From positions 2,524,594 to 2,588,593 of the forward strand of contig ML978124.1 of NCBI GenBank assembly GCA_010015805.1: a stretch of 64,000 bases of DNA, in the 5' to 3' direction. Position 1 is the first letter of the stretch; every line of letters begins with the position of its first letter. The notes under the pieces are model-generated. The model was not told the DNA's origin. It ran no database searches and was given only the letters and a program-made list of their open reading frames with translations. This document shows positions 1 to 64,000 of the stretch, piece after piece. The translations under genes were made by a program, and so were the position numbers. The stretch is from Rhizodiscina lignyota. Taxonomy: Eukaryota > Ascomycota > Dothideomycetes > Aulographales > Rhizodiscinaceae.

Positions 1-1077
1 AATCTTACTCTGGGGCTCTGGATTCTGTGCTTCCTTTGTGATTCTCTGCGGTTCCAAACGTTCTTCCTGGGTCTTGTCCTGGATCTTCTCTCTCCGATTA
101 TTCTGTGTCTTTCGACGCGATTGTACCAAGTCATCGGGATTTTCTCTCTGTGGAATTAGTAGAGGATCGGGAGTTGGACTTTTATGATGTTCCTTGTGCG
201 CCGGCGGAGAGACTGGAGCCGGTCGTTGTGGAGGATGCATGGGAGCTTTTCGTGAGAGCTTTGGCACCACTTCTTGGACAGCTGGAGGCGTTGGTGGGAT
301 CGTGATATCTGAATGGAGCTCGTCGCAGTCAGAGGTAATGTCAACGAGGCCTTGAACTGGTGAGGAAACTCCATCGCGAGCTGGTTTTGCACGTCTTGTA
401 TCTGCTGCCTTGGCCCAGAGCGGCAAATGCTTCTTTTGCTTAGGTGTTAGGTTCGTTGTAACTGCATTATGACCCTTAGGGGGAGCATGAGTTTGCAGCT
501 TCTGTCTCTTCGCAGCATGCTCCTCTGGTACGTTCTCTCTGTCTTCCTGCCTGAGTTCATACGGCGACTTTGTAGGTAGCACTGCCTTTCCATGTAGTCC
601 CTTTCGCGGCCCTAACAGCGCATTTAATGACTTGTGACGCGGCTGTGCCGTCTGAACGCTTGCCGCGCTCGTTGCAGTCAGCGCCACCCTCGACGCCGTC
701 GCGACGTCAGTCGGTGTCTTCTCTGGGGTCGCATTCCCCTGATTCTTCCGCTGGAACAATGGACTGATATCCGTCTGGAGTGTCAAAAGCGCCTCTCCGA
801 CTTCCACGAGCGCTCCTCTGTCCAATGTCAACTCATCACCCTCCGCCACAAAGCCTTCTTGCTTCAAGTGTTTATCACCGATAAGGCCACCCGTGTCATC
901 GTAGACCATAATACGCCGATTGAAGGTATGGAAGCGAAGGACGCCATCCTGCCATCGTTTCTGCTTGCGTCGTATGTCGTGCGTGTAAAGGCAGCGGAAT
1001 TCAAGGACAGGCGCGGTATTCTGAGTTGGAGGGACCGTGTAAGCTGTGCTGCTACGTGCGATTGGTGCGCTCATCAT
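1..1077 (-). CDS. DUF2439 (Mte1/ZGRF1-like) protein, 3' end outside window
   Basis: The minus-strand frame is open from an ATG pair at 1077/1074 to the left edge, about 359 codons without a stop, so the C-terminus lies outside the window. The first ~100 residues match the DUF2439 pattern found at the N-terminus of ZGRF1-type helicases and yeast Mte1: EFRCLYTHDIRRKQKRWQDG, then HTFNRRIMVYDDTGGLIGD, then an L-T-L-D-R-G segment. A basic, proline-rich, probably disordered region follows (KSLNALLGPRKGLHGK; KRQKLQTHAPPKGH). Family knowledge places Mte1 with the Mph1 helicase at DNA breaks and telomeres. A repair role here is inferred. Start choice: MM, with no better ATG upstream. Confidence 0.8.
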   Translation of the reverse strand, partial: MMSAPIARSSTAYTVPPTQNTAPVLEFRCLYTHDIRRKQKRWQDGVLRFHTFNRRIMVYDDTGGLIGDKHLKQEGFVAEGDELTLDRGALVEVGEALLTLQTDISPLFQRKNQGNATPEKTPTDVATASRVALTATSAASVQTAQPRHKSLNALLGPRKGLHGKAVLPTKSPYELRQEDRENVPEEHAAKRQKLQTHAPPKGHNAVTTNLTPKQKKHLPLWAKAADTRRAKPARDGVSSPVQGLVDITSDCDELHSDITIPPTPPAVQEVVPKLSRKAPMHPPQRPAPVSPPAHKEHHKSPTPDPLLIPQRENPDDLVQSRRKTQNNRREKIQDKTQEERLEPQRITKEAQNPEPQSKI

Positions 1078-1175
1078 CTCAGTATCATTGTTGGGCTTCT
1101 GGAAGATTCAGTAGTATCGCCTTATTAAGTTGTGACGTGATTTCAAGGTGGAGGTGGAAGTTGTATGTGCGCGCG

Positions 1176-1181
1176 ACGCGC
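1176..1181. promoter_or_regulatory. MluI-cell-cycle-box-like motif (ACGCGC)
   Basis: ACGCGC lies about 100 bp upstream of the DUF2439 start inside a CG-rich run (1168-1184). ACGCG is the core of the MBF site that drives G1/S expression of many fungal replication and repair genes. The short motif can occur by chance. Confidence 0.3.
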
Positions 1182-2239
1182 CGCGAATACGAAGACGCAC
1201 GCCATCACGTGAGTGTGACTTGAAAGTTACTCAACTCCAACCTGATATTTCTTTAAAGAGTGATCTTGAGCAGAATTCTCATTTAGTAGCTCTGCATTAC
1301 ATGTTCTCATTGAATGCTCACTTGTAAATAAATTGCGGAGGATCTCTAGGTAGCGGATCATATCGGGCACCAGGCTGGCACTGATGAATATTCTGCACGT
1401 TCGCCTACTGAATGTAACACTGCAGATATTACCTTCGTACTGCATACCGCACAGCCCATCAAGATGGTTCACGAGTCCATTGAGAAGGCTGGAGCGACAA
1501 AAGCACTGCTACGCCCTACAGCATTACAGAGGCGTTCGCATGGCCACCTTGTTCGCACAGTTCCCGCCTTCTGGCATTGAAACGGCACTTCATACTTTGG
1601 ATTGCCGACCGACCTTATGATCCATCAAAGAAAGAGCTTCGACGAGAAGACGCAAAGAGCTGCGTATGATGCGGTTCAGCCTCCTCCGTAACATGACGCC
1701 CCTTTTCATAGCGTGCCAGTCCAAGTTCGTCTCGGTATATTTTTGGCCCCATTGCGGTGTCTCCGACGCTCAAATATTCAACATTCGCGGCGAGCATATC
1801 AAATGCGACTTCTCAATTCCTGCTGTTTAATATTGGTTTTCGGGCTGTGCAGAACGCGATGTCCACCTCACGATCTCCCTGCAGGCTGCAGTTATCTCAG
1901 CCGTACGCCTTCTGCAGCACGTCGTGTCTTCGACCTCGCCTCTCATTGGAGGTGGTGGATATGCAGCTTTCGACACGCCCGCCCCATTCCGGGGAATCCG
2001 CTGATATTGAGTTGTGCCTGTGGGAAGCACTTGATAGATGTTGCGCGTGCTTCTGCCACAGAGGTTTTGCCTTACAAGCCTCACTACGATCTACTAGTGT
2101 CTATCTAAGAAAGCTGCACGAGGCCAGCCTTCAATTCGAGAGATGTTAAGTATATTGCATGTTGGCCCTCACAGCATTAGCTCTTTCTTCTTAATTATAA
2201 TGTCGAGTCTCGCCTACCAAAGGATTTATTTACGCAAGG
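1182..2239. other. Region without a convincing gene; possible adenylation-domain relic
   Basis: No intact gene is seen. One plus-strand frame at 1356-1655 reads D-I-T-F-V-L-H-T..P-I-K-M-V-H and, after a stop, G-T-S-Y-F-G-L-P. This loosely recalls the core of NRPS-like AMP-binding reductases. The resemblance is weak and the frame is interrupted. Confidence 0.25.
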
Positions 2240-3131
2240 ATGGGTCGATCGAACTACATGTCGTTACCCTTCCTCTACGCGTTCTTCTTTTTCCCAGCCT
2301 TCCAATGCGGGGAGGTCCCGTCACAAATCATTACTAGCCCTTTAGATGCTTTCGTCGGATGGACGAGCGAGCCTAGTGACGGTGCCTGTAAGCCGATCTC
2401 GGCTAAAGATAATATTTTTTCACATGTGCTAATCTTTGAATGCAGGGAGTCAATACTATTGCAACGGCGGTAGTGTGGCACAGAGCGGCCAGACATATGC
2501 ATGCAAAAACGGTGGCTTCTTCGGACTCACGTGTATTGGATCGAAGCAAGTTGTCGAGGAATATGTCGGCACTGCGACGCCGTTTTACGGTAGCACGACG
2601 CAATCCGTTTGGTAGTATTTCCCTGGTTATGTCCGGTTCAAGATCGCTAATAGGGTCATGAATAGCACAGGCTTATGCCAGACAGCGCTGCGATACTCCG
2701 ATATAAACGACCAGAGTCCGCTCAGCGCATACGGCTGCTGGAACGATGTGTTCAGCATAAGGTCTTACTACGTGAACATCCCCGCAGCAACTGCCAGCAC
2801 AACATCTCCAATCACATCAAGTAGTACCTCTGCGTCGCCCTCGAGCATCATCTCAACGACATCAACGCCGCTCTCCACTTTCAGAACCTCAACGTCATCG
2901 AGCTCTTCGTCTCCGCTCAGCGTGTCGTCACAACCATTTTCCAAAAGCTCGTCAGGAAGCGCCACACCAACTATCCAAGCAAGTAGCTCTGGCTTGAGCT
3001 CCAACAAGTCGAATGATATCGCACTCGGTGTCGGTCTTGGGGTTGGCATACCTTCTTTCATCGTGGCGGTCATTGGGGTAGTGTTCACAATACGGAGAGC
3101 AAGATATGACAGCAGCAGGAATCACGCTTAG
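2240..3131 (+). CDS. Secreted or membrane-anchored Cys/Ser-rich protein, possibly interrupted
   Basis: Exon 1 is 2240-2387 and the intron 2388-2445 carries a CTAAT branch site. Coding resumes at 2446. The protein has a signal peptide (F-A-F-F-F-F-P core), a cysteine-bearing ectodomain (YYCNGGSV, YACKNGGFFGLTCIG, TGLCQTALRYSD, YGCWNDVF), a ~75-residue Ser/Thr-rich linker and one C-terminal membrane helix (IALGVGLGVGIPSFIVAVIG) followed by RRARYD. This architecture is common in fungal cell-surface proteins of unknown role. An in-frame TAG sits at 2613-2615. It is removed only if 2613-2654 is a 42-nt intron, whose branch site would be very close to its acceptor. Otherwise the gene is broken or read through. 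Confidence 0.6.
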
Positions 3132-4311
3132 GAGACGATCACGAGCGCACAATGACAGCAAGAGACTTCAGTAACGGTCACGAGTCTGAGATGACAATAG
3201 CAGGAGTTATAGCTTATTGGTGATCCTCACCCCCTCAATGAGGCAACCAGACAGTATGGCACCCCCGGTGAACAGTTCGAATCTCGCTAACGGCGATTCG
3301 TGGTTATATGCTCGGGCCTTCTAATGAGCGTTGCAAACCCTTCTGTATTTTTCCAACACAGTTGATATCCCGGCCTTCTTGCCTTAACATATGCTTTACT
3401 TTCGGTGGCATTTGTCTTGCTTCTCCGTTATATACCCTCAGCTTTCTCCTTGCATTTTCAGCTGCGTGTCTTTCCCAAAGTTGGTTTTCTTATTCAGCAA
3501 TTTTGCGGTTTGCGGAAAGCGTTTCTCGTTCATCGCGCCGGCGTTCTGTTACCATCACGAGTGGCTTCTAGAATTACTGTCATGTTAAGGCTGTGGACCT
3601 CCATTATGCATTAGACCGCTGAAAGTTTGAAATAGATGACTATTGAAACGGAGTTGGTCTGAACATCATAGCGATCGACGGGAAAGTAAATTTTGCAGTC
3701 ACATCATCACGTTTCATACATACACTACGAGAACTCGAAGATATCAAAAATTGCTTTCAGGGAAGATAGCAAGCAACAATTCTCGCAAGTCGCTCATCAA
3801 GCAGATGTTCTTCTCAACAGAGGGAGAAGAATAAATAGCAAAATACGTAAGGCCTCGTTGTGAGTGTCAAATATAAGATGATCGGCGTCGGGTTCTCGGC
3901 CATGAAGTTGGTGGATCTGGCAGAGCCAATCAGACGGCAAAGTTTCCGAGCAAGCGAGTGGCATTTCTCTCCTGAGTCGCGTTTATTGGACGCTAGTGAG
4001 ACTTCACCTCCAACCACAAAATACATCAAGACTGACAAAGCATCAATTCTCATCATCAATCTGAGAGCTCCAATATGGAAGCTAACTAGATGGGGGTGGC
4101 AGTAGCTTCAACAGTCGTAGTGTCCGGACGGACCAATCCGGAGCTCAAGATTGCGAGCGAAAGGATCTTTCCATAACATACTCGGTCATCTCGGGCTCCA
4201 GTAACCAGAGAAAGCGCAGAATTTGTGATTACAATCAGTCTGCGTTCTATCACAGTTTCCTTTGTCTGGTCGACGGAAGCGTATGCTGCTGTAGCCTTAG
4301 GTCGTGGCCAA
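3132..4311. other. Intergenic region, nothing recognised
   Basis: Only short ORFs without family resemblance are seen. A TTCGAAT stretch near 3280 looks like a tRNA T-loop, but its flanks do not pair. Confidence 0.4.
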
Positions 4312-6169
4312 ATGGACGCCGAACCTGAGAAGATCAAACTTTCCGGACGTAGAAAGGTCAAGTCTGGATGCAAGACCTGCAAGTAGGTTCCATCGAGCTT
4401 ATCGAGATTCGTTAATGCGGCGGCGATCTAATGTATGTCACAGAACCCGACGAGTCAAATGTGACGAAGGGAAGCCGGCGTGCCAGAGATGCCTGTCTAC
4501 TAGACGGGTGTGTGATGGATATGGCATCTGGGGTGCTGGCGGAAATGAATACGGGAGCAAGATGCGGAGATATTCTCCGCTTGCACCTGTCAGCCTCTCT
4601 AAGTGCAATACGCCGATTCCTCTCCTTTGCTCGAGCGGAGAAGAAAAGCTGTACTTTGACTTCTTTCGGCGACGAACGGCGACTAAACTTTCAAGCGTCT
4701 TTGAATCCCACTTTTGGGAGCAATTGGTATTCCAGGCCTGCACCTCCGAGCCGGCCGTTCTCCATGCTGCGCTTGCACTAGCTTCAGCTCACAAAGGCGG
4801 TGATGCCAGATGCGGAACATGCAGGTCCAGTCCCACTGGAATCATCAAAACGGAGCAGCGTGGAACAGACGACTATGAGTACTTTGCGCTTAATCAATAC
4901 AACAAAGCCATATCTCACTTGAAGACTCATCTTTCAAATCACAAGATCTCTTCCCTGCGCATCGCGCTCATTTCGTGTATGATCTTCACCACGCTCGAAC
5001 TGGTGCGAGGGCAGTACAAGTCAGCATTTACTCATCTGCGCAATGGCTGCAACCTTCTCGGTCAAATTCGCGATAAGGATGATGAAAAAACAGACCGAGG
5101 CAATTCATTCCTCAGATCTCAGCCAAAGTCTATTGAGAATTGCTTGATCGAACCTTTCGCTCGCCTAAACGTCCAAATAGGACTCTTTGGTGAAATTCCC
5201 GACAACCTTTATCCCCTCACTCAACTGAGCAGTGTCGAACATCGTCTCAATGTACCGCCATTATTCGGGAGCATTTACGAAGCGCGCGAGTATATGGATA
5301 GCTTGCTCAACACGGTCCTTCACATATCTGGAAAATGTTTTCAGGACAGGTTGACGTCTACACCACATTCAAAGATGACTATTAAATCCCAACGATCACT
5401 GGAGCTGGCGGTATCTTCCTGGATCGAATCGTACAACGTAAGTATTCCAAAATTCTTCCAAAATACCGACCACCGCAACAAATTCTCGATTCCACTCCTC
5501 CGGCTCTTCCACACGATGACGACGATCATCATAAGCACAGCAGTGTCCTCCCGAGAGGCTCTCTTCGACTCGTACACACCGAAATTCACTTCTATCATCA
5601 CCGAAACGATCTCTCTTTGGGAGATGACTGGATTTGTCTCTCACAGTCCTTACAAGGGGGATTGCTGGATTCCCAACCTCCGGTTTACGTCCGAAATGGG
5701 GATTGTCCCAGCACTGTACTACACTGCTGTGAAATGCCGAGTTCCGTGGCTCCGACGACAAGCGATCAAGTTACTCTTAGCAGCTCCACACAGAGAAGGA
5801 GCCTGGGATAGCGTGATTGTGGATCACATTGCAGAAAAAGTCATGATAATGGAGGAAGATGGATTCTACGTGAGCGCACAGGTCGATATTGACCCTCCAG
5901 CATTTCAACGTCCCACGGAGAAATACATCCAAGATTGCAATGCAATGCCTAGTCTACCAGAAGCATTGAGATTCCACAACGTCAAGATCTTATTGAATGA
6001 GAATTCTGGACCAGCTGGATTCTTGGTCTGTCAGAAGCCCGATTACACTAGAAAGGGAGGTTGGGTGGAGACCAAGGTTCCATTTGACTTTACATCAGTG
6101 GAATCAGTCGACGTACTGCGGGCTCGAGAAGAGCAGGGATGTATACATCATCTGAATATTGACGACTGA
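4312..6169 (+). CDS. Zn2Cys6 transcription factor with Fungal_trans_2-like body
   Basis: Exons are 4312-4382 and 4444-6169. The 61-nt intron splits the zinc cluster. The joined protein is 598 residues and starts M-D-A-E-P-E-K. Its N-terminus carries the binuclear cluster GCKTCK then TRRVKCDEGKPACQRC, with the sixth Cys in RRVCDGYG, giving the fungal CX2CX6CX6CX2CX6C spacing. The remainder has the helical pattern of PF11951-type regulators, with YFDFFRRRTATKL, a cysteine-poor middle and a C-terminal TRKGGWVETKVPFDF. It is a nuclear DNA-binding regulator. Its stop is 18 bp from the stop of the convergent lactonase-like gene, a plausible but unproven target. Confidence 0.85.
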
Positions 6170-6187
6170 AAGTTTTGCGCAAGTCCT

Positions 6188-7447
6188 TTAAGAGCTTCCG
6201 TATCTCACCGGGTTGACAACAGTTTCCGCAAGGTCCACGCCAAAGATCCGATTGAACGCCAGAATCACAAGTTTGTCTCCCGCCAAAGCAAAATTCGCAA
6301 GCGGCGCTACGTCTCTTACGTTAACTGGGTTCTCTGTATTCTCCAATATGATATCCGCCGCGTTGAATAGCCCAAGCACCTTTCCAGTGGACCCATTACG
6401 CACGACCACTCCTTCGTACTCAGCCGTCCAAACGCGACCTGCGTCACCAACCTTGATACCGTCTGCCAGACCTTGTCGCGCAAAGGAGAATAATCTCTTG
6501 TTCTGGGGCGTACATCCGTCTGGCCCTCCAAGGTCGAATTGATACACACCTGCGAAGCTCGGAAAAGTGTGGTTCGGTGGACGCTGGAAAACAGCCGATG
6601 AAGGTCCGTCCGTGACGTAGAGAATCGAGTTTGTCGAGTCGACAGCAATGCCGTTTGGTACTTGGACGTCCAATGGACCGATAACAGGCTTGAGATTGTT
6701 ATCATGTGGTGTATAGCGCCAGACAAAATAAGGGAGTCCAGATGGCCCAGGAACTGTGCCGGGATGAAGGGTTTCGTCGCTGAAGAAGAAATCGGAGAAG
6801 AAGAAACAGGGCTGTTGCGTTACATTCGAGACGGCCACCGTAATGTCGTCTGGACCCCCGAACGGCAGCCCGAAGAATGAGTTCACGACTTCAGTCGCAT
6901 GATATGTGTGAGGATCAATGGCGACGATTGCAGGCGATGTTACGGTATCACCAAACGTGGTCATATACACCTTACCGTTGAAGTAATACCCGCCATTCGG
7001 ATTCGGCAGTCGAGCACCAGTAATATTTGGTCGGATTACTGTCGAAGTGTTGAGATCGAGGATGGAAACATAGCCTGGTGTTGGGTTCAGGAAGGCAGTG
7101 AACCACACTTGATTCAAGTTTGGGTCCCATACGCCGCCCTCAAAGGCGAACGAGTCGTTGGCATTCGCACTACTGACAAGCAGTTTGACAGAAGGGGAAT
7201 CACCGAGGATGCTGCGAAAGCTTGCGTCGTACGAAATGAAGCTGGCCCTCCGGGCGGCTGTGATGGTCCGCTTGGTCGAAGAGTTACTTGAAAGGCCGGA
7301 CGTGTTCACGAACGGCTGATCGAATGTATTGTTGAAGGGTCGTGGGAGCAGCAAGGTATCTTCCGGAGGGATTTGGACTGTCAGATTCGATTGTGACAGT
7401 GCCGGAACAGCCAGCATAGCCAATGCTACACTGAAGGCTTTCATCAT
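6188..7447 (-). CDS. Secreted SMP-30/gluconolactonase-like beta-propeller protein
   Basis: This is a single-exon gene of 419 residues. The ATG at 7447 gives MMKAFSVALAMLAVPALSQ, a clear signal peptide. An in-frame TTG at 7462 is not needed. The body has features of the SMP-30/LRE-like six-bladed propeller: FEGGVWDPNLNQVWFTA, GGPDDITVAV, VQVPNGIAVDS, LYVTDG and GLADGIKVGDAGRVWTAEYEG. Family enzymes hydrolyse lactones or organophosphates using a divalent metal held by Glu, Asn and Asp, and candidate residues are the Glu of FEGG, the Asn of VPNG and the Asp of LADG. Many N-x-S/T sequons fit secretion. The natural substrate is unknown. It converges with the Zn2Cys6 gene. Confidence 0.85.
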   Translation of the reverse strand: MMKAFSVALAMLAVPALSQSNLTVQIPPEDTLLLPRPFNNTFDQPFVNTSGLSSNSSTKRTITAARRASFISYDASFRSILGDSPSVKLLVSSANANDSFAFEGGVWDPNLNQVWFTAFLNPTPGYVSILDLNTSTVIRPNITGARLPNPNGGYYFNGKVYMTTFGDTVTSPAIVAIDPHTYHATEVVNSFFGLPFGGPDDITVAVSNVTQQPCFFFSDFFFSDETLHPGTVPGPSGLPYFVWRYTPHDNNLKPVIGPLDVQVPNGIAVDSTNSILYVTDGPSSAVFQRPPNHTFPSFAGVYQFDLGGPDGCTPQNKRLFSFARQGLADGIKVGDAGRVWTAEYEGVVVRNGSTGKVLGLFNAADIILENTENPVNVRDVAPLANFALAGDKLVILAFNRIFGVDLAETVVNPVRYGSS

Positions 7448-7821
7448 TGCAGTTTGAGACAATGCGTATAATTGATCCGCATCAGAAAGAAAGATCTGTG
7501 TTCATCCCGGAATCTAATTTCTTGCTTGCCGCAGGCGCCCCTCTGTCGCACAAGGTGACATCATTGTGCACTCGACATCGCTTTTCTGTGATCTATTTTA
7601 GATACGTCTATAGCGCACCTGTGATATCTCTTGGCCAATATCAATTCCCTTTGATTTGATCAAGTCCAGAACAATCGAAAGAATATCTTTCGCAGATTCT
7701 ATTCTTCGCCGTGCGGCAAAAGGGGGTTATTTCCCAGTTGAGACTAGATCAGGCCATTCAGTGGATTGAGACACAAATGGGAGTGGTCAGCTTTGAGATT
7801 CGAAAAATACGGAAACATATA
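7448..7821. other. Intergenic spacer
   Basis: Upstream region of the lactonase-like gene and downstream region of the alpha/beta hydrolase. No further gene is recognised. Confidence 0.5.
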
Positions 7822-8988
7822 CTACACTGCTAGTATAGTTGCTAGGTTTGCTTTGAAGTGCTCAATCCGCGCCAGCAGCTCCATAGTTGATTCCATGGTT
7901 TGTTTTGCACCTCTCTCCCCTATGAAAAGATGATGGTTGCCGTGCACAACAAAGATCAAACTGTCGACTGTTTCTTGTATTACTTTCATTATCTTCTCAG
8001 CCTTGTCGCGGTTCTTAGACATCCAGAGTGTCTTCTCTCTTGCGGCCAGGCTTCGAAGCTCTTCCGCCGACAGTTTCAAATTTGCATCAGGAAGTGGTAA
8101 TGGAAGAAGCTTGTCGACCGCTGCCATCAGTTGGTAAGTCATGATGAATCCCCAAGTAGCCTTATCTGCAACGCTGTGTCGAAAATCCAGAGGGCTGTCT
8201 CCAACGATGGCTCCCAAGAATGGCAAATCAGCCGGACCAACCTCATCAGCGACTTCGAAGCCAATATCTCTGTCTTCAACTAGTTTGTCCTCTTGCTTCG
8301 AGTATCGTAGCCCAAAAGCGCCCATCGAGATGGGGAAATATCCCATGTACTCGCGGACATAGATGTCGTCCGGTATAATCTCTCTCCCATCATTAATCGA
8401 ATTTTGTTCGTGCAGCTGACCCAAAAATAACGGCTTGTATGTTACACTGAAAGCATATCCACTTGCTGAGGCAACTGTATTTGGAGCTCGTTCACGCACT
8501 CCGCGTAGTGCAGGCGTTGCGACCAGAGAGACGGCCAATTCCAAATTCAATCCACGACTGCGAGCTTCCAATGCGTATGGGTGCAAGATCTTTCCGGCCA
8601 TACTCCAGAACATCAACACGACGCGCTTGTTGGATAGACCCTTTTGTTCGATCGTTTGTCTTGTTGCTTCCGCCGCTTGCGCGCCCCATTCCCGCACTGC
8701 GAAGTCAGGCCGTGTCGTGGGCATGACCGGAGGAGAACATTCCAGGGGGTACGACACAGCGAGAAAGTTGTAGCCAGACTTTTGAAACCAGTGTGCGAGA
8801 AAGTCAGAAGATTTGCAATTTTGATGGCCTCCATATCCTATTCGACCGAGATGATAAGCGCCTGGAATGAAGACTACAAGAGGTTTGTTTGCGTCGCTGC
8901 CGCGGATGAAATAAAGCAAGGTGGGAGCATTCTCTATCGTTTCGAGAATTTCTCCTTCATAGAGTGCAATTGGAGATGGAGAAGTCAT
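7822..8988 (-). CDS. Fungal alpha/beta hydrolase family protein
   Basis: Single exon, 388 residues, ATG at 8988. The N-terminal half has an alpha/beta hydrolase core: strand PLVVFIPGAYHLG forming the oxyanion-hole region, GYNFLAVSYPL, and a nucleophile elbow at VVLMFWSMAGKI with Ser at about residue 129. The usual Gly two residues before the Ser is replaced by Phe, giving F-W-S-M-A rather than G-x-S-x-G. The C-terminus supplies a likely catalytic His in VVHGNHHLFIGERG. No signal peptide is seen, so it is probably cytosolic. The substrate is unknown; an ester or lactone is plausible beside the lactonase-like gene. Confidence 0.75.
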   Translation of the reverse strand: MTSPSPIALYEGEILETIENAPTLLYFIRGSDANKPLVVFIPGAYHLGRIGYGGHQNCKSSDFLAHWFQKSGYNFLAVSYPLECSPPVMPTTRPDFAVREWGAQAAEATRQTIEQKGLSNKRVVLMFWSMAGKILHPYALEARSRGLNLELAVSLVATPALRGVRERAPNTVASASGYAFSVTYKPLFLGQLHEQNSINDGREIIPDDIYVREYMGYFPISMGAFGLRYSKQEDKLVEDRDIGFEVADEVGPADLPFLGAIVGDSPLDFRHSVADKATWGFIMTYQLMAAVDKLLPLPLPDANLKLSAEELRSLAAREKTLWMSKNRDKAEKIMKVIQETVDSLIFVVHGNHHLFIGERGAKQTMESTMELLARIEHFKANLATILAV

Positions 8989-9464
8989 ACTGACAGTTGA
9001 GGAGTCAGAGAGATAGACAGTGAAGGACAGGAGATCATAGAACGCTTATGCTTTTGATAGCAACAATGCTCGATAGAGGGGATAGAACACGCTTTAAAAT
9101 TCCGCTACAAATGCAAGATCCCAGGTTTGGCCTCCGAAGTCAGTATGAAGCTACTCGGGGAGATACAGTGGCCGATTTCGGCATTTTGGCCGATGCAGCT
9201 CATGCTGGGCGTTCAGCTCTCTCGCAGCTTGAAAGTCGGTTTTTTTGTGAGGCAGACCCTTTTCATCCGTCTCTTCTACAACATCCCATGACGACTCCGA
9301 ACAAGCAGAATCCCGGGCACCGGGTACCCAGGGTTTCGGTCGAAACGCTTCAAAACCATGTACCAGGTCCACCGCTGCATCTGTGTTCTTCATAGTTTTC
9401 CATGCGCGGTTACTTGCTTCATGAGAAGAATGGAAATATCTCTTTACGCCTCTTCAGACGTTCA
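8989..9464. other. Intergenic spacer
   Basis: Lies between the hydrolase start and the 3' end of the F-box gene. Short open frames on both strands have no recognisable motifs. Confidence 0.4.
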
Positions 9465-10880
9465 TCATACAATTTCCGTCTGCCGTTCTTCCAGTGGGGC
9501 GTATCGAAGATCATAGATTACGCTTAATTCCAGTCCTTGAGCTGTGAACATGCTCTCGAGTTTGTCCCACTCCGCTTCTGCGTCATTGTTCATAAAGTCT
9601 GGCAGTATCACAGTTTTGAGATTGGGACAGATTTCTCTTCCATGTCGCAATAAATGGATCAAGTCCCTGCGTACCTCATAGCCCCAAACAGTGGTGAATG
9701 CATAGTTAAGAGATAGCACTTCGATTGCATCTGGGAGGATTGCGGACAGATCATGTTCTTCGCTTTCCAGCTTTCTGCTGATCAGGCGGGGGTAGTCCAT
9801 ATGAAGCCATGTGAGTTTCCAGAATTCCTTGAGTGACCCGAGCGAGTCCGAATCGAGTCCGTTCCCCAGATGAGAGTCCCGAAAATCCAAGGAAAGTGAG
9901 CGCAAAGAGTCCTTGTGAAGTGAGAGCGCTTCTCTGATCGATTCAGTTGTGGAGCACGATTCCGCAATCCAATGACGAACCCCGCCAATACAGGACATGC
10001 TCCAGAGCCTGACAAGCTCGAATGATGTGGTTCATCACTGCGATGCTGATATTGCAGTTATATAACCTTAGTGACGTGAGTGGAAGGCTTGCTGGCGCAA
10101 AGTTCCAGCGCTGAATATAATTGTTGATATTTACGAATTCGACGTGTAGCATGCGGAGGTAAGGGAGTTCGAAGAGAAACGAGAAGTCATCCATATCCCA
10201 CTGGAATATCTCTGACCCCGTAGCATATTGACCGGCCTTGAATTCTATAAGCTTGCAAAACCCGTGTCTTATGCGTCCCAAGTACATCTCCCATTGTAGA
10301 CATTTGAATTTGCGGGCAGGAAATCCATGGAATGTGAGTTTCTCAAGATGGGGAAGGCAGGCTAGTAAGAGGATAACCTGCGCATCTTCATAATTGGCAG
10401 CGAGTCCATCAAGGAAGAACTGGCCGGCAAGATCTTGATGAATGGGCTGGCCATCCGGCCTGATCACTCCTGTTTCCGTGGCAGCTTGGACAAAGAGGTT
10501 AAAGTCCTGTTCCCGTAAAGATCCTTGTGGATGGCATTCGCAGTCTACCTGATGATCTCTGTATGTGCGGAAGAAGGGCTTGCACCTCTTGCATTTGATT
10601 GAGTATCTCTCGGTGGAGAATTCGCGGATTTCGATGGCTTTGCAGTGTCTGGCGAGATGTGGACTGGCAGCGATGGTTCGGAGGAATGGTACGAAAGACC
10701 TGTCAGGGTTTGCTGCATCCTCAGATTGACATAACTGGCAAAAAGTACTGGTGTTACCAAGGCCCTGAATCCAGTTGATGTTGCTCTGAGACTGGCAAGG
10801 TCTGGCTTGGTGATCTGACGGAGGATGCAGTTGACAAACACGTCCTGCGGCAGATCGCCGAGGCCGGAGCGTGAGGCCAT
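9465..10880 (-). pseudogene. F-box/leucine-rich-like protein with two frame breaks
   Basis: The ATG at 10880 opens an F-box (GDLPQDVFVNCILRQI, then PDLASLRATSTGFRALV). In the 10,715-10,730 interval coding must shift frame to continue as NPDRSFVPFLRTIAASPHL, through LACLPHLEKLTFHGFP and LTSLRLYNCNI. A second shift in 9,945-10,000 is needed to reach IREALSLHKDSLRSLSLDF and the C-terminus. Fungal F-box proteins act as SCF ubiquitin-ligase substrate receptors. No GT..AG intron explains the first shift. A 58-nt intron could explain the second. The gene is therefore decayed or carries sequence errors. Confidence 0.6.
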
Positions 10881-11757
10881 GTCTGAGTTGGGCCAAATGA
10901 GAGGGCAACGGAGTTGCGTACCTGAGCCCTTAGGACGTGCTGTAGAATAAGGCGGTTTGAAGCGCGATGTTAGGGAAGGAACTGGAAGTGCAGATACGCG
11001 TCGCGTCCGTGACGGAGGTTTTATCCTAAAACGCGACGGGACAGGGAAGAGTTTTCTTATCGTTACGGAGTAGACGCTGTTTACATGATATTCCGCAGTG
11101 ATTAAATGATGTTGATGTTATTGGTGAAGTTGGTAATAATAGGACGTGGTACTTCGTCATTCATTTACTCTCCACTTTTCATCCTTTGCTGTGTTGCGCT
11201 CTCCAATTGTCTATCCATGCAGCTAAGCGATCTCACTGCATCCTCTATACTGGCACTAAGCCGACGGCGCGGTCCGCAAACGCAGAAAATCCGGGGTCTC
11301 CACTTCTCTTATGCCCCCCTTTCGCCGCTGTGTTTTCTTTTCATGTTTCAATGGCTGTTGGATCTGACCCCGGTGAGCACTTCGCCGGGAAAGGTAATGG
11401 TCATCTTCATTCATTTAAGCGGTTTGTGGAGAAACTCAACTCCGTATTATCCCATTTGTCAGATACCACCACGGCGGCATTCTCTATTCAGTCTTTTTGC
11501 GAGTCGATAGTACTTTTATCAAACTGAAAGCCCACAGACGGGGTCGCTCATCTGACTGTGATTGTTTCATGCGGCACCGCAGCTCGAATTCAGGTCTCAC
11601 AACAGCACTTCAGTGATCGAAAGTCGCGTTTGTGCAAATCATCCACAAGGACAGACATGTTCTCAATTTCTAGTACAGATGACTGTTATTGATCAGGATC
11701 CCTTTCGTCCATTTCTTAACTCAGGAAACTCATCCATCGTTCCCACCTTGTTCCATC
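10881..11757. other. Intergenic region
   Basis: Promoter side of the F-box gene, including two ACGCG-type motifs near 10,995-11,035, and 3' side of the secreted miniprotein. No gene is recognised. Confidence 0.4.
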
Positions 11758-12037
11758 TTATTCTGGAACCCCGAACTGTCAAGTGTCTCGTTAGTCCCAC
11801 AAACAAGCGCTTATTCCCAGGCAATGATTTACTTACACAGCCCTGAGGATTGCAACATTGACGACCATTGTTTTCAAGTGAGCATGACTGGCCCAATTGA
11901 CAGTCCGGACAAGCGGTTCCTGAAGACCCGTCGCCGCAGAAGAGGAAACTAGAGCCCGAGGCGCTGAAACAGAAGCTCTGCGCGGAGGCAACAGAGAGGA
12001 ACGAGAAGAGTAATACAGACACCGTAAAGTAGCGCAT
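11758..12037 (-). CDS. Small secreted cysteine-rich protein (72 aa), effector-like
   Basis: Exons are 12037-11837 and 11775-11758, separated by a 61-nt intron with GTAAGT donor and CTAAC branch. The protein has 72 residues. MRYFTVSVLLFSFLSVASAQ is a signal peptide. The ~52-residue mature part holds eight Cys at about 23, 34, 43, 46, 52, 61, 62 and 67, in the arrangement C..C..CPDC..C..CC..C, ending G-C-F-G-V-P-E. Even cysteine number, small size and secretion are the usual criteria for fungal apoplastic effectors or antimicrobial miniproteins. No family is recognised. A TATATAA box lies about 90 bp upstream of the start. Confidence 0.8.
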
Positions 12038-12125
12038 TGTGACTGCTTCGAATTGAGTGATGTGGATTGCTGTGGGATCTGATATTGTTGGGATGCTTGC
12101 TCAGATGTCTTGTTTGCACGTCTGT

Positions 12126-12132
12126 TTATATA
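12126..12132 (-). promoter_or_regulatory. TATA box of the cysteine-rich miniprotein gene
   Basis: TATATAA on the minus strand, about 90 bp upstream of the ATG at 12037. Position and sequence fit a TATA element of a strongly regulated gene. Confidence 0.45.
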
Positions 12133-12675
12133 GACATTTTTCCGCTCGCTGATGAGTGATATTGCTCTTGGCTAAATGGAATAATTGTTGCTCTTGAATT
12201 TCCGATGTACCATTAATCTGTGAAATGTTACTGTCTCATCTAAATCGGGACCACCAAGCTCGAAGAGGAAAATGTAGACCCTGGGAATGGTGGAGATCCT
12301 GGGATAATCGCGCTCCACGGCGGTCAAACGCGGGGAAATTCGTATTTCTTGCTGCATGTCGTCAACGATATTCGAAAGATGGGTGTGATTTGGTCGTAGT
12401 TCATGAGAAGCTCGCAGTTGCTTTTCTGGATTGCATTGCGGTGCGGAAGGTGACATTGCGACTTCAGGATTCTGCATCAGCATTAGCCAGTTGGATCAAC
12501 GTGCGATGACAGCGCGCTGGATTCACATGAATGCCGAACATGGTATCGCTGAGCCTGGTATGAATATTACTTGGATTCTGCTCGTAAAACAATCGCTAAA
12601 TCGCATGCATGTTGAAGAGACATGCGGAGGTCAGCCAACGCCTGGCCAATGCAATTGATGCAAACACAATATCCA
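12133..12675. other. Intergenic region
   Basis: Upstream of the cysteine-rich gene and downstream of the MFS gene. Short frames on both strands show no domain. Confidence 0.4.
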
Positions 12676-14593
12676 TCACATCTTGCCCATTACTGTGATA
12701 TCATCTGACTTCTCTTTCTCCACATCCACCTCCACCTCACTTCGCTTTTCGTCATCGTCATCCAGCGTCTCGTGTAATATCGACGGCGTATGTCTCTTCT
12801 CCGAATCTCGGCCACTGTCTCCTCTGACCCCTCCAGCAGCGTCTGCCATTCCGTTGTCCAACATTCCTTTCTCCAAGTCGGCCTCTTGTTGTCTTGTTGT
12901 CTCTTCTTCTTCCCTCATCTGCCGCTCCCGCTCTATTGCCTCGAGTTCTTCAGGTCTAATGAGCCCTCTATCTCTGACAAAAGCACAAGTGATGAGACAT
13001 ACTACCGCCAATGGAGTCAGCATTATGAACACGGCCCTCGACGCCTGGGCATAAGCAGATTTGATAGCCGCCGAATCCGTTGCAGTAAATTTTGAATAGT
13101 CTGGATGCGTGAATGTCGAAGCAGCTAGATACTTGAATTCAGCAGGTAAGCTCGCTTTCAGCACATTCTGCAATACAGCCGCGCTCAATGCAAGCCCGAC
13201 TGCACCGCCGAGACAGCGCAGGAAATTTCGGACCGAAATGACGACCGCACGCTGCGATTTGCGGGCGTGGGCCTGCAATGCGACGATGGTGGGCTGGAAG
13301 ACGTTGCCACAACCATACCCGAACACGACCATGATGGCAATGATATAGCGCAACTGGAAATTCTCGTCGAATAGGATTGTAAGGCCTGTACCCAGGGTGA
13401 AGAGGAAGAAGCCGATAATTATGATCTCGCCGTAGCGCTGGGTTCGCGTTATGTACTGGCCTGAGAGTATGGACGAGCAGGCCTGGGTGCCGACCATCGG
13501 GATGATGAGAATGGCAGATTTGAGCGGACTCCACTGGCGTACGTTCTGGAAGTAAATTGGAAAATAGTAGATGTAAGAGTAATAGACGGCGCCGAAGAAG
13601 AAGTTTTGGATCATGATGGCAGAGATGGCCATGTTCTTGAAAAGATCGACTGTACAGTGTCAGTCACACAGGCCGAATGAGTCGAAAACACATGCTTACA
13701 TGGCATCATTGGCAGGGCGCTGACTCGCCATTCAACATATCCAAAGAGAACAGCAAATATGGAGCCTATTGTGAGCATCGAGATCACCATCGGCCTTGGC
13801 CGTCAGCAAACACACATACAGCAGTATGCTTTTGAGGAACATACGAATTCCACGCAAAGTATGCTCCGCCTCCAGAGATTGGAATCAAGAGCAGAATTAA
13901 AGCGATGCTCGCGGTGATGACTCCCAGGTAGTCAATCTTCTTCACATTCTCTCTGAAGTCCTTCCTCGGCACAACAGTTGGCAGCATAAAATAGTGTACC
14001 ACACCGCACCCGGCAGCGGTCGGAGCAAGCATATAGAAAAGGCCTCGCCATCCTACTTTTGTCTTCTCGGCAAACGTCGAAGCCAAGAGTGGGCCAACGA
14101 GATTGCCAAGTCCAACACAAGATCCCAAGATGCCCTGGTATTTACCACGCTCTTGCAGAGTAACGATATCGCTCACGACAATCATCGTGAGGCTGGTAAT
14201 GCCGCCACCCGCAACGCCGGCAAGCCCACGGAACACGTAAAGCATCGCGGCATTCTGGCTAAGACCACAGAGCAGGTCGGAGAAGCAGAGCAGCGCAATG
14301 GCGCTCAGATAGACCAGCTTGCGGCCAAAGAGATCGGAGAGGCGGCCGTACAGGACTTGGAATACGGTGTTGCCAATCAGCGAAGATGTGCCTGCCCATG
14401 AGATCGTTTGTGTGGCGTTCAAATCTACGGCCATGATGGGCAGCAGTTGACCAATGCCATTTTGATCAATGAAATAGACGAGGAGAGTCAGAGCAAGGAT
14501 GAGAAAGGTGAAGATGAGTTGTTTCTTTGGCAGAAGATTCTCCTGGTTTCGGAGTGCCTCCTCTGCTGCCCGCTGGCGTTCGAAATGGGACAT
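12676..14593 (-). CDS. MFS drug/metabolite transporter (14-TM DHA type)
   Basis: Exons are 14593-13845, 13794-13700 and 13649-12676. Both introns are 50 nt, and the protein is 605 residues. After MSHFERQRAAEEALR the first helix is LIFTFLILALTLLVYFIDQN. Loop 2-3 carries MFS motif A as GRLSDLFGRK, and helix 5 has a motif C-like run (GILGSCVGLGNLVGPLLAS). Further helices include FFFGAVYYSYIYYFPIYF and VFIMLTPLAVVCLITCAFV. The C-terminus is a long charged cytosolic tail. Family members are plasma- or vacuolar-membrane proton antiporters exporting drugs, toxins or metabolites. The substrate is unknown. Confidence 0.85.
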
Positions 14594-16676
14594 GACGTTG
14601 GTCAAGGTGGGTGTGCTGAACAGAGGGCCGCCGGGAACAAACGAAAATTGGATGTAACGGAAAACGCAGACATCGAGATTCGGATATGAAAGATGAAGAA
14701 AAGAAATTGATGACATTTTCAACACCACAGAGTCCTCAATACATCAAATTTGCGCTATCAAAGCGTAAGTCTCGGCATCGACGTGCCGGCCAAACCTCGT
14801 CTTCGCACATTCCCCAGAGTGGAGAATGTCCGGCCGTTCGTTACGTCTTGATCTGCTCTTGCGGGCGGTCTGCGCCCTTTGCCGCAAAAAGCTTTCTTGC
14901 AGGCGCCCAATTTTCGTGGAGACGTTAGCGAACTCGGCAACGAGATGCCGATTGAAGATCGAGCCGTCTCATCGTGTTTGCCATTGGCTGCCGGGGAGTT
15001 AGGGAGGGCGAAGCTGCGGTGCCTTGCAGACGAACGACTCCTTCGGCAGTATAACTGATGCCTTTGGACCGTCGTTATATCAGTAAACTGCGATATCAGA
15101 GCTGCCATGGAGACCATATTAGTAGTGCCGTTCGTTACGGAAGTCATACAGAGTTTCTGGTTCGAATCTCGTTCGCAGCTCACATCATCCGATGATCTGA
15201 CGATCTGCCGGGACGGAAACGGAACTACTTTATTCTCACCACTGCTTCCTGCTGAATTTTCTGATGTTGAAGACAGCCGGTCCTCGAAATTCGGACGCCC
15301 GGCAGAGCGCAGGTGCTGCTGGCGCGCAAACTCATGCTCTGGAACTTCCAATCAAGATCTGCCACACTCACCGTGTTTTTTGACTCACAGTTGCTATGTA
15401 TGAATTACGAGACTGAACCTTCACAGGCGATGTAGACCAATTCAGAGGCTTTGCAACCCGAACGACGCCGGTATGCCAGCATTCGTCTTCTCTCTCCACC
15501 TCAATCTCTCCAACCGAAAGCGCGTTTCCTCCCATATAGTCGATTCCCTTCTGCACATCAATTAGAATGGATGCTCATTGGCGTACACGCTCCGCAAGCC
15601 GATCTTCTCCATCTTGTTTTTCTCATGTGCCGTGTCCATAGTTGACTTGATATGTGGGAAGACAAGGCCATACCTGCAGTTCCGACCTCATCCGGACTAC
15701 TCTCCACCATCACACACCAAACTCGTCCCAATTCCGACGAGTCTTAAAACCCGCCGATTTCAGGACCAGATGCCGAGGCATTGCGACTGCCTCATTGCAA
15801 ACTGTGGATTCCCGAAGAAATCTCAAATCGAAGGACTGCCGAGGCTCCATTCAAAGTGACTTTGAGTCCCTTTTTGGATCACTAGCTGTCTTTGGATATC
15901 TGAACGCATGGCGAGTGCTGTAAAGGGCCCGGAGAAGGCCACAGGCCGATATGGGCAATTCCAGTATATGACTCACACTGGTTGCAAACCGCCGAGTGAA
16001 ATTGGTCTGGAGCATGTGAGATACTAGCTAGCCTATGCAGTGCTACTGATTCAGAATGTCCTGGAGTCTGGTATTGATGTGCCTCGGTAACCGGTCCCTG
16101 AGGTCAATCGTCACTTGATCTATCCTATTATTATGTATGCGTCCGCATTTTGGTTAGGGGTTCTTGGAGGATGTCTCTTTCTGAACCCGTTGCTCTTTCA
16201 AAGGCTGCTAACTACTTCCCGCCCCAGCATCAGACAGGCATCGGAATACACACTCATCGCGTCTCGAGCGCCCTCCGTAATGTAGCAAAGGGAACCCGTA
16301 AGAATGAAGCAACTCCGCAGTTGCTCGGGGACTGCGAATGAGATGCGGAACTTCACTTTGTGGAAGCGCTTCAGTAGAGACGATGATTTATTCTGTGATT
16401 TCAACTATCAGCAAAGCTGCGGTTTATTGCCGGCAACGTGAACAACGGTAGCCCATCACTGCCTTTCAGTCCCCGTGAAACTCGTAATTTTGTCATTCGT
16501 AAGCAGCAATCGAACGAGGTAGCCCATCGGCGTGCTGTCGTCCTGTGAAATCCCGAGCATATCATATTGAATCATCGTAAGTAATCATAATCATTCCTTC
16601 ACGCCAAAGTTTCTGGTCGTGCTGTGTGCAGATATCACTGCGTTCGGTCATCGAATGCAGCGACCTCCGTAAATCC
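14594..16676. other. 2.1 kb without a supported gene
   Basis: No conserved protein is seen. The longest minus-strand frame (14758-15351) lacks an ATG. A tentative two-exon minus-strand model (M-D-T-A-H-E-K near 15,640 spliced to K-G-I-D-Y-M-G-G at 15,550) would give about 79 residues but needs a 38-nt intron and has no homologue I recognise. Confidence 0.3.
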
Positions 16677-17510
16677 TCATACACCTCCCAAATCCTTAGC
16701 AGCGGACTCCACCACTGCCAGCCATAGATCGTGAGACGCCTTAATATCCGCAATAAGCGCAGTCTGCAAAGCCCTCGTGATCACCTCCGCGCTCCTCTTG
16801 TAGCCCTGATTAACTGGAAAACGCTCTTCATTAAGCCATTCCTTGACCTGATCCTTCGGTGCTCTTCGGTCATTCGTGTCCGTGGAAGCATTGATACCGA
16901 ACACGAGCGGGATGAAGCTCGACTCCAGCTGCGCAAACGCCGTGAATGCTTCAGACAACTTCGGACTACCAATCCCAACGCTCTCAAACTCTCTCCGCGC
17001 TCGGGTCTTGCCGATTGATCCAGCGTCGAGGTAATTATTCGGTGCGTCGTCCATGAGCATTTTAACAAGGCCCGGACTAACATCGATGGTAGAGCCCTGG
17101 ATGAGATCCAGCCTCGTGAGACTCGCATCATGCTCGGTGTGGTCATGTGCAGCAAAGTCCTCCAGGGTGAAACTTTTGCTGCTGTTCTTTGGGGAGCCGA
17201 GTTTCGCCACCATCGCGTTGGTCGTCGCCGATGCCAGATCCAAGTTGAAATTGAGCGCGGCTATCATTGCATCGTTGAAGTCGTCCTTCGTGATTTGACG
17301 CCCGTCACGAGACAGAAAACCATGGTTTGCGAAAGTATTGAGCATCGGGCATGGACTTCGGGAGGAGTTGGTGACTAGAGCGGCAGGAATCCATGGGTGG
17401 TTGTCGAGGAAATTGAGTACAGAAGTTGATTTGGCCTCGGAGGCGTCGACACTGAAGAAAAGTGCCTGAAGACAAACAACGAACGCCAGCATATTGAGAG
17501 AGGCAAGCAT
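16677..17510 (-). CDS. Secreted heme-thiolate peroxidase (chloroperoxidase/unspecific peroxygenase family)
   Basis: Single exon, 277 residues. The ATG at 17510 gives MLASLNMLAFVVCLQALFF, a signal peptide. The upstream in-frame GTG at 17588 is rejected. PF01328 hallmarks are present: RSPCPMLNTFANHGFL with the heme-ligating Cys at about residue 54, and EHDASLTRLD with E-H-D at about 126-128, which forms the cation and heme-propionate site. A downstream Glu in FAQLESSFIPLVFG is a candidate for the distal acid-base pair. The length fits the short peroxygenase class. Family enzymes use H2O2 to halogenate or hydroxylate organic substrates outside the cell. The substrate is unknown. Confidence 0.88.
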   Translation of the reverse strand: MLASLNMLAFVVCLQALFFSVDASEAKSTSVLNFLDNHPWIPAALVTNSSRSPCPMLNTFANHGFLSRDGRQITKDDFNDAMIAALNFNLDLASATTNAMVAKLGSPKNSSKSFTLEDFAAHDHTEHDASLTRLDLIQGSTIDVSPGLVKMLMDDAPNNYLDAGSIGKTRARREFESVGIGSPKLSEAFTAFAQLESSFIPLVFGINASTDTNDRRAPKDQVKEWLNEERFPVNQGYKRSAEVITRALQTALIADIKASHDLWLAVVESAAKDLGGV

Positions 17511-19059
17511 CTTGACTGTTGAGAGAAAGGTTCGATGGTGCTTTTGAATTCGGAGGTGCGCGTCAGCGTTCGGCGGTGTAGGCTGCACACGCTTGACGGA
17601 CTGACAAATCTTCCATGCGCGGTATATGCTGTTGTGGAAAAAGGGAAAGACTGTGAGAGGCGTATTTCAGCTATCTTACAATGCTGCGGCGTTTGGAGAG
17701 GAGAGAGTTGTAGCGAGTGAGAAGCTACTTAGATACCGCAGTGTGGTGACGATGTCGACTTCTTAGCGCCTTCTTGAAGGAGTGGCAAGAACGTAAAAAC
17801 CAACAGACGCAGGCACACAAATCCACCGAGTACGATAAATCTGAAACAGCTCGCCAGCTCACTACAAATATCGTCGGCTTCACGTCCGAATTCAAGATTC
17901 TCACCGTAATCGGGTTGCCCTGGCCCCCAACGTCATCTTACCTGACGAACCCTCCGCTGTGCCGCGTGGGTGCAGGCTTCAGCTGCAGGTGCTAACTTAC
18001 TGAAGAGAGATGTGCCAGCCACAGCGGCAATCGAGCGGATCTCCGCTAGGAAGAAATTTATAAAAAGAATCCACTAACTTTTCATATCCCGCTTGATCTC
18101 GACTCCGGAGGGTCGGCTGTCGAGCTGGACTTGGCGAAGGTGACGAAAGACGAGAGTACCTATCGTAACGGACGCTGAGGCAAGATCTTATCTTATCTTC
18201 GGAGATCAGACGGAACATTGAAGACAGACGCCAGCCTGAAAGAATTTGAAGCCACCACGGACTACGCAAGATGCCTGCCGGAGTTGCAAGGAATGTAAAT
18301 CAATCTCTTCTTTAACAAATGCCTGATCATCTTCAGCGGGCGAGATGTAGTTCACAGTGCGTTAAGTGAGATAGGCTGACAGATCTCGCAAGCTATGACA
18401 GATTATCACAGCCATTTTTGCCGAAGGGTTGGATGACACTCTGCGGCAGAAAGACTGATGTCGTTCACGACACTTTGCTCGATTGCTTGTTTGATGAACA
18501 CAGTGACCGCGGGCCTCATTGTACTGGAGTCGAACTGAGGAGCATGAATGCGCCTCGTTGTTCACGAATACCATTTTACTCAGTGAGGCCGAGCCAGAAA
18601 TGCCACAAGCTACACAGCATAGGATACAAGACAATAAAGGATTGAACCGGGTACGATATCTAGCCGAGACCTACTAATTAGCGACATAGATCTACCTAAC
18701 CACTCAATGAGACATCACCTCAGCCACCAGCTCAGCCCGCTTGCGAGGCAAAGTTACTGGCAACGGTGGGGAAGGTAGCTAACCTCAAAACGGAGGTGAG
18801 GACAGTTTCGAATCTACTGTGATTCCTCTTAGGGAGAATGCTTCGAGTGCTACGGCCGATTCCAGATCAATAGTCCCAGTTGACGTGAAGCCTAATAGAT
18901 GTATTTGATTTCTATACGAGTATTCCAAAAGAGATCGAGGTTCCATATCAGTTCTCAGCTACTGGTATAAAGGGCCTTTTCATTCCACGCGTCTCATTGT
19001 TCGTTGCTTCGTCGAATCGAAATTTCATTCACGCCTTCCAGCACTTTACAAGGTCCCAC
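17511..19059. other. Intergenic region with tRNA-like Pol III box sequences
   Basis: No protein gene is seen. On the minus strand between about 18,640 and 18,740, GGTTCAATCC resembles a tRNA B box and GTGGCTGAGG or GAGTGGTTAGG resembles an A box. Acceptor and T stems do not pair, so at best this is a degenerate tRNA or SINE relic. Confidence 0.3.
18966..18971 (+). promoter_or_regulatory. TATA box upstream of the small secreted protein gene
   Basis: TATAAA in the context GGTATAAAGGG, 94 bp before the ATG at 19060. Confidence 0.45.
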
Positions 19060-19535
19060 ATGAAGTTGGCAGTTTTTCTAACCCTGGCTGCTTCGGCGGC
19101 CGCTGATATCATCTACCTAGCCAACTGTAACGCTGCAGGCTCGCCTTTCGGATTCCGAGCCGCGGTCTTCCACACCGGCGGTGGTGCAGGCAACGGGCAG
19201 CTCAATCCATCGACTGGGAACATTGGCATCGCCGGCTCGGAAGAGTTTTGGGGACAGTCGGAAGAGATAATTGTGATATACCCTGACACGCAGGAGGTTC
19301 TCGTCGTCCAGCCACTCAATGACGATGACGCCACTGTCGGATTTGTCGCCGGTACGGCAAGCAACAGGCAGGGGAAGTTTACGTGTAGGAGGGATACCGA
19401 CACGCAGCTCTTCAATAATGGCTTCATCACTTGTGACAGGAACTTTTTCTGCCAGCCAGTAAGTGACACGACATTTTCCAGTGTCACTTCTATCACCAGA
19501 TCATGGACCGGCTAACCGGGACTCTTTAGTCATAA
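19060..19535 (+). CDS. Small secreted protein (134 aa), function unknown
   Basis: Exon 1 is 19060-19458, the intron 19459-19529 has a GTAAGT donor and CTAAC branch, and exon 2 is 19530-19535 coding only Ser and stop. MKLAVFLTLAASAAA is a signal peptide. The upstream GTG-initiated extension is not needed. The mature protein, about 117 residues, has four Cys (about 23, 109, 125, 131), is Gly- and Asp-rich, and contains IIYLANCNAAGSPFGF, GSEEFWGQSEEIIVIYP and NGFITCDRNFFCQPS. I recognise no domain. Small size, secretion and paired cysteines make it an effector-like candidate. A TATA box precedes it. Confidence 0.72.
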
Positions 19536-21015
19536 GGAGAACAAAACATAATAATGGACGCTATCTGCACGGTTGTGTGTGAATTAACGCTTAATCAACA
19601 ATTATCGGATTGACTTGACTGCAATGAAACCGTCGAAAGAAGAAACGGTCATTTTCTGAAGAGTTGCTGAAAGACTAGACTTTGGGAACTTTGTGAAAAG
19701 TCTATATTGTTACAAAGCCACAGGGCAGGAAAGCCAATTCTTCCACAATTGCTCGGTTATCTGCAGCGGATCAAGTGAGATGTGATTCATTGTTGCGCCG
19801 AGCAAGAGTAAAGACAAACTGACAAACCTCACATGCCATTATCACGGGTATTTTTGCCAAAGTCGGCTCGGATGACTCGCTGAGCAGAACGGATTGATGT
19901 CCATTCACGATATCTCGGTTGATTGTTTATCTGATTGAGCTTGCCTTAATTGTCGATGATACCTTAATATTGCTGATTGAGACGCGTGACGAGCTACTAA
20001 AGTTTGTCTCTCGGCCTCGAGGCCTTCAGCAATCGACAAGTGGACTTTGGAAGTAATCTCCATGGTCGATGCTTCATCACTCTCCAAAACTCACCACCAT
20101 GGCGGAGTTTGTGACCTTTACGCGTGAGCAATTGTGGGACCGTGCTATTCCATAATTTCAACATGCGAGGTCTTCATTTTGCACTCAATGCGTCGTCAGA
20201 GCCTTTAAAATATTTGAAACCCGAACAGATAAAAGTGCACTCGCCATGAGATTTACTGCCTTCCTTAAAGATGACCTGAAGAGTATTAACACGCTTGAGC
20301 TTGAGGACAAAAGTTATCTCGTAAACTCGGTTTACTGGGTCACTGTACCGCTTGCAGGTGGAGTGTACGTGTGCATTCGATATGGAAGAAATAAGGCACT
20401 TCTGCTGCGACGGACACGTTCTTTCTCGTGTGCTGGTGTCACAATATAGATGATCGAGGAAAATGGCACAGTTGGAGCTTGCCGAACAGGCTTCATCGGG
20501 AATCTGAATACACGCAATTCCATGGCGGATTCCACGACGTGGTCTCTGGCCAGCAGATGCAAGAGGAACTAGAAGGCCATAGGCTTGCGAAAAGAGAGAG
20601 CTCAACCTTGAACTGGCATTTGAGTGATGACAAAGAGAGCCTGTGGACGACAAACCGAAAGACTAGACACAGAAGTGGTAAACTACGACAATGCCAATGC
20701 CTTTATGAAAGTTATCTATTCATAAGTGGTTTTTGTGTCCGACTGGTAAATTTCAATCACAGTTCACAAATATGCAAGTCTGGATGTCAAGACTTCTCTG
20801 CGGATTGCGCTTTGAACATCCGCACGTGCAGAGGCTTTTGACTTGTTGTGGATCAGTTGAGGTACCTGCTGCTCCAAGTGTGTCGGCCAGAAACTCTAAT
20901 TCTCTCCCAGATGCCGCTAAGCTACACGATACAAGACCACCTGCGATGAGCGAGGCGCGGAAAGCCTTAGCTAGCAAGCTCTCAAATCAACACAGTCATA
21001 GTATGGCATCCCCGC
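19536..21015. other. Intergenic region with an unsupported cysteine-rich frame
   Basis: A minus-strand frame at 20174-20580 reads ACIQIPDEACSASSNC, LYCDTSTRERTCPSQQKC and HSTCKRY, a cysteine density like a secreted miniprotein. It has no ATG in frame with a signal-like stretch (SSLFSQAYGLLVPLASAG). It may be a relic or chance. Nothing else is seen. Confidence 0.25.
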
Positions 21016-22002
21016 TCATTCTTCAACCGTAGCAATCGGTTTCCATCCATCGACCTGAGCAACTGCATAGTTCCTCCCCTTTGCCAGCATATACAGGAGT
21101 CTTAAATATGGCGTCTCAACCTTCAACCCCTGCGCGATACGCACCGCATTTCCCAGAATCGCCTCAACTTCAATCGGCCGATTGTGACGAATGTCAGTCA
21201 ACATGCTCGGCTCCTTACCGCCGGTCACAAGCCGATCGACATGCCGCTGCATGTGCTCTTCAATCACCTTCTCCGTGATGATGGGGTACCCGGCCGCAGA
21301 AGCAATCCGACCAACCTCACGCATCACGTCCTTCGCCATGTCTAGTGCTCCCGGCGAGGAGCGGATGAAATTAGCATCGTCGCAGAGAGTTAAGGCGGTT
21401 ATGGGGTTTAATGTCGCATTCAAGGCAAGCTTGTTCCACCGTGCCACTTGGACGTCATCGAACACGGGTGCTTTTGCTCCTGCTGCTTTCCAGAGGTCTG
21501 AGAGGCGTTGACACTGCGCTTTGGCAGAAGCTGATGCGTTGGCGGGAAATGTGCCAATCTCGAATTGTTCGAGGAATGTTGTGTGTACTGCGACTCCTGG
21601 TTCTACTTGTGTGACCGGAAGATATACGATGCCAGATACTATCGTATTGTCGGGGTATAATTTTGCGTATTCGTCTTCAATGCCGATGCCATTCTGTGCC
21701 AATACGATAGCTGTATTCTCTGATACTGCGTCTTTGATGAGTCCCGCTGTCCCTGGGAAGGCCTTACTACAAACCAGAATATAGTCGAATGGTCCATGAG
21801 ACCGAGCTTCTGCTGCCGTCCGTACGGTTATAGGGTTGTACTGTTGCTTACCCCATTTCGTCGATCTGATCCTGATGCCGTTCCGTTTCACAGCTTCATA
21901 GTTGGTTCGACATGCTGCGGTCACTCGCGCCCCGGCTTTGCTCAGAATCCACCCATAGACACAGCCAACTCCTCCAGCACCGAAGATGAATGTGTTCACC
22001 AT
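21016..22002 (-). CDS. 2-dehydropantoate 2-reductase (ketopantoate reductase, ApbA/PanE-like)
   Basis: Single exon, 328 residues. The ATG at 22002 is chosen because it puts the NADPH-binding strand at the N-terminus: MVNTFIFGAGGVGCVYGWIL with GxGxxG. Other family landmarks are DYILVCSKAF, IVLAQNGIGIEDE, the active-site region ARWNKLALNATLNPITAL containing the catalytic Lys, and a C-terminal KEPSMLTDIRHNRPIEVEAILGN with the conserved S-x-x-x-D and E. The known reaction is NADPH reduction of ketopantoate to pantoate in coenzyme A synthesis. Fungi carry several paralogues, so a different 2-keto acid substrate is possible. Confidence 0.88.
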   Translation of the reverse strand: MVNTFIFGAGGVGCVYGWILSKAGARVTAACRTNYEAVKRNGIRIRSTKWGKQQYNPITVRTAAEARSHGPFDYILVCSKAFPGTAGLIKDAVSENTAIVLAQNGIGIEDEYAKLYPDNTIVSGIVYLPVTQVEPGVAVHTTFLEQFEIGTFPANASASAKAQCQRLSDLWKAAGAKAPVFDDVQVARWNKLALNATLNPITALTLCDDANFIRSSPGALDMAKDVMREVGRIASAAGYPIITEKVIEEHMQRHVDRLVTGGKEPSMLTDIRHNRPIEVEAILGNAVRIAQGLKVETPYLRLLYMLAKGRNYAVAQVDGWKPIATVEE

Positions 22003-22507
22003 TTCTATTATCTCGAAGAAAAGCGAATGTCCATTTTGATACGTGAGTAAGATGAAAGATATGATATGGACTACCATGGGAGGTGCCGGTGTCGGCGAGA
22101 TATCCTAACCCGCGGAAGCAATTTGTCCGCCCCCTTTTCCGCATGCCAGCTTTTCCGTGCAACATCGTAGAGTCCTCAAAGTATGCATCTTTTGCTCCTT
22201 TATGATCTTCAAGAATCCTTCGATCCACATACAATTTGCTCATAATCGTCGTATTCGAAATTCGACAGTGCCGAACACGAATGATGCCCGCTAAGCAATA
22301 TTTGGCAAAAGTAAATCTCCACTTTTTAGCAGAGCTAAGCCGTAAGCAGCAATGGGAATTTCTTCACACTCGACTGCGCCGCTCTCCTCATGTCATTTGT
22401 CTCATCTTTTAGAAGACGTACTTTGCACCTCGTTTGAAGCATGGAGACCTTTTATTTTGTACATTCTCTGTATCCTCTGAATCACACCATCTCACACGTG
22501 GGCTGCA
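22003..22507. other. Divergent promoter region
   Basis: Lies between the ketopantoate-reductase-like gene (minus) and the Clr5 gene (plus). No gene is seen. Confidence 0.5.
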
Positions 22508-24709
22508 ATGGCTCAGAGTCTCCGTTGGGTGCCTCAGGACTCAAAGCCTCGTGCTCCTCGCATATCCAACGATGAATGGAACCGACACAAAGATGAGCTG
22601 TGCAATCTGTACCGAATCAAGACGCTACAAGAAGTGATGGTGCATATGAGCGCTGTTTATGGCTTTCATGCAACGTCAGTCTCCCGATCATTTGATCGTC
22701 ATTCCCAAAGTAGGGCGTCGACGCAGGGAATCTGACGAATTAGTAGACAGAGGCAATATGTCTCTCAGTTCGAGAAATGGGGTATCCGAAAGTATAGCAA
22801 GGCAAGCGAAGCCAGCTTTACATCACTTCGAATGTTCCCATCTAGCACGACGGGTCTATCCGACGCAGAAACGTTGCATACGATCAAGGTTGAAACACGG
22901 TCGCTTAAACGTGGCCTCCCAAGCTTTTCCAACTCTTATACAGACGACGTACATGACAGATCCGATACCATCAAGAAGAAGCATCGTTTCCTTGATGGGT
23001 ACCGAAACGATTTCCTTCCGAAGACAACATCGAAGACCCGCATCACATCCGAAGAATTAATGGGCAATGTCAATGCGAATCTTGAGAAGGATCGTGATGT
23101 GCCTCTTAAACGTGTTGAGGCATGGGCGGAAGGGCGGCCGCTGTTCCATATCCACGCCAGAGGCAACGTGATTTACCAAACTGGTTTACCTCCACTCGAC
23201 CAAGCACTAGTGAAGGCTGACCTCCGAAATCTGAAACACGCGGCAGAGTTCAATCATACTTTAGGTTACGGCACAAGAGCATTCGATTTGTACGACAAGA
23301 TCATCTATCTCTTGCAAAACTCCGATGCCTCCCCAGTATGGGAATGGACATGGGCGTTTACTGGGTACATTCAGAGCGCCATCAAATTTCGCTGCGATTT
23401 AGGCAAAGACAAAGTAGAGGCCGCCAGAACGTTACTGGAGGCTGCGATCAACGACTTGCATGGCAACGACTCGCTTGCGCCAATTTATATCCTGAAGAGT
23501 CTTCTTATGGATATGACCAAGGCCATTCCGAAAGCTGTGCCGGAGAAACCGGAAGAACTTCTTAGCTCGCCCAAGCCCGACATTACTGGAGATGCATTGA
23601 TCAAATATCTTCCAGATCACGATCGGTCAATGGATCTCTGGACATACACCTCGTGGGAACTTCAGGCGAAACGGCAGTTGCTTGATAAAGACGACGTTTC
23701 ATACAGAATCAAATTCCTCGCTGAAGATGCGGCAATGAAAGATCGGCTTATCTATCGTCTTCCTGGCCCTTTCGAGCTCGAATTTGGCGTTATGAAGAAT
23801 CCATGTCTACGTTCATGTATCCGGTGGTGTTATCACACGCTTGCTGAACTCCGCTGCGATACGGACAAACTTACGGACGAGTTTTCTGCAGCAGTTGCGG
23901 CAGCTGACTTCGATGGTGGTAACGAACAAATTGTCACCTTTGCTTTGCTATGTCTGAAGTGGCACGCTGAGCAGCTTGGGTCGCCTGAGTGGTCATATCC
24001 AGCTGTCGAATGTCTCTCATGGATAGCCAATGCTGAATTATGGATGGGCATATCTGCATACAAGGTTCTCCGCACTGTGGTCGAGATGCTCTTCACCTTT
24101 AAACCAGAATCCTATGAGCAGTGGATAAACGCCGCTAATTCATGGATGGGGTTCGAGTCACTTCATTCGAAATACAAGGATGCCTTGGACTACGTCAACC
24201 AAAGTGCTGCAGCTCTCATGCGGCAGAACGATACCTATTTGGCGCGCTTATTTCTTGACACTTTTGCAACTCTACATGTTACCATAAAATCGGAGAGTGA
24301 AACTGTTAGACGAAGGGTGGAAGTGGACAAGCCGCCACAAAGATTACACGTCCGAGAAGCTCATTCTTTGTTGGAGTACACAGCACGATTTCCAAACGCG
24401 AATGCAACACATCAAGGAGGGGAAGAAGAAGGTCTCGGACCAGTCAGCTCAACCACTACATCAACCAATACCGCTGCAAGAGCCCTCCCTCCTTTGGGGA
24501 CCTCGCCACAATCCGAGGGATCAGAGTCCTTTCGCCAACTGAAATCCATCCGAGACCGTATGCAGCTGTCTCGCCCTGCAGGAAATGAATCGTCAACACC
24601 ATCAAAAGTCTTCAAATCGGGATCCACCGATACTAACTTCGTCTCGTGGATATCACATTTATGTGGCTCGTTTCAGAGTTCACTTAGCCTATCGTCGCCA
24701 CGGACTTGA
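22508..24709 (+). CDS. Clr5-domain protein
   Basis: Exons are 22508-22674 and 22747-24709, giving about 709 residues. The joined N-terminus matches the Clr5 domain: EWNRHKDELCNLYRIKTLQE, HMSAVYGFHAT, then RQYVSQFEKWGIRKYSK. The acceptor TAGTAG at 22746 gives the best domain alignment. Most of the remainder is a helical region without catalytic motifs (WEWTWAFTGYIQSAIKFRCD, MDLWTYTSWELQAKRQLL). The last ~140 residues are Ser-rich in the annotated frame. An overlapping plus frame at 24297-24542 is also open and Trp-rich, so the C-terminus is uncertain. Clr5 proteins include nuclear silencing factors in fission yeast; filamentous fungal copies are mostly uncharacterised. Confidence 0.75.
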
Positions 24710-24837
24710 TGTTCATAAGCGGGTGAATTGTTGTAGGCGGCGACCAGGACGATGTCCGTGAACACCGCGAATAAGGTTTCATGAACCCAAGCGGAGAAAT
24801 GACTGTCAGCTGTGGTTCATGGGCCTGCATTGGACTC

Positions 24838-27303
24838 TCAGCCGAGATCCCATCGTTCACCGTCGAAAAAGCCCTCCATATTCGTAAAGTCCATACCGTG
24901 GCTAAATAGATCGAAGCAACTAGCCGTTGGCGTAAGCGAATCATCTAGGTCATTCTCGCGTAGGAAGTTTTCCTGCAGTGAGATATACGAGCCGGAGCCC
25001 ACTGCGTTGGTCTGTAATCCCTCGTCCAATTGGACGAAGCTATCTGTGACGATAGTATCGGATTCGTCATTCGCAGGCCCGACGTCTTCAGCTTCTTGGC
25101 TTGTTCCGTGACTATTTGGTCGGTTATCGTCTTGTTCGTCATCGTCTTGATCTGGAGAACTGGGTTCTGACGGATTGTAGGGCCGAAGAATGAACGCACC
25201 TTCAGTGCGGTGTGGCAGTTTAAAAAGGGCTTTGCTGGGAAGCAGAACATCGTGTATATTCTTCTCTGAAGTGAACGAGGGAGTTCCATATACCAGGTCC
25301 CGTACTATTTCTTCCGAAAATGAGAACATTCTGCCGTAGCCGAAATAAAGCTGTTTTTGCAAAGCTTGATACTACAAGGCAATCCAATATGTCAGCAAGA
25401 AATGCAATTGTACCCAATGCTCGATTCGTAAATGCGTGGCGTACCAGGGAATTAAGAACTGGCCAGTACTCCTTCAGCTCCTGTAGAATGAGGAGGCACA
25501 CTGCACATTTGGCCCATGAAGAGTACGAAGCCGACGAGGTCGATTTGGGGCTACACATTGTGCCGTGGACAGATCCAGCCATGAATGCGCAGTAACCCAC
25601 GAAGCAAGGCACCTTGGAGAAGTCTGGGGTAGTCGCCAGATATGCTTTGCTCAGATTTGCGAATTGATCCGCGTTGGAAAGCGTTGCTCTTGCGCAGAAC
25701 TCCACCAGGTTCGGAGAGAGCTTCTGCCTTGCTTTGGACCCAGAGAAGCAAGGCACTGCAGAAGCGTTCAAATACACTAAGCAAAGATGGTACATTGATC
25801 GAAGGAAATACGAGTTCCTCTGCACTCGTTCTGGGTTGTCTGGCCTCATAACATCGTCGTCCATTAGCTCCCCCGGAACGATGCTTTGGAATCGCTGCAA
25901 CTTCGAATCTAGCTCGAAGAACGATGTCAGGTAGACGGAAGAAGTGGCATTCCAGGATCGGCGCACGAATTGTTTAGCTTGTCTCCTTCACAGTGAGTTA
26001 GGTCAAACATCTAGCAACGTTCATTAAAGCTTACCAGAGGTTGAAAAGTCCAACACAGTAGAATGAGCAATCTCTGAAGCTGCGATCATCCCAAAGCATC
26101 CAGTCACTGATATCTGTAGCTCTGGTATCTCCATGCGTGGAAGTGTCTTGCTCGGATTCATTGGAATTCTCCAACTCCGGGACGGGATTGAAAGATTCAT
26201 CTGCGTCGCAATCAGAACATACAGAGGCGGAATCGAGCAAGCAGCTCTTGATCCAACAAGCCCAACGCAACTTCATAGGCATGGAGGTGTTGTTTGGAAT
26301 GCGCATCGAGCCTCCGCCGCCATTTCTCTGCAACCTCCGCAAGAGAATACGAGATGACTCGCGAGAGACACCTGTACTATTTGTTATCTTTCTGCCTTGA
26401 GAGATGTGTTTGGGAAGATACAGTCGCATGGATTCTCTTAGACTTACTGGAATAGATTGTGCTTCGATCCAATTCTCCAACAGCAAACCAGTACAACCCC
26501 AGAATCTCACACGCACGAATAGTAGCGAGACAGGGCTTGTCGCAGTTTGTCAGAACCAGTTTACTGCCAGCTTCCGCCCATGAACGGCCCTTTGTGCCTA
26601 GCGTGGCAAACGCCTCTAATCCAGTCTTCTTCGCAACGAGGCTGTTTTTGGGTGCGTGAAGGAATCTGTGCGAAATACTCAAGTTAGCGGCTGATGCGAA
26701 TGTCATGCATCAAAAATGCTTGCGTTGGGAATACCGACAAAGATGCTAGAGCAAACACGCTCAGCAGAACGTATTCCGGAAGGGTTGACGCGTGGTAATC
26801 CTCGACGAAGCTTTTGTGCTCGAAGAGAAGAGAAGCGGTAAAGACGCGCGTGAAGTAAATCTCAATGAGGAAGAGGCCAACTTCCGTCTCAGGCAGTTGT
26901 CTTTCTTCTGCAGAGACATTTCGATGTGGTTGTTCGGCCATGGTCTGCCCAGACTTGTTCAGTCCACGCCCTGTCCTGGTCTTGTATTGCCATCTCGCAC
27001 TGTGTCTCGAAAACTCACTCGAGGTTGTTCAGCGCTGATCCTCATGTTCGTTGGTGAAGGCATTTGTGCTGGCACGCCTCGAATGGACGCTAGATGTCGT
27101 CTATCTGGCGGTCGTGGGTATTGGCATTGCCAGTGCCGTTGGGTGCACCGGAGACATGAAGGTTTTCGTCTGGAGCATCGTATCTATATAACGGGTCCAT
27201 GTATTAGCTTCCAAATTCCTGGGCGAGAATTTAGGCACTGTAGAAACATGCTGACCTTTTGTGAACGACAGCGCAAGCAAGCTGTTTCTGAGAGTCGTTC
27301 CAT
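24838..27303 (-). CDS. Zn2Cys6 transcription factor (seven exons, Fungal_trans domain)
   Basis: Exons are 27303-27256, 27183-27019, 26944-26739, 26665-26448, 26371-26035, 25985-25445 and 25371-24838, totalling 682 residues in continuous frame. The zinc cluster is split by intron 1: exon 1 (48 nt) ends ETACLRCRSQK and exon 2 starts IRCSRRKPSCLRC with the last Cys in HWQCQYPR, giving exact CX2CX6CX6CX2CX6C spacing. The PF04082 body includes EVGLFLIEIYFTRVFTASLL, the E-I-L-G-L-Y-W-F-A-V-G-E segment and LRWACWIKSCLLDSAS. An acidic tail (PDQDDDEQDDNR) could activate transcription. It sits 3' of the MBL-fold and fumarylacetoacetase pair, a plausible target. Confidence 0.85.
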
Positions 27304-27685
27304 AGAGGAAGTTGGTCGAGTCTGATTCAACTATCCTTGTCGTCGCTTGAGGATTTAACCAACGCCTGTCTGTTTTGCGCTTTGGTATGCAAGAATGAAC
27401 AAGATACCCAAGGCATGAGGAAAGCTTTGGCACACATTTCGGACAATCGCGATTACGGTCTGATGTCTCCGGGCATGGAGAGGAGCGGAAGCGTGGGATC
27501 AGCTGAAGGGACAAATGCGGGGAAAGCACCCTGAGCTAGAGAATCTCGGGGGCTTAGCGTGCCCAGAATTTCGGTACATGCCCTCCCCGAGCTGCGAGTT
27601 CACTCTGAACTTCTTCAACATCATTCTACTCTGTATGGAGCACATCCACTGAGCTCTCGCTCCATTGTCTTTAAATACAATGCTA

Positions 27686-28771
27686 TCAAAAGTCCCATTC
27701 GCCTTCCAAAGTATCTGTATGAGCAATCCAAATCAATGCGTTGGAACCTTCGCCCTTTTTTAACTCGGCCGTCTGCCGGATGATTTCGCGAGCCCCCTCT
27801 TCATGTTCATGAAACGTATTTGTTGGCACGACCGAGACCCCTTTTCCAAATGGCGCTTCCGGATGATGGACAAAATGATAGCAGTGGAAGCAATCGCCTC
27901 CCAGAAATGCCCACTTCACTTCGCCAGACTTTGACTTCAGACGCGCCAAGGCGGCCAAATTTCCTGGACAATGTCCTGGCGCATCGATAATCCAGAAGCT
28001 GCCGTCGCCAAAGAAGTCGTGCGCATTTTTAAAAGGCCCAAGAGGCTGCCACTTGTGCGGGAGTTTGGATGGCGATGGCAGCTCTTCGATGGGCAGCTCA
28101 GACTTTGTCTTGTCCCAAACTCGGCCATCAAAAGTACTGTCGTCTTCTGTGGGCCACGACTGTCCAGTATATTCGAGTGTACCAGGTCCACAGAGCACTC
28201 GAGCATTTGGATGAAAAGCAGCGGCTGGAAAATGTGGTCCCAGTGAGCATGACTATGGACGATTCTGTCAGCCAGGGACATTCATATGTGGTATCAGACG
28301 AAACCGACGCCCAGACATCTAGCAGTCCCGGGATATTCTCCACTCACCTTGCGATGATATATTTCACATCGTTTGGATCTAGACCAAGGGACTTGACGTC
28401 CTGATCTGGACTTGTTGCCGCCGGCTCCGTATTGAACACCTTGTGCTGCACTCTTTGTATCCTTGGTGGGTACAGTGAAAGGTCCTTCACCGGATTCATT
28501 TGTCAGCAATGCTCCGAATAATCGAGCCGGTACTATGGCCAGAGCATTGGAAGTTCCTTACGTGCGCGACACCCAAGTCAAACCACAGCGTCGTGTTTGT
28601 CGGTTCATGAGAGATGAAGAACATCCAGGATGTCGGCGAAAGCCTCCCCTGTAGTCCCTCTATCGCCAATGATGCTGGAATACTGAAATGACACGTGTAA
28701 AATGGCGTGACCTTCACGAAGGCATCCTCGGTGTTTGGCAAGGGAAGTGGGTTATTCGACTTGTAGGCCAT
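27686..28771 (-). pseudogene. Metallo-beta-lactamase-fold hydrolase with a one-base frame break
   Basis: Exons are 28771-28562, 28484-28348 and 28252-27686. The protein would be about 305 residues. MBL motifs are complete: SHAHWDH (HxHxDH), IIDAPGHCPGN (third His), FLGGDCFHC and AHTDTLEGEWDF (final His). Directly after HAHWDH the frame must shift by one base, within the TTTT run at 28229-28232, to continue as PAAAFHPNARVLCGPG. No intron bridges it. Either the gene is newly inactivated or one T was lost in sequencing. Relatives hydrolyse lactones, lactams or thioesters. It shares a 381-bp head-to-head promoter with the fumarylacetoacetase gene. Confidence 0.75.
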
Positions 28772-29152
28772 TTCGGTCAGATTTTCAAGAGTTTGCTAGC
28801 GAGTACTGTAAAGAGAAGGGCACAACTGATTCCATCTTCTTTTCTATAATGTTCAACTCGTGCTTTCCTACTGTCACATCTCATTCTCTCCGATGATACA
28901 GGCAACCCTGCTGCAGGCTGACCGCCGCAGACAGTACAACATTCCCTTCGGTCCGAGCCCCCGGCCCGACCTGATCTTCAGCCTTCCTGCGAAGTTTACA
29001 GAATTAGCGGATCTCGAGATAGAATACGCCACTTTGGTCGTCTATTGGCATTTGTACTTTTGGGCATCTGAGATGCGTTATATATGCACTCCACGGCATC
29101 AAGTATTTACTCCGGACACGCTTAGGAAGACAAGTCAACATTCAGAACCACT
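28772..29152. promoter_or_regulatory. Shared divergent promoter, MBL hydrolase/fumarylacetoacetase
   Basis: 381 bp separate the two ATGs. A TATATA stretch lies at 29,079-29,084, about 70 bp before the fumarylacetoacetase start. The arrangement suggests co-regulation. Confidence 0.45.
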
Positions 29153-30771
29153 ATGGGAGTCAGCTTTCCAATAGACATTGCACCCGACTGCCCGTTCGGT
29201 CATCATAATATTCCATTCGGCATATTCAGCACAGCTTCGGATGTCGGACTCGGAGTGAGTACCAACCAATACCTTGAAGGACCTAAAAGAGAAGCCAAGC
29301 TGATGAGTTTCCTTACAGAATCAACGGCGAGCGGGTGTCGCAATTGGAAATTTCGTTTTGGAGCTCGACGTACTCGCCAAACACGGATTCTTCGAGGGAA
29401 CGACGCTTTCAAGACCCCTGGGGGATGTGTTTCTATCTGTACGTTGACACCTGTTCCGTACAGAATCCCTGGACACCTTGGGGAGAACGATGAGAACTTA
29501 TCACTGACACTCAGCCTGCAGACAGATCTTAATGCATTCGCCACATTTCCAGCAGCAGATCGGAGAGCGGTTCGCACCACCATCGTAGAGAATCTGACAA
29601 ATGGCTCTTCCGCTCTCTACAAAGACGATGCCCTCAATACTGCAGCATTTGTACCCCTTGGCAAAATACAGATGCACCTCCCGATGACCATTACTGACTA
29701 CACGGACTTCTTCTGCTCCCTTGTTCATGCGGAGAACGTGAGTTTCATTTATACCCTTTAGTTCTATCATGCACTAACACTTCTGATAGGCATTACGTCT
29801 TTTAAGTCTTCCAGTTCCGCAGGCCTTTTATGAGTATCCTATGGGATACAACGGTCGAATATCATCCATCGCTGTGTCGAATACTGACGTTGTCCGACCG
29901 AGGGGATTTTTCAGGAGTCCAGGTACGGACCACCCCATATATCAACCAACTCAACAACTCGACTTTGAAGTTGAATTTGGTGCCTTCCTCGCCTCGCCTG
30001 TAGAGGCAGGGAAAAACGTAACGGCCAGGGAAGCAGAAGACTTGATATTTGGCTATGTCCTTCTCAACGACTGGTCATCGAGAGATATACAGAAATATGA
30101 GATGCATCCATTTGGGCCGTTCCATTCGAAAAGCTTCCTTACCAGCATATCTGCTTGGGTTGTGATGCCCGAAGCAATGAGCAACTGCCCGTGCAGAGCG
30201 CCTCCTTCACTTTCCAGCCAGATCTCACCAACGCTGGAAGTTGATGACGCAAACCATGGCCTACACGACGTCCAATTCTCCGTGAAAGTATCTCGTAAGT
30301 CGGTGAACTTGTCTCTCTCTGATCGAACACTAACTATCGAGATCTCAGGCAAGGGAGCACAGGACGTTGACATTGTTCGCTCGAACTTGGCAGATGCGTT
30401 CTGGAGCCATTACCAAATGATCGCTTATCAGTCTTCGTCTGGGTGTGGTATGTCCACAGGTGACTTGCTTGGTAGCGGAACTCTCTCATCTCCGGTTAGT
30501 ACTTGTACAAACTTCGTGTAATTTATGCACAGCTGATATTCTGGCATCTTTCTAGCCTGATAAAATCCAAGAAGACAGCAAGGTCGCGGGCAACGGTTGT
30601 CTCGCAGAGATCTTGGCGTGCAAGCACATTCTTCCTGACGTTGGTGGCCGACCGATGCAATGGCTGGAAGATGGAGATGGTTTGACGATAGAGGGATGGT
30701 TCACGGCGGCGGATGGAACAAAGGCTGGCTTTGGTGGTGTTACCGGTCTTGTAGTGCCTGCAGTACTCTAG
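29153..30771 (+). CDS. Fumarylacetoacetase
   Basis: Six exons: 29153-29254, 29319-29438, 29522-29737, 29790-30294, 30349-30494 and 30556-30771, giving 434 residues, the usual length. Landmarks in order: the N-terminal domain with GVAIGNFVLELDVLAKHGFF; DYTDFFCSLVHAEN, with the metal Asp and catalytic His; LDFEVEFGAFL, with the E-x-E metal ligands; LNDWSSRDIQKYE, with a metal Asp; GPFHSKSF, with the catalytic Lys; and STGDLLGSGTLSSP. The known reaction is hydrolysis of fumarylacetoacetate to fumarate and acetoacetate, the last step of tyrosine/homogentisate breakdown, in the cytosol. Pairing with an MBL hydrolase suggests a dedicated aromatic-catabolism role rather than the housekeeping copy. 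Confidence 0.9.
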
Positions 30772-31653
30772 GTGGACTTGGATCAAATGCATTGGCGCCA
30801 TACGTGGTCGTTTCACGAAATCGGCTTTCAACGGAAGTTGCTACCCCTCCTGGCCGACCCCGAGCACCATTTAGCCATCCATGAATATCTTCTGCAGACA
30901 TTCACCAAATCCATTCCGTGAAATCAGTGCTCAGCCTGAGATCTCAACTCCTTGTAAGACCGGAGCGGGTCATGTGACCCGGGCCGGCCCCTGACATCCA
31001 TCGGAGTTCCACAAACGTTCTTCTCAGCCTCCACAAACTTCTCCAGCTTTCTCCAAGGTCACCATGTGCATCCACAGCCCCCCTTGATCGCGGATTTTGT
31101 CGCGGTAGTGGTCTCAGCCTTGTCGCACATGATTCTGCAGCAATATGTCGGCTGATCAAGAATGCAGATGTTGAGCATGAGTCACCCTGAATTCGACCGA
31201 CCCTTTCCTCCGCCATCTTCCAAGTGTGCGCTCCCGTAGCCTCTTCATTAATTATCCAAGTTATGTCGCGTTCTCAAGCTCGGTGTATCCCAAATTCAGC
31301 CCGCATGCTTCTCTTCCACGCCATTTGGGCGGCACAGCACTTAGCATACAGTCTAAGAGACCGGTCCGGTGACTCTTAGCCACTTCCTTCAGTCTCAAGT
31401 TTCCATTAGTGCCCAATCCGACCACTTGAATACAAGGTATGCCATATACATTCATGACCTACGGACACAGGCAAACCACTGTCAACAATGAGGTCGGGCC
31501 GCGGTTCGCAATCGTGTCTTCTTTCCCCTTCCTCCGTGATATCACACTGGGTCTTCATTTTTATGTCCCGTTCTGCTATCTTATTTGTCTCCGCAACTGT
31601 CTGCTCGGTTCATACTCGATTTTGTCACTGGAGGGCATACACAGGCAAACATA
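30772..31653. other. Intergenic region
   Basis: No gene is recognised. The upstream part precedes the transporter pseudogene. Confidence 0.4.
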
Positions 31654-32880
31654 ATGACTGCACAGAATACTCTCGATTCAATCGAAGACGCGATCCAGCA
31701 TGAGCGGGCGCGACGCAGCACCACAAGGGCGGTTGGAGAGGAACTGTTCGATCCTCATATCTACGACGACCAGGAAGATCCTCACCGTGCTGCGCACGAG
31801 GATGTCGATGTCGATGTCAAGGTCAGCATATCCACTTGGATCACAATCCTCTTCATCAATTTCACATTTCAGTCATCTTTGATCTCCACGCTCCTCACCG
31901 TGTTTCCTATAATTGTGCTAATTACTCTGGAGCTCCAAGGATCGACACTGAGCTCCAACTGGATGGCTTCTGCCGACCTTTGTCCGGGAGCTTGGCTTTT
32001 GCAATTGCGGGCCAGTTGAGTGACTGCTTTGAAGGTTTGGCCGCCGACATATCCTCTTGTGCGGTCAGAAATTTCTCATTGTTGGCCACATCGTTGGTGC
32101 CACTTCACACAGCGTCGGGTAGAGCATCGCGGCAATGACGATACTTGGTCTGGGAACTGGGACAACGCTTGTGTAAGTTGGCATTGCTTAGTGGGCGACA
32201 TTTATATCGGCTTTCGAATTTCACTTAAGATTTGCAGAGTTTATCTTGGCACCAAGGGCACCTCGGAGCTGCTCCCGAACGAGTATCGCTCCGTTGATCT
32301 GCATCTACAGAGGTGCAGCTTCTCGTTTTCAGTACCTTTGGGCCCTTAAAGTTAATTGCACGCTCGCTATTTAACAACACAACATGGTGATGGCTCTATT
32401 ATATTGGTCTGATCGCAGGTCGGTGCTTTCAAATAGAATGGCCGACTCCATCCCTCGCAGGGCGGCCGACGCCGTGATTGCTTTGGGTTTTACTGTCGAC
32501 CGTATTCCTTCTCTTGTCGTGGCGTGGCACCAGGAGAGCCATCACAGCTTTTTGGCATCCATATTCGAATTGTTCAAGCTGCCGACGAAGCTGTTAGATG
32601 GGAATACACCGACGCTTTCAAGGTTGTGTGGCTAGTGTCGATACCCTTGGGTGGTAGCTCTCTTTTTCGCGGATATTGTTCGAAACCCGTTGCCATATTT
32701 TACAAATCACACTGCTGTCACTACGGAGAAAGAAAACATGAAGCTACGAGATTGGCGAGGTAAGCAAGTAGCTAAGCAAGGAGATGGTAGTAAGTTTAGC
32801 CCGGATATGTTGGGGAATGAGCACATCGAAGACACCGGTGCCTACAAATACAACCGCCCGAAATCATTGGTTAGTCATTG
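31654..32880 (+). pseudogene. Decayed TRI12/siderophore-type MFS transporter
   Basis: The ATG at 31654 opens MTAQNTLDSIEDAIQ and a first helix STWITILFINFTFQSSLIST, then LELQGSTLSSNWMAS. Recognisable MFS pieces continue in different frames: GSLAFAIAGQLSD, HILLCGQKFLIVGHIVGAT, SIAAMTILGLGTGTTL, LLPNEYRS, ARSLFNNTTW, WLYYIGLIAG and YTDAFKVVWLVSIPLG. At least three frame shifts are required, plus in-frame stops such as TAG at 32120-32122 (CAG expected) and TGA near 32,393 (TGG expected). Intact relatives import ferric siderophores or export trichothecenes. A transposon lies about 140 bp beyond its 3' end. Confidence 0.75.
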
Positions 32881-33024
32881 AATAGTGTAACAATATCCCA
32901 AAACAACTCTTTACAGAATCCACCATGCCAGGACTTAGATAAAGGAGCGAGGAAGGAATTGTTCACCGGGGTCACTTGGACAATTGCGGAGCGGAGGTTC
33001 ATTACTTCTTTAGGAATATGGTTA

Positions 33025-33112
33025 TTCGTTAAATGGTAGGCCACGAGGCTTGGCGCGAACACCAGACGCGTTTCTAAGCGATTTCTTATATAATCGCGTC
33101 TGTATCTCGCAA
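33025..33112 (+). repeat. Left terminal inverted repeat
   Basis: Begins TTCGTTAAATGGTAGGCCAC. It pairs with 36482-36569 with three mismatches in 88 bases, all C/T or G/A transitions, the RIP signature. Confidence 0.9.
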
Positions 33113-33650
33113 CGCATATGGTTTAAAGGTATTATTTAAATACTAAAAATTAATTCCTGGTTCTAAGTGTATACCTACGCGGTTTTTCTGTTATTAAGGG
33201 TATTTTAATCCTACTATAGGCCTTTATAAATGCCTTACTTAAAATATATGCCTATAATAATTACCTTAGTTAACGATACTACTACTATTCTAAGTACTAT
33301 ACGTACTAATAATTAGAGAGATAGTAAAGAGGAAGAGGAGGAGGGTACTAAGGAGGATAAATATAAAAGTAGTACTAAAAATAAGGCTAAAGATACTAGT
33401 AAAACTAAATTAGACGATATTATAGTAGTTAAAAGTACTTCTCCTCCTATTTTAAGTAGCCTACCTATATCTACTATACCTCTTTTATCTTTTACTATAC
33501 TATTAACTTAAATATAAAGATCTTTACGCCTTTTAAAGCCTTCTAAAAAGCGTATTACTAATAATAATAAACCTATATAGACTTAAGAGCTAAGCTAATA
33601 GAAAGGCTATAAAAAAGGTTAGAAAACGACTTAGAAAACAACTTAAAAAA

Positions 33651-33710
33651 AGACTATAAAGTAGACTATAAAGTAGACTATAAAATAGACTATAAAATAG
33701 ACTATAAAGC
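33651..33710 (+). repeat. 12-bp tandem repeat, five units
   Basis: Five consecutive AGACTATAAARY-type units (AGACTATAAAGT twice, AGACTATAAAAT twice, AGACTATAAAGC once) inside the transposon. If it was coding it would have been a four-residue repeat. Confidence 0.85.
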
Positions 33711-35124
33711 TAGCTACGAACTTAGTACCCTTACTAATTAGGTAGCTCTTAAAACGATATAAATCTTTAAAGTTAGTTAACTCTCTTAAATATCTATATA
33801 TAAATATCGATATAAAGATCTTACTAAGTATAGTAGTTAAGTAGGCGTTAGATAAATTTACTTTTAAGTGTATATAGCTTATAAAGGTATATAAGCTTAA
33901 TAGCTATAAAAAGAAGTAAATAAAAGACTTTATAGTAGCCTTTTAAGAGGAGTAGAGTATAAATATTAAGAAGTATAATCTAGCTATAAAGATTATAGTA
34001 TTAATAAATAGTAAAGGTATAAAGACTAATAAGTTTACGTATTTTAATAATAAATAGGTTTACTTATAAGACCTTATTCAAAATTATAATTCGTATAGTA
34101 GGAAGGATATTATAGTCGAATTCTCGTACATATTTACGAGCCTAGATTTAGAATTTATAAAAGAGAACTATATTAAGCTTATAAAGGTAGGACTAGTATT
34201 AAAGTAGTTATCTAAATTAAAAAAGACTTTAAGTAGTAGTAGGACTTTAATAATAAAGTAGTAAAAGACTTTAATAGTATAAATAGTAGAGAATATAACT
34301 ATTATAGCTAAAGAATTAAAGCTTTTCTTTAGTAAGTAGGCCTACTTTACTACTAGTTATAAGAATTATAAGAGAGGACTATACTAAAGAGAACTAGATA
34401 TAAATAACGATAATCCTTAGTATTACTACTTAATTAGCCTAAATATAAGATGTTACTAGGTATTTTAAATTGCTTTTAAAAAGGTATTAGCTAAAGAACC
34501 TTTTTTAGTAACTGTAAAACGACTTTTAGTAGCTAGAAATAGCGTTAAAAACTACCTTATTAAGTAGTAGCCTTTATAGTAGCTATAAGTAGTTAGATTT
34601 CCTCTATTCTAGCTATTTATATTCTTTAAGGTATTATAAGCACTTATATAAACTATAAAGTAGTAGTAGTAATTATAACCTCTTTAATTAAGTCTTATAT
34701 AACTTAATAATAACGCTAAGGTATAGCTTAAGCGCTTTTTTAAGTATATAAAAGAGTAGCCTACATTTTAAAAGTATAAAGTATAGCTAATAGCGATTAA
34801 AATAGTACTAAATAAAGAATAATACGACTTAAAATACTTATAGAATAAGGTAAGAGAAGACTAATAAATAGAGTAAAGCTTTAAGAATAGAATACTATAC
34901 TATTTAAGGCGTTAGATTCGCCTATTTAAGAACTATAATTAGTTAAATTTCGACTCGTAAAATACTTTATATTTATCTATATAATATCCCTTATAAATTT
35001 AGTATAGTCTTACATTTATCTTAATAGCAATTTATATCGAAAAGTACGAAAATTAAGCGCTTTTTCTATTTTCCTACGAAAGTTTCTTATATCTATATAA
35101 CGACCATAAATTTTAGAGGAGGCG

Positions 35125-35394
35125 AAGTTAATTTTCTTAGTAAATTACTAACAAACTATAAGGGTAGTAAATAATTAGGAGTATATAGCTAAAATAGGCT
35201 TTTAAAGCTATTTTAGGGCTAAATTTACATTTTTCTAAGCTTAAATCGATATTTTTTTCGTTTCCCCATTAAATTAATTAATCTTATTTACCTTTAGTAA
35301 ATCTTAGATAAGGTAAGGTTAGTTTTATTAGGGATTTACTAACAAACTGTAAAGGTAGTAAATAATTAGGAATCTAGACGAAAATAGGCTTTAA
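35125..35394 (+). repeat. Direct repeat of about 80 bp (two copies, 190 bp apart)
   Basis: Copies at about 35125-35203 and 35315-35394 share TTACTAACAAACT, GTAGTAAATAATTAGGA and AAAATAGGCTTT with scattered differences. This is a local duplication or the ends of a nested element. Confidence 0.65.
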
Positions 35395-36481
35395 TAAGAG
35401 TCTTAGACTATATTTCGAGTAAAATTCAATTTTAATTCCTTAAATTATCTTAATTACTAATAAAATTAAGTATAGCTAAGATAGAATTAGAGTAATTTAT
35501 TAGATACTTTTTATTATATATCTTACCTTCTAAAAATATCCCCTATAGGCCTTAAGACTAGCTACTTACTATATACTATCTACTAAAAACTAGCTAAAAG
35601 ACTTATAAGCCTATACCTTATTACTATACTACTTAATCTACTACTTTAATTTATTAAAGCTATACTTTATTAGGTTAAAATCTAGGCTATATAGTAGTAG
35701 AAACTCTATAATTACGCTAGCTACCTTATATAGCTTAATAAAGCGTATATTCTTATAGATTAAGTAGTTATCTATAATTAAAATAGACTTTTCTAGCGTT
35801 ATATATAGTAGTATAAAGTATTTAACCTATTCTATAAATACCTCTTAAAGTACTAAACTTTTAGTTACTAATATACTAAGAAGATAGCTATTAATACTTA
35901 TAGTAGGGTATATACTCTATTACTTACCTCTACTTAAAGAGCTTTTATTCCTAGCTAGTATACTAATATAACTTTATATAAACCTTTAAATACTAGTCTT
36001 TCTATTTATAGCGCTTTTATTAATAAAGATAAGGTATACTACTATATTACTACCTTCTAAGACTAGCCTTTCCTTTCTAGTATACTATATATATTCTATA
36101 CTTTTATATTAATATTATACTTAAATAATATATAGTCTTTAACTTTATTAATATATGCTTTTAGTTAGTAATTAAAGTAGTTAAGAATTGCCTATATTAT
36201 ATCTTAATTAGCTATACGACCTTAATACTATATACTAAGTATTATAAACTTCCTTTTCTATAATAGTAAAGAATCTAAGCCTTCTTAAAGTACGTATAGT
36301 AAGAGGATAAGAGGTCCTAAATAGTTTAAGAGTAAGGCGAATACGCCGAATAGTATGCGTAGAGTACTTAGACTTACTTATAATACGCGCTAGTTCGAAA
36401 TCAAGCTCTAATAAATTTATAATTCTATTAACCTTCTATAGCGCAATTCTTAGAGGTATTATAAGGTAAGATATAACGTTA

Positions 36482-36569
36482 TTACGAGATATAGACGCGA
36501 TTATATGAGAAATCGCTTAGAAACGCGTCTGGTGTTCGCGCCAAGCCTCGTGGCCTACCATTTAACGAA
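36482..36569 (-). repeat. Right terminal inverted repeat
   Basis: Reverse complement of the left repeat, 85 of 88 positions identical. Confidence 0.9.
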
Positions 36570-36571
36570 TA

Positions 36572-37488
36572 ATAGTACATATCGTGTCTTTTCTCCCGAA
36601 GATCTGCCTTGAAAACACCTCTCCTCGAACGACAGGACGACCGATCTGTTTGTGATGACTGTCCTTTGGTCGCCCGTCAGAGTTTTTGATGACTTTACCA
36701 TCCCGATTATCCTCCATTTAGCTCCATTTGCTAAGTCACGACGACATGGCCTCTATGTACACGCACCCGCCCTCCCCGGAACTCGAACATAACCCCTGAG
36801 ACATCCACCTGTGCACCTTCAACATTCCGCTCTTCTGGTGGCCTACAGTTGAATGAGGTCATCTATATATGATGTATCCTTTATTTCGAGGAAGACACCC
36901 TTTCTGAATGTGAATGTGCAATTAATATGGACCGTTCATCTCAACAGAGAGGCTTGGGCTTCTCCTGGCACCACTATTGTAGGCCCTAGAATTAAATTTC
37001 ACAGCTCATGATGACCCCATCAGTGCGTTCATGAATACACTTCTCATACATAAAAAGCTGACTGCTGCACGTTTCCTACTGTAGTGAAACTATAGCATAA
37101 CTACGCTTCTCATGTCCTCGATCCGAGCGAGCCTCAAGTCTCCTTCACGAAAGCCACATTTGCTCCACGAACGAATAAGTTATTTTGCCTCAACAGCGAA
37201 TGGAATACCAAGGCACTGTACACCATGTGGATACCCGAAAATTAACGCATGCTGAAGCCAGTCCCAAGAGTCGGTAAGGATAAACGAGCTGAAATATCGG
37301 CGCAATACCAGCGCGTTGTGTTGGCCATTATTCAAACGCCGTCGATGCTGCAATTGTCTACCGTTGAGATATATACAACTCTTCTGTCCGCAGTGAGCGG
37401 CTTTTTGTTAAGGAAAGCAGTGAACAGAGAACTGACCATACGCTTGGAACCGCCACCGGTTACTGAGAGCATGGGTGCACATCAACGA
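36572..37488. other. Flank between transposon and aromatic cluster
   Basis: Normal base composition resumes here. Only short frames without recognisable domains are seen. Confidence 0.4.
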
Positions 37489-38042
37489 TCATAACTTCGA
37501 CCGGTCAGGATCCTGCTCACCGCCTTTTAATAAACGCTGAAGAGGTTCCTTGATCCATGCAGGCACACCCTCGTCCGTCACCTTGTTCGTTGCTCGCTCC
37601 ACCCATATCTGGATGAAACCGCCCACGGCCTTGACCTGCTCACTTCCTTCTTGGAAGATTCCCACTTCATACATCACACTGCTCTTTCCCATCTTCACGA
37701 CTCTCAGTCCAATGTCCAACATTCCGGGATACTGTGCAGAGCCGAAGTAGTCGCAGTACGTGTTCGCGACCAGGCCGATATACTTCGACTCGGCGGTGCT
37801 GTATCCGCATTTGGTGATGAGATACGAGTTGATGATTGAATCGATCAGCACGCCGTAGACTGGATTATTGATATGATGGAACATGTCATTATCGTTCCTA
37901 AATCGTGTCTCAGTAATGCGATTTGGCGCACGCGACTTAATATTGAATCGCACCATCTTGTCCGATAATCTTCATGATACGGATAATCGCTTCGCTTTCG
38001 TTTCCTTTTTGAAGTCAAGTCCACCCCAAGAGATTGTGCCAT
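37489..38042 (-). CDS. 4HBT-type hotdog-fold acyl-CoA thioesterase
   Basis: Exons are 38042-37954 and 37897-37489, with a 56-nt intron and 165 residues. The joined active-site region YRTRWNDNDMFHHINNPVYG is the 4-hydroxybenzoyl-CoA thioesterase signature (T-R-W-x-D-x-D..H-x-N-N), with the second Asp as probable catalytic residue. It is followed by the hotdog helix and strands YCDYFGSAQYPGMLDIGLRV and AVGGFIQIWVERAT. It would hydrolyse an aromatic or fatty acyl-CoA thioester. The Arg-rich N-terminus is short and not a clear targeting signal. It is head-to-head with the NmrA-like gene and forms the left border of the cluster. Confidence 0.8.
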
Positions 38043-38576
38043 TTTATCAGTTTATGAAATTTTAGAAAATCATAAAAGTATTGTCGTCCTCAACAGTCGA
38101 TCCGGCAGCGGCTCTTGTGAGCCCCACGTTCCGTCGTTGCCTCGGCTTTTCGCGACACCGCCGAACTTGATTATTTTTACAAGCCTTGGGCTTGGAAGCA
38201 ACTGATCATTAAACAGGAGGCAATATAAAAGGCACAAAGTACTAATCGAACATCTAACCTTGTCAGTGCTATCACTGGCCCTCGAGTGAGCTCTACCCCC
38301 TCTCTGCTGCGGAAGAGCGGGAAAATATCTGGATGCTTGTCTTAAACGCAGCTCCTTGGCTCCGGTAACACCCCTGAATCAGGAAGGTATTGTCATTGAT
38401 GGAGCGGATTGCATATCTTGTGCATTTAGTTGTCTCGTTCTGTTTAGCAAGGAGAGGAGACGTGCACTCTCCTTGAGCTCCCTCAACATGAACAGATTGC
38501 GGCTCTCTGATTTCCTTCGTTTCATATCACATTCCCACATTTCCCAGACTCATTCGAAACTTGCACGTATTGAAAG
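38043..38576. promoter_or_regulatory. Divergent promoter 1 (thioesterase/NmrA-like)
   Basis: 534 bp between ATGs. CGG and CCG triplets occur (near 38,150-38,170), but I find no motif clearly shared with the other divergent promoters. Confidence 0.35.
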
Positions 38577-39698
38577 ATGTACAAACTGATCTGCGTCATC
38601 GGCGCAACCGGCAACCAGGGCGGTTCTGTCGCACGACGATTCCTGAAGGATCCTGAGTACCACGTTCGAGGAATAACGCGCAATCCGCATTCACCAGCAG
38701 CACAACAGCTTGCCGAAGTAGGAGTTGAGATTGTGCAAGCAGATCTGGACGATGTGAAGAGCTTGGAGTCTGCATTCGCCGGAGCTCACGTCATATTCAG
38801 TGTCACCAATTTCTGGGAGCCGTTTTTCCGTCCTGATTGTCGCACAAACGCACAAGAGCTTGGAATCAGTTGCAACAAGTACGCTTACAATGTTGAACTT
38901 CAACAAGGAAAGAACATAGCCGATGCTGTTGCCACTACTATTGACTCCCTGGCATCGAATGGCTTTCTTGTTTCCACATTGAGCCATGCGCGGAAGTGCA
39001 GTGGTGGAGCATTTCAGGAAGCGTACCATTTCGATGCAAAGGCGGACGTATTCCCATACTACGTACAAGAACATTACCCAGCGCTGGCAAAGAAGATGTC
39101 ATGCATCCAAACTGGATTCTTCACTTCGAGCTACAAGCTCTTACCAACTGCGTACCTCGCAAAGGTCTGGGTGCCGCCGTCCATCACGTAACAATCTCGG
39201 TCTGTGAAGCTGACAATGTCCCAGCTTCCGGACGATAGCTTTCAAATGAGTTTCACTACCGATCCCGACAAGCCGGTTCCACATCTCGCTGTCAACGCCG
39301 ATACCGGCAATTTCGTCTACGCTGTCGCAAAGATGCCTCCTGGGAAGCAATACATGGCCGAAGGCTCGACATGCAGCTGGAGCGAGTATATTAGGATATG
39401 GGGCAAAGTCACAGGTATGAAGGTCTCGTACAAGCAGATCACCTCGGACGAACTTGTCGCCGTGGTACCGGATAAAGCATTTGGGCGAGAAGTTGCCGAC
39501 ATGTTCTCGTATTCTTCAGATCCTGGGTATGACGGTGGAGTGAACTTGCTCACAGCCAGAGACATTCGCGACGTAAGTCTTCACTTTGCTTTAACGGATT
39601 GTGAACTGACGATGAAGGCTGGCATTGACTGTCCGATGACGAGTCTGGAAGACTGGATGAAGGAAGAAGATTGGAACGCAATACTAATCAATGAATGA
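38577..39698 (+). CDS. NmrA-like NAD(P)-binding protein
   Basis: Exons are 38577-39164, 39210-39572 and 39618-39698. Both introns are 45 nt, and the protein is 343 residues. The Rossmann fold starts at once: MYKLICVIGATGNQGGSVAR with GxxGxxG, then VRGITRNPHS and VQADLDDVKSLESAFAGAHV. The middle has SNGFLVSTLSHARKCSGG and a K-x-x-x-E-x-Y-x-like stretch, and the C-terminal domain includes VSYKQITSDELV and LEDWMKEEDW. NmrA-like proteins are either redox sensors acting on transcription or atypical SDR reductases. Which applies here cannot be told. It is the partner of the thioesterase in pair 1. Confidence 0.85.
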
Positions 39699-40164
39699 TA
39701 TCGGCGCTTGAAATGAAATAAAACGGCTCGTCTACAACTTCGCCGCTCTCGTTATCGCGATATGTCAAGAAGCGGTAACAGCCTCAAGAGTCAAGCTAAG
39801 CTGTTCCACGGCGCGGAGTATTCAATATATGCACAGGGCCACAACAGAATGCAGCGGGAAAGCTGTCGAGCTATCAATTGCTTGGCCTAGCGTCTTTTAG
39901 TCTTCTCCCTCATTCGCTTAAGCGGCGTGCTATCAGCAGTAATCATCATTTCATCTCAAACAAGTTTTCTGGCAATTCAAATCCTCCAACATTGATACAA
40001 CGTTGCCCCAAACCGCCTGCGTTGTATTAATTGGCAGCGCATTTGGAGACAGCTAATCCTTTCTGGTTTCTACATTCGCCACTTGACTTCTTGCTCTCGA
40101 ACTCCTGTTCGCCGCAGTACAATTTTATCCATCCCGGTTCATTAAGCGTACGATGGCGCTCATA
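39699..40164. other. Convergent 3' spacer
   Basis: Lies between the ends of the NmrA-like gene and the P450. No gene is seen. Confidence 0.5.
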
Positions 40165-41947
40165 TCATTGTATCTTGGCCAGCAGCTCGTCGTATATTGA
40201 TGAATCTTCCATCTCTTTCGGCCGATCCACCTCTGCCCTCTCTCGGATCATCTGCGCCGCAGCTTCATTACGCGGCTTGACGGCACACTGGAAGACTGCC
40301 GGTCCAAATACTGGGAAAGCACCCGCTACAGACATTATTAGCCAAATCCATTTTCAACAGGAGTGACAACGTACAATAGCCATCCGGTGGTGGAGAATTT
40401 GGCTTCGGCGTAATGTCAAAAGCCCAGAGAATCCGACTCATTACGATATACAAGCTCGCATCCGCGACATGCCGTCCTGGGCATTCTCTTCGACCAACTC
40501 CGAACGCAAAGTGCTGCCCTCCAGGACTTGCTCCTGGAGATGATCTCGGATCCCTCGGGTCAAGAAATCTCTCCGGCATGAACTTGTCCGGTTCGGGATA
40601 GTACTGCGAGTTCTTGTGGATCGCGTTCACATTTGGAATTACTGTAGCTCCTTTTGGTATCGACTTGCCTCTGTAAACATCTGCCTCGCTTGTGGCATGG
40701 ATGAAAGCTAATGGCGTTGCAGTAGCCCATCTATGTAGCTCGTTGATCACGGCGTTCAAGTACGGCAGCTTCTCTCGGTCTTCCCAGTTTGGTAGACGGT
40801 TACGGCCCACTACTCGATCAATCTCTTTCTGCGCATGCTTCATCTGCTCAGGAAAAAGCACGGCTGCTTTGAAAAACCACTGTAGTGTCGTCGCAGTCGT
40901 TTCTGTACCGGCTGTGATCAGTTCGGCAATCAGATGCGCGTACTCTGTCTCTGATAATTTCGTCCCTTCGTTCTGGAGTACTCGGGCTACGAAACAGTCT
41001 GGTGCAGTGCCATTGCGCACTCGTTCTTTCATTTGTTCATAAAAGACTAGATAGAAGGGCATGATCTGCCGTCGAATCTCAACTGCTTGCTTTCGCCATG
41101 GTGCAAGAGCATCAGGGAGATAGTCAAGGATGGGAATCCAATCAACCAGCCACGCTCCAGGCCGAATGTCTGTACCCATCAGTTGCTGATGCAAAATCTG
41201 GGTTTGAAAAGAGCTCTTACGTGTGAAGAAGTTTTGCATCTTCTTTCCAATTTGTTGAGGAATGAAGGCGTCTGATCGGTCGAATCGGCAGCCCATTCTA
41301 GCTGAAATGTTAATTCCCATAGATCGAATTCGCACAGAAGTGACCCTTACAACATGCTGAACGTCACGCTTCCAGAATATCGAGCGACCTCTTGGAAGAA
41401 GGCGTCCGGTTCATCCAACAGATGCTTCAGCGTACGTCTGCTCTCATACTCTTGGTACGGCAAGAATATCTTTGCATTCTGCATTCCCAAGAAGCCATGG
41501 ATAATTTTTCTATGCTCCTGAGACGGCCATTCAGTCGCTGCTGGAATGAACAAATCAAAGAGTACTTACACGCCATAAATCGCCATATTGCATATTCACA
41601 ATTCTTGCTCCCTCTGTAATGAGCGTAGCCTGGTTCGAAGCTCTCGGTCTTGAACTGTACTTCTGGCCCTTCTTGATGAACAGATCATTGAACGACTCAG
41701 GGCTGTTCAAGACGATGACTGAAGACTGTCCCATCTTGTACGCGAATACGTCGCCGTACTGTTGACTCCATTCTGTGAGTTTAACGTGTAGTAGAGATCC
41801 TCGAAAGTCGAATATGTTGCCAAATATGGGCAGTCCCGGTGGCCCATTGGGAAGGTTCCGTGCTATGTTGCTAGCAATATAGAGCACAAATATGATGAGG
41901 AGGGAAAACAAGATGTAAATCGTAAACTTGGAATTCGAGGTATCCAT
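40165..41947 (-). CDS. Cytochrome P450 monooxygenase
   Basis: Exons are 41947-41570, 41517-41351, 41297-41221, 41169-40375 and 40325-40165, giving 525 residues. The N-terminus is a membrane anchor (IYILFSLLIIFVLYIASNIA) and the proline hinge NLPNGPPGLPIFGN. The I-helix has AELITAGTETTATT (A/G-G-x-D/E-T-T). The K-helix ExxR is NELHRW, PERF is MPERFLD, and the heme loop is FAFGVGRRECPGRHVA with the Cys ligand. The C-terminal exon restores the typical ...FQCAVKPRNEAA ending. It is an ER-bound hydroxylase of the CYP class II type, resembling fungal O-methylsterigmatocystin-oxidoreductase-like P450s. The substrate is probably the cluster's aromatic compound. Paired with the MDR reductase. Confidence 0.92.
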
Positions 41948-42418
41948 TGTGATGTCGATTTTGTGAGTTTGTCCGATTACAGATCAACAGCGGAACAGGT
42001 GGATTTGCAGGTCTGCTTATGATTAACGAGTATGTTCTGATTAATCAAGCCTCTCACACCCATCTCCGATTGTCCGATGATGATACTGAATTCCGTATGT
42101 CATGCATGAAGCATTTTCTTCATTCCGACATTGCTGGTTGGCGGTCGTGCCGCCCTCCGACAATCACCGTTAACCGCCGTGCTCTCTTCAGGACATGAGG
42201 CTCTATCCAGGATTTGACAAAAATGCACGCAGAATTCTCGGGCATGAGTGTTAAGATGTAAATGTTTACGTGATAATCTGGCTTCTGTTTGTGGGTCGCG
42301 ACAAACGTCGGCGCGAGGTGGTACTCCGAGTTATCCTAAATAATGAAACTCGTTGTTTGATACTCCGCAGAAAACACAAAAAAGACTATAGGCATCGCGA
42401 AAGGGCGTATCAGGAAAC
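41948..42418. promoter_or_regulatory. Divergent promoter 2 (P450/MDR reductase)
   Basis: 471 bp between ATGs. Contains a CGG-N5-CCG element at 42142-42152, a spacing used by some Zn2Cys6 dimers. Confidence 0.4.
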
Positions 42419-43539
42419 ATGAAAATGAAAGAGGCACATGTTTCCCCAGACACTAGTGTACAGATTGTCGATAGTGCCGTTCCGCAACCTGGTCCAGAAG
42501 AAGTTCTCATCAAGGTTGTGTGTGCCGGTTGCAACCCGAAAGATTGGAAGTATCCTCATTTTTCGGGGGTTACCATCAATTCGGGGGATGATATCGCTGG
42601 ATTTGTTGAGCGTGTGGGAGAAGAGGTGTACGAATTCAGGCCAGGTGATCGTGTCGCTGCCTTCCATCAAATGAGAGTTGGAGGAGGAGCATTCGCCGAG
42701 TTTGCGATTGCGCCAGCTTCGACGACCTTCCATATTCCAGAGAAAATCTCATTTGAAGAGGTATTCAACTACAATGACAAATATTTGCCGGACTATTGGG
42801 AACTGACATGTGTCAGGCATCAACGGTTCCGCTGGCTGCTCTCACTGCAGCCGTTGCGCTCTATCATAATCTCAAACTTCCACTTCCATGGGAGCCAGCG
42901 AAAGAAAAAATACCACTGCTCATCTACGGAGGTTCGAGTGCGATCGGTTCTTTTGCTATTAAACTCGCTCGCCGCTCGAACATTCATCCCATCATTGCCG
43001 TGGCAGGAAAGAGCAAGGATTATGTCGAATCGCTTCTTGACCCATCCCAGGGAGATGCGGTTATCGACTATCGAGATGGAATTGACGCTGTTGTGTTTGG
43101 TATACAGCAAGCGTTGAAGGCGGCTGATGCTGGATCGGCGTTTCATGCGTTCGACGCAATATCGGAGAAGAATACTTTTCACGCTTTGAGCAAGGCTCTC
43201 GATCCGATCGGACACATTACGTTGGTGCTACTTGAAAGCAATTACACATCAATACCTGAGTCAATACGAACTTCGTTGACGTTTGTTGGCATCGTACACA
43301 CCGGACCGCCGCCTTTAGACCCAAAGCAAGGCGTCCGATATGTTGCTGAAGGGAATGGAAGGGATTTCGGCTTCGTATTCTCTCGATTGATCGGAAGAGC
43401 CATGCAAGAAGGTTGGCTTTCTGGGCATCCTCAGGAGGTCGTTCCTGGTGGGCTTAGTGGGCTGTCCACCGCTCTGAACAATCTGAAGGCAGGAAAGGCA
43501 AATGCTGTTAAATATGTTATCAAGCCAGTTGATACATAG
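42419..43539 (+). CDS. MDR-family quinone/enoyl reductase-like oxidoreductase
   Basis: Exons are 42419-42760 and 42817-43539, giving 354 residues. The GroES-like N-terminal domain reads VLIKVVCAGCNPKDWKYPHF, then GDDIAGFVERVGEEV and FRPGDRVAAF. The catalytic-domain coenzyme site is LLIYGGSSAIGSFAIKLARR, and the end is LNNLKAGKANAVKYVIKP. The catalytic-zinc Cys/His set of alcohol dehydrogenases is absent, as in quinone oxidoreductases and trans-acting enoyl reductases. It would reduce a C=C bond with NADPH in the cytosol. In this context it may act on a ring-fission or quinone intermediate. Confidence 0.85.
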
Positions 43540-43902
43540 AGCAATCAAAATGGGGATTATTTCAACTTCATCTTTGTCACAAACTGGGGCATCGACACGA
43601 CAATCTGAAGACTCCAGTCGCGTCTACTTTACGTCGCATCTGATTGCATCTATGATCACTAACTCTCTTCGATGCGTCTGCAGCCTGTTTTCGATGATCT
43701 ATACGGTTTGTGATTACTACGGAGACTTATCGGGGTGCGGGTTGGTAAGCGTTAACATATGCCCAATAGAATAAGTCAGTCTGAAATGTTCCGATGCTTC
43801 TGAGGCCGACATTAACAATTCTCATTTTGTTCCGACATCGTTTAAATACAATCTGGACGCGTCGATTCCCTATCCTGGCTTTGTCAGTTGACTGCGAATC
43901 TA
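43540..43902. other. Convergent 3' spacer
   Basis: 363 bp between the reductase and flavin monooxygenase stops. Nothing is recognised. Confidence 0.5.
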
Positions 43903-45523
43903 TTATAATCTTGCGACCTCTCCTTGGACGAATTTGTCGAACGCACAATCAGCATCGGCGATAAAGTCAAAGCTGAGCATGTTTCGCTGATACTCCAGGT
44001 TATTCCAGCTAAACACAGTTGGAGTTTGCGTCTCCCAGTTCGTCTGTCCAAGAATTCGGTCCCGCTCGTCACGCCCCGGTCCATCTGGCATGTGGAACAG
44101 CCGCTGGTTGTTGATCGCACCTCGCACATTGACGGTAGTTCGATGCTTGCGAAGTTGCTCGAACATCTTGAGGATATGAGGGATGGAAAGCTTTTCTGGA
44201 ATCTGGCCAGAGGAAGCACTCTTTCCCAGCCGACCAAGAAGATGTCCAAGGATTGCTCCGTCTTCCACGGCCATTGCAGCTCCTTGTGCTTGATAAGGCA
44301 ATGTTGGATGAGATGCATCTCCGATGATCACTACGTTGCCTTTGGTCCATCGAAGAAGTTCGTCATTGTGGCATAGTCGCCATTTGAGCACATGGGATAC
44401 GAGCCCGAGCACATCGGTCAGCCTGGCAGAGAGATCAGTACAAGCATGCAGCTGCTGGAAATTAAAGCTTTACATGGGATCCCATCCAGAAAAGGCACTT
44501 TGCATCTCCTTCACGTCGCCTTGGATTGTGCTGAAACCCGGCGGAAGCGTGTCAGGACAAACTAGGACCAGATTGTACACCGAGCCACCCTTCACCGAAT
44601 AGAGGACCGCGTGGGAATTTGGGCCCATCCAAACATTTGTCTCTGGTGTCTTGATCAAAGCATTGAGCTTCTCATTGTTCAGGCTCTGTAGTTGCTCGAC
44701 AGTGAAGGTGGCACGGTATGCCATGTCCCCAGTCGCCATTGGTGACGCATCATGTTGCAGGAGAAGGCTCCGCGTCTTCGACCACAAGCCGTCTGCACCG
44801 ACCACAACGTCGCCATAAAACTTCTGCCCTGACTTGGTTGTTACGCTCGCCTGGTCTATTGTAAAGTCGACGCTTTCAATTTCCACTCCGAGATGGGTTC
44901 GGACGCCGCGGCGAATGGTCTCGTCATAGAGAAATCGGTGGTAATCGGCACGGTGGATGACGCTATGCACATGTCAGTAATTCAATCCAAAATGCAATTC
45001 AGGACCAATTCATGGCACATACTACCAAGGCGCACCGTAATCCCTCACATATGCCTCGCCTCCAGCTCGTCGGAGCAGATTGCGGCCATCTTTGTAACTC
45101 CGAAGGTTTCCGGCCTGTACAGCGACAGCTCCACTGCTTTGAACTTTGTCATCGACGCCGAGATATCTCAGGGCCCGTACTCCATTTGGAGGTATCTGGA
45201 TACCTGCCCCAATCTGGATCCAATTCAGCTTCAATACTCCGTACTTTATGGCGGAACCGGGAACTGGAAGTATCGTACTGGGAGGATCTCGGGCGTCTTT
45301 TCAAAGACTTGAACTTTCAGACCATTCTGCACGCACGAGAGGGCAGTGGCCAGACCTCCTGCGAGCTTATCAGTGAGGAGTCGAGTTTTTTTTCTCCTTT
45401 GGGCGGAAATGCCTTGGAGATTGTTGCTGCATTGTGGAGGACAGAGACTCGAAATTGTGGGTCTGAGCGGAAGTGGTGTGGGTGCACCTTACCAAGCCCG
45501 GCTCCGATTATGATTACTTCCAT
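43903..45523 (-). CDS. FAD-dependent salicylate-hydroxylase-like monooxygenase
   Basis: Exons are 45523-45493, 45358-45279, 45213-45023, 44962-44474 and 44422-43903, giving 436 residues. Intron 1 is long for this region (134 nt). All three class A flavin hydroxylase motifs are present: MEVIIIGAGLGGLATAL (GxGxxG), VVVGADGLWSKTR (DG motif) and VVIIGDASHPTLPYQAQGAA (GD motif), plus IGAGIQIPPNGVRALRYLG. It best resembles salicylate 1-hydroxylase and 6-hydroxynicotinate monooxygenase relatives. Salicylate hydroxylases decarboxylate and hydroxylate salicylate to catechol using NAD(P)H and O2. The substrate here is inferred. Head-to-head with the FAA hydrolase. Confidence 0.9.
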
Positions 45524-45908
45524 CACTCCTTTCTCAACGGACAGTTCCTTTGAACCATCGGTCATTTCTATATCAGCTTCCATTTCCTCCAGTAGCCCGC
45601 GGCATACCCCACTGTACATTTCAATCCCGGAGACCGGTACCCTTGTTATGCGAGAGACCTAGAAGATGCCAAATCCACCGAGAACCAAGCGAGGCACGGC
45701 AGATGACGGTGTCTCGCTCTTTTGGGTTTCCCATGGATTCTGGGGCTATTGATAGATGACGATGTTCCGCCAATTCCCAAAATTATACGGAGCTTAAAGT
45801 TCATACGCTTCGGAGCAGGATACGCCTTAGTTCGGTATGACTTGAGATCCAAACCAATCTTTCCCTTGTCTTTCAACTTTTTTTCAGCATCAGTCACTAT
45901 TGTCTCCC
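45524..45908. promoter_or_regulatory. Divergent promoter 3 (FMO/FAA hydrolase)
   Basis: 385 bp between ATGs, with a CGG-N3-CCG element at 45628-45636. Confidence 0.4.
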
Positions 45909-46838
45909 ATGATGTCAATCAAATCCTTTATTCGTTTTCTTGATACACAAGGCAACACGGCGTACGGAGAGCCGACAACAAGCCTCTCCGAACCTTTAGA
46001 AGGAAAAAAAGTCGAAGTTCTGACCGGTGATCCATTGACAGGGTTGTCAAAGACTGGGAAGCAGGCGGAAGTATCGAAAGTAGGTTTTGACGAAGTTTCC
46101 TTGCTGTGCTGACTTTTGTAGCTCCTTTGTCCTCTACCAACAACGCCGATTGTTCTCTGTATTGGTTTGAACTACCAAAAACACGTGAATGAAGCAAAGG
46201 TACTTCCAATCGCCATCCATATTGAAACGGTTTAACATGAGAGCCAGCTCCCTGTACCCAAGTACCCATCGGTATTCACAAAACCGGCAGACGCTCTCAC
46301 AGGATCATCAACTTCCATCAGCATACATCAGGATCTCCAGAAGCAACTCGACTACGAAGGGGAGCTCACCGTCGTCATTCGTAAGACGGCAAAGGATGTA
46401 TCCGAAGCAGATGCATTGCAGTATGTATTGGGCTACACAAACGGGAATGACCTTACGTGTCGCTACTATCAAGTCCCGGAGAACTCGGGAGGCCAGTTCG
46501 GTTACGCAAAGTCATTCGACAGTTTCGCACCCATCGGTCCAGCCATTGTGATGGCTGAGGTCATTCCTGATCCACAGAAACTGAAATATCAAACAAAGGT
46601 CAACGGAGAGGTTAGACAGAGTACTGGGACGGATGATATGATTGCCAGTGTTGCGAAAATCATTGCACACCTCAGCCGTGCCACGACACTCCGACCGGGC
46701 ACGGTCATCATGACAGGTACGCCTTCAGGTGTGGGATTCTTTATGGAGCCCAAAAATTTCCTGAAAGATGGCGATGTTGTCGCTATAGAATGTGATGAGT
46801 TGGGCGTGTTGTCAAATAAGATGGTGTTTGAGAAATAG
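45909..46838 (+). CDS. FAA-hydrolase-family enzyme (acylpyruvase/meta-pathway hydratase-like)
   Basis: Exons are 45909-46079, 46122-46199 and 46248-46838, with introns of 42 and 48 nt and 279 residues. Family motifs: VLCIGLNYQKHVNEAK; LDYEGELTVVIRKTAKDV with the E-x-E metal ligands; YVLGYTNGNDLTCR with the metal Asp; VNGEVRQSTGTDDM; and TVIMTGTPSGVGFF. It belongs to the FAA superfamily but is distinct from the true fumarylacetoacetase at 29.2 kb. Members include acylpyruvate hydrolases, fumarylpyruvate hydrolase, 2-oxopent-4-enoate hydratase and homoprotocatechuate isomerase/decarboxylase, all acting after aromatic ring opening. Which reaction applies cannot be decided by eye. Confidence 0.9.
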
Positions 46839-47171
46839 AGCAATAGACCTTCAAGTACTCTTCAAATGAACTACCCGCATTATTGATGGAAAATAATCTT
46901 GCTACGGCAAGGGTGCCATTACTTGGAATCAGTACACCGAACAAGCTCTCGCAGTATCCGAAATGGCCCACTGCTGCAGTCCGTTTTCATTGTCATCCAT
47001 TGTATTGAAGAACCTGAGCAACGCGAGAACTTTGATAATTTGACTGCTCCAGTTCACTTCAACGGCAATACGCCCTGTCATCTTCACCTCACGATACGAA
47101 GTATATCATTCTTCCTGTATCATATAACTCGGCTCATAATACTCAGATTATAAATTGCTACACGGATTCAG
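46839..47171. other. Convergent 3' spacer
   Basis: 333 bp between the FAA hydrolase and dioxygenase stops. Nothing is recognised. Confidence 0.5.
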
Positions 47172-48301
47172 TTAAGCGGGAGCCGGAATAGGAACATTCG
47201 CATCATTCATTTCAGTAGTCACAAATCCCAACGGAATGTTTGGACCCCACACATACAGACTCTCTGGAGACTCAATCTCTCGACCCCATGGTGTGTCCTC
47301 ATTCACAAGATCACCATCAGCGTAATGCTCAAGAATGTTACCCATTGCATCGAACCTGGAGTATGGAATGAATCAGTGATCTTATCATAGTGCAACTTGG
47401 AACTTGTGGAGAACAGGAGATTGTACCAGTAATCAAATACCTGGCTCCCAAGGACATGCCGTCCAACACCCCAACAGTTTGTCCAGCCCTTGTTCGTGAG
47501 CCAGTCATGGCCAAGGAGCTGATCATCCATGTGTTGTACCTCGAAGCTGGCATGATGAACATGCGCTTTGGATTTAGGGGTGTGTCCGAGAAAGAATGAC
47601 TACAAGACACTCATTGTTAGCTTAAGGCATTCAATTTATAAATCCAAATAACCCACGTGATGATCTGTATATGTCTGTCCCTTGTCAATGTGAAGGAAGC
47701 ATGTTAGATCCTCGTTGGTCTCTGGATTGTACACGCTGTCTGTTACTTTGAGATTGAACGTTGACGTGTACCAGCTCAGCGTTTTCTTGTAATCTGCTGG
47801 CGGAATCATGAAACCGTAATGTCCCAGTTTGTGAATGTGTGACGGGCCGGTTTTCATGCGAACAAACTCGCCCTTTCGTTGCTTTTCAGAAGGGGTGTTA
47901 ATCGATGTCATTGGTTCGGATTTCTCCCCCAATGTTTCCTGTCCGTAGAGTAGTCGAATTTCCACTCCGTTTGGATCTTTCAGTGTCACGACCTTTCCGC
48001 CTCCTGGTTCCTTTGAATCTTTGATGCTCGAAGCAGCTGGCAAGCTACTTGCTCGTTCCAAGTCATCAATAGATTGTACCAGCCAACCTCCTGCCACAAA
48101 ACGTTTTCCTTGCGGGTCGGTGCTCTGCTCCGCGACGTAGACGAAAGGCTGAGGACCTGTCCCTCTATAGTAGACTCGCGAGTCGACTCTTTCCACTTCT
48201 TCTAGCCCAAAATCCTTTAAGAATTTTTCTTCCTTGGCCAGATCTTGGTGACTGTAGTGCACGTATGCAAGACTGTCGAGGTTGATCTTACTGCCACCCA
48301 T
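47172..48301 (-). CDS. Type I extradiol ring-cleavage dioxygenase (VOC superfamily)
   Basis: Exons are 48301-47657, 47599-47427 and 47355-47172, giving 333 residues. Two VOC modules are seen: the N-terminal one (LAYVHYSHQDLAKEEKFLKD) and a catalytic C-terminal one. The three metal ligands of type I extradiol enzymes are visible: His in KLGHYGFMIP, His in HVHHASFEVQ and Glu in NILEHYADGD. Supporting residues include the His/Tyr region HHSFFLG and FDYW. The known reaction is Fe(II)/O2 cleavage of a catechol next to its hydroxyls (catechol 2,3-dioxygenase type). Such meta-cleavage enzymes are common in bacteria but seldom described in fungi. The ATG at 48301 is chosen over an upstream GTG. Confidence 0.88.
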
Positions 48302-48904
48302 TGTCGGCTGGATGCGGAGTTCGGGGGTTACTACTCGATTGGGAATCGTACACGTGACGGGCACCGATCGATCGTTGATGGATTTGCGGGTTGATGCAAA
48401 CGACTGCAGGAAACTGTCACGATTTCCGGCCCAGATAATCGGCGGTACTGACTCTTTTACACCGGGCAGCGTGCAGCTGTAGTGGTTGAGCCGTACGTCA
48501 GCCTTTACCCAAATTGATCAAGATCCGCGAAGCACCGAGGAGAGCCGCGCGGAGGGTGCGGGAGGATGAGTCTGGAGTACAGACAGTTGCTCGCAACCTA
48601 ATATGCCGGTGGATTTTGATGCTTTCATATCTTTTTGATTTGATTTCAGAAATATTAGTAAGATTTGCAGCCCGAACTGGTTGTTGATTGACAGGGGAAG
48701 GGCGTCGGAACTGCGAACTGCTAATTTCTTACTAGGATACGAGGATCACGCTGATTAGCGAATTCAGGAGGCTATTGTGTGGACAAGCCACAGTGGTGCA
48801 GGTGTGCGGAGTGACCAGCCTTCAATAAATCCAGCGAAATTGCTCAATTGAAAGGTTTTTCGGTTTTTCAATTGATGACGTCCGAGCGAGACTTTGTACT
48901 CTGA
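48302..48904. promoter_or_regulatory. Divergent promoter 4 (extradiol dioxygenase/phenol-hydroxylase-like)
   Basis: 603 bp between ATGs. It contains several CGG/CCG triplets and an inverted repeat close to the plus-strand start. Confidence 0.4.
48845..48874. promoter_or_regulatory. 9-bp perfect inverted repeat, operator candidate
   Basis: CAATTGAAA and TTTCAATTG arms (48845-48853 and 48866-48874) with a 12-base spacer, ending 30 bp before the ATG at 48905. It could be a regulator site or a 5' UTR hairpin. Confidence 0.4.
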
Positions 48905-50993
48905 ATGGTCACCCAAGCGACACAATTGATAATGCCAATGGCGTCTTCAGTTCCAGTTTTAATTGCAGGAGGAGGCCCAGTTGGTCTCGTTGCAGCATAC
49001 ACACTTGCGCATCATGGAATCCGATGCGTGCTCATTGAGCGAAACGAGACGACGACAAAATGGCCGAAGATGGATATCACTAATGTTCGCTCGATGGAGA
49101 TACTTCGTGGTCTTGGTTTGGCAGATGAGCTCAGAGAACAAGGTATGTTGTCGACTGAAGGAATTCTGCGAAGGACTGTGAGGCGCGGCCGTCTGCGGCC
49201 GCATCAACTGAACGACACACAGGAGTCGGTCAAGACTTTTCTTTCGACGTTATCATCAGTACAGGATTGGGTGGAAAATGCGAAGATATTACAAGATGGG
49301 TGTGTCTTAATTGCGACGGAGTAAGACTTTGATAGCTGACGGCTTATTTTCAGAAATTGCAATCGCCAAATGAATGGCGGAAGATTATTAAACAGCAAAA
49401 CGATGGGTCAATGCCGCGCGAACCTTACCAGCGGTGTTCCCAGGCCATTTTTGAAGCATGGCTAAAAGTGAAGATTGAAGCGAATGAATTGATTGAAAGC
49501 CACTGGAGCACGAAGCTTGTTGATGTGCAAGAGGAGGCTGGTAAAGTTTTTGCGACGGTTCAGGAAGGCGCGACTGGTTCAACACGAACAATCGAAGCTC
49601 AGTATCTGATAGGATGCGATGGTGGAGGGAGCATAACTAGAAAGAAGATGGGACTTGGCCTCACTGGAGGCCCTCTGTAAGTGATCCGCCTGGTGGTACA
49701 ATGATTGCGCCCACACTCACACTGACTCTGCTGAAGCCCCCTCGCAATGGGTCTGGTCCACTTCAAATCCCGTGATCTTACTCGACTTCATAAACAAGGT
49801 CAATTCTGGCATATCTTCTTCACTCATGGCGGTGTCATCATTTCGCAAGACGAAATCGACACGTGGACAGTGCATCTCCCTGTACCTCTAGACTTTGACA
49901 TCAAGACGCTCGATCCGGAAAAGCATATCTTCCAAGTACTTGGTGGACAAGGAGATTCGTATGAGATTGACGTCGATGAGATATTGGTGTCGAGTTCTTG
50001 GAGACCGAATAACGCGATCGCGGATCGGTATCGGTCGGACGGAGGGCGGGTATTCATTGCTGGTGATGCTTGTATGAAATTCATTTGACTATCAAGGCGC
50101 AATGTCAGAAAGCTAACATGTAGCTGCTGAAAGGTCACCAGAACATTCCCACCGGCGGATATGGGATGAATACAGGCCTTGCTGATGCATATGATATATC
50201 CTGGAAGCTCGCAATGGTTTTGAAAGGTGCCGGCGGGGAAGACTTGCTGGAATCATACGAAGTTGAGAGGCGCCCTGTTGCGATACGAAATGTCCAGCGT
50301 GCAGCGGAGCACATGAGTGTCCACCAAGGCTATGCCCAAAAGGCAATGGAAGCTGGATCCGAGGTTATGCTTAGCAACTCGGAGGAGGCCCAAGCAATCA
50401 AAGCGCTCACCAAGGAGCATGTCGAAACCAATGATGGAGAGAACAAGGACCACGGAATAGAGTTGGATTATAGACTACGGCCATCTCCAGTGATTCCAGT
50501 CGAGGTTGGAGTAAAAGAACCAGAATGGACACGGCAGGCATATGCTCCTTCAACAATACCTGGATCTCGAGCACCACATGTATTTCTCAAAGACGGTTCC
50601 ACAAGCATCTTTGACCTCCTCAGTAAGGACTACACGGTTGTCGATTTTTCGCAAGAGGGCTCGATTTCTTTGCAATTGGAGAAATTGGCGCGACAAGGAG
50701 GATTCCCACTTGCTCGAGTGCATCTACCAAACGAAGAGCATGTGAGGAAAGTTTGGGAACGTGATGTTGTCCTCGTTCGGCCTGACTATTACGTCGGTTG
50801 GCGATCCGATTCGAAAGAGAACTACGACGATCAACAGTTGGATGATGTTCTATCAAAGGTATTTGGCAAAGACTCCTCCGGCAAGGCGAAGAGAGAACAC
50901 ATAAATGGAGACCACATTGTATTTGCAGGAGCTCAGAGGTCATTTAACCAAGATGAAGAGAAAGTAGAAAAGTTGGCCGAGTTTCAACGTTAG
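48905..50993 (+). CDS. FAD-dependent phenol-hydroxylase-like monooxygenase
   Basis: Exons are 48905-49142, 49223-49299, 49354-49676, 49737-50071 and 50134-50993, giving 610 residues. FAD motifs: VPVLIAGGGPVGLVAAYTLA (GxGxxG), YLIGCDGGGSITRK (DG) and GRVFIAGDACHQNIPTGGYG (GD, read across intron 4). The final ~160 residues (SIFDLLSKDYTVVDFSQEG to GDHIVFAG) form the thioredoxin-like C-terminal domain of phenol 2-monooxygenase and MhpA-type enzymes. It would ortho-hydroxylate a phenol to a catechol, the substrate class of the divergently transcribed extradiol dioxygenase. The acceptor of intron 4 (GAAAG) is not the first AG after the branch site. Confidence 0.9.
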
Positions 50994-51192
50994 AGAATAC
51001 GAGTGAACTCGTAGTTCTTTCCAAGTATTTCCAAGCATCAGGAGACAGTTGTATGTGGTGGAGTGCTCTGACGAGGCATCAAGCATTTTAAGAGGAAATG
51101 ATCATCCGAGTCGGTCAAAGTAGAGTTCGAACTGAAGCGTTCAGTCAATATGTCCATCACATCTGTTTGTTGTCAGCAAATCGAGATATTTT

Positions 51193-53530
51193 CTATTCTT
51201 GCAGCGTTGGCAGCGAACCGAGAGTAGCAGTTCCGACATCCCAGTATTCCGAGATGCGCGCCACGGTTTCACGAATCATTTCTCTCTCAAGTTCTCCTCG
51301 AGCAGGAGTTGGTGCTGCAAAAGTCGCTTGCAGATAGGCACCATATGGACCAAGGAATGCGCAGACTTGGAAAGGCTGTATAGTGATGCAATACTCTGGC
51401 CGCCATATTCGAATCGCTCGGAGAACAGGATTGAGCGTACGTCGGTACCTTGGAGCGTATGAGAGATTGATTGTTCCGCTTGCTGAGACTGGACGACGTG
51501 AATTGTTTGGATGAGCCTCTGATGGTGATTCTCGTGTCGGCTCGCTTGCGGAGTTTTCATTGCTCGCATCCATGACGTATGTAAATGCACTGCCTCTGTC
51601 AATCAAATGGAAGGACTGGAGAGATAAGGAACGATTAACGTTACCCTTGAAGCATTATATGCATTGCGATGATCCAATTATCATGACCCACAGACTCCTC
51701 CTCAAACAATAATGTGTCGGAGCTCACATGGAATTGGGCTGGGATGCTCATTGCAAAGCAATGGATCACATCTCCGAGATCGCGCATCTCCATGGAACAG
51801 CCTTTGCCTTTGAGTGACATCTCATGGCTGCAAATCATAAGTTGATTTGCAACGAGATACCACGCATGCGGGTTGAGATTGGTAGATGCTTTTAATTGCT
51901 TCCATGAACTCAGGACGTCGTCATCGAGAAATGCGGAAGTGCGTGGAGTTTCTGAATACCAACTTTCATCTGTGCTTGGAAGTAACACATGCATCCGACC
52001 GCGGTCAATGGTGAGTGGGCGGCACCTTATGACTGACGCAAAGTTGTCGCACTCTACGGCGGCCCACCAAGCTCGGCGAAGTTCCTCTCGGCGAACCCAT
52101 TCGATCGCAGGGAGAGATTGAGTCTTTGATCCTCGCAAATCCTCATCAATGGTATTGAGTGAAAGACTGTACGCTGCACGGACGCAGTTTCCAGCAAGAA
52201 ACCAAGCCTTTCCGCCTGGTGCGCAAGCCAGCCAGAAGAATGCAGCCAACAGAGAGCCGTGGAGGAACGTGAGGGATGGTGTGTCCATTTCGGCATACAT
52301 CAGAAGCCGATTGATGAGTAGCCCTGACTGCCGTGCAAATAGGCGGCCTCTTTTCTTTCGCGGGATTGCTGAAAATATTGGAAGATTTGAGAATCGAGCT
52401 GATAGTGCCATCATTCCGTAAATGACGAGTGCATCCTCGATGGGAAGTGTCGGTTTGTCGTCTGCAATACCCAGGAGTTCTGGGAGGCGACTCTGGTATT
52501 TTGGTCGATTGATTATGGGCACGAAGGCGTGGATCTTCTCAAAGTATGTTTGGATTCTGTGATAAATATCAGAGGGATTGGCGAGAGGGGAAGGAATGGG
52601 CTCACAAAGCACGCGCAACAGAAGCATTCACCATGAGAGTAACGTTTGTTTCCATCTCTTCATCATCCAGTTCCCCAATTGAGTGATCGATGTGGTGTGA
52701 ACTGCTGATCTGTTAGTATCCTGATAGTGAAGATGTACCGCCGACTACCTTGACATATACTTGCTGCTCTGTCGGCTTGTTTCGCTGCTGTCGCTACCAT
52801 TCATGGCGGAAAGCAAATTGGGGAAGCCAGGGCTCGGCAAAGACATGCCGAATGTCTCTGAATTTGAGAGTTCTGGAAATAAATCACCATCCGTGGGAGA
52901 CCACGAGAATCCGGCCGCGAAGTCTGGTAGACTGGGGCTTTGCTGTACATCTCCGGGCCCTCCAGATTCTTGTATCAGCCAGTTGCTTGATCTTTGAAGT
53001 CCGTAATACATGTCGAGGACATTCTTTTGAGGTTGTATCGTAGTCTGATCTGGTTGAGACTGAGGGTAAAAGCCAGTGTGCGTGTCGCCCACAGCATTCT
53101 GAGCGATCGAAGGACCGGCATCCTGGATCTGGATTTCTCCAGAAGACTTGCCATCAGCTTCACATGTCTGTGTCACCAGGCTTGTCCCATTCGTGTCTCC
53201 GAGCGTGTGTGCTTCAGAACTTCCTGGAGAGCTTTGTTCGGATGTGTCACGCTCTAGCGTTACGCGTCGTCGCTTTTCTGGCGGTCTGGCTGATGTTTCC
53301 ACTGTTGGTAGCCTGCGTGTCGTTGGAAACACGCACAAATTCCCAGTCCGCATGCAAAGAGAGCAGATTGGGCGCTTCATGTCACATTTTGTCTTTTTTC
53401 GTTTGCAAGCTTCACAGGCGCGATGCGGGAGAATTGTCGCTCGAACTCCCTCTGTCGTGCTGACAAGTCCGTACCGACCGTTCATGTCTTGCCGCGGACC
53501 CGCTGAAAAGGGTACAAATATCGCTTCCAT
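51193..53530 (-). CDS. Zn2Cys6 transcription factor, probable cluster regulator
   Basis: Exons are 53530-52749, 52704-52606, 52556-51645 and 51595-51193, with introns of 44-49 nt and 731 residues. The zinc cluster HRACEACKRKKTKCDMKRPI continues CSLCMRTGNLCVFP, with canonical spacing at about residues 39-66. A Ser/Pro/Gln-rich linker follows, then a PF04082 domain: TYFEKIHAFVPIINRPKYQ, GSLLAAFFWLACAPGGKAWF and REELRRAWWAAVECDNFASV. It is a nuclear activator or repressor. Its position, 199 bp from the phenol-hydroxylase-like gene and next to the MFS pump, makes it the natural candidate regulator of the 37-58 kb cluster. Confidence 0.9.
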
Positions 53531-54305
53531 GATGGACTGTGACCGATTGAGAGTCCTCTAGCCCATGGCCTTACGAAGACGGCGGTTCAATAGAGACGGG
53601 AGTGGATGGTGATTAATGAAAGTGTAGGTCTTTTTGCGGGGACGCCAAGATCTGGGGTGTTCAGGCCGGGGTTCGTGTCCGCCCTGCTTTCCTCCTGCAA
53701 TCCGCCACATTTCCCGAGCGATCCCGAGGATTACATATAAATTGATAATCTCGTGCCTTTTAAATGTCATCTTTTGACTATGCGATACTGTCGAAATGAA
53801 TGCACTTGCGCTAGAGCCATCTTCGTCCCAATTCGATTTCCGCACAATGCTGCAACTGCTGCCGCCCGCTTTCTTCGCCAAGATTAGCACTTCTCTTGGA
53901 GCGGACATGGATTTCTTATGATTCTTTGAGACTATTCATCTCTTAGTGGCTGTGCAAAGTGCTGTGGTGCATTGAGGAACATGTAGCTTGCGACTATCTT
54001 CGAGATGGAGAGCCTCCGCCCTCATAACCAGTGTGTTTGAGACCGAATCGACCCAACCAGAGCAAGTCTATCTCATAGACTAAATGATAGAGATGGTTTC
54101 AACAACTAATAGACACTGCAGATAGTATCACGATAGAACGGAATACCGATCCCGATTGAAGCTACATGGTAAATTCCAGACGTAACGGTAATGTGCCGGC
54201 TGCTAGCTTTTCTATCCCTCTATTCTTTATTTCTTTTCCCCTAGCACTCACATACTTACAATATCAACCTGATCCTCTCTATCTTCAATCGAAGATTTCT
54301 TCTAT
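53531..54305. other. Upstream region of the regulator
   Basis: A minus ORF with a genuine ATG at 53908 (to 53558, 116 codons, M-S-A-P-R-E-V-L) has no recognisable domain and may be the leader of the regulator gene. Nothing else is supported. Confidence 0.35.
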
Positions 54306-56182
54306 TCAAGTCCGTTCAAGACCTTTGCCTCTTGTGAAGAGCGCCGCAACGAAGCCGATAAAAGCGAAACCAGAAGACGCGATGAATGCCAGTCTGATAC
54401 CCTCGTAGTACACCATTTGTGCAGACATTCGCACTTCTAGCGGCAAATCGCGGAGTGCTGCAACTGAATGTCGAACTTCGTCAATGACCTGTACAAGCGA
54501 GCAAGAAAGGTTAGCTATTTCGCGCCTCCATGTCGTATGAGTGTATGGAAGGGGGAAACGATGAAAGGCGCACTCTCCATTTATTTGGAATCTCTCCGAG
54601 AGCCACAGGCAAGCGGCTTTTAAGCACGTTCTGAGTAATTGCGGAGGTTACTGCAACGCCCCAGACGGTACCAAGAGAACGAATAAGGTACACTGTTGAA
54701 GAAGAAACAGCGTGGTCTATTCGGCCTATCAGTCAAATTTCCTTGGAACAAAGAGAGTTTTTTGCTGACCGGAATGATCAAATATAGCCAGGAACGTAAA
54801 CAATGTGCCGGGATAAGCCATTCCTTGCCCAAGATTGGCAGGAAAGAGGTACACGATGTACTTCCAATCCGCATCCCGGAAACTGAGAGAAGCAGCCAGA
54901 GCATTGCCAACCAGCATGAGGAAGGCCCCAACCCTGACCAGCACTGCAAGCTTCCCCCAGCGGGACATGACTACTCCAGCAATCACGCCGCCGACTGGTG
55001 TCGCGAGCGAAGGAATCACAAGTCTACTTCCAGCCTTGGTAGCAGACTCGAGAAGAACGACTTGGAAGAACAAGGGAATGAGGAAGAGATACTGCTGAGA
55101 ATTAGCATGCGTGTTTCATTTTCAGGCTTCAAAGTCGAGCACTCACCGCATATGCAGCCATTCCGAAGAAAACGTTTGCCAATTGTGTGGCAACTGGCTG
55201 CTTACCATGAAGCATCCGCAGCGGGATGACCGGCATCGCCTTTGTCTTTGCTTCTACAACGAGGAACAGTGCGAGCAACACCACACTTCCGACCAAGGTC
55301 GATATCACCCACGGGCTACTCCAAGGAAGTTCGTTCCCCCCAAGGCTCAGAGCAACAAGCTGAGAGGACAAACTCAAGATCAGCAGCGTAGCTCCAGCGA
55401 TATCAAGCTTCCCCCAGACTGAGCGTTTCTGGTCACCGTCGGGAGCAACACCCGTGAGATTCTCCGGGGACTTTATAGCAACATGGCCAATACCCAGGGC
55501 GAGAAGAGAGATTGGAACTTGCAGCAGGAAGCACCATCGCCATCCAATTGTGTCTGCAATCGCACCGCCAACGCTGGCTCCGCATATGCTTCCGAAACCG
55601 AACAAGACGTTCTGCACTGCTTGGTAAGCCCCTCTCTTCCTGAACGGAATCAGGTCGCTGTTGACGATCGTGGCCACTGTCATTAAGCCGCCGCCTCCGA
55701 CGCCCGTCAATGCTCTCATTGTATTGAGTAGCCAGATGTATTTTGCTAGTCCGCAGCCCAGACATCCAATCATAAAGGTGAGTGTAGCGATGAAGAAGCA
55801 GATGCGTCGACCGAAGATGTCCGAGAAGCGGCCATAAAGAGGCTGGAACGCCGTATACGTGATTAGATATGAGGTAGTCAGCCACGACGCAGTATTTGCG
55901 GCCGAGAACTCTGAAGCGATGAGGGCGTACGTCGACGCTGTGATTGTGCCATCAAAACCCGAAAGGAAGACATTTGCGAATATTGCTGCTCCCATAATCA
56001 GTCCAGCTTTGAAATCAAATCTGAAGTTATTCAGCATACATACCGATCTCAATCCAAATAAATCCTTTCGGAGCCTTCCACCGCTGTTGATCTTCCAAAA
56101 GCGTCGTGGTTTCTCCCACGTCTTGTTCCTCGTCTTGATCGGATGATGACCCTGTCAACAACCTATGAGAGAATTGATCCAT
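54306..56182 (-). CDS. MFS transporter (DHA2, 14-TM)
   Basis: Exons are 56182-56044, 55988-55147, 55094-54770, 54716-54574 and 54488-54306, giving 543 residues. The N-terminal tail has the DETTxLL-like VGETTTLLED, then KAPKGFIWIEI enters helix 1. Motifs are FLSGFDGTITASTYALIASE, TTSYLITYTAFQPLYGRFSD with IFGRR (motif A), and TGVGGGGLMTVATIV. Later helices include LFLIPLFFQVVLLESATKAG and AFIASSGFAFIGFVAALFT. The acceptor after GGGAG at 55989 is preferred because it removes an extra segment in helix 1 and gives a normal 55-nt intron. It is a probable plasma-membrane exporter or importer of the cluster's aromatic. Head-to-head with the arylsulfotransferase-like pseudogene. Confidence 0.87.
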
Positions 56183-56555
56183 TAAAATGTACGAAGAGAG
56201 GCCATTCTCAATTTCTTTTTGTTTCGAAAAGGGATTTTGATTGACTGTGCAAATTTCTGCAACGAGCATCGTCATAAGCGATTGCCCCTCGTTTGGCTGC
56301 ATAACGCAACCTACACGTGGAATTACGCCACACTCTCCGATCGGAGCAGGTGAAGCTATAAAGAGCTCCAACTGTGCATCTTGGGCGAGGGACCAAGATA
56401 GCTCTTCATCCGACGGCCATTCTGCTGCTGTCTGAAAACTGCCTCTTTCTTGCGCATATTTGAACAGAGCGCAGAAACATCAACAAGGTCAATGTACCCT
56501 TCAATCCCCATGGCGACCGTAATGTCTTCTAACGGGGCTAGAAGTATCGTCCGTC
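56183..56555. promoter_or_regulatory. Divergent promoter 5 (MFS/arylsulfotransferase-like)
   Basis: 373 bp between ATGs, continuing the head-to-head organisation of the cluster. Confidence 0.35.
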
Positions 56556-58285
56556 ATGAAGAATATCCTTGTGCATTTATCTGCAGGCATTGCGTGCTTG
56601 CCGTTGGCTTTCGCAGACTGGCAATTCAAGTCCAGGCCCGATTTGGCACCACCGCGCCTGAATATAACAATTCCCGTTGCTTCAGATGCGGATAAAGGGT
56701 ATCTCTTTGTCGCGCCCTTTGCAGGCTTTCCTGACAAGCCTGGAGAAACATATGGCCCTCGCCAAGCGGCACCGTACAGCTTCCGCGACAATGGGAACTT
56801 GGTCTGGTCTGGATACGGGTATTACTCTATTTGGGCAACCAACTTTTAAAAGGCACGCTGGAATGGCAAAGATGTGCTCTTTTCTTTCGAAGGCGATCAT
56901 AGTGTGTTATATCTGTACAGCATGTATGTTGTTAATATGGCCTAACTGAATGCAACAGATGCTCTGCACGGGCATGGTCATGGGCACACCACGATCTTGG
57001 ACCAGCACTATGAGACTATCCGGGAGCTGCGAGCTGGCAATCACAAGCTCACGGATAAACATGAGTTTCATGTCATCAACGAGAAAACTGCATTGATTCA
57101 GATATATCAACCGGTGCCTCGAGATCTCTCCAAATGGGGTGCATCACCAGAGCAGCAATAGATTGTGGATGCCATCTTCCAAGGTCTGCTCTGTCGTCTG
57201 TCAATCAAGTTCGATCGGATCACTGACTCATCGCAGAACTCGATATTGAGACTGGCAAGCTTCTCTTTGAGTGGTCAAGCCTGGAACATGTGCTCCCGGA
57301 CGAGGCAGTTCTTCCCCTCAACCCCGGCCAAGCTGGTTCAGGCTACAACTCTTCCGATGCTTGGGACTACTTTCATATTAACTTGGTCGACAAAGACAAA
57401 CATGGTAATTATCTCATCTCCGCTCGTGACGCTTGCTCCGTTCACAAGATCAACGGGACCAGCGGCGAGATCATCTGGCGCCTGGACGGAAAGAAATCCG
57501 ACTTTATGTTGGGGCGTGGCGTCAAGTTTTGCTTCCAGCATCACGCACGGTTTGTCTCCTATGAAGGAGATGAAGAGATCATCTCACTTTACGATAACTC
57601 TGCACATGGCACTGAAGACGGTCGCGGTCGCGAAGTCCACACGGCTTCGACGTCTTCTGGGAAGATTATCAAGCTCAACACTCGAACTTGGGAGGCTACG
57701 CTCGTACAAAGCTTCTACCCACCGGATGGTTTGCGTTCGAAATCCCAGGGAGGCACACAGCTTCTCCCTGGCGGTAATGTTCTTGTAAACTGGGGGTCCG
57801 AAGGTGCCGTCACAGAGTTCCGAGCGGATGGTACCCCGATCTTCCATGCCTATATGGACTCTGGCTTCCTCGGCGAGGGCGTTGAGAACTATCGTGCATT
57901 CAAGTACAATTGGATTGGCTTGCCGAACGAGCCGCCTGCGATTGCGTACCTCGGGCATGGCAATGATGTCGCAGCGTACGTATCGTGGAACGGAGACACG
58001 GAGACTGCGGCTTGGAGATTCTATTCTGTGATTGGAGACTTGGGCGCAAGAGAGTTTCTCGGCGAAGCTAACAGGACGAGCTTTGAGACTTTGCTCTCTC
58101 TGAAAGGACTGCGAGTTGAAAAGATAGTTGCTGATGCATTGTCTGCTGACTGGAAAGTCCTGGCAACGACTGGTATCGCGACACTTGAACAGGACGTTGA
58201 ACCCGTGGAGCTGTTGCCTGGCTCTGCAGAAGAAAAGGAGCAATTTATTATCAAGCCTGGCGGGATCCGCACAGATCTGAGGTAA
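56556..58285 (+). pseudogene. Arylsulfotransferase (ASST)-like secreted protein with two in-frame stops
   Basis: The ATG at 56556 opens a signal peptide (ILVHLSAGIACLPLAFADWQ) and ASST-like blocks: GYLFVAPFAGFPDKPG, ARWNGKDVLFSFEGDH, LHGHGHGHTTILDQHYETIR, FQHHARFVSYEGDEEIISLY and TQLLPGGNVLVNWGS. Introns are inferred around 56,891-56,959 and 57,179-57,231. Two stops interrupt otherwise conserved sequence: TAA at 56847-56849 (CAA expected after ATNF) and TAG at 57159-57161 (TGG expected in EQQ-IVDAIFQ). Both are single C-to-T or G-to-A changes. The family includes arylsulfate sulfotransferases and fungal proteins of unknown role. Confidence 0.8.
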
Positions 58286-59038
58286 ACCTACAGCGCAAGC
58301 ATTAGCCCCTCGTCTGAAGAGGCTTGGGCGCTACCACATATGCTAAACTGTCGATAACTGTCCTGATCTTACGTAAGATGTGAACTGGTGATGGATCGTT
58401 TGCACTTGACCTGAGCAGAGAAATTCGGAGAATCAACTTTTCATTGTACACAAAAAATCAATCTATGGAAGCATCAGAAAAATCAAGTTCGGCTCCAACC
58501 GAAGCTTGCGGTGCTCCCATAAGTCGTCAGCTCTGAAGGGGAATTCCTTGACATATCTTAAAGCGATAATACTATGCTCTTAAGGCCGGACAAGAAATTG
58601 CGGCCTGCATTTGGTTTATTGCGAGACGCAGCTGGAAGAATGTGAGTGGCTTCCTCTTTTAGAGAATATCTCACATTCTGGAGTTCACGGATGGCGGGGT
58701 TTCCGACCCGTCGCTACGTATCGCGCGAGTCAAAATGATGGTGAAAGAGCGAGGTCTGCTTTCGTAATCGCTCTGGAGTTGCTCTGAGCCACACGACACT
58801 AGCCAATCGGATGCGCAGATCACATCCGGTGTGGCGCCTTGCCTGCTTTGAAAGCACTTGGAACGAAGGTACAAAGCTCCCCGGCCCGTGGATGAAGTGG
58901 ACGATATAGTAGACGTCTGGGCGAAAGATGGACGAAGGATGGGCATAAAGCAAGTCGAACTAAAGTCAATTTGACTGGCAGATCGCAATTGCAAAGTTCA
59001 CATCCCGGCATCTCGAACCTAATCACAGAACAAGCACA
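58286..59038. other. Intergenic region
   Basis: Promoter region of the AIF-like gene. No further gene is seen. Confidence 0.45.
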
Positions 59039-60307
59039 ATGGCAGAGCAGCACATAGTCGTTGTCGGAGCCTCATACGGCGGCATTCTGGTCGCGCACTA
59101 CGTCGCCAAACACATTGTCACGAACCCTAACCTCCAGAACCTCCGCCTCGTCATCATCAATCCGTCTCCAGACTTTTATCATCAAGTCGGCGCACCCCGA
59201 GCGATCATTGACGGCAAACTGCTCCCCAATGAGAAGGCGTTTTACAGCCTCGCCGACGGCTTCGCGCAGTATCCGTCTAAATCTTACAAGATCGTCGTCG
59301 GGACGGTGACTGCCGTGGACACAAATGCGAGGAGCATAAAATGTGAGACGAAAGATGGCAAGACAGAGGAGGTCCCTTATCACGCCCTCGTCCTTGCAAC
59401 AGGCGCGTCAGCGACATCACCGCTTTTTACGTCTTTCCCGGACACGGACAACACTCGCGCCGCGCTTGCTGCTTTCCGCAAAGCTCTTCCGACCGCGAAA
59501 TCAATCGTTATTGGTGGAGGTGGGCCTGTCGCAGTCGAGTCGGCGGGGGAGATTGGCGAGTTTCTGAATGGAAGAGCGGGATGGTTCTCCTCGAGGCCGT
59601 CGAATCCAAAAGCGAAAGTGACTGTCGTCACAGCGGGGAAGAAGCTTCTGCCAATATTGCGCGAAGATGTTGCTGCACGAGCTGAGAAGTATCTGAACAA
59701 TGTTGGAGTGGATGTGGTGTACAACAGGAAGGTCGTCTCGGTCAGCCCGAAGGATGCTGGATTTACAGTCGACACGCTTGTGCAAGAGAAGAACAAACCG
59801 ATCAAGGTGCAGCTCGACGATGGGCAGATTCTTGAGGTAGACATCTACATTCCAGCTTATGGTGTCACACCGCAAGCGAGATACCTCCCTCAGAATCTCT
59901 TAACAGAGAGCGGGCACATTAAAACAAATTCGAAGACGCTACGAGTCGATGATGCCGGTCCACGCGTGTATGCTGTCGGTGACGCATCTTCTGCATCTCC
60001 GGGTGGCATCTTCCATCTAATGAACATGCTGCCCGTCGTCTCGACGAACTTGAAGCGCGACCTGATGGCTGCTTCAAAAGGCAAATCAAAGCCAGACACC
60101 GGCAAAGACAGGGAGTTTGAGATTGACAGCCGTGCAACGCAGGTCGTTCCTGTGGGAAGAGCAAAAGGCGTCGGTCAGGCGTTCGGTTGGTGGGTGCCAA
60201 GTTTTCTGGTCTGGGCCCTTAAGGGAAGAGACTTTATGGTCTCGATGATTAACAATTACCATCTCGGTAATATGGTGAAGAAGGAGTACACGTGGAAGTT
60301 TGAGTAG
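59039..60307 (+). CDS. AIF/AMID-like FAD-dependent oxidoreductase
   Basis: Single exon, 422 residues. The FAD site is immediately N-terminal: EQHIVVVGASYGGILVAHYV (GxxxGG). A second nucleotide site at KSIVIGGGGPVAVESAGEIG binds NAD(P)H. The segment VLATGASATSPLFTSFP and the C-terminal VYAVGDASSASPGGIFH (FAD-binding T/A-G-D) complete the Pyr_redox_2 fold. FNHQVG-like DFYHQVGAPRAII is typical of the fungal AIF/AMID and Ndi-like group. Relatives oxidise NAD(P)H with quinones and have been tied to apoptosis. No targeting peptide is evident. Whether it belongs to the aromatic cluster (quinone reduction) is unknown. Confidence 0.88.
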   Translation: MAEQHIVVVGASYGGILVAHYVAKHIVTNPNLQNLRLVIINPSPDFYHQVGAPRAIIDGKLLPNEKAFYSLADGFAQYPSKSYKIVVGTVTAVDTNARSIKCETKDGKTEEVPYHALVLATGASATSPLFTSFPDTDNTRAALAAFRKALPTAKSIVIGGGGPVAVESAGEIGEFLNGRAGWFSSRPSNPKAKVTVVTAGKKLLPILREDVAARAEKYLNNVGVDVVYNRKVVSVSPKDAGFTVDTLVQEKNKPIKVQLDDGQILEVDIYIPAYGVTPQARYLPQNLLTESGHIKTNSKTLRVDDAGPRVYAVGDASSASPGGIFHLMNMLPVVSTNLKRDLMAASKGKSKPDTGKDREFEIDSRATQVVPVGRAKGVGQAFGWWVPSFLVWALKGRDFMVSMINNYHLGNMVKKEYTWKFE

Positions 60308-62109
60308 GAGGGTAAGTGTCTGTTTATTTCTGTAAGCGATTTGGTCGGGACACCCTTTGAAGAGGCATTTTCCACTCTTCTTTTCTTGTTGTATTTACCA
60401 AGAAGAGCGTCGTAGCGTTTCTATCATCTGGTATCTTTCGTCGCATCTGATATGAAGCAATCCGAGTTGTTTCGTATCGCAATTTTTCTGGCTCAGTCTC
60501 TGTCTGCACTATACAACTCGCAATCGCATAGCTCCTAGAAATAGAAGCTTGTTTGATCTAAATGCTCCGGCGGACAGCCGGTCGGATGACGATTGATACG
60601 GGAGAGTTGGGATCTTGTTTGAATTGAGAGGTGAATCGTGACTGTGGCGGCTTACAAATCTGAAGCTCCAGTAGGCGCCGGTGCAATACCTCTGCACCGT
60701 TCTTTTATGTTGGCAAGGGTGTGATCGAGTCTTCGATTATTGCGTTCAACGCCCTGGATCCTCTGCCCCTGCTTAGAAACCTTCGTGCAAGCTCCAGCCC
60801 CAGATATTGTAGGCGAATGTCTCTTTCACCGTTGTGCTCTCGGCGGCCTCCGTGTTGGATCCATTTGAAAGCTGGTGGGCGAGTGAGCGTCGAGAGGAGA
60901 GGCGGAGGAAGCGCAACGGTAGAGGGAGCGCAAAGGGTCGAGGAAGCGCAAAGGATCAAGACCATCAGTTCGGCAGCTAATAATGAGTGGAGCGTTAGAT
61001 TCGGTCGTTCGAAGTCGTGTTTGTGAGAGCATCTGCGGCTGATATTCGTGTTGTCGTCGATTGAAATGGGAGTGAGGCTCGGGAAGCGTGATTGAGAAGG
61101 CCACAAAAGTCTGACAAGCCGTTCTGATCGTCAAACCCGTTCCGACCACCCAAACACGTGCAGGTGGGCTCCCAATTGATTATCCTGCGTAAAACGATTG
61201 TTCGGGCTTCTAGTTGCTGTTGGTATCGTTGGAATTGAGTTGCGCTGCGGGGTTGTCGTCGTGAGGTGTCAACTTCCCGCTTTACTGCATGACGTGTTGA
61301 GGAGGAAAGTGCTTGGGTCCAAATTCAAAGCAAATTTGATAGAGTTTGAGTTGTTAACTTAAAAATCAACGTTTGCGCTTAATGACTGGAAGATGCAGCT
61401 TGGGATGGACAGAGCTTTGCGTGCCGACCTCGCCGGATCTACTGTGTTCGCCGTATCTGCAAAATTCACTGACTTTCTGCGACATGCTAGATTTTCTGCT
61501 TCAGCCCAGATATCTTGCGCAGAGAGGGCGGACAATTTTGATATGGGCGTGAAGCCTGCAATGTACTCTACACAACTACGTAGATATCTCTTGAAATGAT
61601 GCCGTGCTTCTCGTTCGGCGTCGTCTCCGCTGACAGCCCTCAGAATGACTGATTTGGCTTCACTGATAGTTACCTGCGACATGTTTTGTCTGTTTCAATT
61701 GACCTGCAGTGCGTTGAGTAGAGCAGACCGAGAGCTTGCCGCCGATACTACGATGAATGCAAACGACCCCCAATTGGCTGAGTTGTCGTATCCCGAACGC
61801 TGGCAAGTCACCTTCTACCTTCTCATGGTGAGATATATGCCATTCTTCTTGCCATACCCTGAACATCTCTTAGTGCATAATTCAGAGTAGACTCTGGGCT
61901 TGCAGCTGATACAGATATCTTGAAGATTCTTGACCAATTGGCGATAGTCTTAGGCAACGCTCAGCAAAGTGGCAGTTTGGCCTATGTATTAGAGACAGTC
62001 GCCATTGCACATATAACCTCATTGATTTTGGAAACAAATATGTGCAGAAACTTCAGGTCTGACGATGTGTATAACAGTCTCATGGCACCTCACCTTGTTA
62101 GCCCATAAT
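60308..62109. other. Gene-poor region with weak small ORFs
   Basis: A minus ORF with ATG at 60965 (to 60705, 86 codons) begins MVLILCASSTLCAPS, which could be a signal peptide, but it is Arg-rich and lacks support. Plus-strand frames at 61753-61830 (M-N-A-N-D-P-Q-L) and 61912-62108 could be exons of an unknown gene, but no splice pairing keeps the frame. An imperfect GGAAGCGCAAAGG repeat occurs three times at 60,905-60,955. Confidence 0.3.
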
Positions 62110-63860
62110 CTTACGCTCCTCACTTAGAATGTAGTAGAAAGATGCCCAAGCCAACAGTCCTCCGTATCTGTAAAGAAACTTTAGCTGATATATAGTCTAA
62201 AAAATCGTAGAAATCGAGCACTCCTCTAGGATGCAAAATCGGGAAGCAACCTTGTAGGTTTGTCTTAGGACCGTGTAAACCAAGGGAGATGCATACCTGT
62301 AGGTGAGATAGTCTTACTCCTCTTAAGCTTTTCAGGAGATTTGTAACCGGAATGTGTAGGAAAGCGTAGGAATTAGCATATATATGACTCTTAGGCATGT
62401 CTTAACTACATTTCTACAATCTCGGGCAGTAAAGCGGAAATAGAGGAAATAGCAATACTCGCATATATTCTAGGTACCTTCGCACCGTAATTATGAGAAT
62501 TCGATGTCAAATAGTTTAGAACGTCGATATGAACTTAAATCGACAGCAACTTTAGTGCGTCTTATCGCAACTCGTATAATCTTACTTACTATCTACGCAA
62601 TTAACTATAGGACCGCGATTCCTAGCGAAACAAGTTTAGGGAAAATCGGGAAAAATTAGGAAAGGTAATAGAATAGTCGGATAGGTTGAAAGGAAGTCGG
62701 AGAATTAAGAACTACGCAAGTACTCTCGGAAAGTTTCGAGATCCCTATTTAGCGGCCTCCTAATCTACGATAGGAATTTGTGAGAATACCCCTTGTAATT
62801 CTACGTCTAATCGACGCCTATACATATAGGGCCTCTAGAAATACTAAAATTTAAGAAGAGTACGGCTTGTTTTAGAAAGTTATTAATCTTTTTCTAATTT
62901 CTTGCATTAAGGTAATAAATTCGGTAAGCGACCCTAATCGCCTAGCAATTATAACTACGACTTGAAAACTGTTATTCGACACTTAAAATAAATAAAAAAC
63001 GTAATAGCTAAGTTGAATAAATACGCTAAAATCCAAAATCTAAAAATTATAAACTCGTAATATAGTAAACTAAACTCTATACAGGTATATTCCTTTAGTA
63101 GAATTAGAGTAAACTAACGTATCTTTAGACTCCGTAAAATAATAACGTCGTAGAAAATTTACTATGTTATTTTGTATAAACTATTAACACATTTCCTACT
63201 TAAATGTAATCGATTCTAAATGTTTCTAAGTTTGTCGCAAACCTATCTCCTGTCTCTAGCCTTTTAACTTAGTATAATTTTATTCCTTACCTTTATCGCC
63301 TGTTAAACTTGTATTAACTATAACTTGAAAACTCTACTTTTCCAGGCTTAAAATAGAAGAGGTAATACTATTAACTTAAGTAAAAGAATCTAAATTATTA
63401 ACTTACTACGTATAAGTTAAGTAATATACAGCTAATTGTCTAATTTATCTTAGTAGAATGTACTAGAATAACGTAGAATTTAATGTATATTTCCCTTTAT
63501 TAGAAATTAATTTGTCTAAGTAGATTTAAATTCTATTATTTATAGGTTCTAAGTTAGTTATAAAGCTACGTTGTATCTTACGTTTCTAAGAGTTATAAAG
63601 CTATGTTATCTTTCGCCTTCTAGCTTTTCTCGTCTTAAAGTTAAGTTGTATTTAAAGCTATAACTTAAAAATTTTGTTTAGGTTGTAGAAAATAGTATAA
63701 TCGTCGACTTAATTTAATAGGATTTAAACAGTTATTAATTCTATATGTAGTTAAAATAGCAACGTATAGTCGCTTATCTTACGTAGTTATACATACTCTC
63801 TTACGACAAATTAGAAATTGTTATCTTTAGAGTAGTAGGAGAGTAAGAAAATTCTATGGC
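62110..63860. repeat. AT-rich, RIP-like degenerate repeat block
   Basis: Base composition shifts to AT-rich with abundant TpA and stops in all frames, like the interior of the 33-36.6 kb transposon. No intact coding sequence is seen. It is probably a mutated transposable element continuing past the right edge. The family is not identifiable by eye. Confidence 0.7.
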
Positions 63861-64000
63861 TCGGATTCGGGTTAGGGCTTAGGCGCGTAGTAGGCCTAAC
63901 TCGTGCCACACGACCGGTTCGAGTCGAACCGATTTGAACCTGCTAACAAATTTAGCGCCGGCAGGATAAGGAGGGGGTCGGACCGATTTAGGGTTTGGAG
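63861..64000. repeat. GC-richer palindromic stretch at the right edge
   Basis: Abrupt return to GC-richer DNA. It contains the 15-base palindrome GGTTCGAGTCGAACC (about 63,924-63,938) and TTAGGG-like words. It could be the terminus of a transposable element lying beyond the window. Confidence 0.4.

What the first reader, a model, noticed from the sequence alone, without database searches (positions are those of the whole stretch)
37489..58285. Candidate fungal meta-cleavage (extradiol) aromatic catabolism cluster
The block holds two class A flavin hydroxylases (salicylate-hydroxylase-like and phenol-hydroxylase-like), a VOC extradiol dioxygenase with all three metal ligands visible, an FAA-family hydrolase, a P450, an MDR reductase, a hotdog thioesterase, an NmrA-like protein, a Zn2Cys6 regulator and an MFS pump. 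Fungi mostly open catechols by intradiol (ortho) cleavage. A clustered meta-type route (phenol or salicylate to catechol, extradiol cleavage, then FAA-family hydrolysis) would be unusual. If salicylate is the substrate, the cluster could disarm plant defence. The family assignments are seen in the sequence; the pathway and order are inference.
Basis: partly seen in the sequence, partly recalled or inferred. Interest (0 to 1): 0.85.

Follow-up and report, generated by a model that had tools for sequence, protein, structure and literature searches.

The report
Fungal extradiol aromatic-ring-cleavage gene cluster
A fungus carries a compact set of genes that looks built to add hydroxyls to an aromatic ring, open it beside the hydroxyls (a route well known in bacteria but not worked out in fungi) and split off pyruvate, and similar gene sets recur in other fungi and in bacteria.

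The parts
37489..37956 (-). TE: hotdog thioesterase-like protein, 155 aa, single exon; divergent with NmrA
   Evidence: PF03061 3.5e-10; model. Membership in the set by position only.
38577..39698 (+). NmrA-like NAD(P)-binding protein, 338 aa, 3 exons
   Evidence: PF05368 8.6e-41. An NmrA-like gene also lies in the C14 paralogue cluster and, by my reading of the ORF, in the nearest bacterial locus L044.
40165..41947 (-). cytochrome P450, 525 aa, 5 exons; divergent with MDR
   Evidence: PF00067 3.5e-81. A P450 (34% identical over 312 aa) also lies in the C5 paralogue cluster.
42419..43539 (+). MDR-type reductase, 354 aa, 2 exons (quinone or enoyl reductase role is a guess)
   Evidence: PF08240 2.4e-13
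43903..45565 (-). FMO1: class A flavin hydroxylase, 454 aa, 5 exons; decarboxylating 1-hydroxylase type; divergent with FAH
   Evidence: PF01494 1.2e-20; nearest solved 8gsm '4-hydroxybenzoate decarboxylase' 1e-93, then 8x38 decarboxylative vanillate 1-hydroxylase; a homologue lies beside VOC and PH in L033
45909..46838 (+). FAH: fumarylacetoacetate hydrolase family (FAHD1/HpcE-like), 281 aa, 3 exons; predicted acylpyruvate hydrolase
   Evidence: PF01557 1.1e-65; nearest solved 8sky (4.3e-53) and HpcE 1gtt (1.9e-51)
47172..48301 (-). VOC type I extradiol dioxygenase, 333 aa, 3 exons; ligands H161, H231, E282; second shell H215, H263, Y272; divergent with PH
48302..48904 (.). shared divergent intergenic region VOC/PH (603 bp), possible bidirectional promoter
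   Evidence: position; motif search inconclusive
48905..50993 (+). PH: class A flavin phenol hydroxylase, 610 aa, 5 exons, with C-terminal Rng_hyd_C domain
   Evidence: identical to deposited P0241; PF01494 3.5e-70, PF21274 2.7e-13; nearest solved RebC, 2,4-dichlorophenol 6-monooxygenase, 2-hydroxybiphenyl 3-monooxygenase
51193..53530 (-). Zn2Cys6 transcription factor, 730 aa, 4 exons
   Evidence: PF00172 2.6e-8, PF04082 2.8e-16; homologous stretches (27% over 449 aa, 45% over 55 aa) upstream of VOC in L033
54306..56182 (-). MFS transporter, 552 aa, 5 exons
   Evidence: PF07690 1.3e-41

Best explanation
A catabolic extradiol (meta) cleavage cluster. FMO1 removes the carboxyl of a 4-hydroxybenzoate-type acid and puts a hydroxyl in its place, giving a hydroquinone (inferred from family). 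PH adds a hydroxyl next to an existing one, giving a 1,2,4-triol (inferred). VOC binds Fe(II) or Mn(II) by H161/H231/E282 and cleaves the ring beside the diol (catalytic residues and fold shown, substrate inferred). If the third hydroxyl is para to one diol hydroxyl, the product is a 2,4-dioxo acid (acylpyruvate), which the FAH protein hydrolyses to pyruvate plus a three-carbon aldehyde acid (inferred). P450 and thioesterase feed in or trim the substrate, MDR and NmrA-like proteins reduce quinones or enals, MFS moves substrate or waste, and the Zn2Cys6 protein switches the set on (all inferred). The chemistry is that of the bacterial 2,4,5-trihydroxytoluene step of dinitrotoluene breakdown, applied to natural aromatics.
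Against: No activity or expression data. FAH is not always linked: none found on the 64.5 kb L033 contig that holds VOC, FMO1 and PH, and none near the C2 paralogue. Flavin hydroxylases are numerous in this genome (71 exon matches to FMO1), so their nearness alone is weak. The four core proteins (VOC, PH, FMO1, FAH) miss every NCBIfam cut-off in the rows shown, so no exact function can be read off; FMO1's best NCBIfam model is 3-hydroxybenzoate 6-monooxygenase. No dehydrogenase for the predicted three-carbon product is in the block. DntD and DntG sequences were not compared. Catechol 2,3-dioxygenase activity is on record in other fungi (PMC12366324, passage).
Confidence: 0.58

Rival explanations
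1. Catechol meta cleavage: FMO1 makes catechol from salicylate, PH makes catechol from phenol, VOC opens catechol and FAH or other enzymes finish it.
Against: FMO1 is far closer to decarboxylating 4-hydroxybenzoate 1-hydroxylase than to salicylate hydroxylase. No semialdehyde dehydrogenase, alpha/beta hydrolase, hydratase or aldolase among the ten models. FAH-type acylpyruvate hydrolases do not fit 2-hydroxymuconic semialdehyde (general knowledge).
Confidence: 0.15
2. A biosynthetic or tailoring cluster: the dioxygenase opens the ring of a secondary metabolite and the product is kept, not burned.
For: A ring-cleaving dioxygenase has been recruited to fungal biosynthesis (AlfB, PMC12105029, passages); P450, MDR, NmrA and MFS are common in such clusters (general knowledge).
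Against: No polyketide or peptide synthase, terpene synthase or methyltransferase among the ten models, and no synthase-sized ORF among the nine of 300 aa or more up to 37000 (introns can hide such genes, and these ORFs were not given to Pfam). Many bacterial relatives sit in operon-like rows with FAH, some with acyl-CoA synthetase.
Confidence: 0.15
3. A variant of the fungal gentisate(-like) cluster in which the cupin gentisate dioxygenase is replaced by the VOC enzyme.
For: The Scedosporium gentisate cluster has MFS, P450, dioxygenase, a 4-hydroxybenzoate 1-hydroxylase-like monooxygenase, FAH and Zn2Cys6 factor (PMC8283699, passages, section 11 part 1): the same set apart from the dioxygenase and PH. 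FMO1's best NCBIfam model is the gentisate-forming 3-hydroxybenzoate 6-monooxygenase, below cut-off. No gentisate dioxygenase found in this genome by TIGR02272.
Against: Orthology of the shared genes was not tested. TIGR02272 is a bacterial-type model searched exon by exon and passes its cut-off in none of 14 control genomes, so a miss is weak. A VOC enzyme that takes gentisate is not known to me.
Confidence: 0.12

Closest known systems
2,4,5-trihydroxytoluene oxygenase DntD plus bifunctional isomerase/hydrolase DntG (Burkholderia 2,4-dinitrotoluene pathway)
   Same: Monooxygenase, then extradiol opening of a 1,2,4-triol, then isomerase/hydrolase, ending in pyruvate and propionyl-CoA (enzyme roles from PMC10602510 passages; that DntB is a class A hydroxylase and DntG FAH-type is recalled). 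Two listed fungal relatives carry the name trihydroxytoluene oxygenase, and so does a gene noted in a Scedosporium genome paper (PMC5716253, passages).
   Different: Fungal, intron-containing, no nitroarene dioxygenase; sequences of DntD/DntG were not compared here.
Bacterial FMO-VOC-FAH loci (e.g. Burkholderia multivorans plasmid NZ_CP143553.1, Microvirga ossetica NZ_CP016618.1)
   Same: Same three core families side by side; over the relative loci VOC is 35-42% and FAH 26-43% identical.
   Different: MhpA-like hydroxylase and acyl-CoA synthetase instead of PH, FMO1 and P450; function of these operons is not established as far as I know.
Fungal gentisate cluster (Scedosporium)
   Same: MFS, P450, 4-hydroxybenzoate 1-hydroxylase-like FMO, FAH, Zn2Cys6 factor.
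   Different: Cupin gentisate 1,2-dioxygenase replaced by a VOC extradiol enzyme, plus PH, MDR, NmrA and TE (a quinone oxidoreductase beside the Scedosporium cluster was left out of it by its authors).
Type I extradiol dioxygenases XylE (1mpy), homoprotocatechuate 2,3-dioxygenase (1f1x), BphC (1han)
   Same: Two-module VOC fold, 2-His-1-Glu site, second-shell His/His/Tyr.
   Different: 16-23% identical in the 50 rows of the structural alignment; far below equivalog cut-offs.
Ceratocystidaceae CDO3 (class III LigB-type extradiol dioxygenase)
   Same: A fungal extradiol dioxygenase linked to phenolic breakdown (PMC8896014, passages).
   Different: Another family (subunit B domain IPR004183, like 4,5-DOPA dioxygenase), not VOC.

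Membership tests
Type I (VOC) extradiol dioxygenases | 2-His-1-Glu metal ligands | tested here: met
   H161, H231, E282 invariant in 33 of 33
Type I (VOC) extradiol dioxygenases | second-shell His, His and Tyr (BphC H195, H241, Y250; numbering recalled) | tested here: met
   H215, H263, Y272 invariant in 33 of 33
Type I (VOC) extradiol dioxygenases | two-domain extradiol fold | tested here: met
Type I (VOC) extradiol dioxygenases | ring cleavage of a catechol in vitro | not testable with these tools
   needs protein
catechol 2,3-dioxygenase / HpaD / BphC equivalogs | curated NCBIfam cut-off | tested here: not met
   58.4, 51.7 and 50.3 bits against 320, 321 and 366
salicylate 1-hydroxylase (for FMO1) | TIGR03219 cut-off | tested here: not met
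   122 against 446 bits (model of bacterial enzymes); nearest solved chains are decarboxylating 1-hydroxylases
decarboxylating 4-hydroxybenzoate 1-hydroxylases (for FMO1) | closest full-length sequence match among solved class A hydroxylases | tested here: met
   8gsm 1e-93 over residues 16-451; activity not tested
complete catechol meta pathway | semialdehyde dehydrogenase or hydrolase, dienoate hydratase, aldolase in the cluster | tested here: not met
   not among the ten models; elsewhere in the genome not searched
fungal gentisate cluster | cupin gentisate 1,2-dioxygenase | tested here: inconclusive
   none among the ten models; TIGR02272 finds none in the genome, but it is searched exon by exon and passes its cut-off in 0 of 14 control genomes
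fungal gentisate cluster | MFS, P450, 4HBA 1-hydroxylase-like FMO, FAH, Zn2Cys6 factor together | tested here: met
   against the list in PMC8283699; by family, orthology not tested
trihydroxytoluene oxygenase pathway | homology of VOC to DntD and FAH to DntG | not tested
   reference sequences not at hand; only names of relatives
FAHD1/HpcE-type FAH enzymes | PF01557 domain with NYxxHxxE and acidic metal site | tested here: met
   PF01557 1.1e-65; NYQKHVNE seen in the sequence, motif recalled; HpcE 1gtt 1.9e-51

The most novel reading that the evidence does not exclude
Ascomycetes run a complete extradiol route for 1,2,4-trihydroxybenzenes (4-hydroxybenzoate-type acid to hydroquinone to hydroxyquinol-type triol, opened by a VOC dioxygenase, then FAH cleavage to pyruvate). 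[quoted passage not shown] The ring-opening enzyme entered fungi once, perhaps from bacteria, and has since spread into several parallel hydroxylase-VOC-FAH modules (four VOC lineages in this one genome).
Probability: 0.3. Interest if true: 0.75.

Novelty: new variant of a known kind. Interest (0 to 1): 0.55.

Why it matters
[quoted passage not shown] Here is a concrete candidate gene set with its own regulator whose core recurs in other fungi. It makes the question directly testable, gives a common fungal enzyme family (796 relatives, 120 of them listed, the named ones fungal) a proposed partner set, and would add a second lower pathway for lignin-type aromatics in ascomycetes.

Tried and rejected
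Shared regulator motif: spaced CGG/CCG triplets (63 patterns) in the four divergent intergenic regions. Three patterns occur in three of the four regions, a number that 1.5% of 200 shuffles reach. The best one, CGG-N7-CGG, occurs 6 times in three of the four and in none of four 3'-3' controls, but 23 of 300 shuffles do as well and it is absent from TE/NmrA. Inconclusive. No 8-mer is common to all four regions.

PH tree: I expected VOC-linked PH proteins to cluster. Among 119 of the 120 listed PH relatives (those of 500 aa or more) the label is not clustered (13 changes; 204 of 500 shuffles as low). All 14 linked rows do lie in one subfamily of 84 rows; 'not linked' only means not detected.

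L033 looked like a bacterial locus with VOC, FMO1 and PH. Its matches to VOC, FMO1 and PH are broken by stops or gaps that look like introns, and it carries a Zn2Cys6 gene, so I treat it as a fungal contig binned in a MAG. Its genome's FAH matches are on other contigs, which counts against a universal VOC-FAH link.

Viral contigs: one weak relative among 31 pattern matches, not followed. Salicylate catabolism in Aspergillus terreus: no extradiol or glyoxalase term in the paper's text (PMC7842363). Phenol degradation in Scedosporium: genes of catechol meta cleavage were annotated, but the authors found no overexpression of a catechol 2,3-dioxygenase gene and could not amplify it; they cite catechol 2,3-dioxygenase activity in Fusarium and Graphium (PMC12366324, passages). 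The 'extradiol dioxygenase' beside the biruloquinone genes is Memo-like (PMC8161216). AlfB is a fungal extradiol enzyme in biosynthesis; the passages seen do not give its fold. Telomere repeats: none in the window.

Paper searches behind 'not characterised': (open-licence papers only).

One shared value (1331 bp) was dropped as too short to hold both genes.

Full report
WHERE IT IS. The VOC and PH proteins of the window are identical over full length to deposited Rhizodiscina lignyota proteins (P0001; P0241). The window is G000:C4:2524594-2588593, and the deposited contig is 2588593 bases long, so the window is the end of a scaffold. R. lignyota is a dothideomycete, order Aulographales. No TTAGGGTTAGGG was found in the window.

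ANATOMY. I spliced gene models by hand (one search failed). Ten intact models fill 37489-56182. The first eight form four divergent pairs in a row: TE and NmrA, P450 and MDR, FMO1 and FAH, VOC and PH. A Zn2Cys6 regulator and an MFS transporter follow. Pfam supports the assignments (for nine of the ten models and the neighbour at 59039-60307, a pyridine-nucleotide oxidoreductase; for the regulator). Membership of TE, NmrA, P450, MDR and MFS rests mostly on position.

PARALOGUES IN THE SAME GENOME. The genome has four VOC loci (eight exon matches). Beside the window's, C5 has a class A flavin hydroxylase, P450, a GH43 gene, FAH (9 kb away) and a fungal regulator; C14 has FAH (0.2 kb away), flavin hydroxylase, esterase, NmrA-like and AMP-ligase genes; C2 has a flavin hydroxylase 6.5 kb away but no FAH. 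Thus 4 of 4 VOC loci have a class A flavin hydroxylase within 10 kb and 3 of 4 an FAH. Flavin hydroxylases are common in this genome (71 exon matches to FMO1), so the FAH count carries the weight. I count ten FAH gene loci among 13 matches, a lower bound. On that count the chance that 2 or more of the 3 other VOC loci lie within 10 kb of an FAH is about 1e-4; the 10 kb limit was chosen after the fact. Intradiol dioxygenases are present as well: four loci over the cut-off. TIGR02272 finds no gentisate 1,2-dioxygenase, a weak negative, since it passes its cut-off in none of 14 control genomes.

BACTERIAL RELATIVES. Of these 80 (L033 included), 55 hold an FAH within the locus, 41 a PH-like hydroxylase, and 38 both an FAH and a flavin hydroxylase, by tblastn at 1e-6 with the window's proteins. 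Loci differ in length, so misses may be due to short contigs. No matched control set of random loci was run. I looked at four annotated plasmid records. In Burkholderia multivorans the order is hydroxylase, VOC, FAH, acyl-CoA synthetase in one row; Microvirga has FAH (opposite strand), hydroxylase, VOC, acyl-CoA synthetase. A B. cenocepacia plasmid has VOC between two FAH genes with acyl-CoA dehydrogenases and a distant hydroxylase, and a Streptomyces plasmid has a hydroxylase of another family and no FAH. In a tree of 37 fungal sequences and 46 of the 79 other loci all fungi lie on one side of a branch (SH-aLRT 99; quick method), with the window, C5, C14 and C2 enzymes in different fungal branches (C2 has a long, unsure branch). 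The bacterium next to them is Sphingomonas tagetis, whose locus reads ligase, second VOC, FAH, flavoprotein reductase, NmrA-like, MhpA-like hydroxylase, hydrolase, VOC (my reading of the ORFs; only VOC and FAH were scanned). The tree fits a single entry into fungi but has no outgroup, so direction is not shown.

WHAT THE HYDROXYLASES SAY. FMO1's best solved relative is 8gsm, named 4-hydroxybenzoate decarboxylase by its depositors (1e-93, residues 16-451), then 8x38, decarboxylative vanillate 1-hydroxylase (1.1e-67). Tropone 2-monooxygenase (4.6e-53) and 6-hydroxynicotinate 3-monooxygenase (3.6e-42) follow, then a chain named probable salicylate monooxygenase (4bk2, 2.5e-35) and salicylate hydroxylase 6bz5 (1.8e-26). 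On NCBIfam the best model is 3-hydroxybenzoate 6-monooxygenase (224 of 459 bits); salicylate monooxygenase scores 122 of 446. So para-hydroxylation or replacement of a carboxyl fits better than salicylate to catechol. A monooxygenase in the Scedosporium gentisate cluster was likewise placed with 4-hydroxybenzoate 1-hydroxylases (PMC8283699, passage). PH is nearest to RebC, 2,4-dichlorophenol 6-monooxygenase and 2-hydroxybiphenyl 3-monooxygenase; the last two hydroxylate next to a phenol (general knowledge). It narrowly misses the NCBIfam subfamily PRK06126, 'hypothetical protein' (440.7 of 445 bits).

WHAT FAH SAYS. FAH is nearest to 8sky and to FAHD1/HpcE-type enzymes, which act on acylpyruvates and related oxo acids (general knowledge). 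Extradiol cleavage of plain catechol gives 2-hydroxymuconic semialdehyde, which is not an acylpyruvate and needs other enzymes that the block lacks. Cleavage of a 1,2,4-triol beside the hydroxyl that is para to the third hydroxyl gives a 2,4-dioxo acid, which is. That is my main reason to prefer a hydroxyquinol-type substrate. The bacterial dinitrotoluene pathway uses trihydroxytoluene oxygenase and a bifunctional isomerase/hydrolase (PMC10602510, passages). I could not compare its sequences.

COMPARISON AND NOVELTY. By family the set shares MFS, P450, decarboxylating-type FMO, FAH and Zn2Cys6 factor with the fungal gentisate cluster but has a VOC enzyme and PH where that has a cupin dioxygenase. 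The Scedosporium survey looked for dioxygenases already reported in fungi; its classes were intradiol, gentisate and homogentisate (section 11 part 1). A 2022 paper says the meta pathway has not been characterised in fungi and discusses a LigB-type enzyme, not VOC (PMC8896014, passages). Against too strong a claim of novelty, catechol 2,3-dioxygenase activity was reported in Fusarium and Graphium, and a Scedosporium transcriptome study annotated meta-cleavage genes but could not amplify the dioxygenase gene (PMC12366324, passages). In the ten paper searches made I found no characterised fungal VOC extradiol pathway; most subscription papers are not in that library. I rate it a new variant of a known kind: each family is known, and the pathway in fungi is not.

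LIMITS. No expression or activity data. Gene order and substrate are inference. FAH is not always linked to VOC. The regulator motif test was inconclusive, and VOC-linked PH proteins are not clustered within their subfamily.

Noticed in passing
window 56556-58285 (+): Arylsulfotransferase gene (PF14269) with in-frame stops in its first half; looks like a pseudogene. Four other loci of the family match in the genome.
   Followed up: partly
window 29126-30521 (+): A fumarylacetoacetase proper (PF09298 and PF01557) about 17 kb from the VOC gene, outside the block; possible tyrosine/homogentisate gene.
   Followed up: no
window 32001-38000 and 62001-64000: Sharp AT-rich tract (24% GC at 34001-36000) just before the block, and 34% GC at the scaffold end, perhaps mutated repeats.
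   Followed up: no
   Followed up: yes
P0265, P0268, P0285, P0290, P0293: Trichoderma PH relatives fused to a PF02522 domain, 853-875 aa (that PF02522 is Antibiotic_NAT is recalled).
   Followed up: no
G000:C12:303690-310056: Intradiol dioxygenase next to an FMO1 paralogue and a PH-like piece: possibly a parallel intradiol cluster in the same genome.
   Followed up: no
L046, L051, L054: Microcystis genomes carry a VOC relative (39% identical) with no FAH or flavin hydroxylase match in the locus.
   Followed up: no
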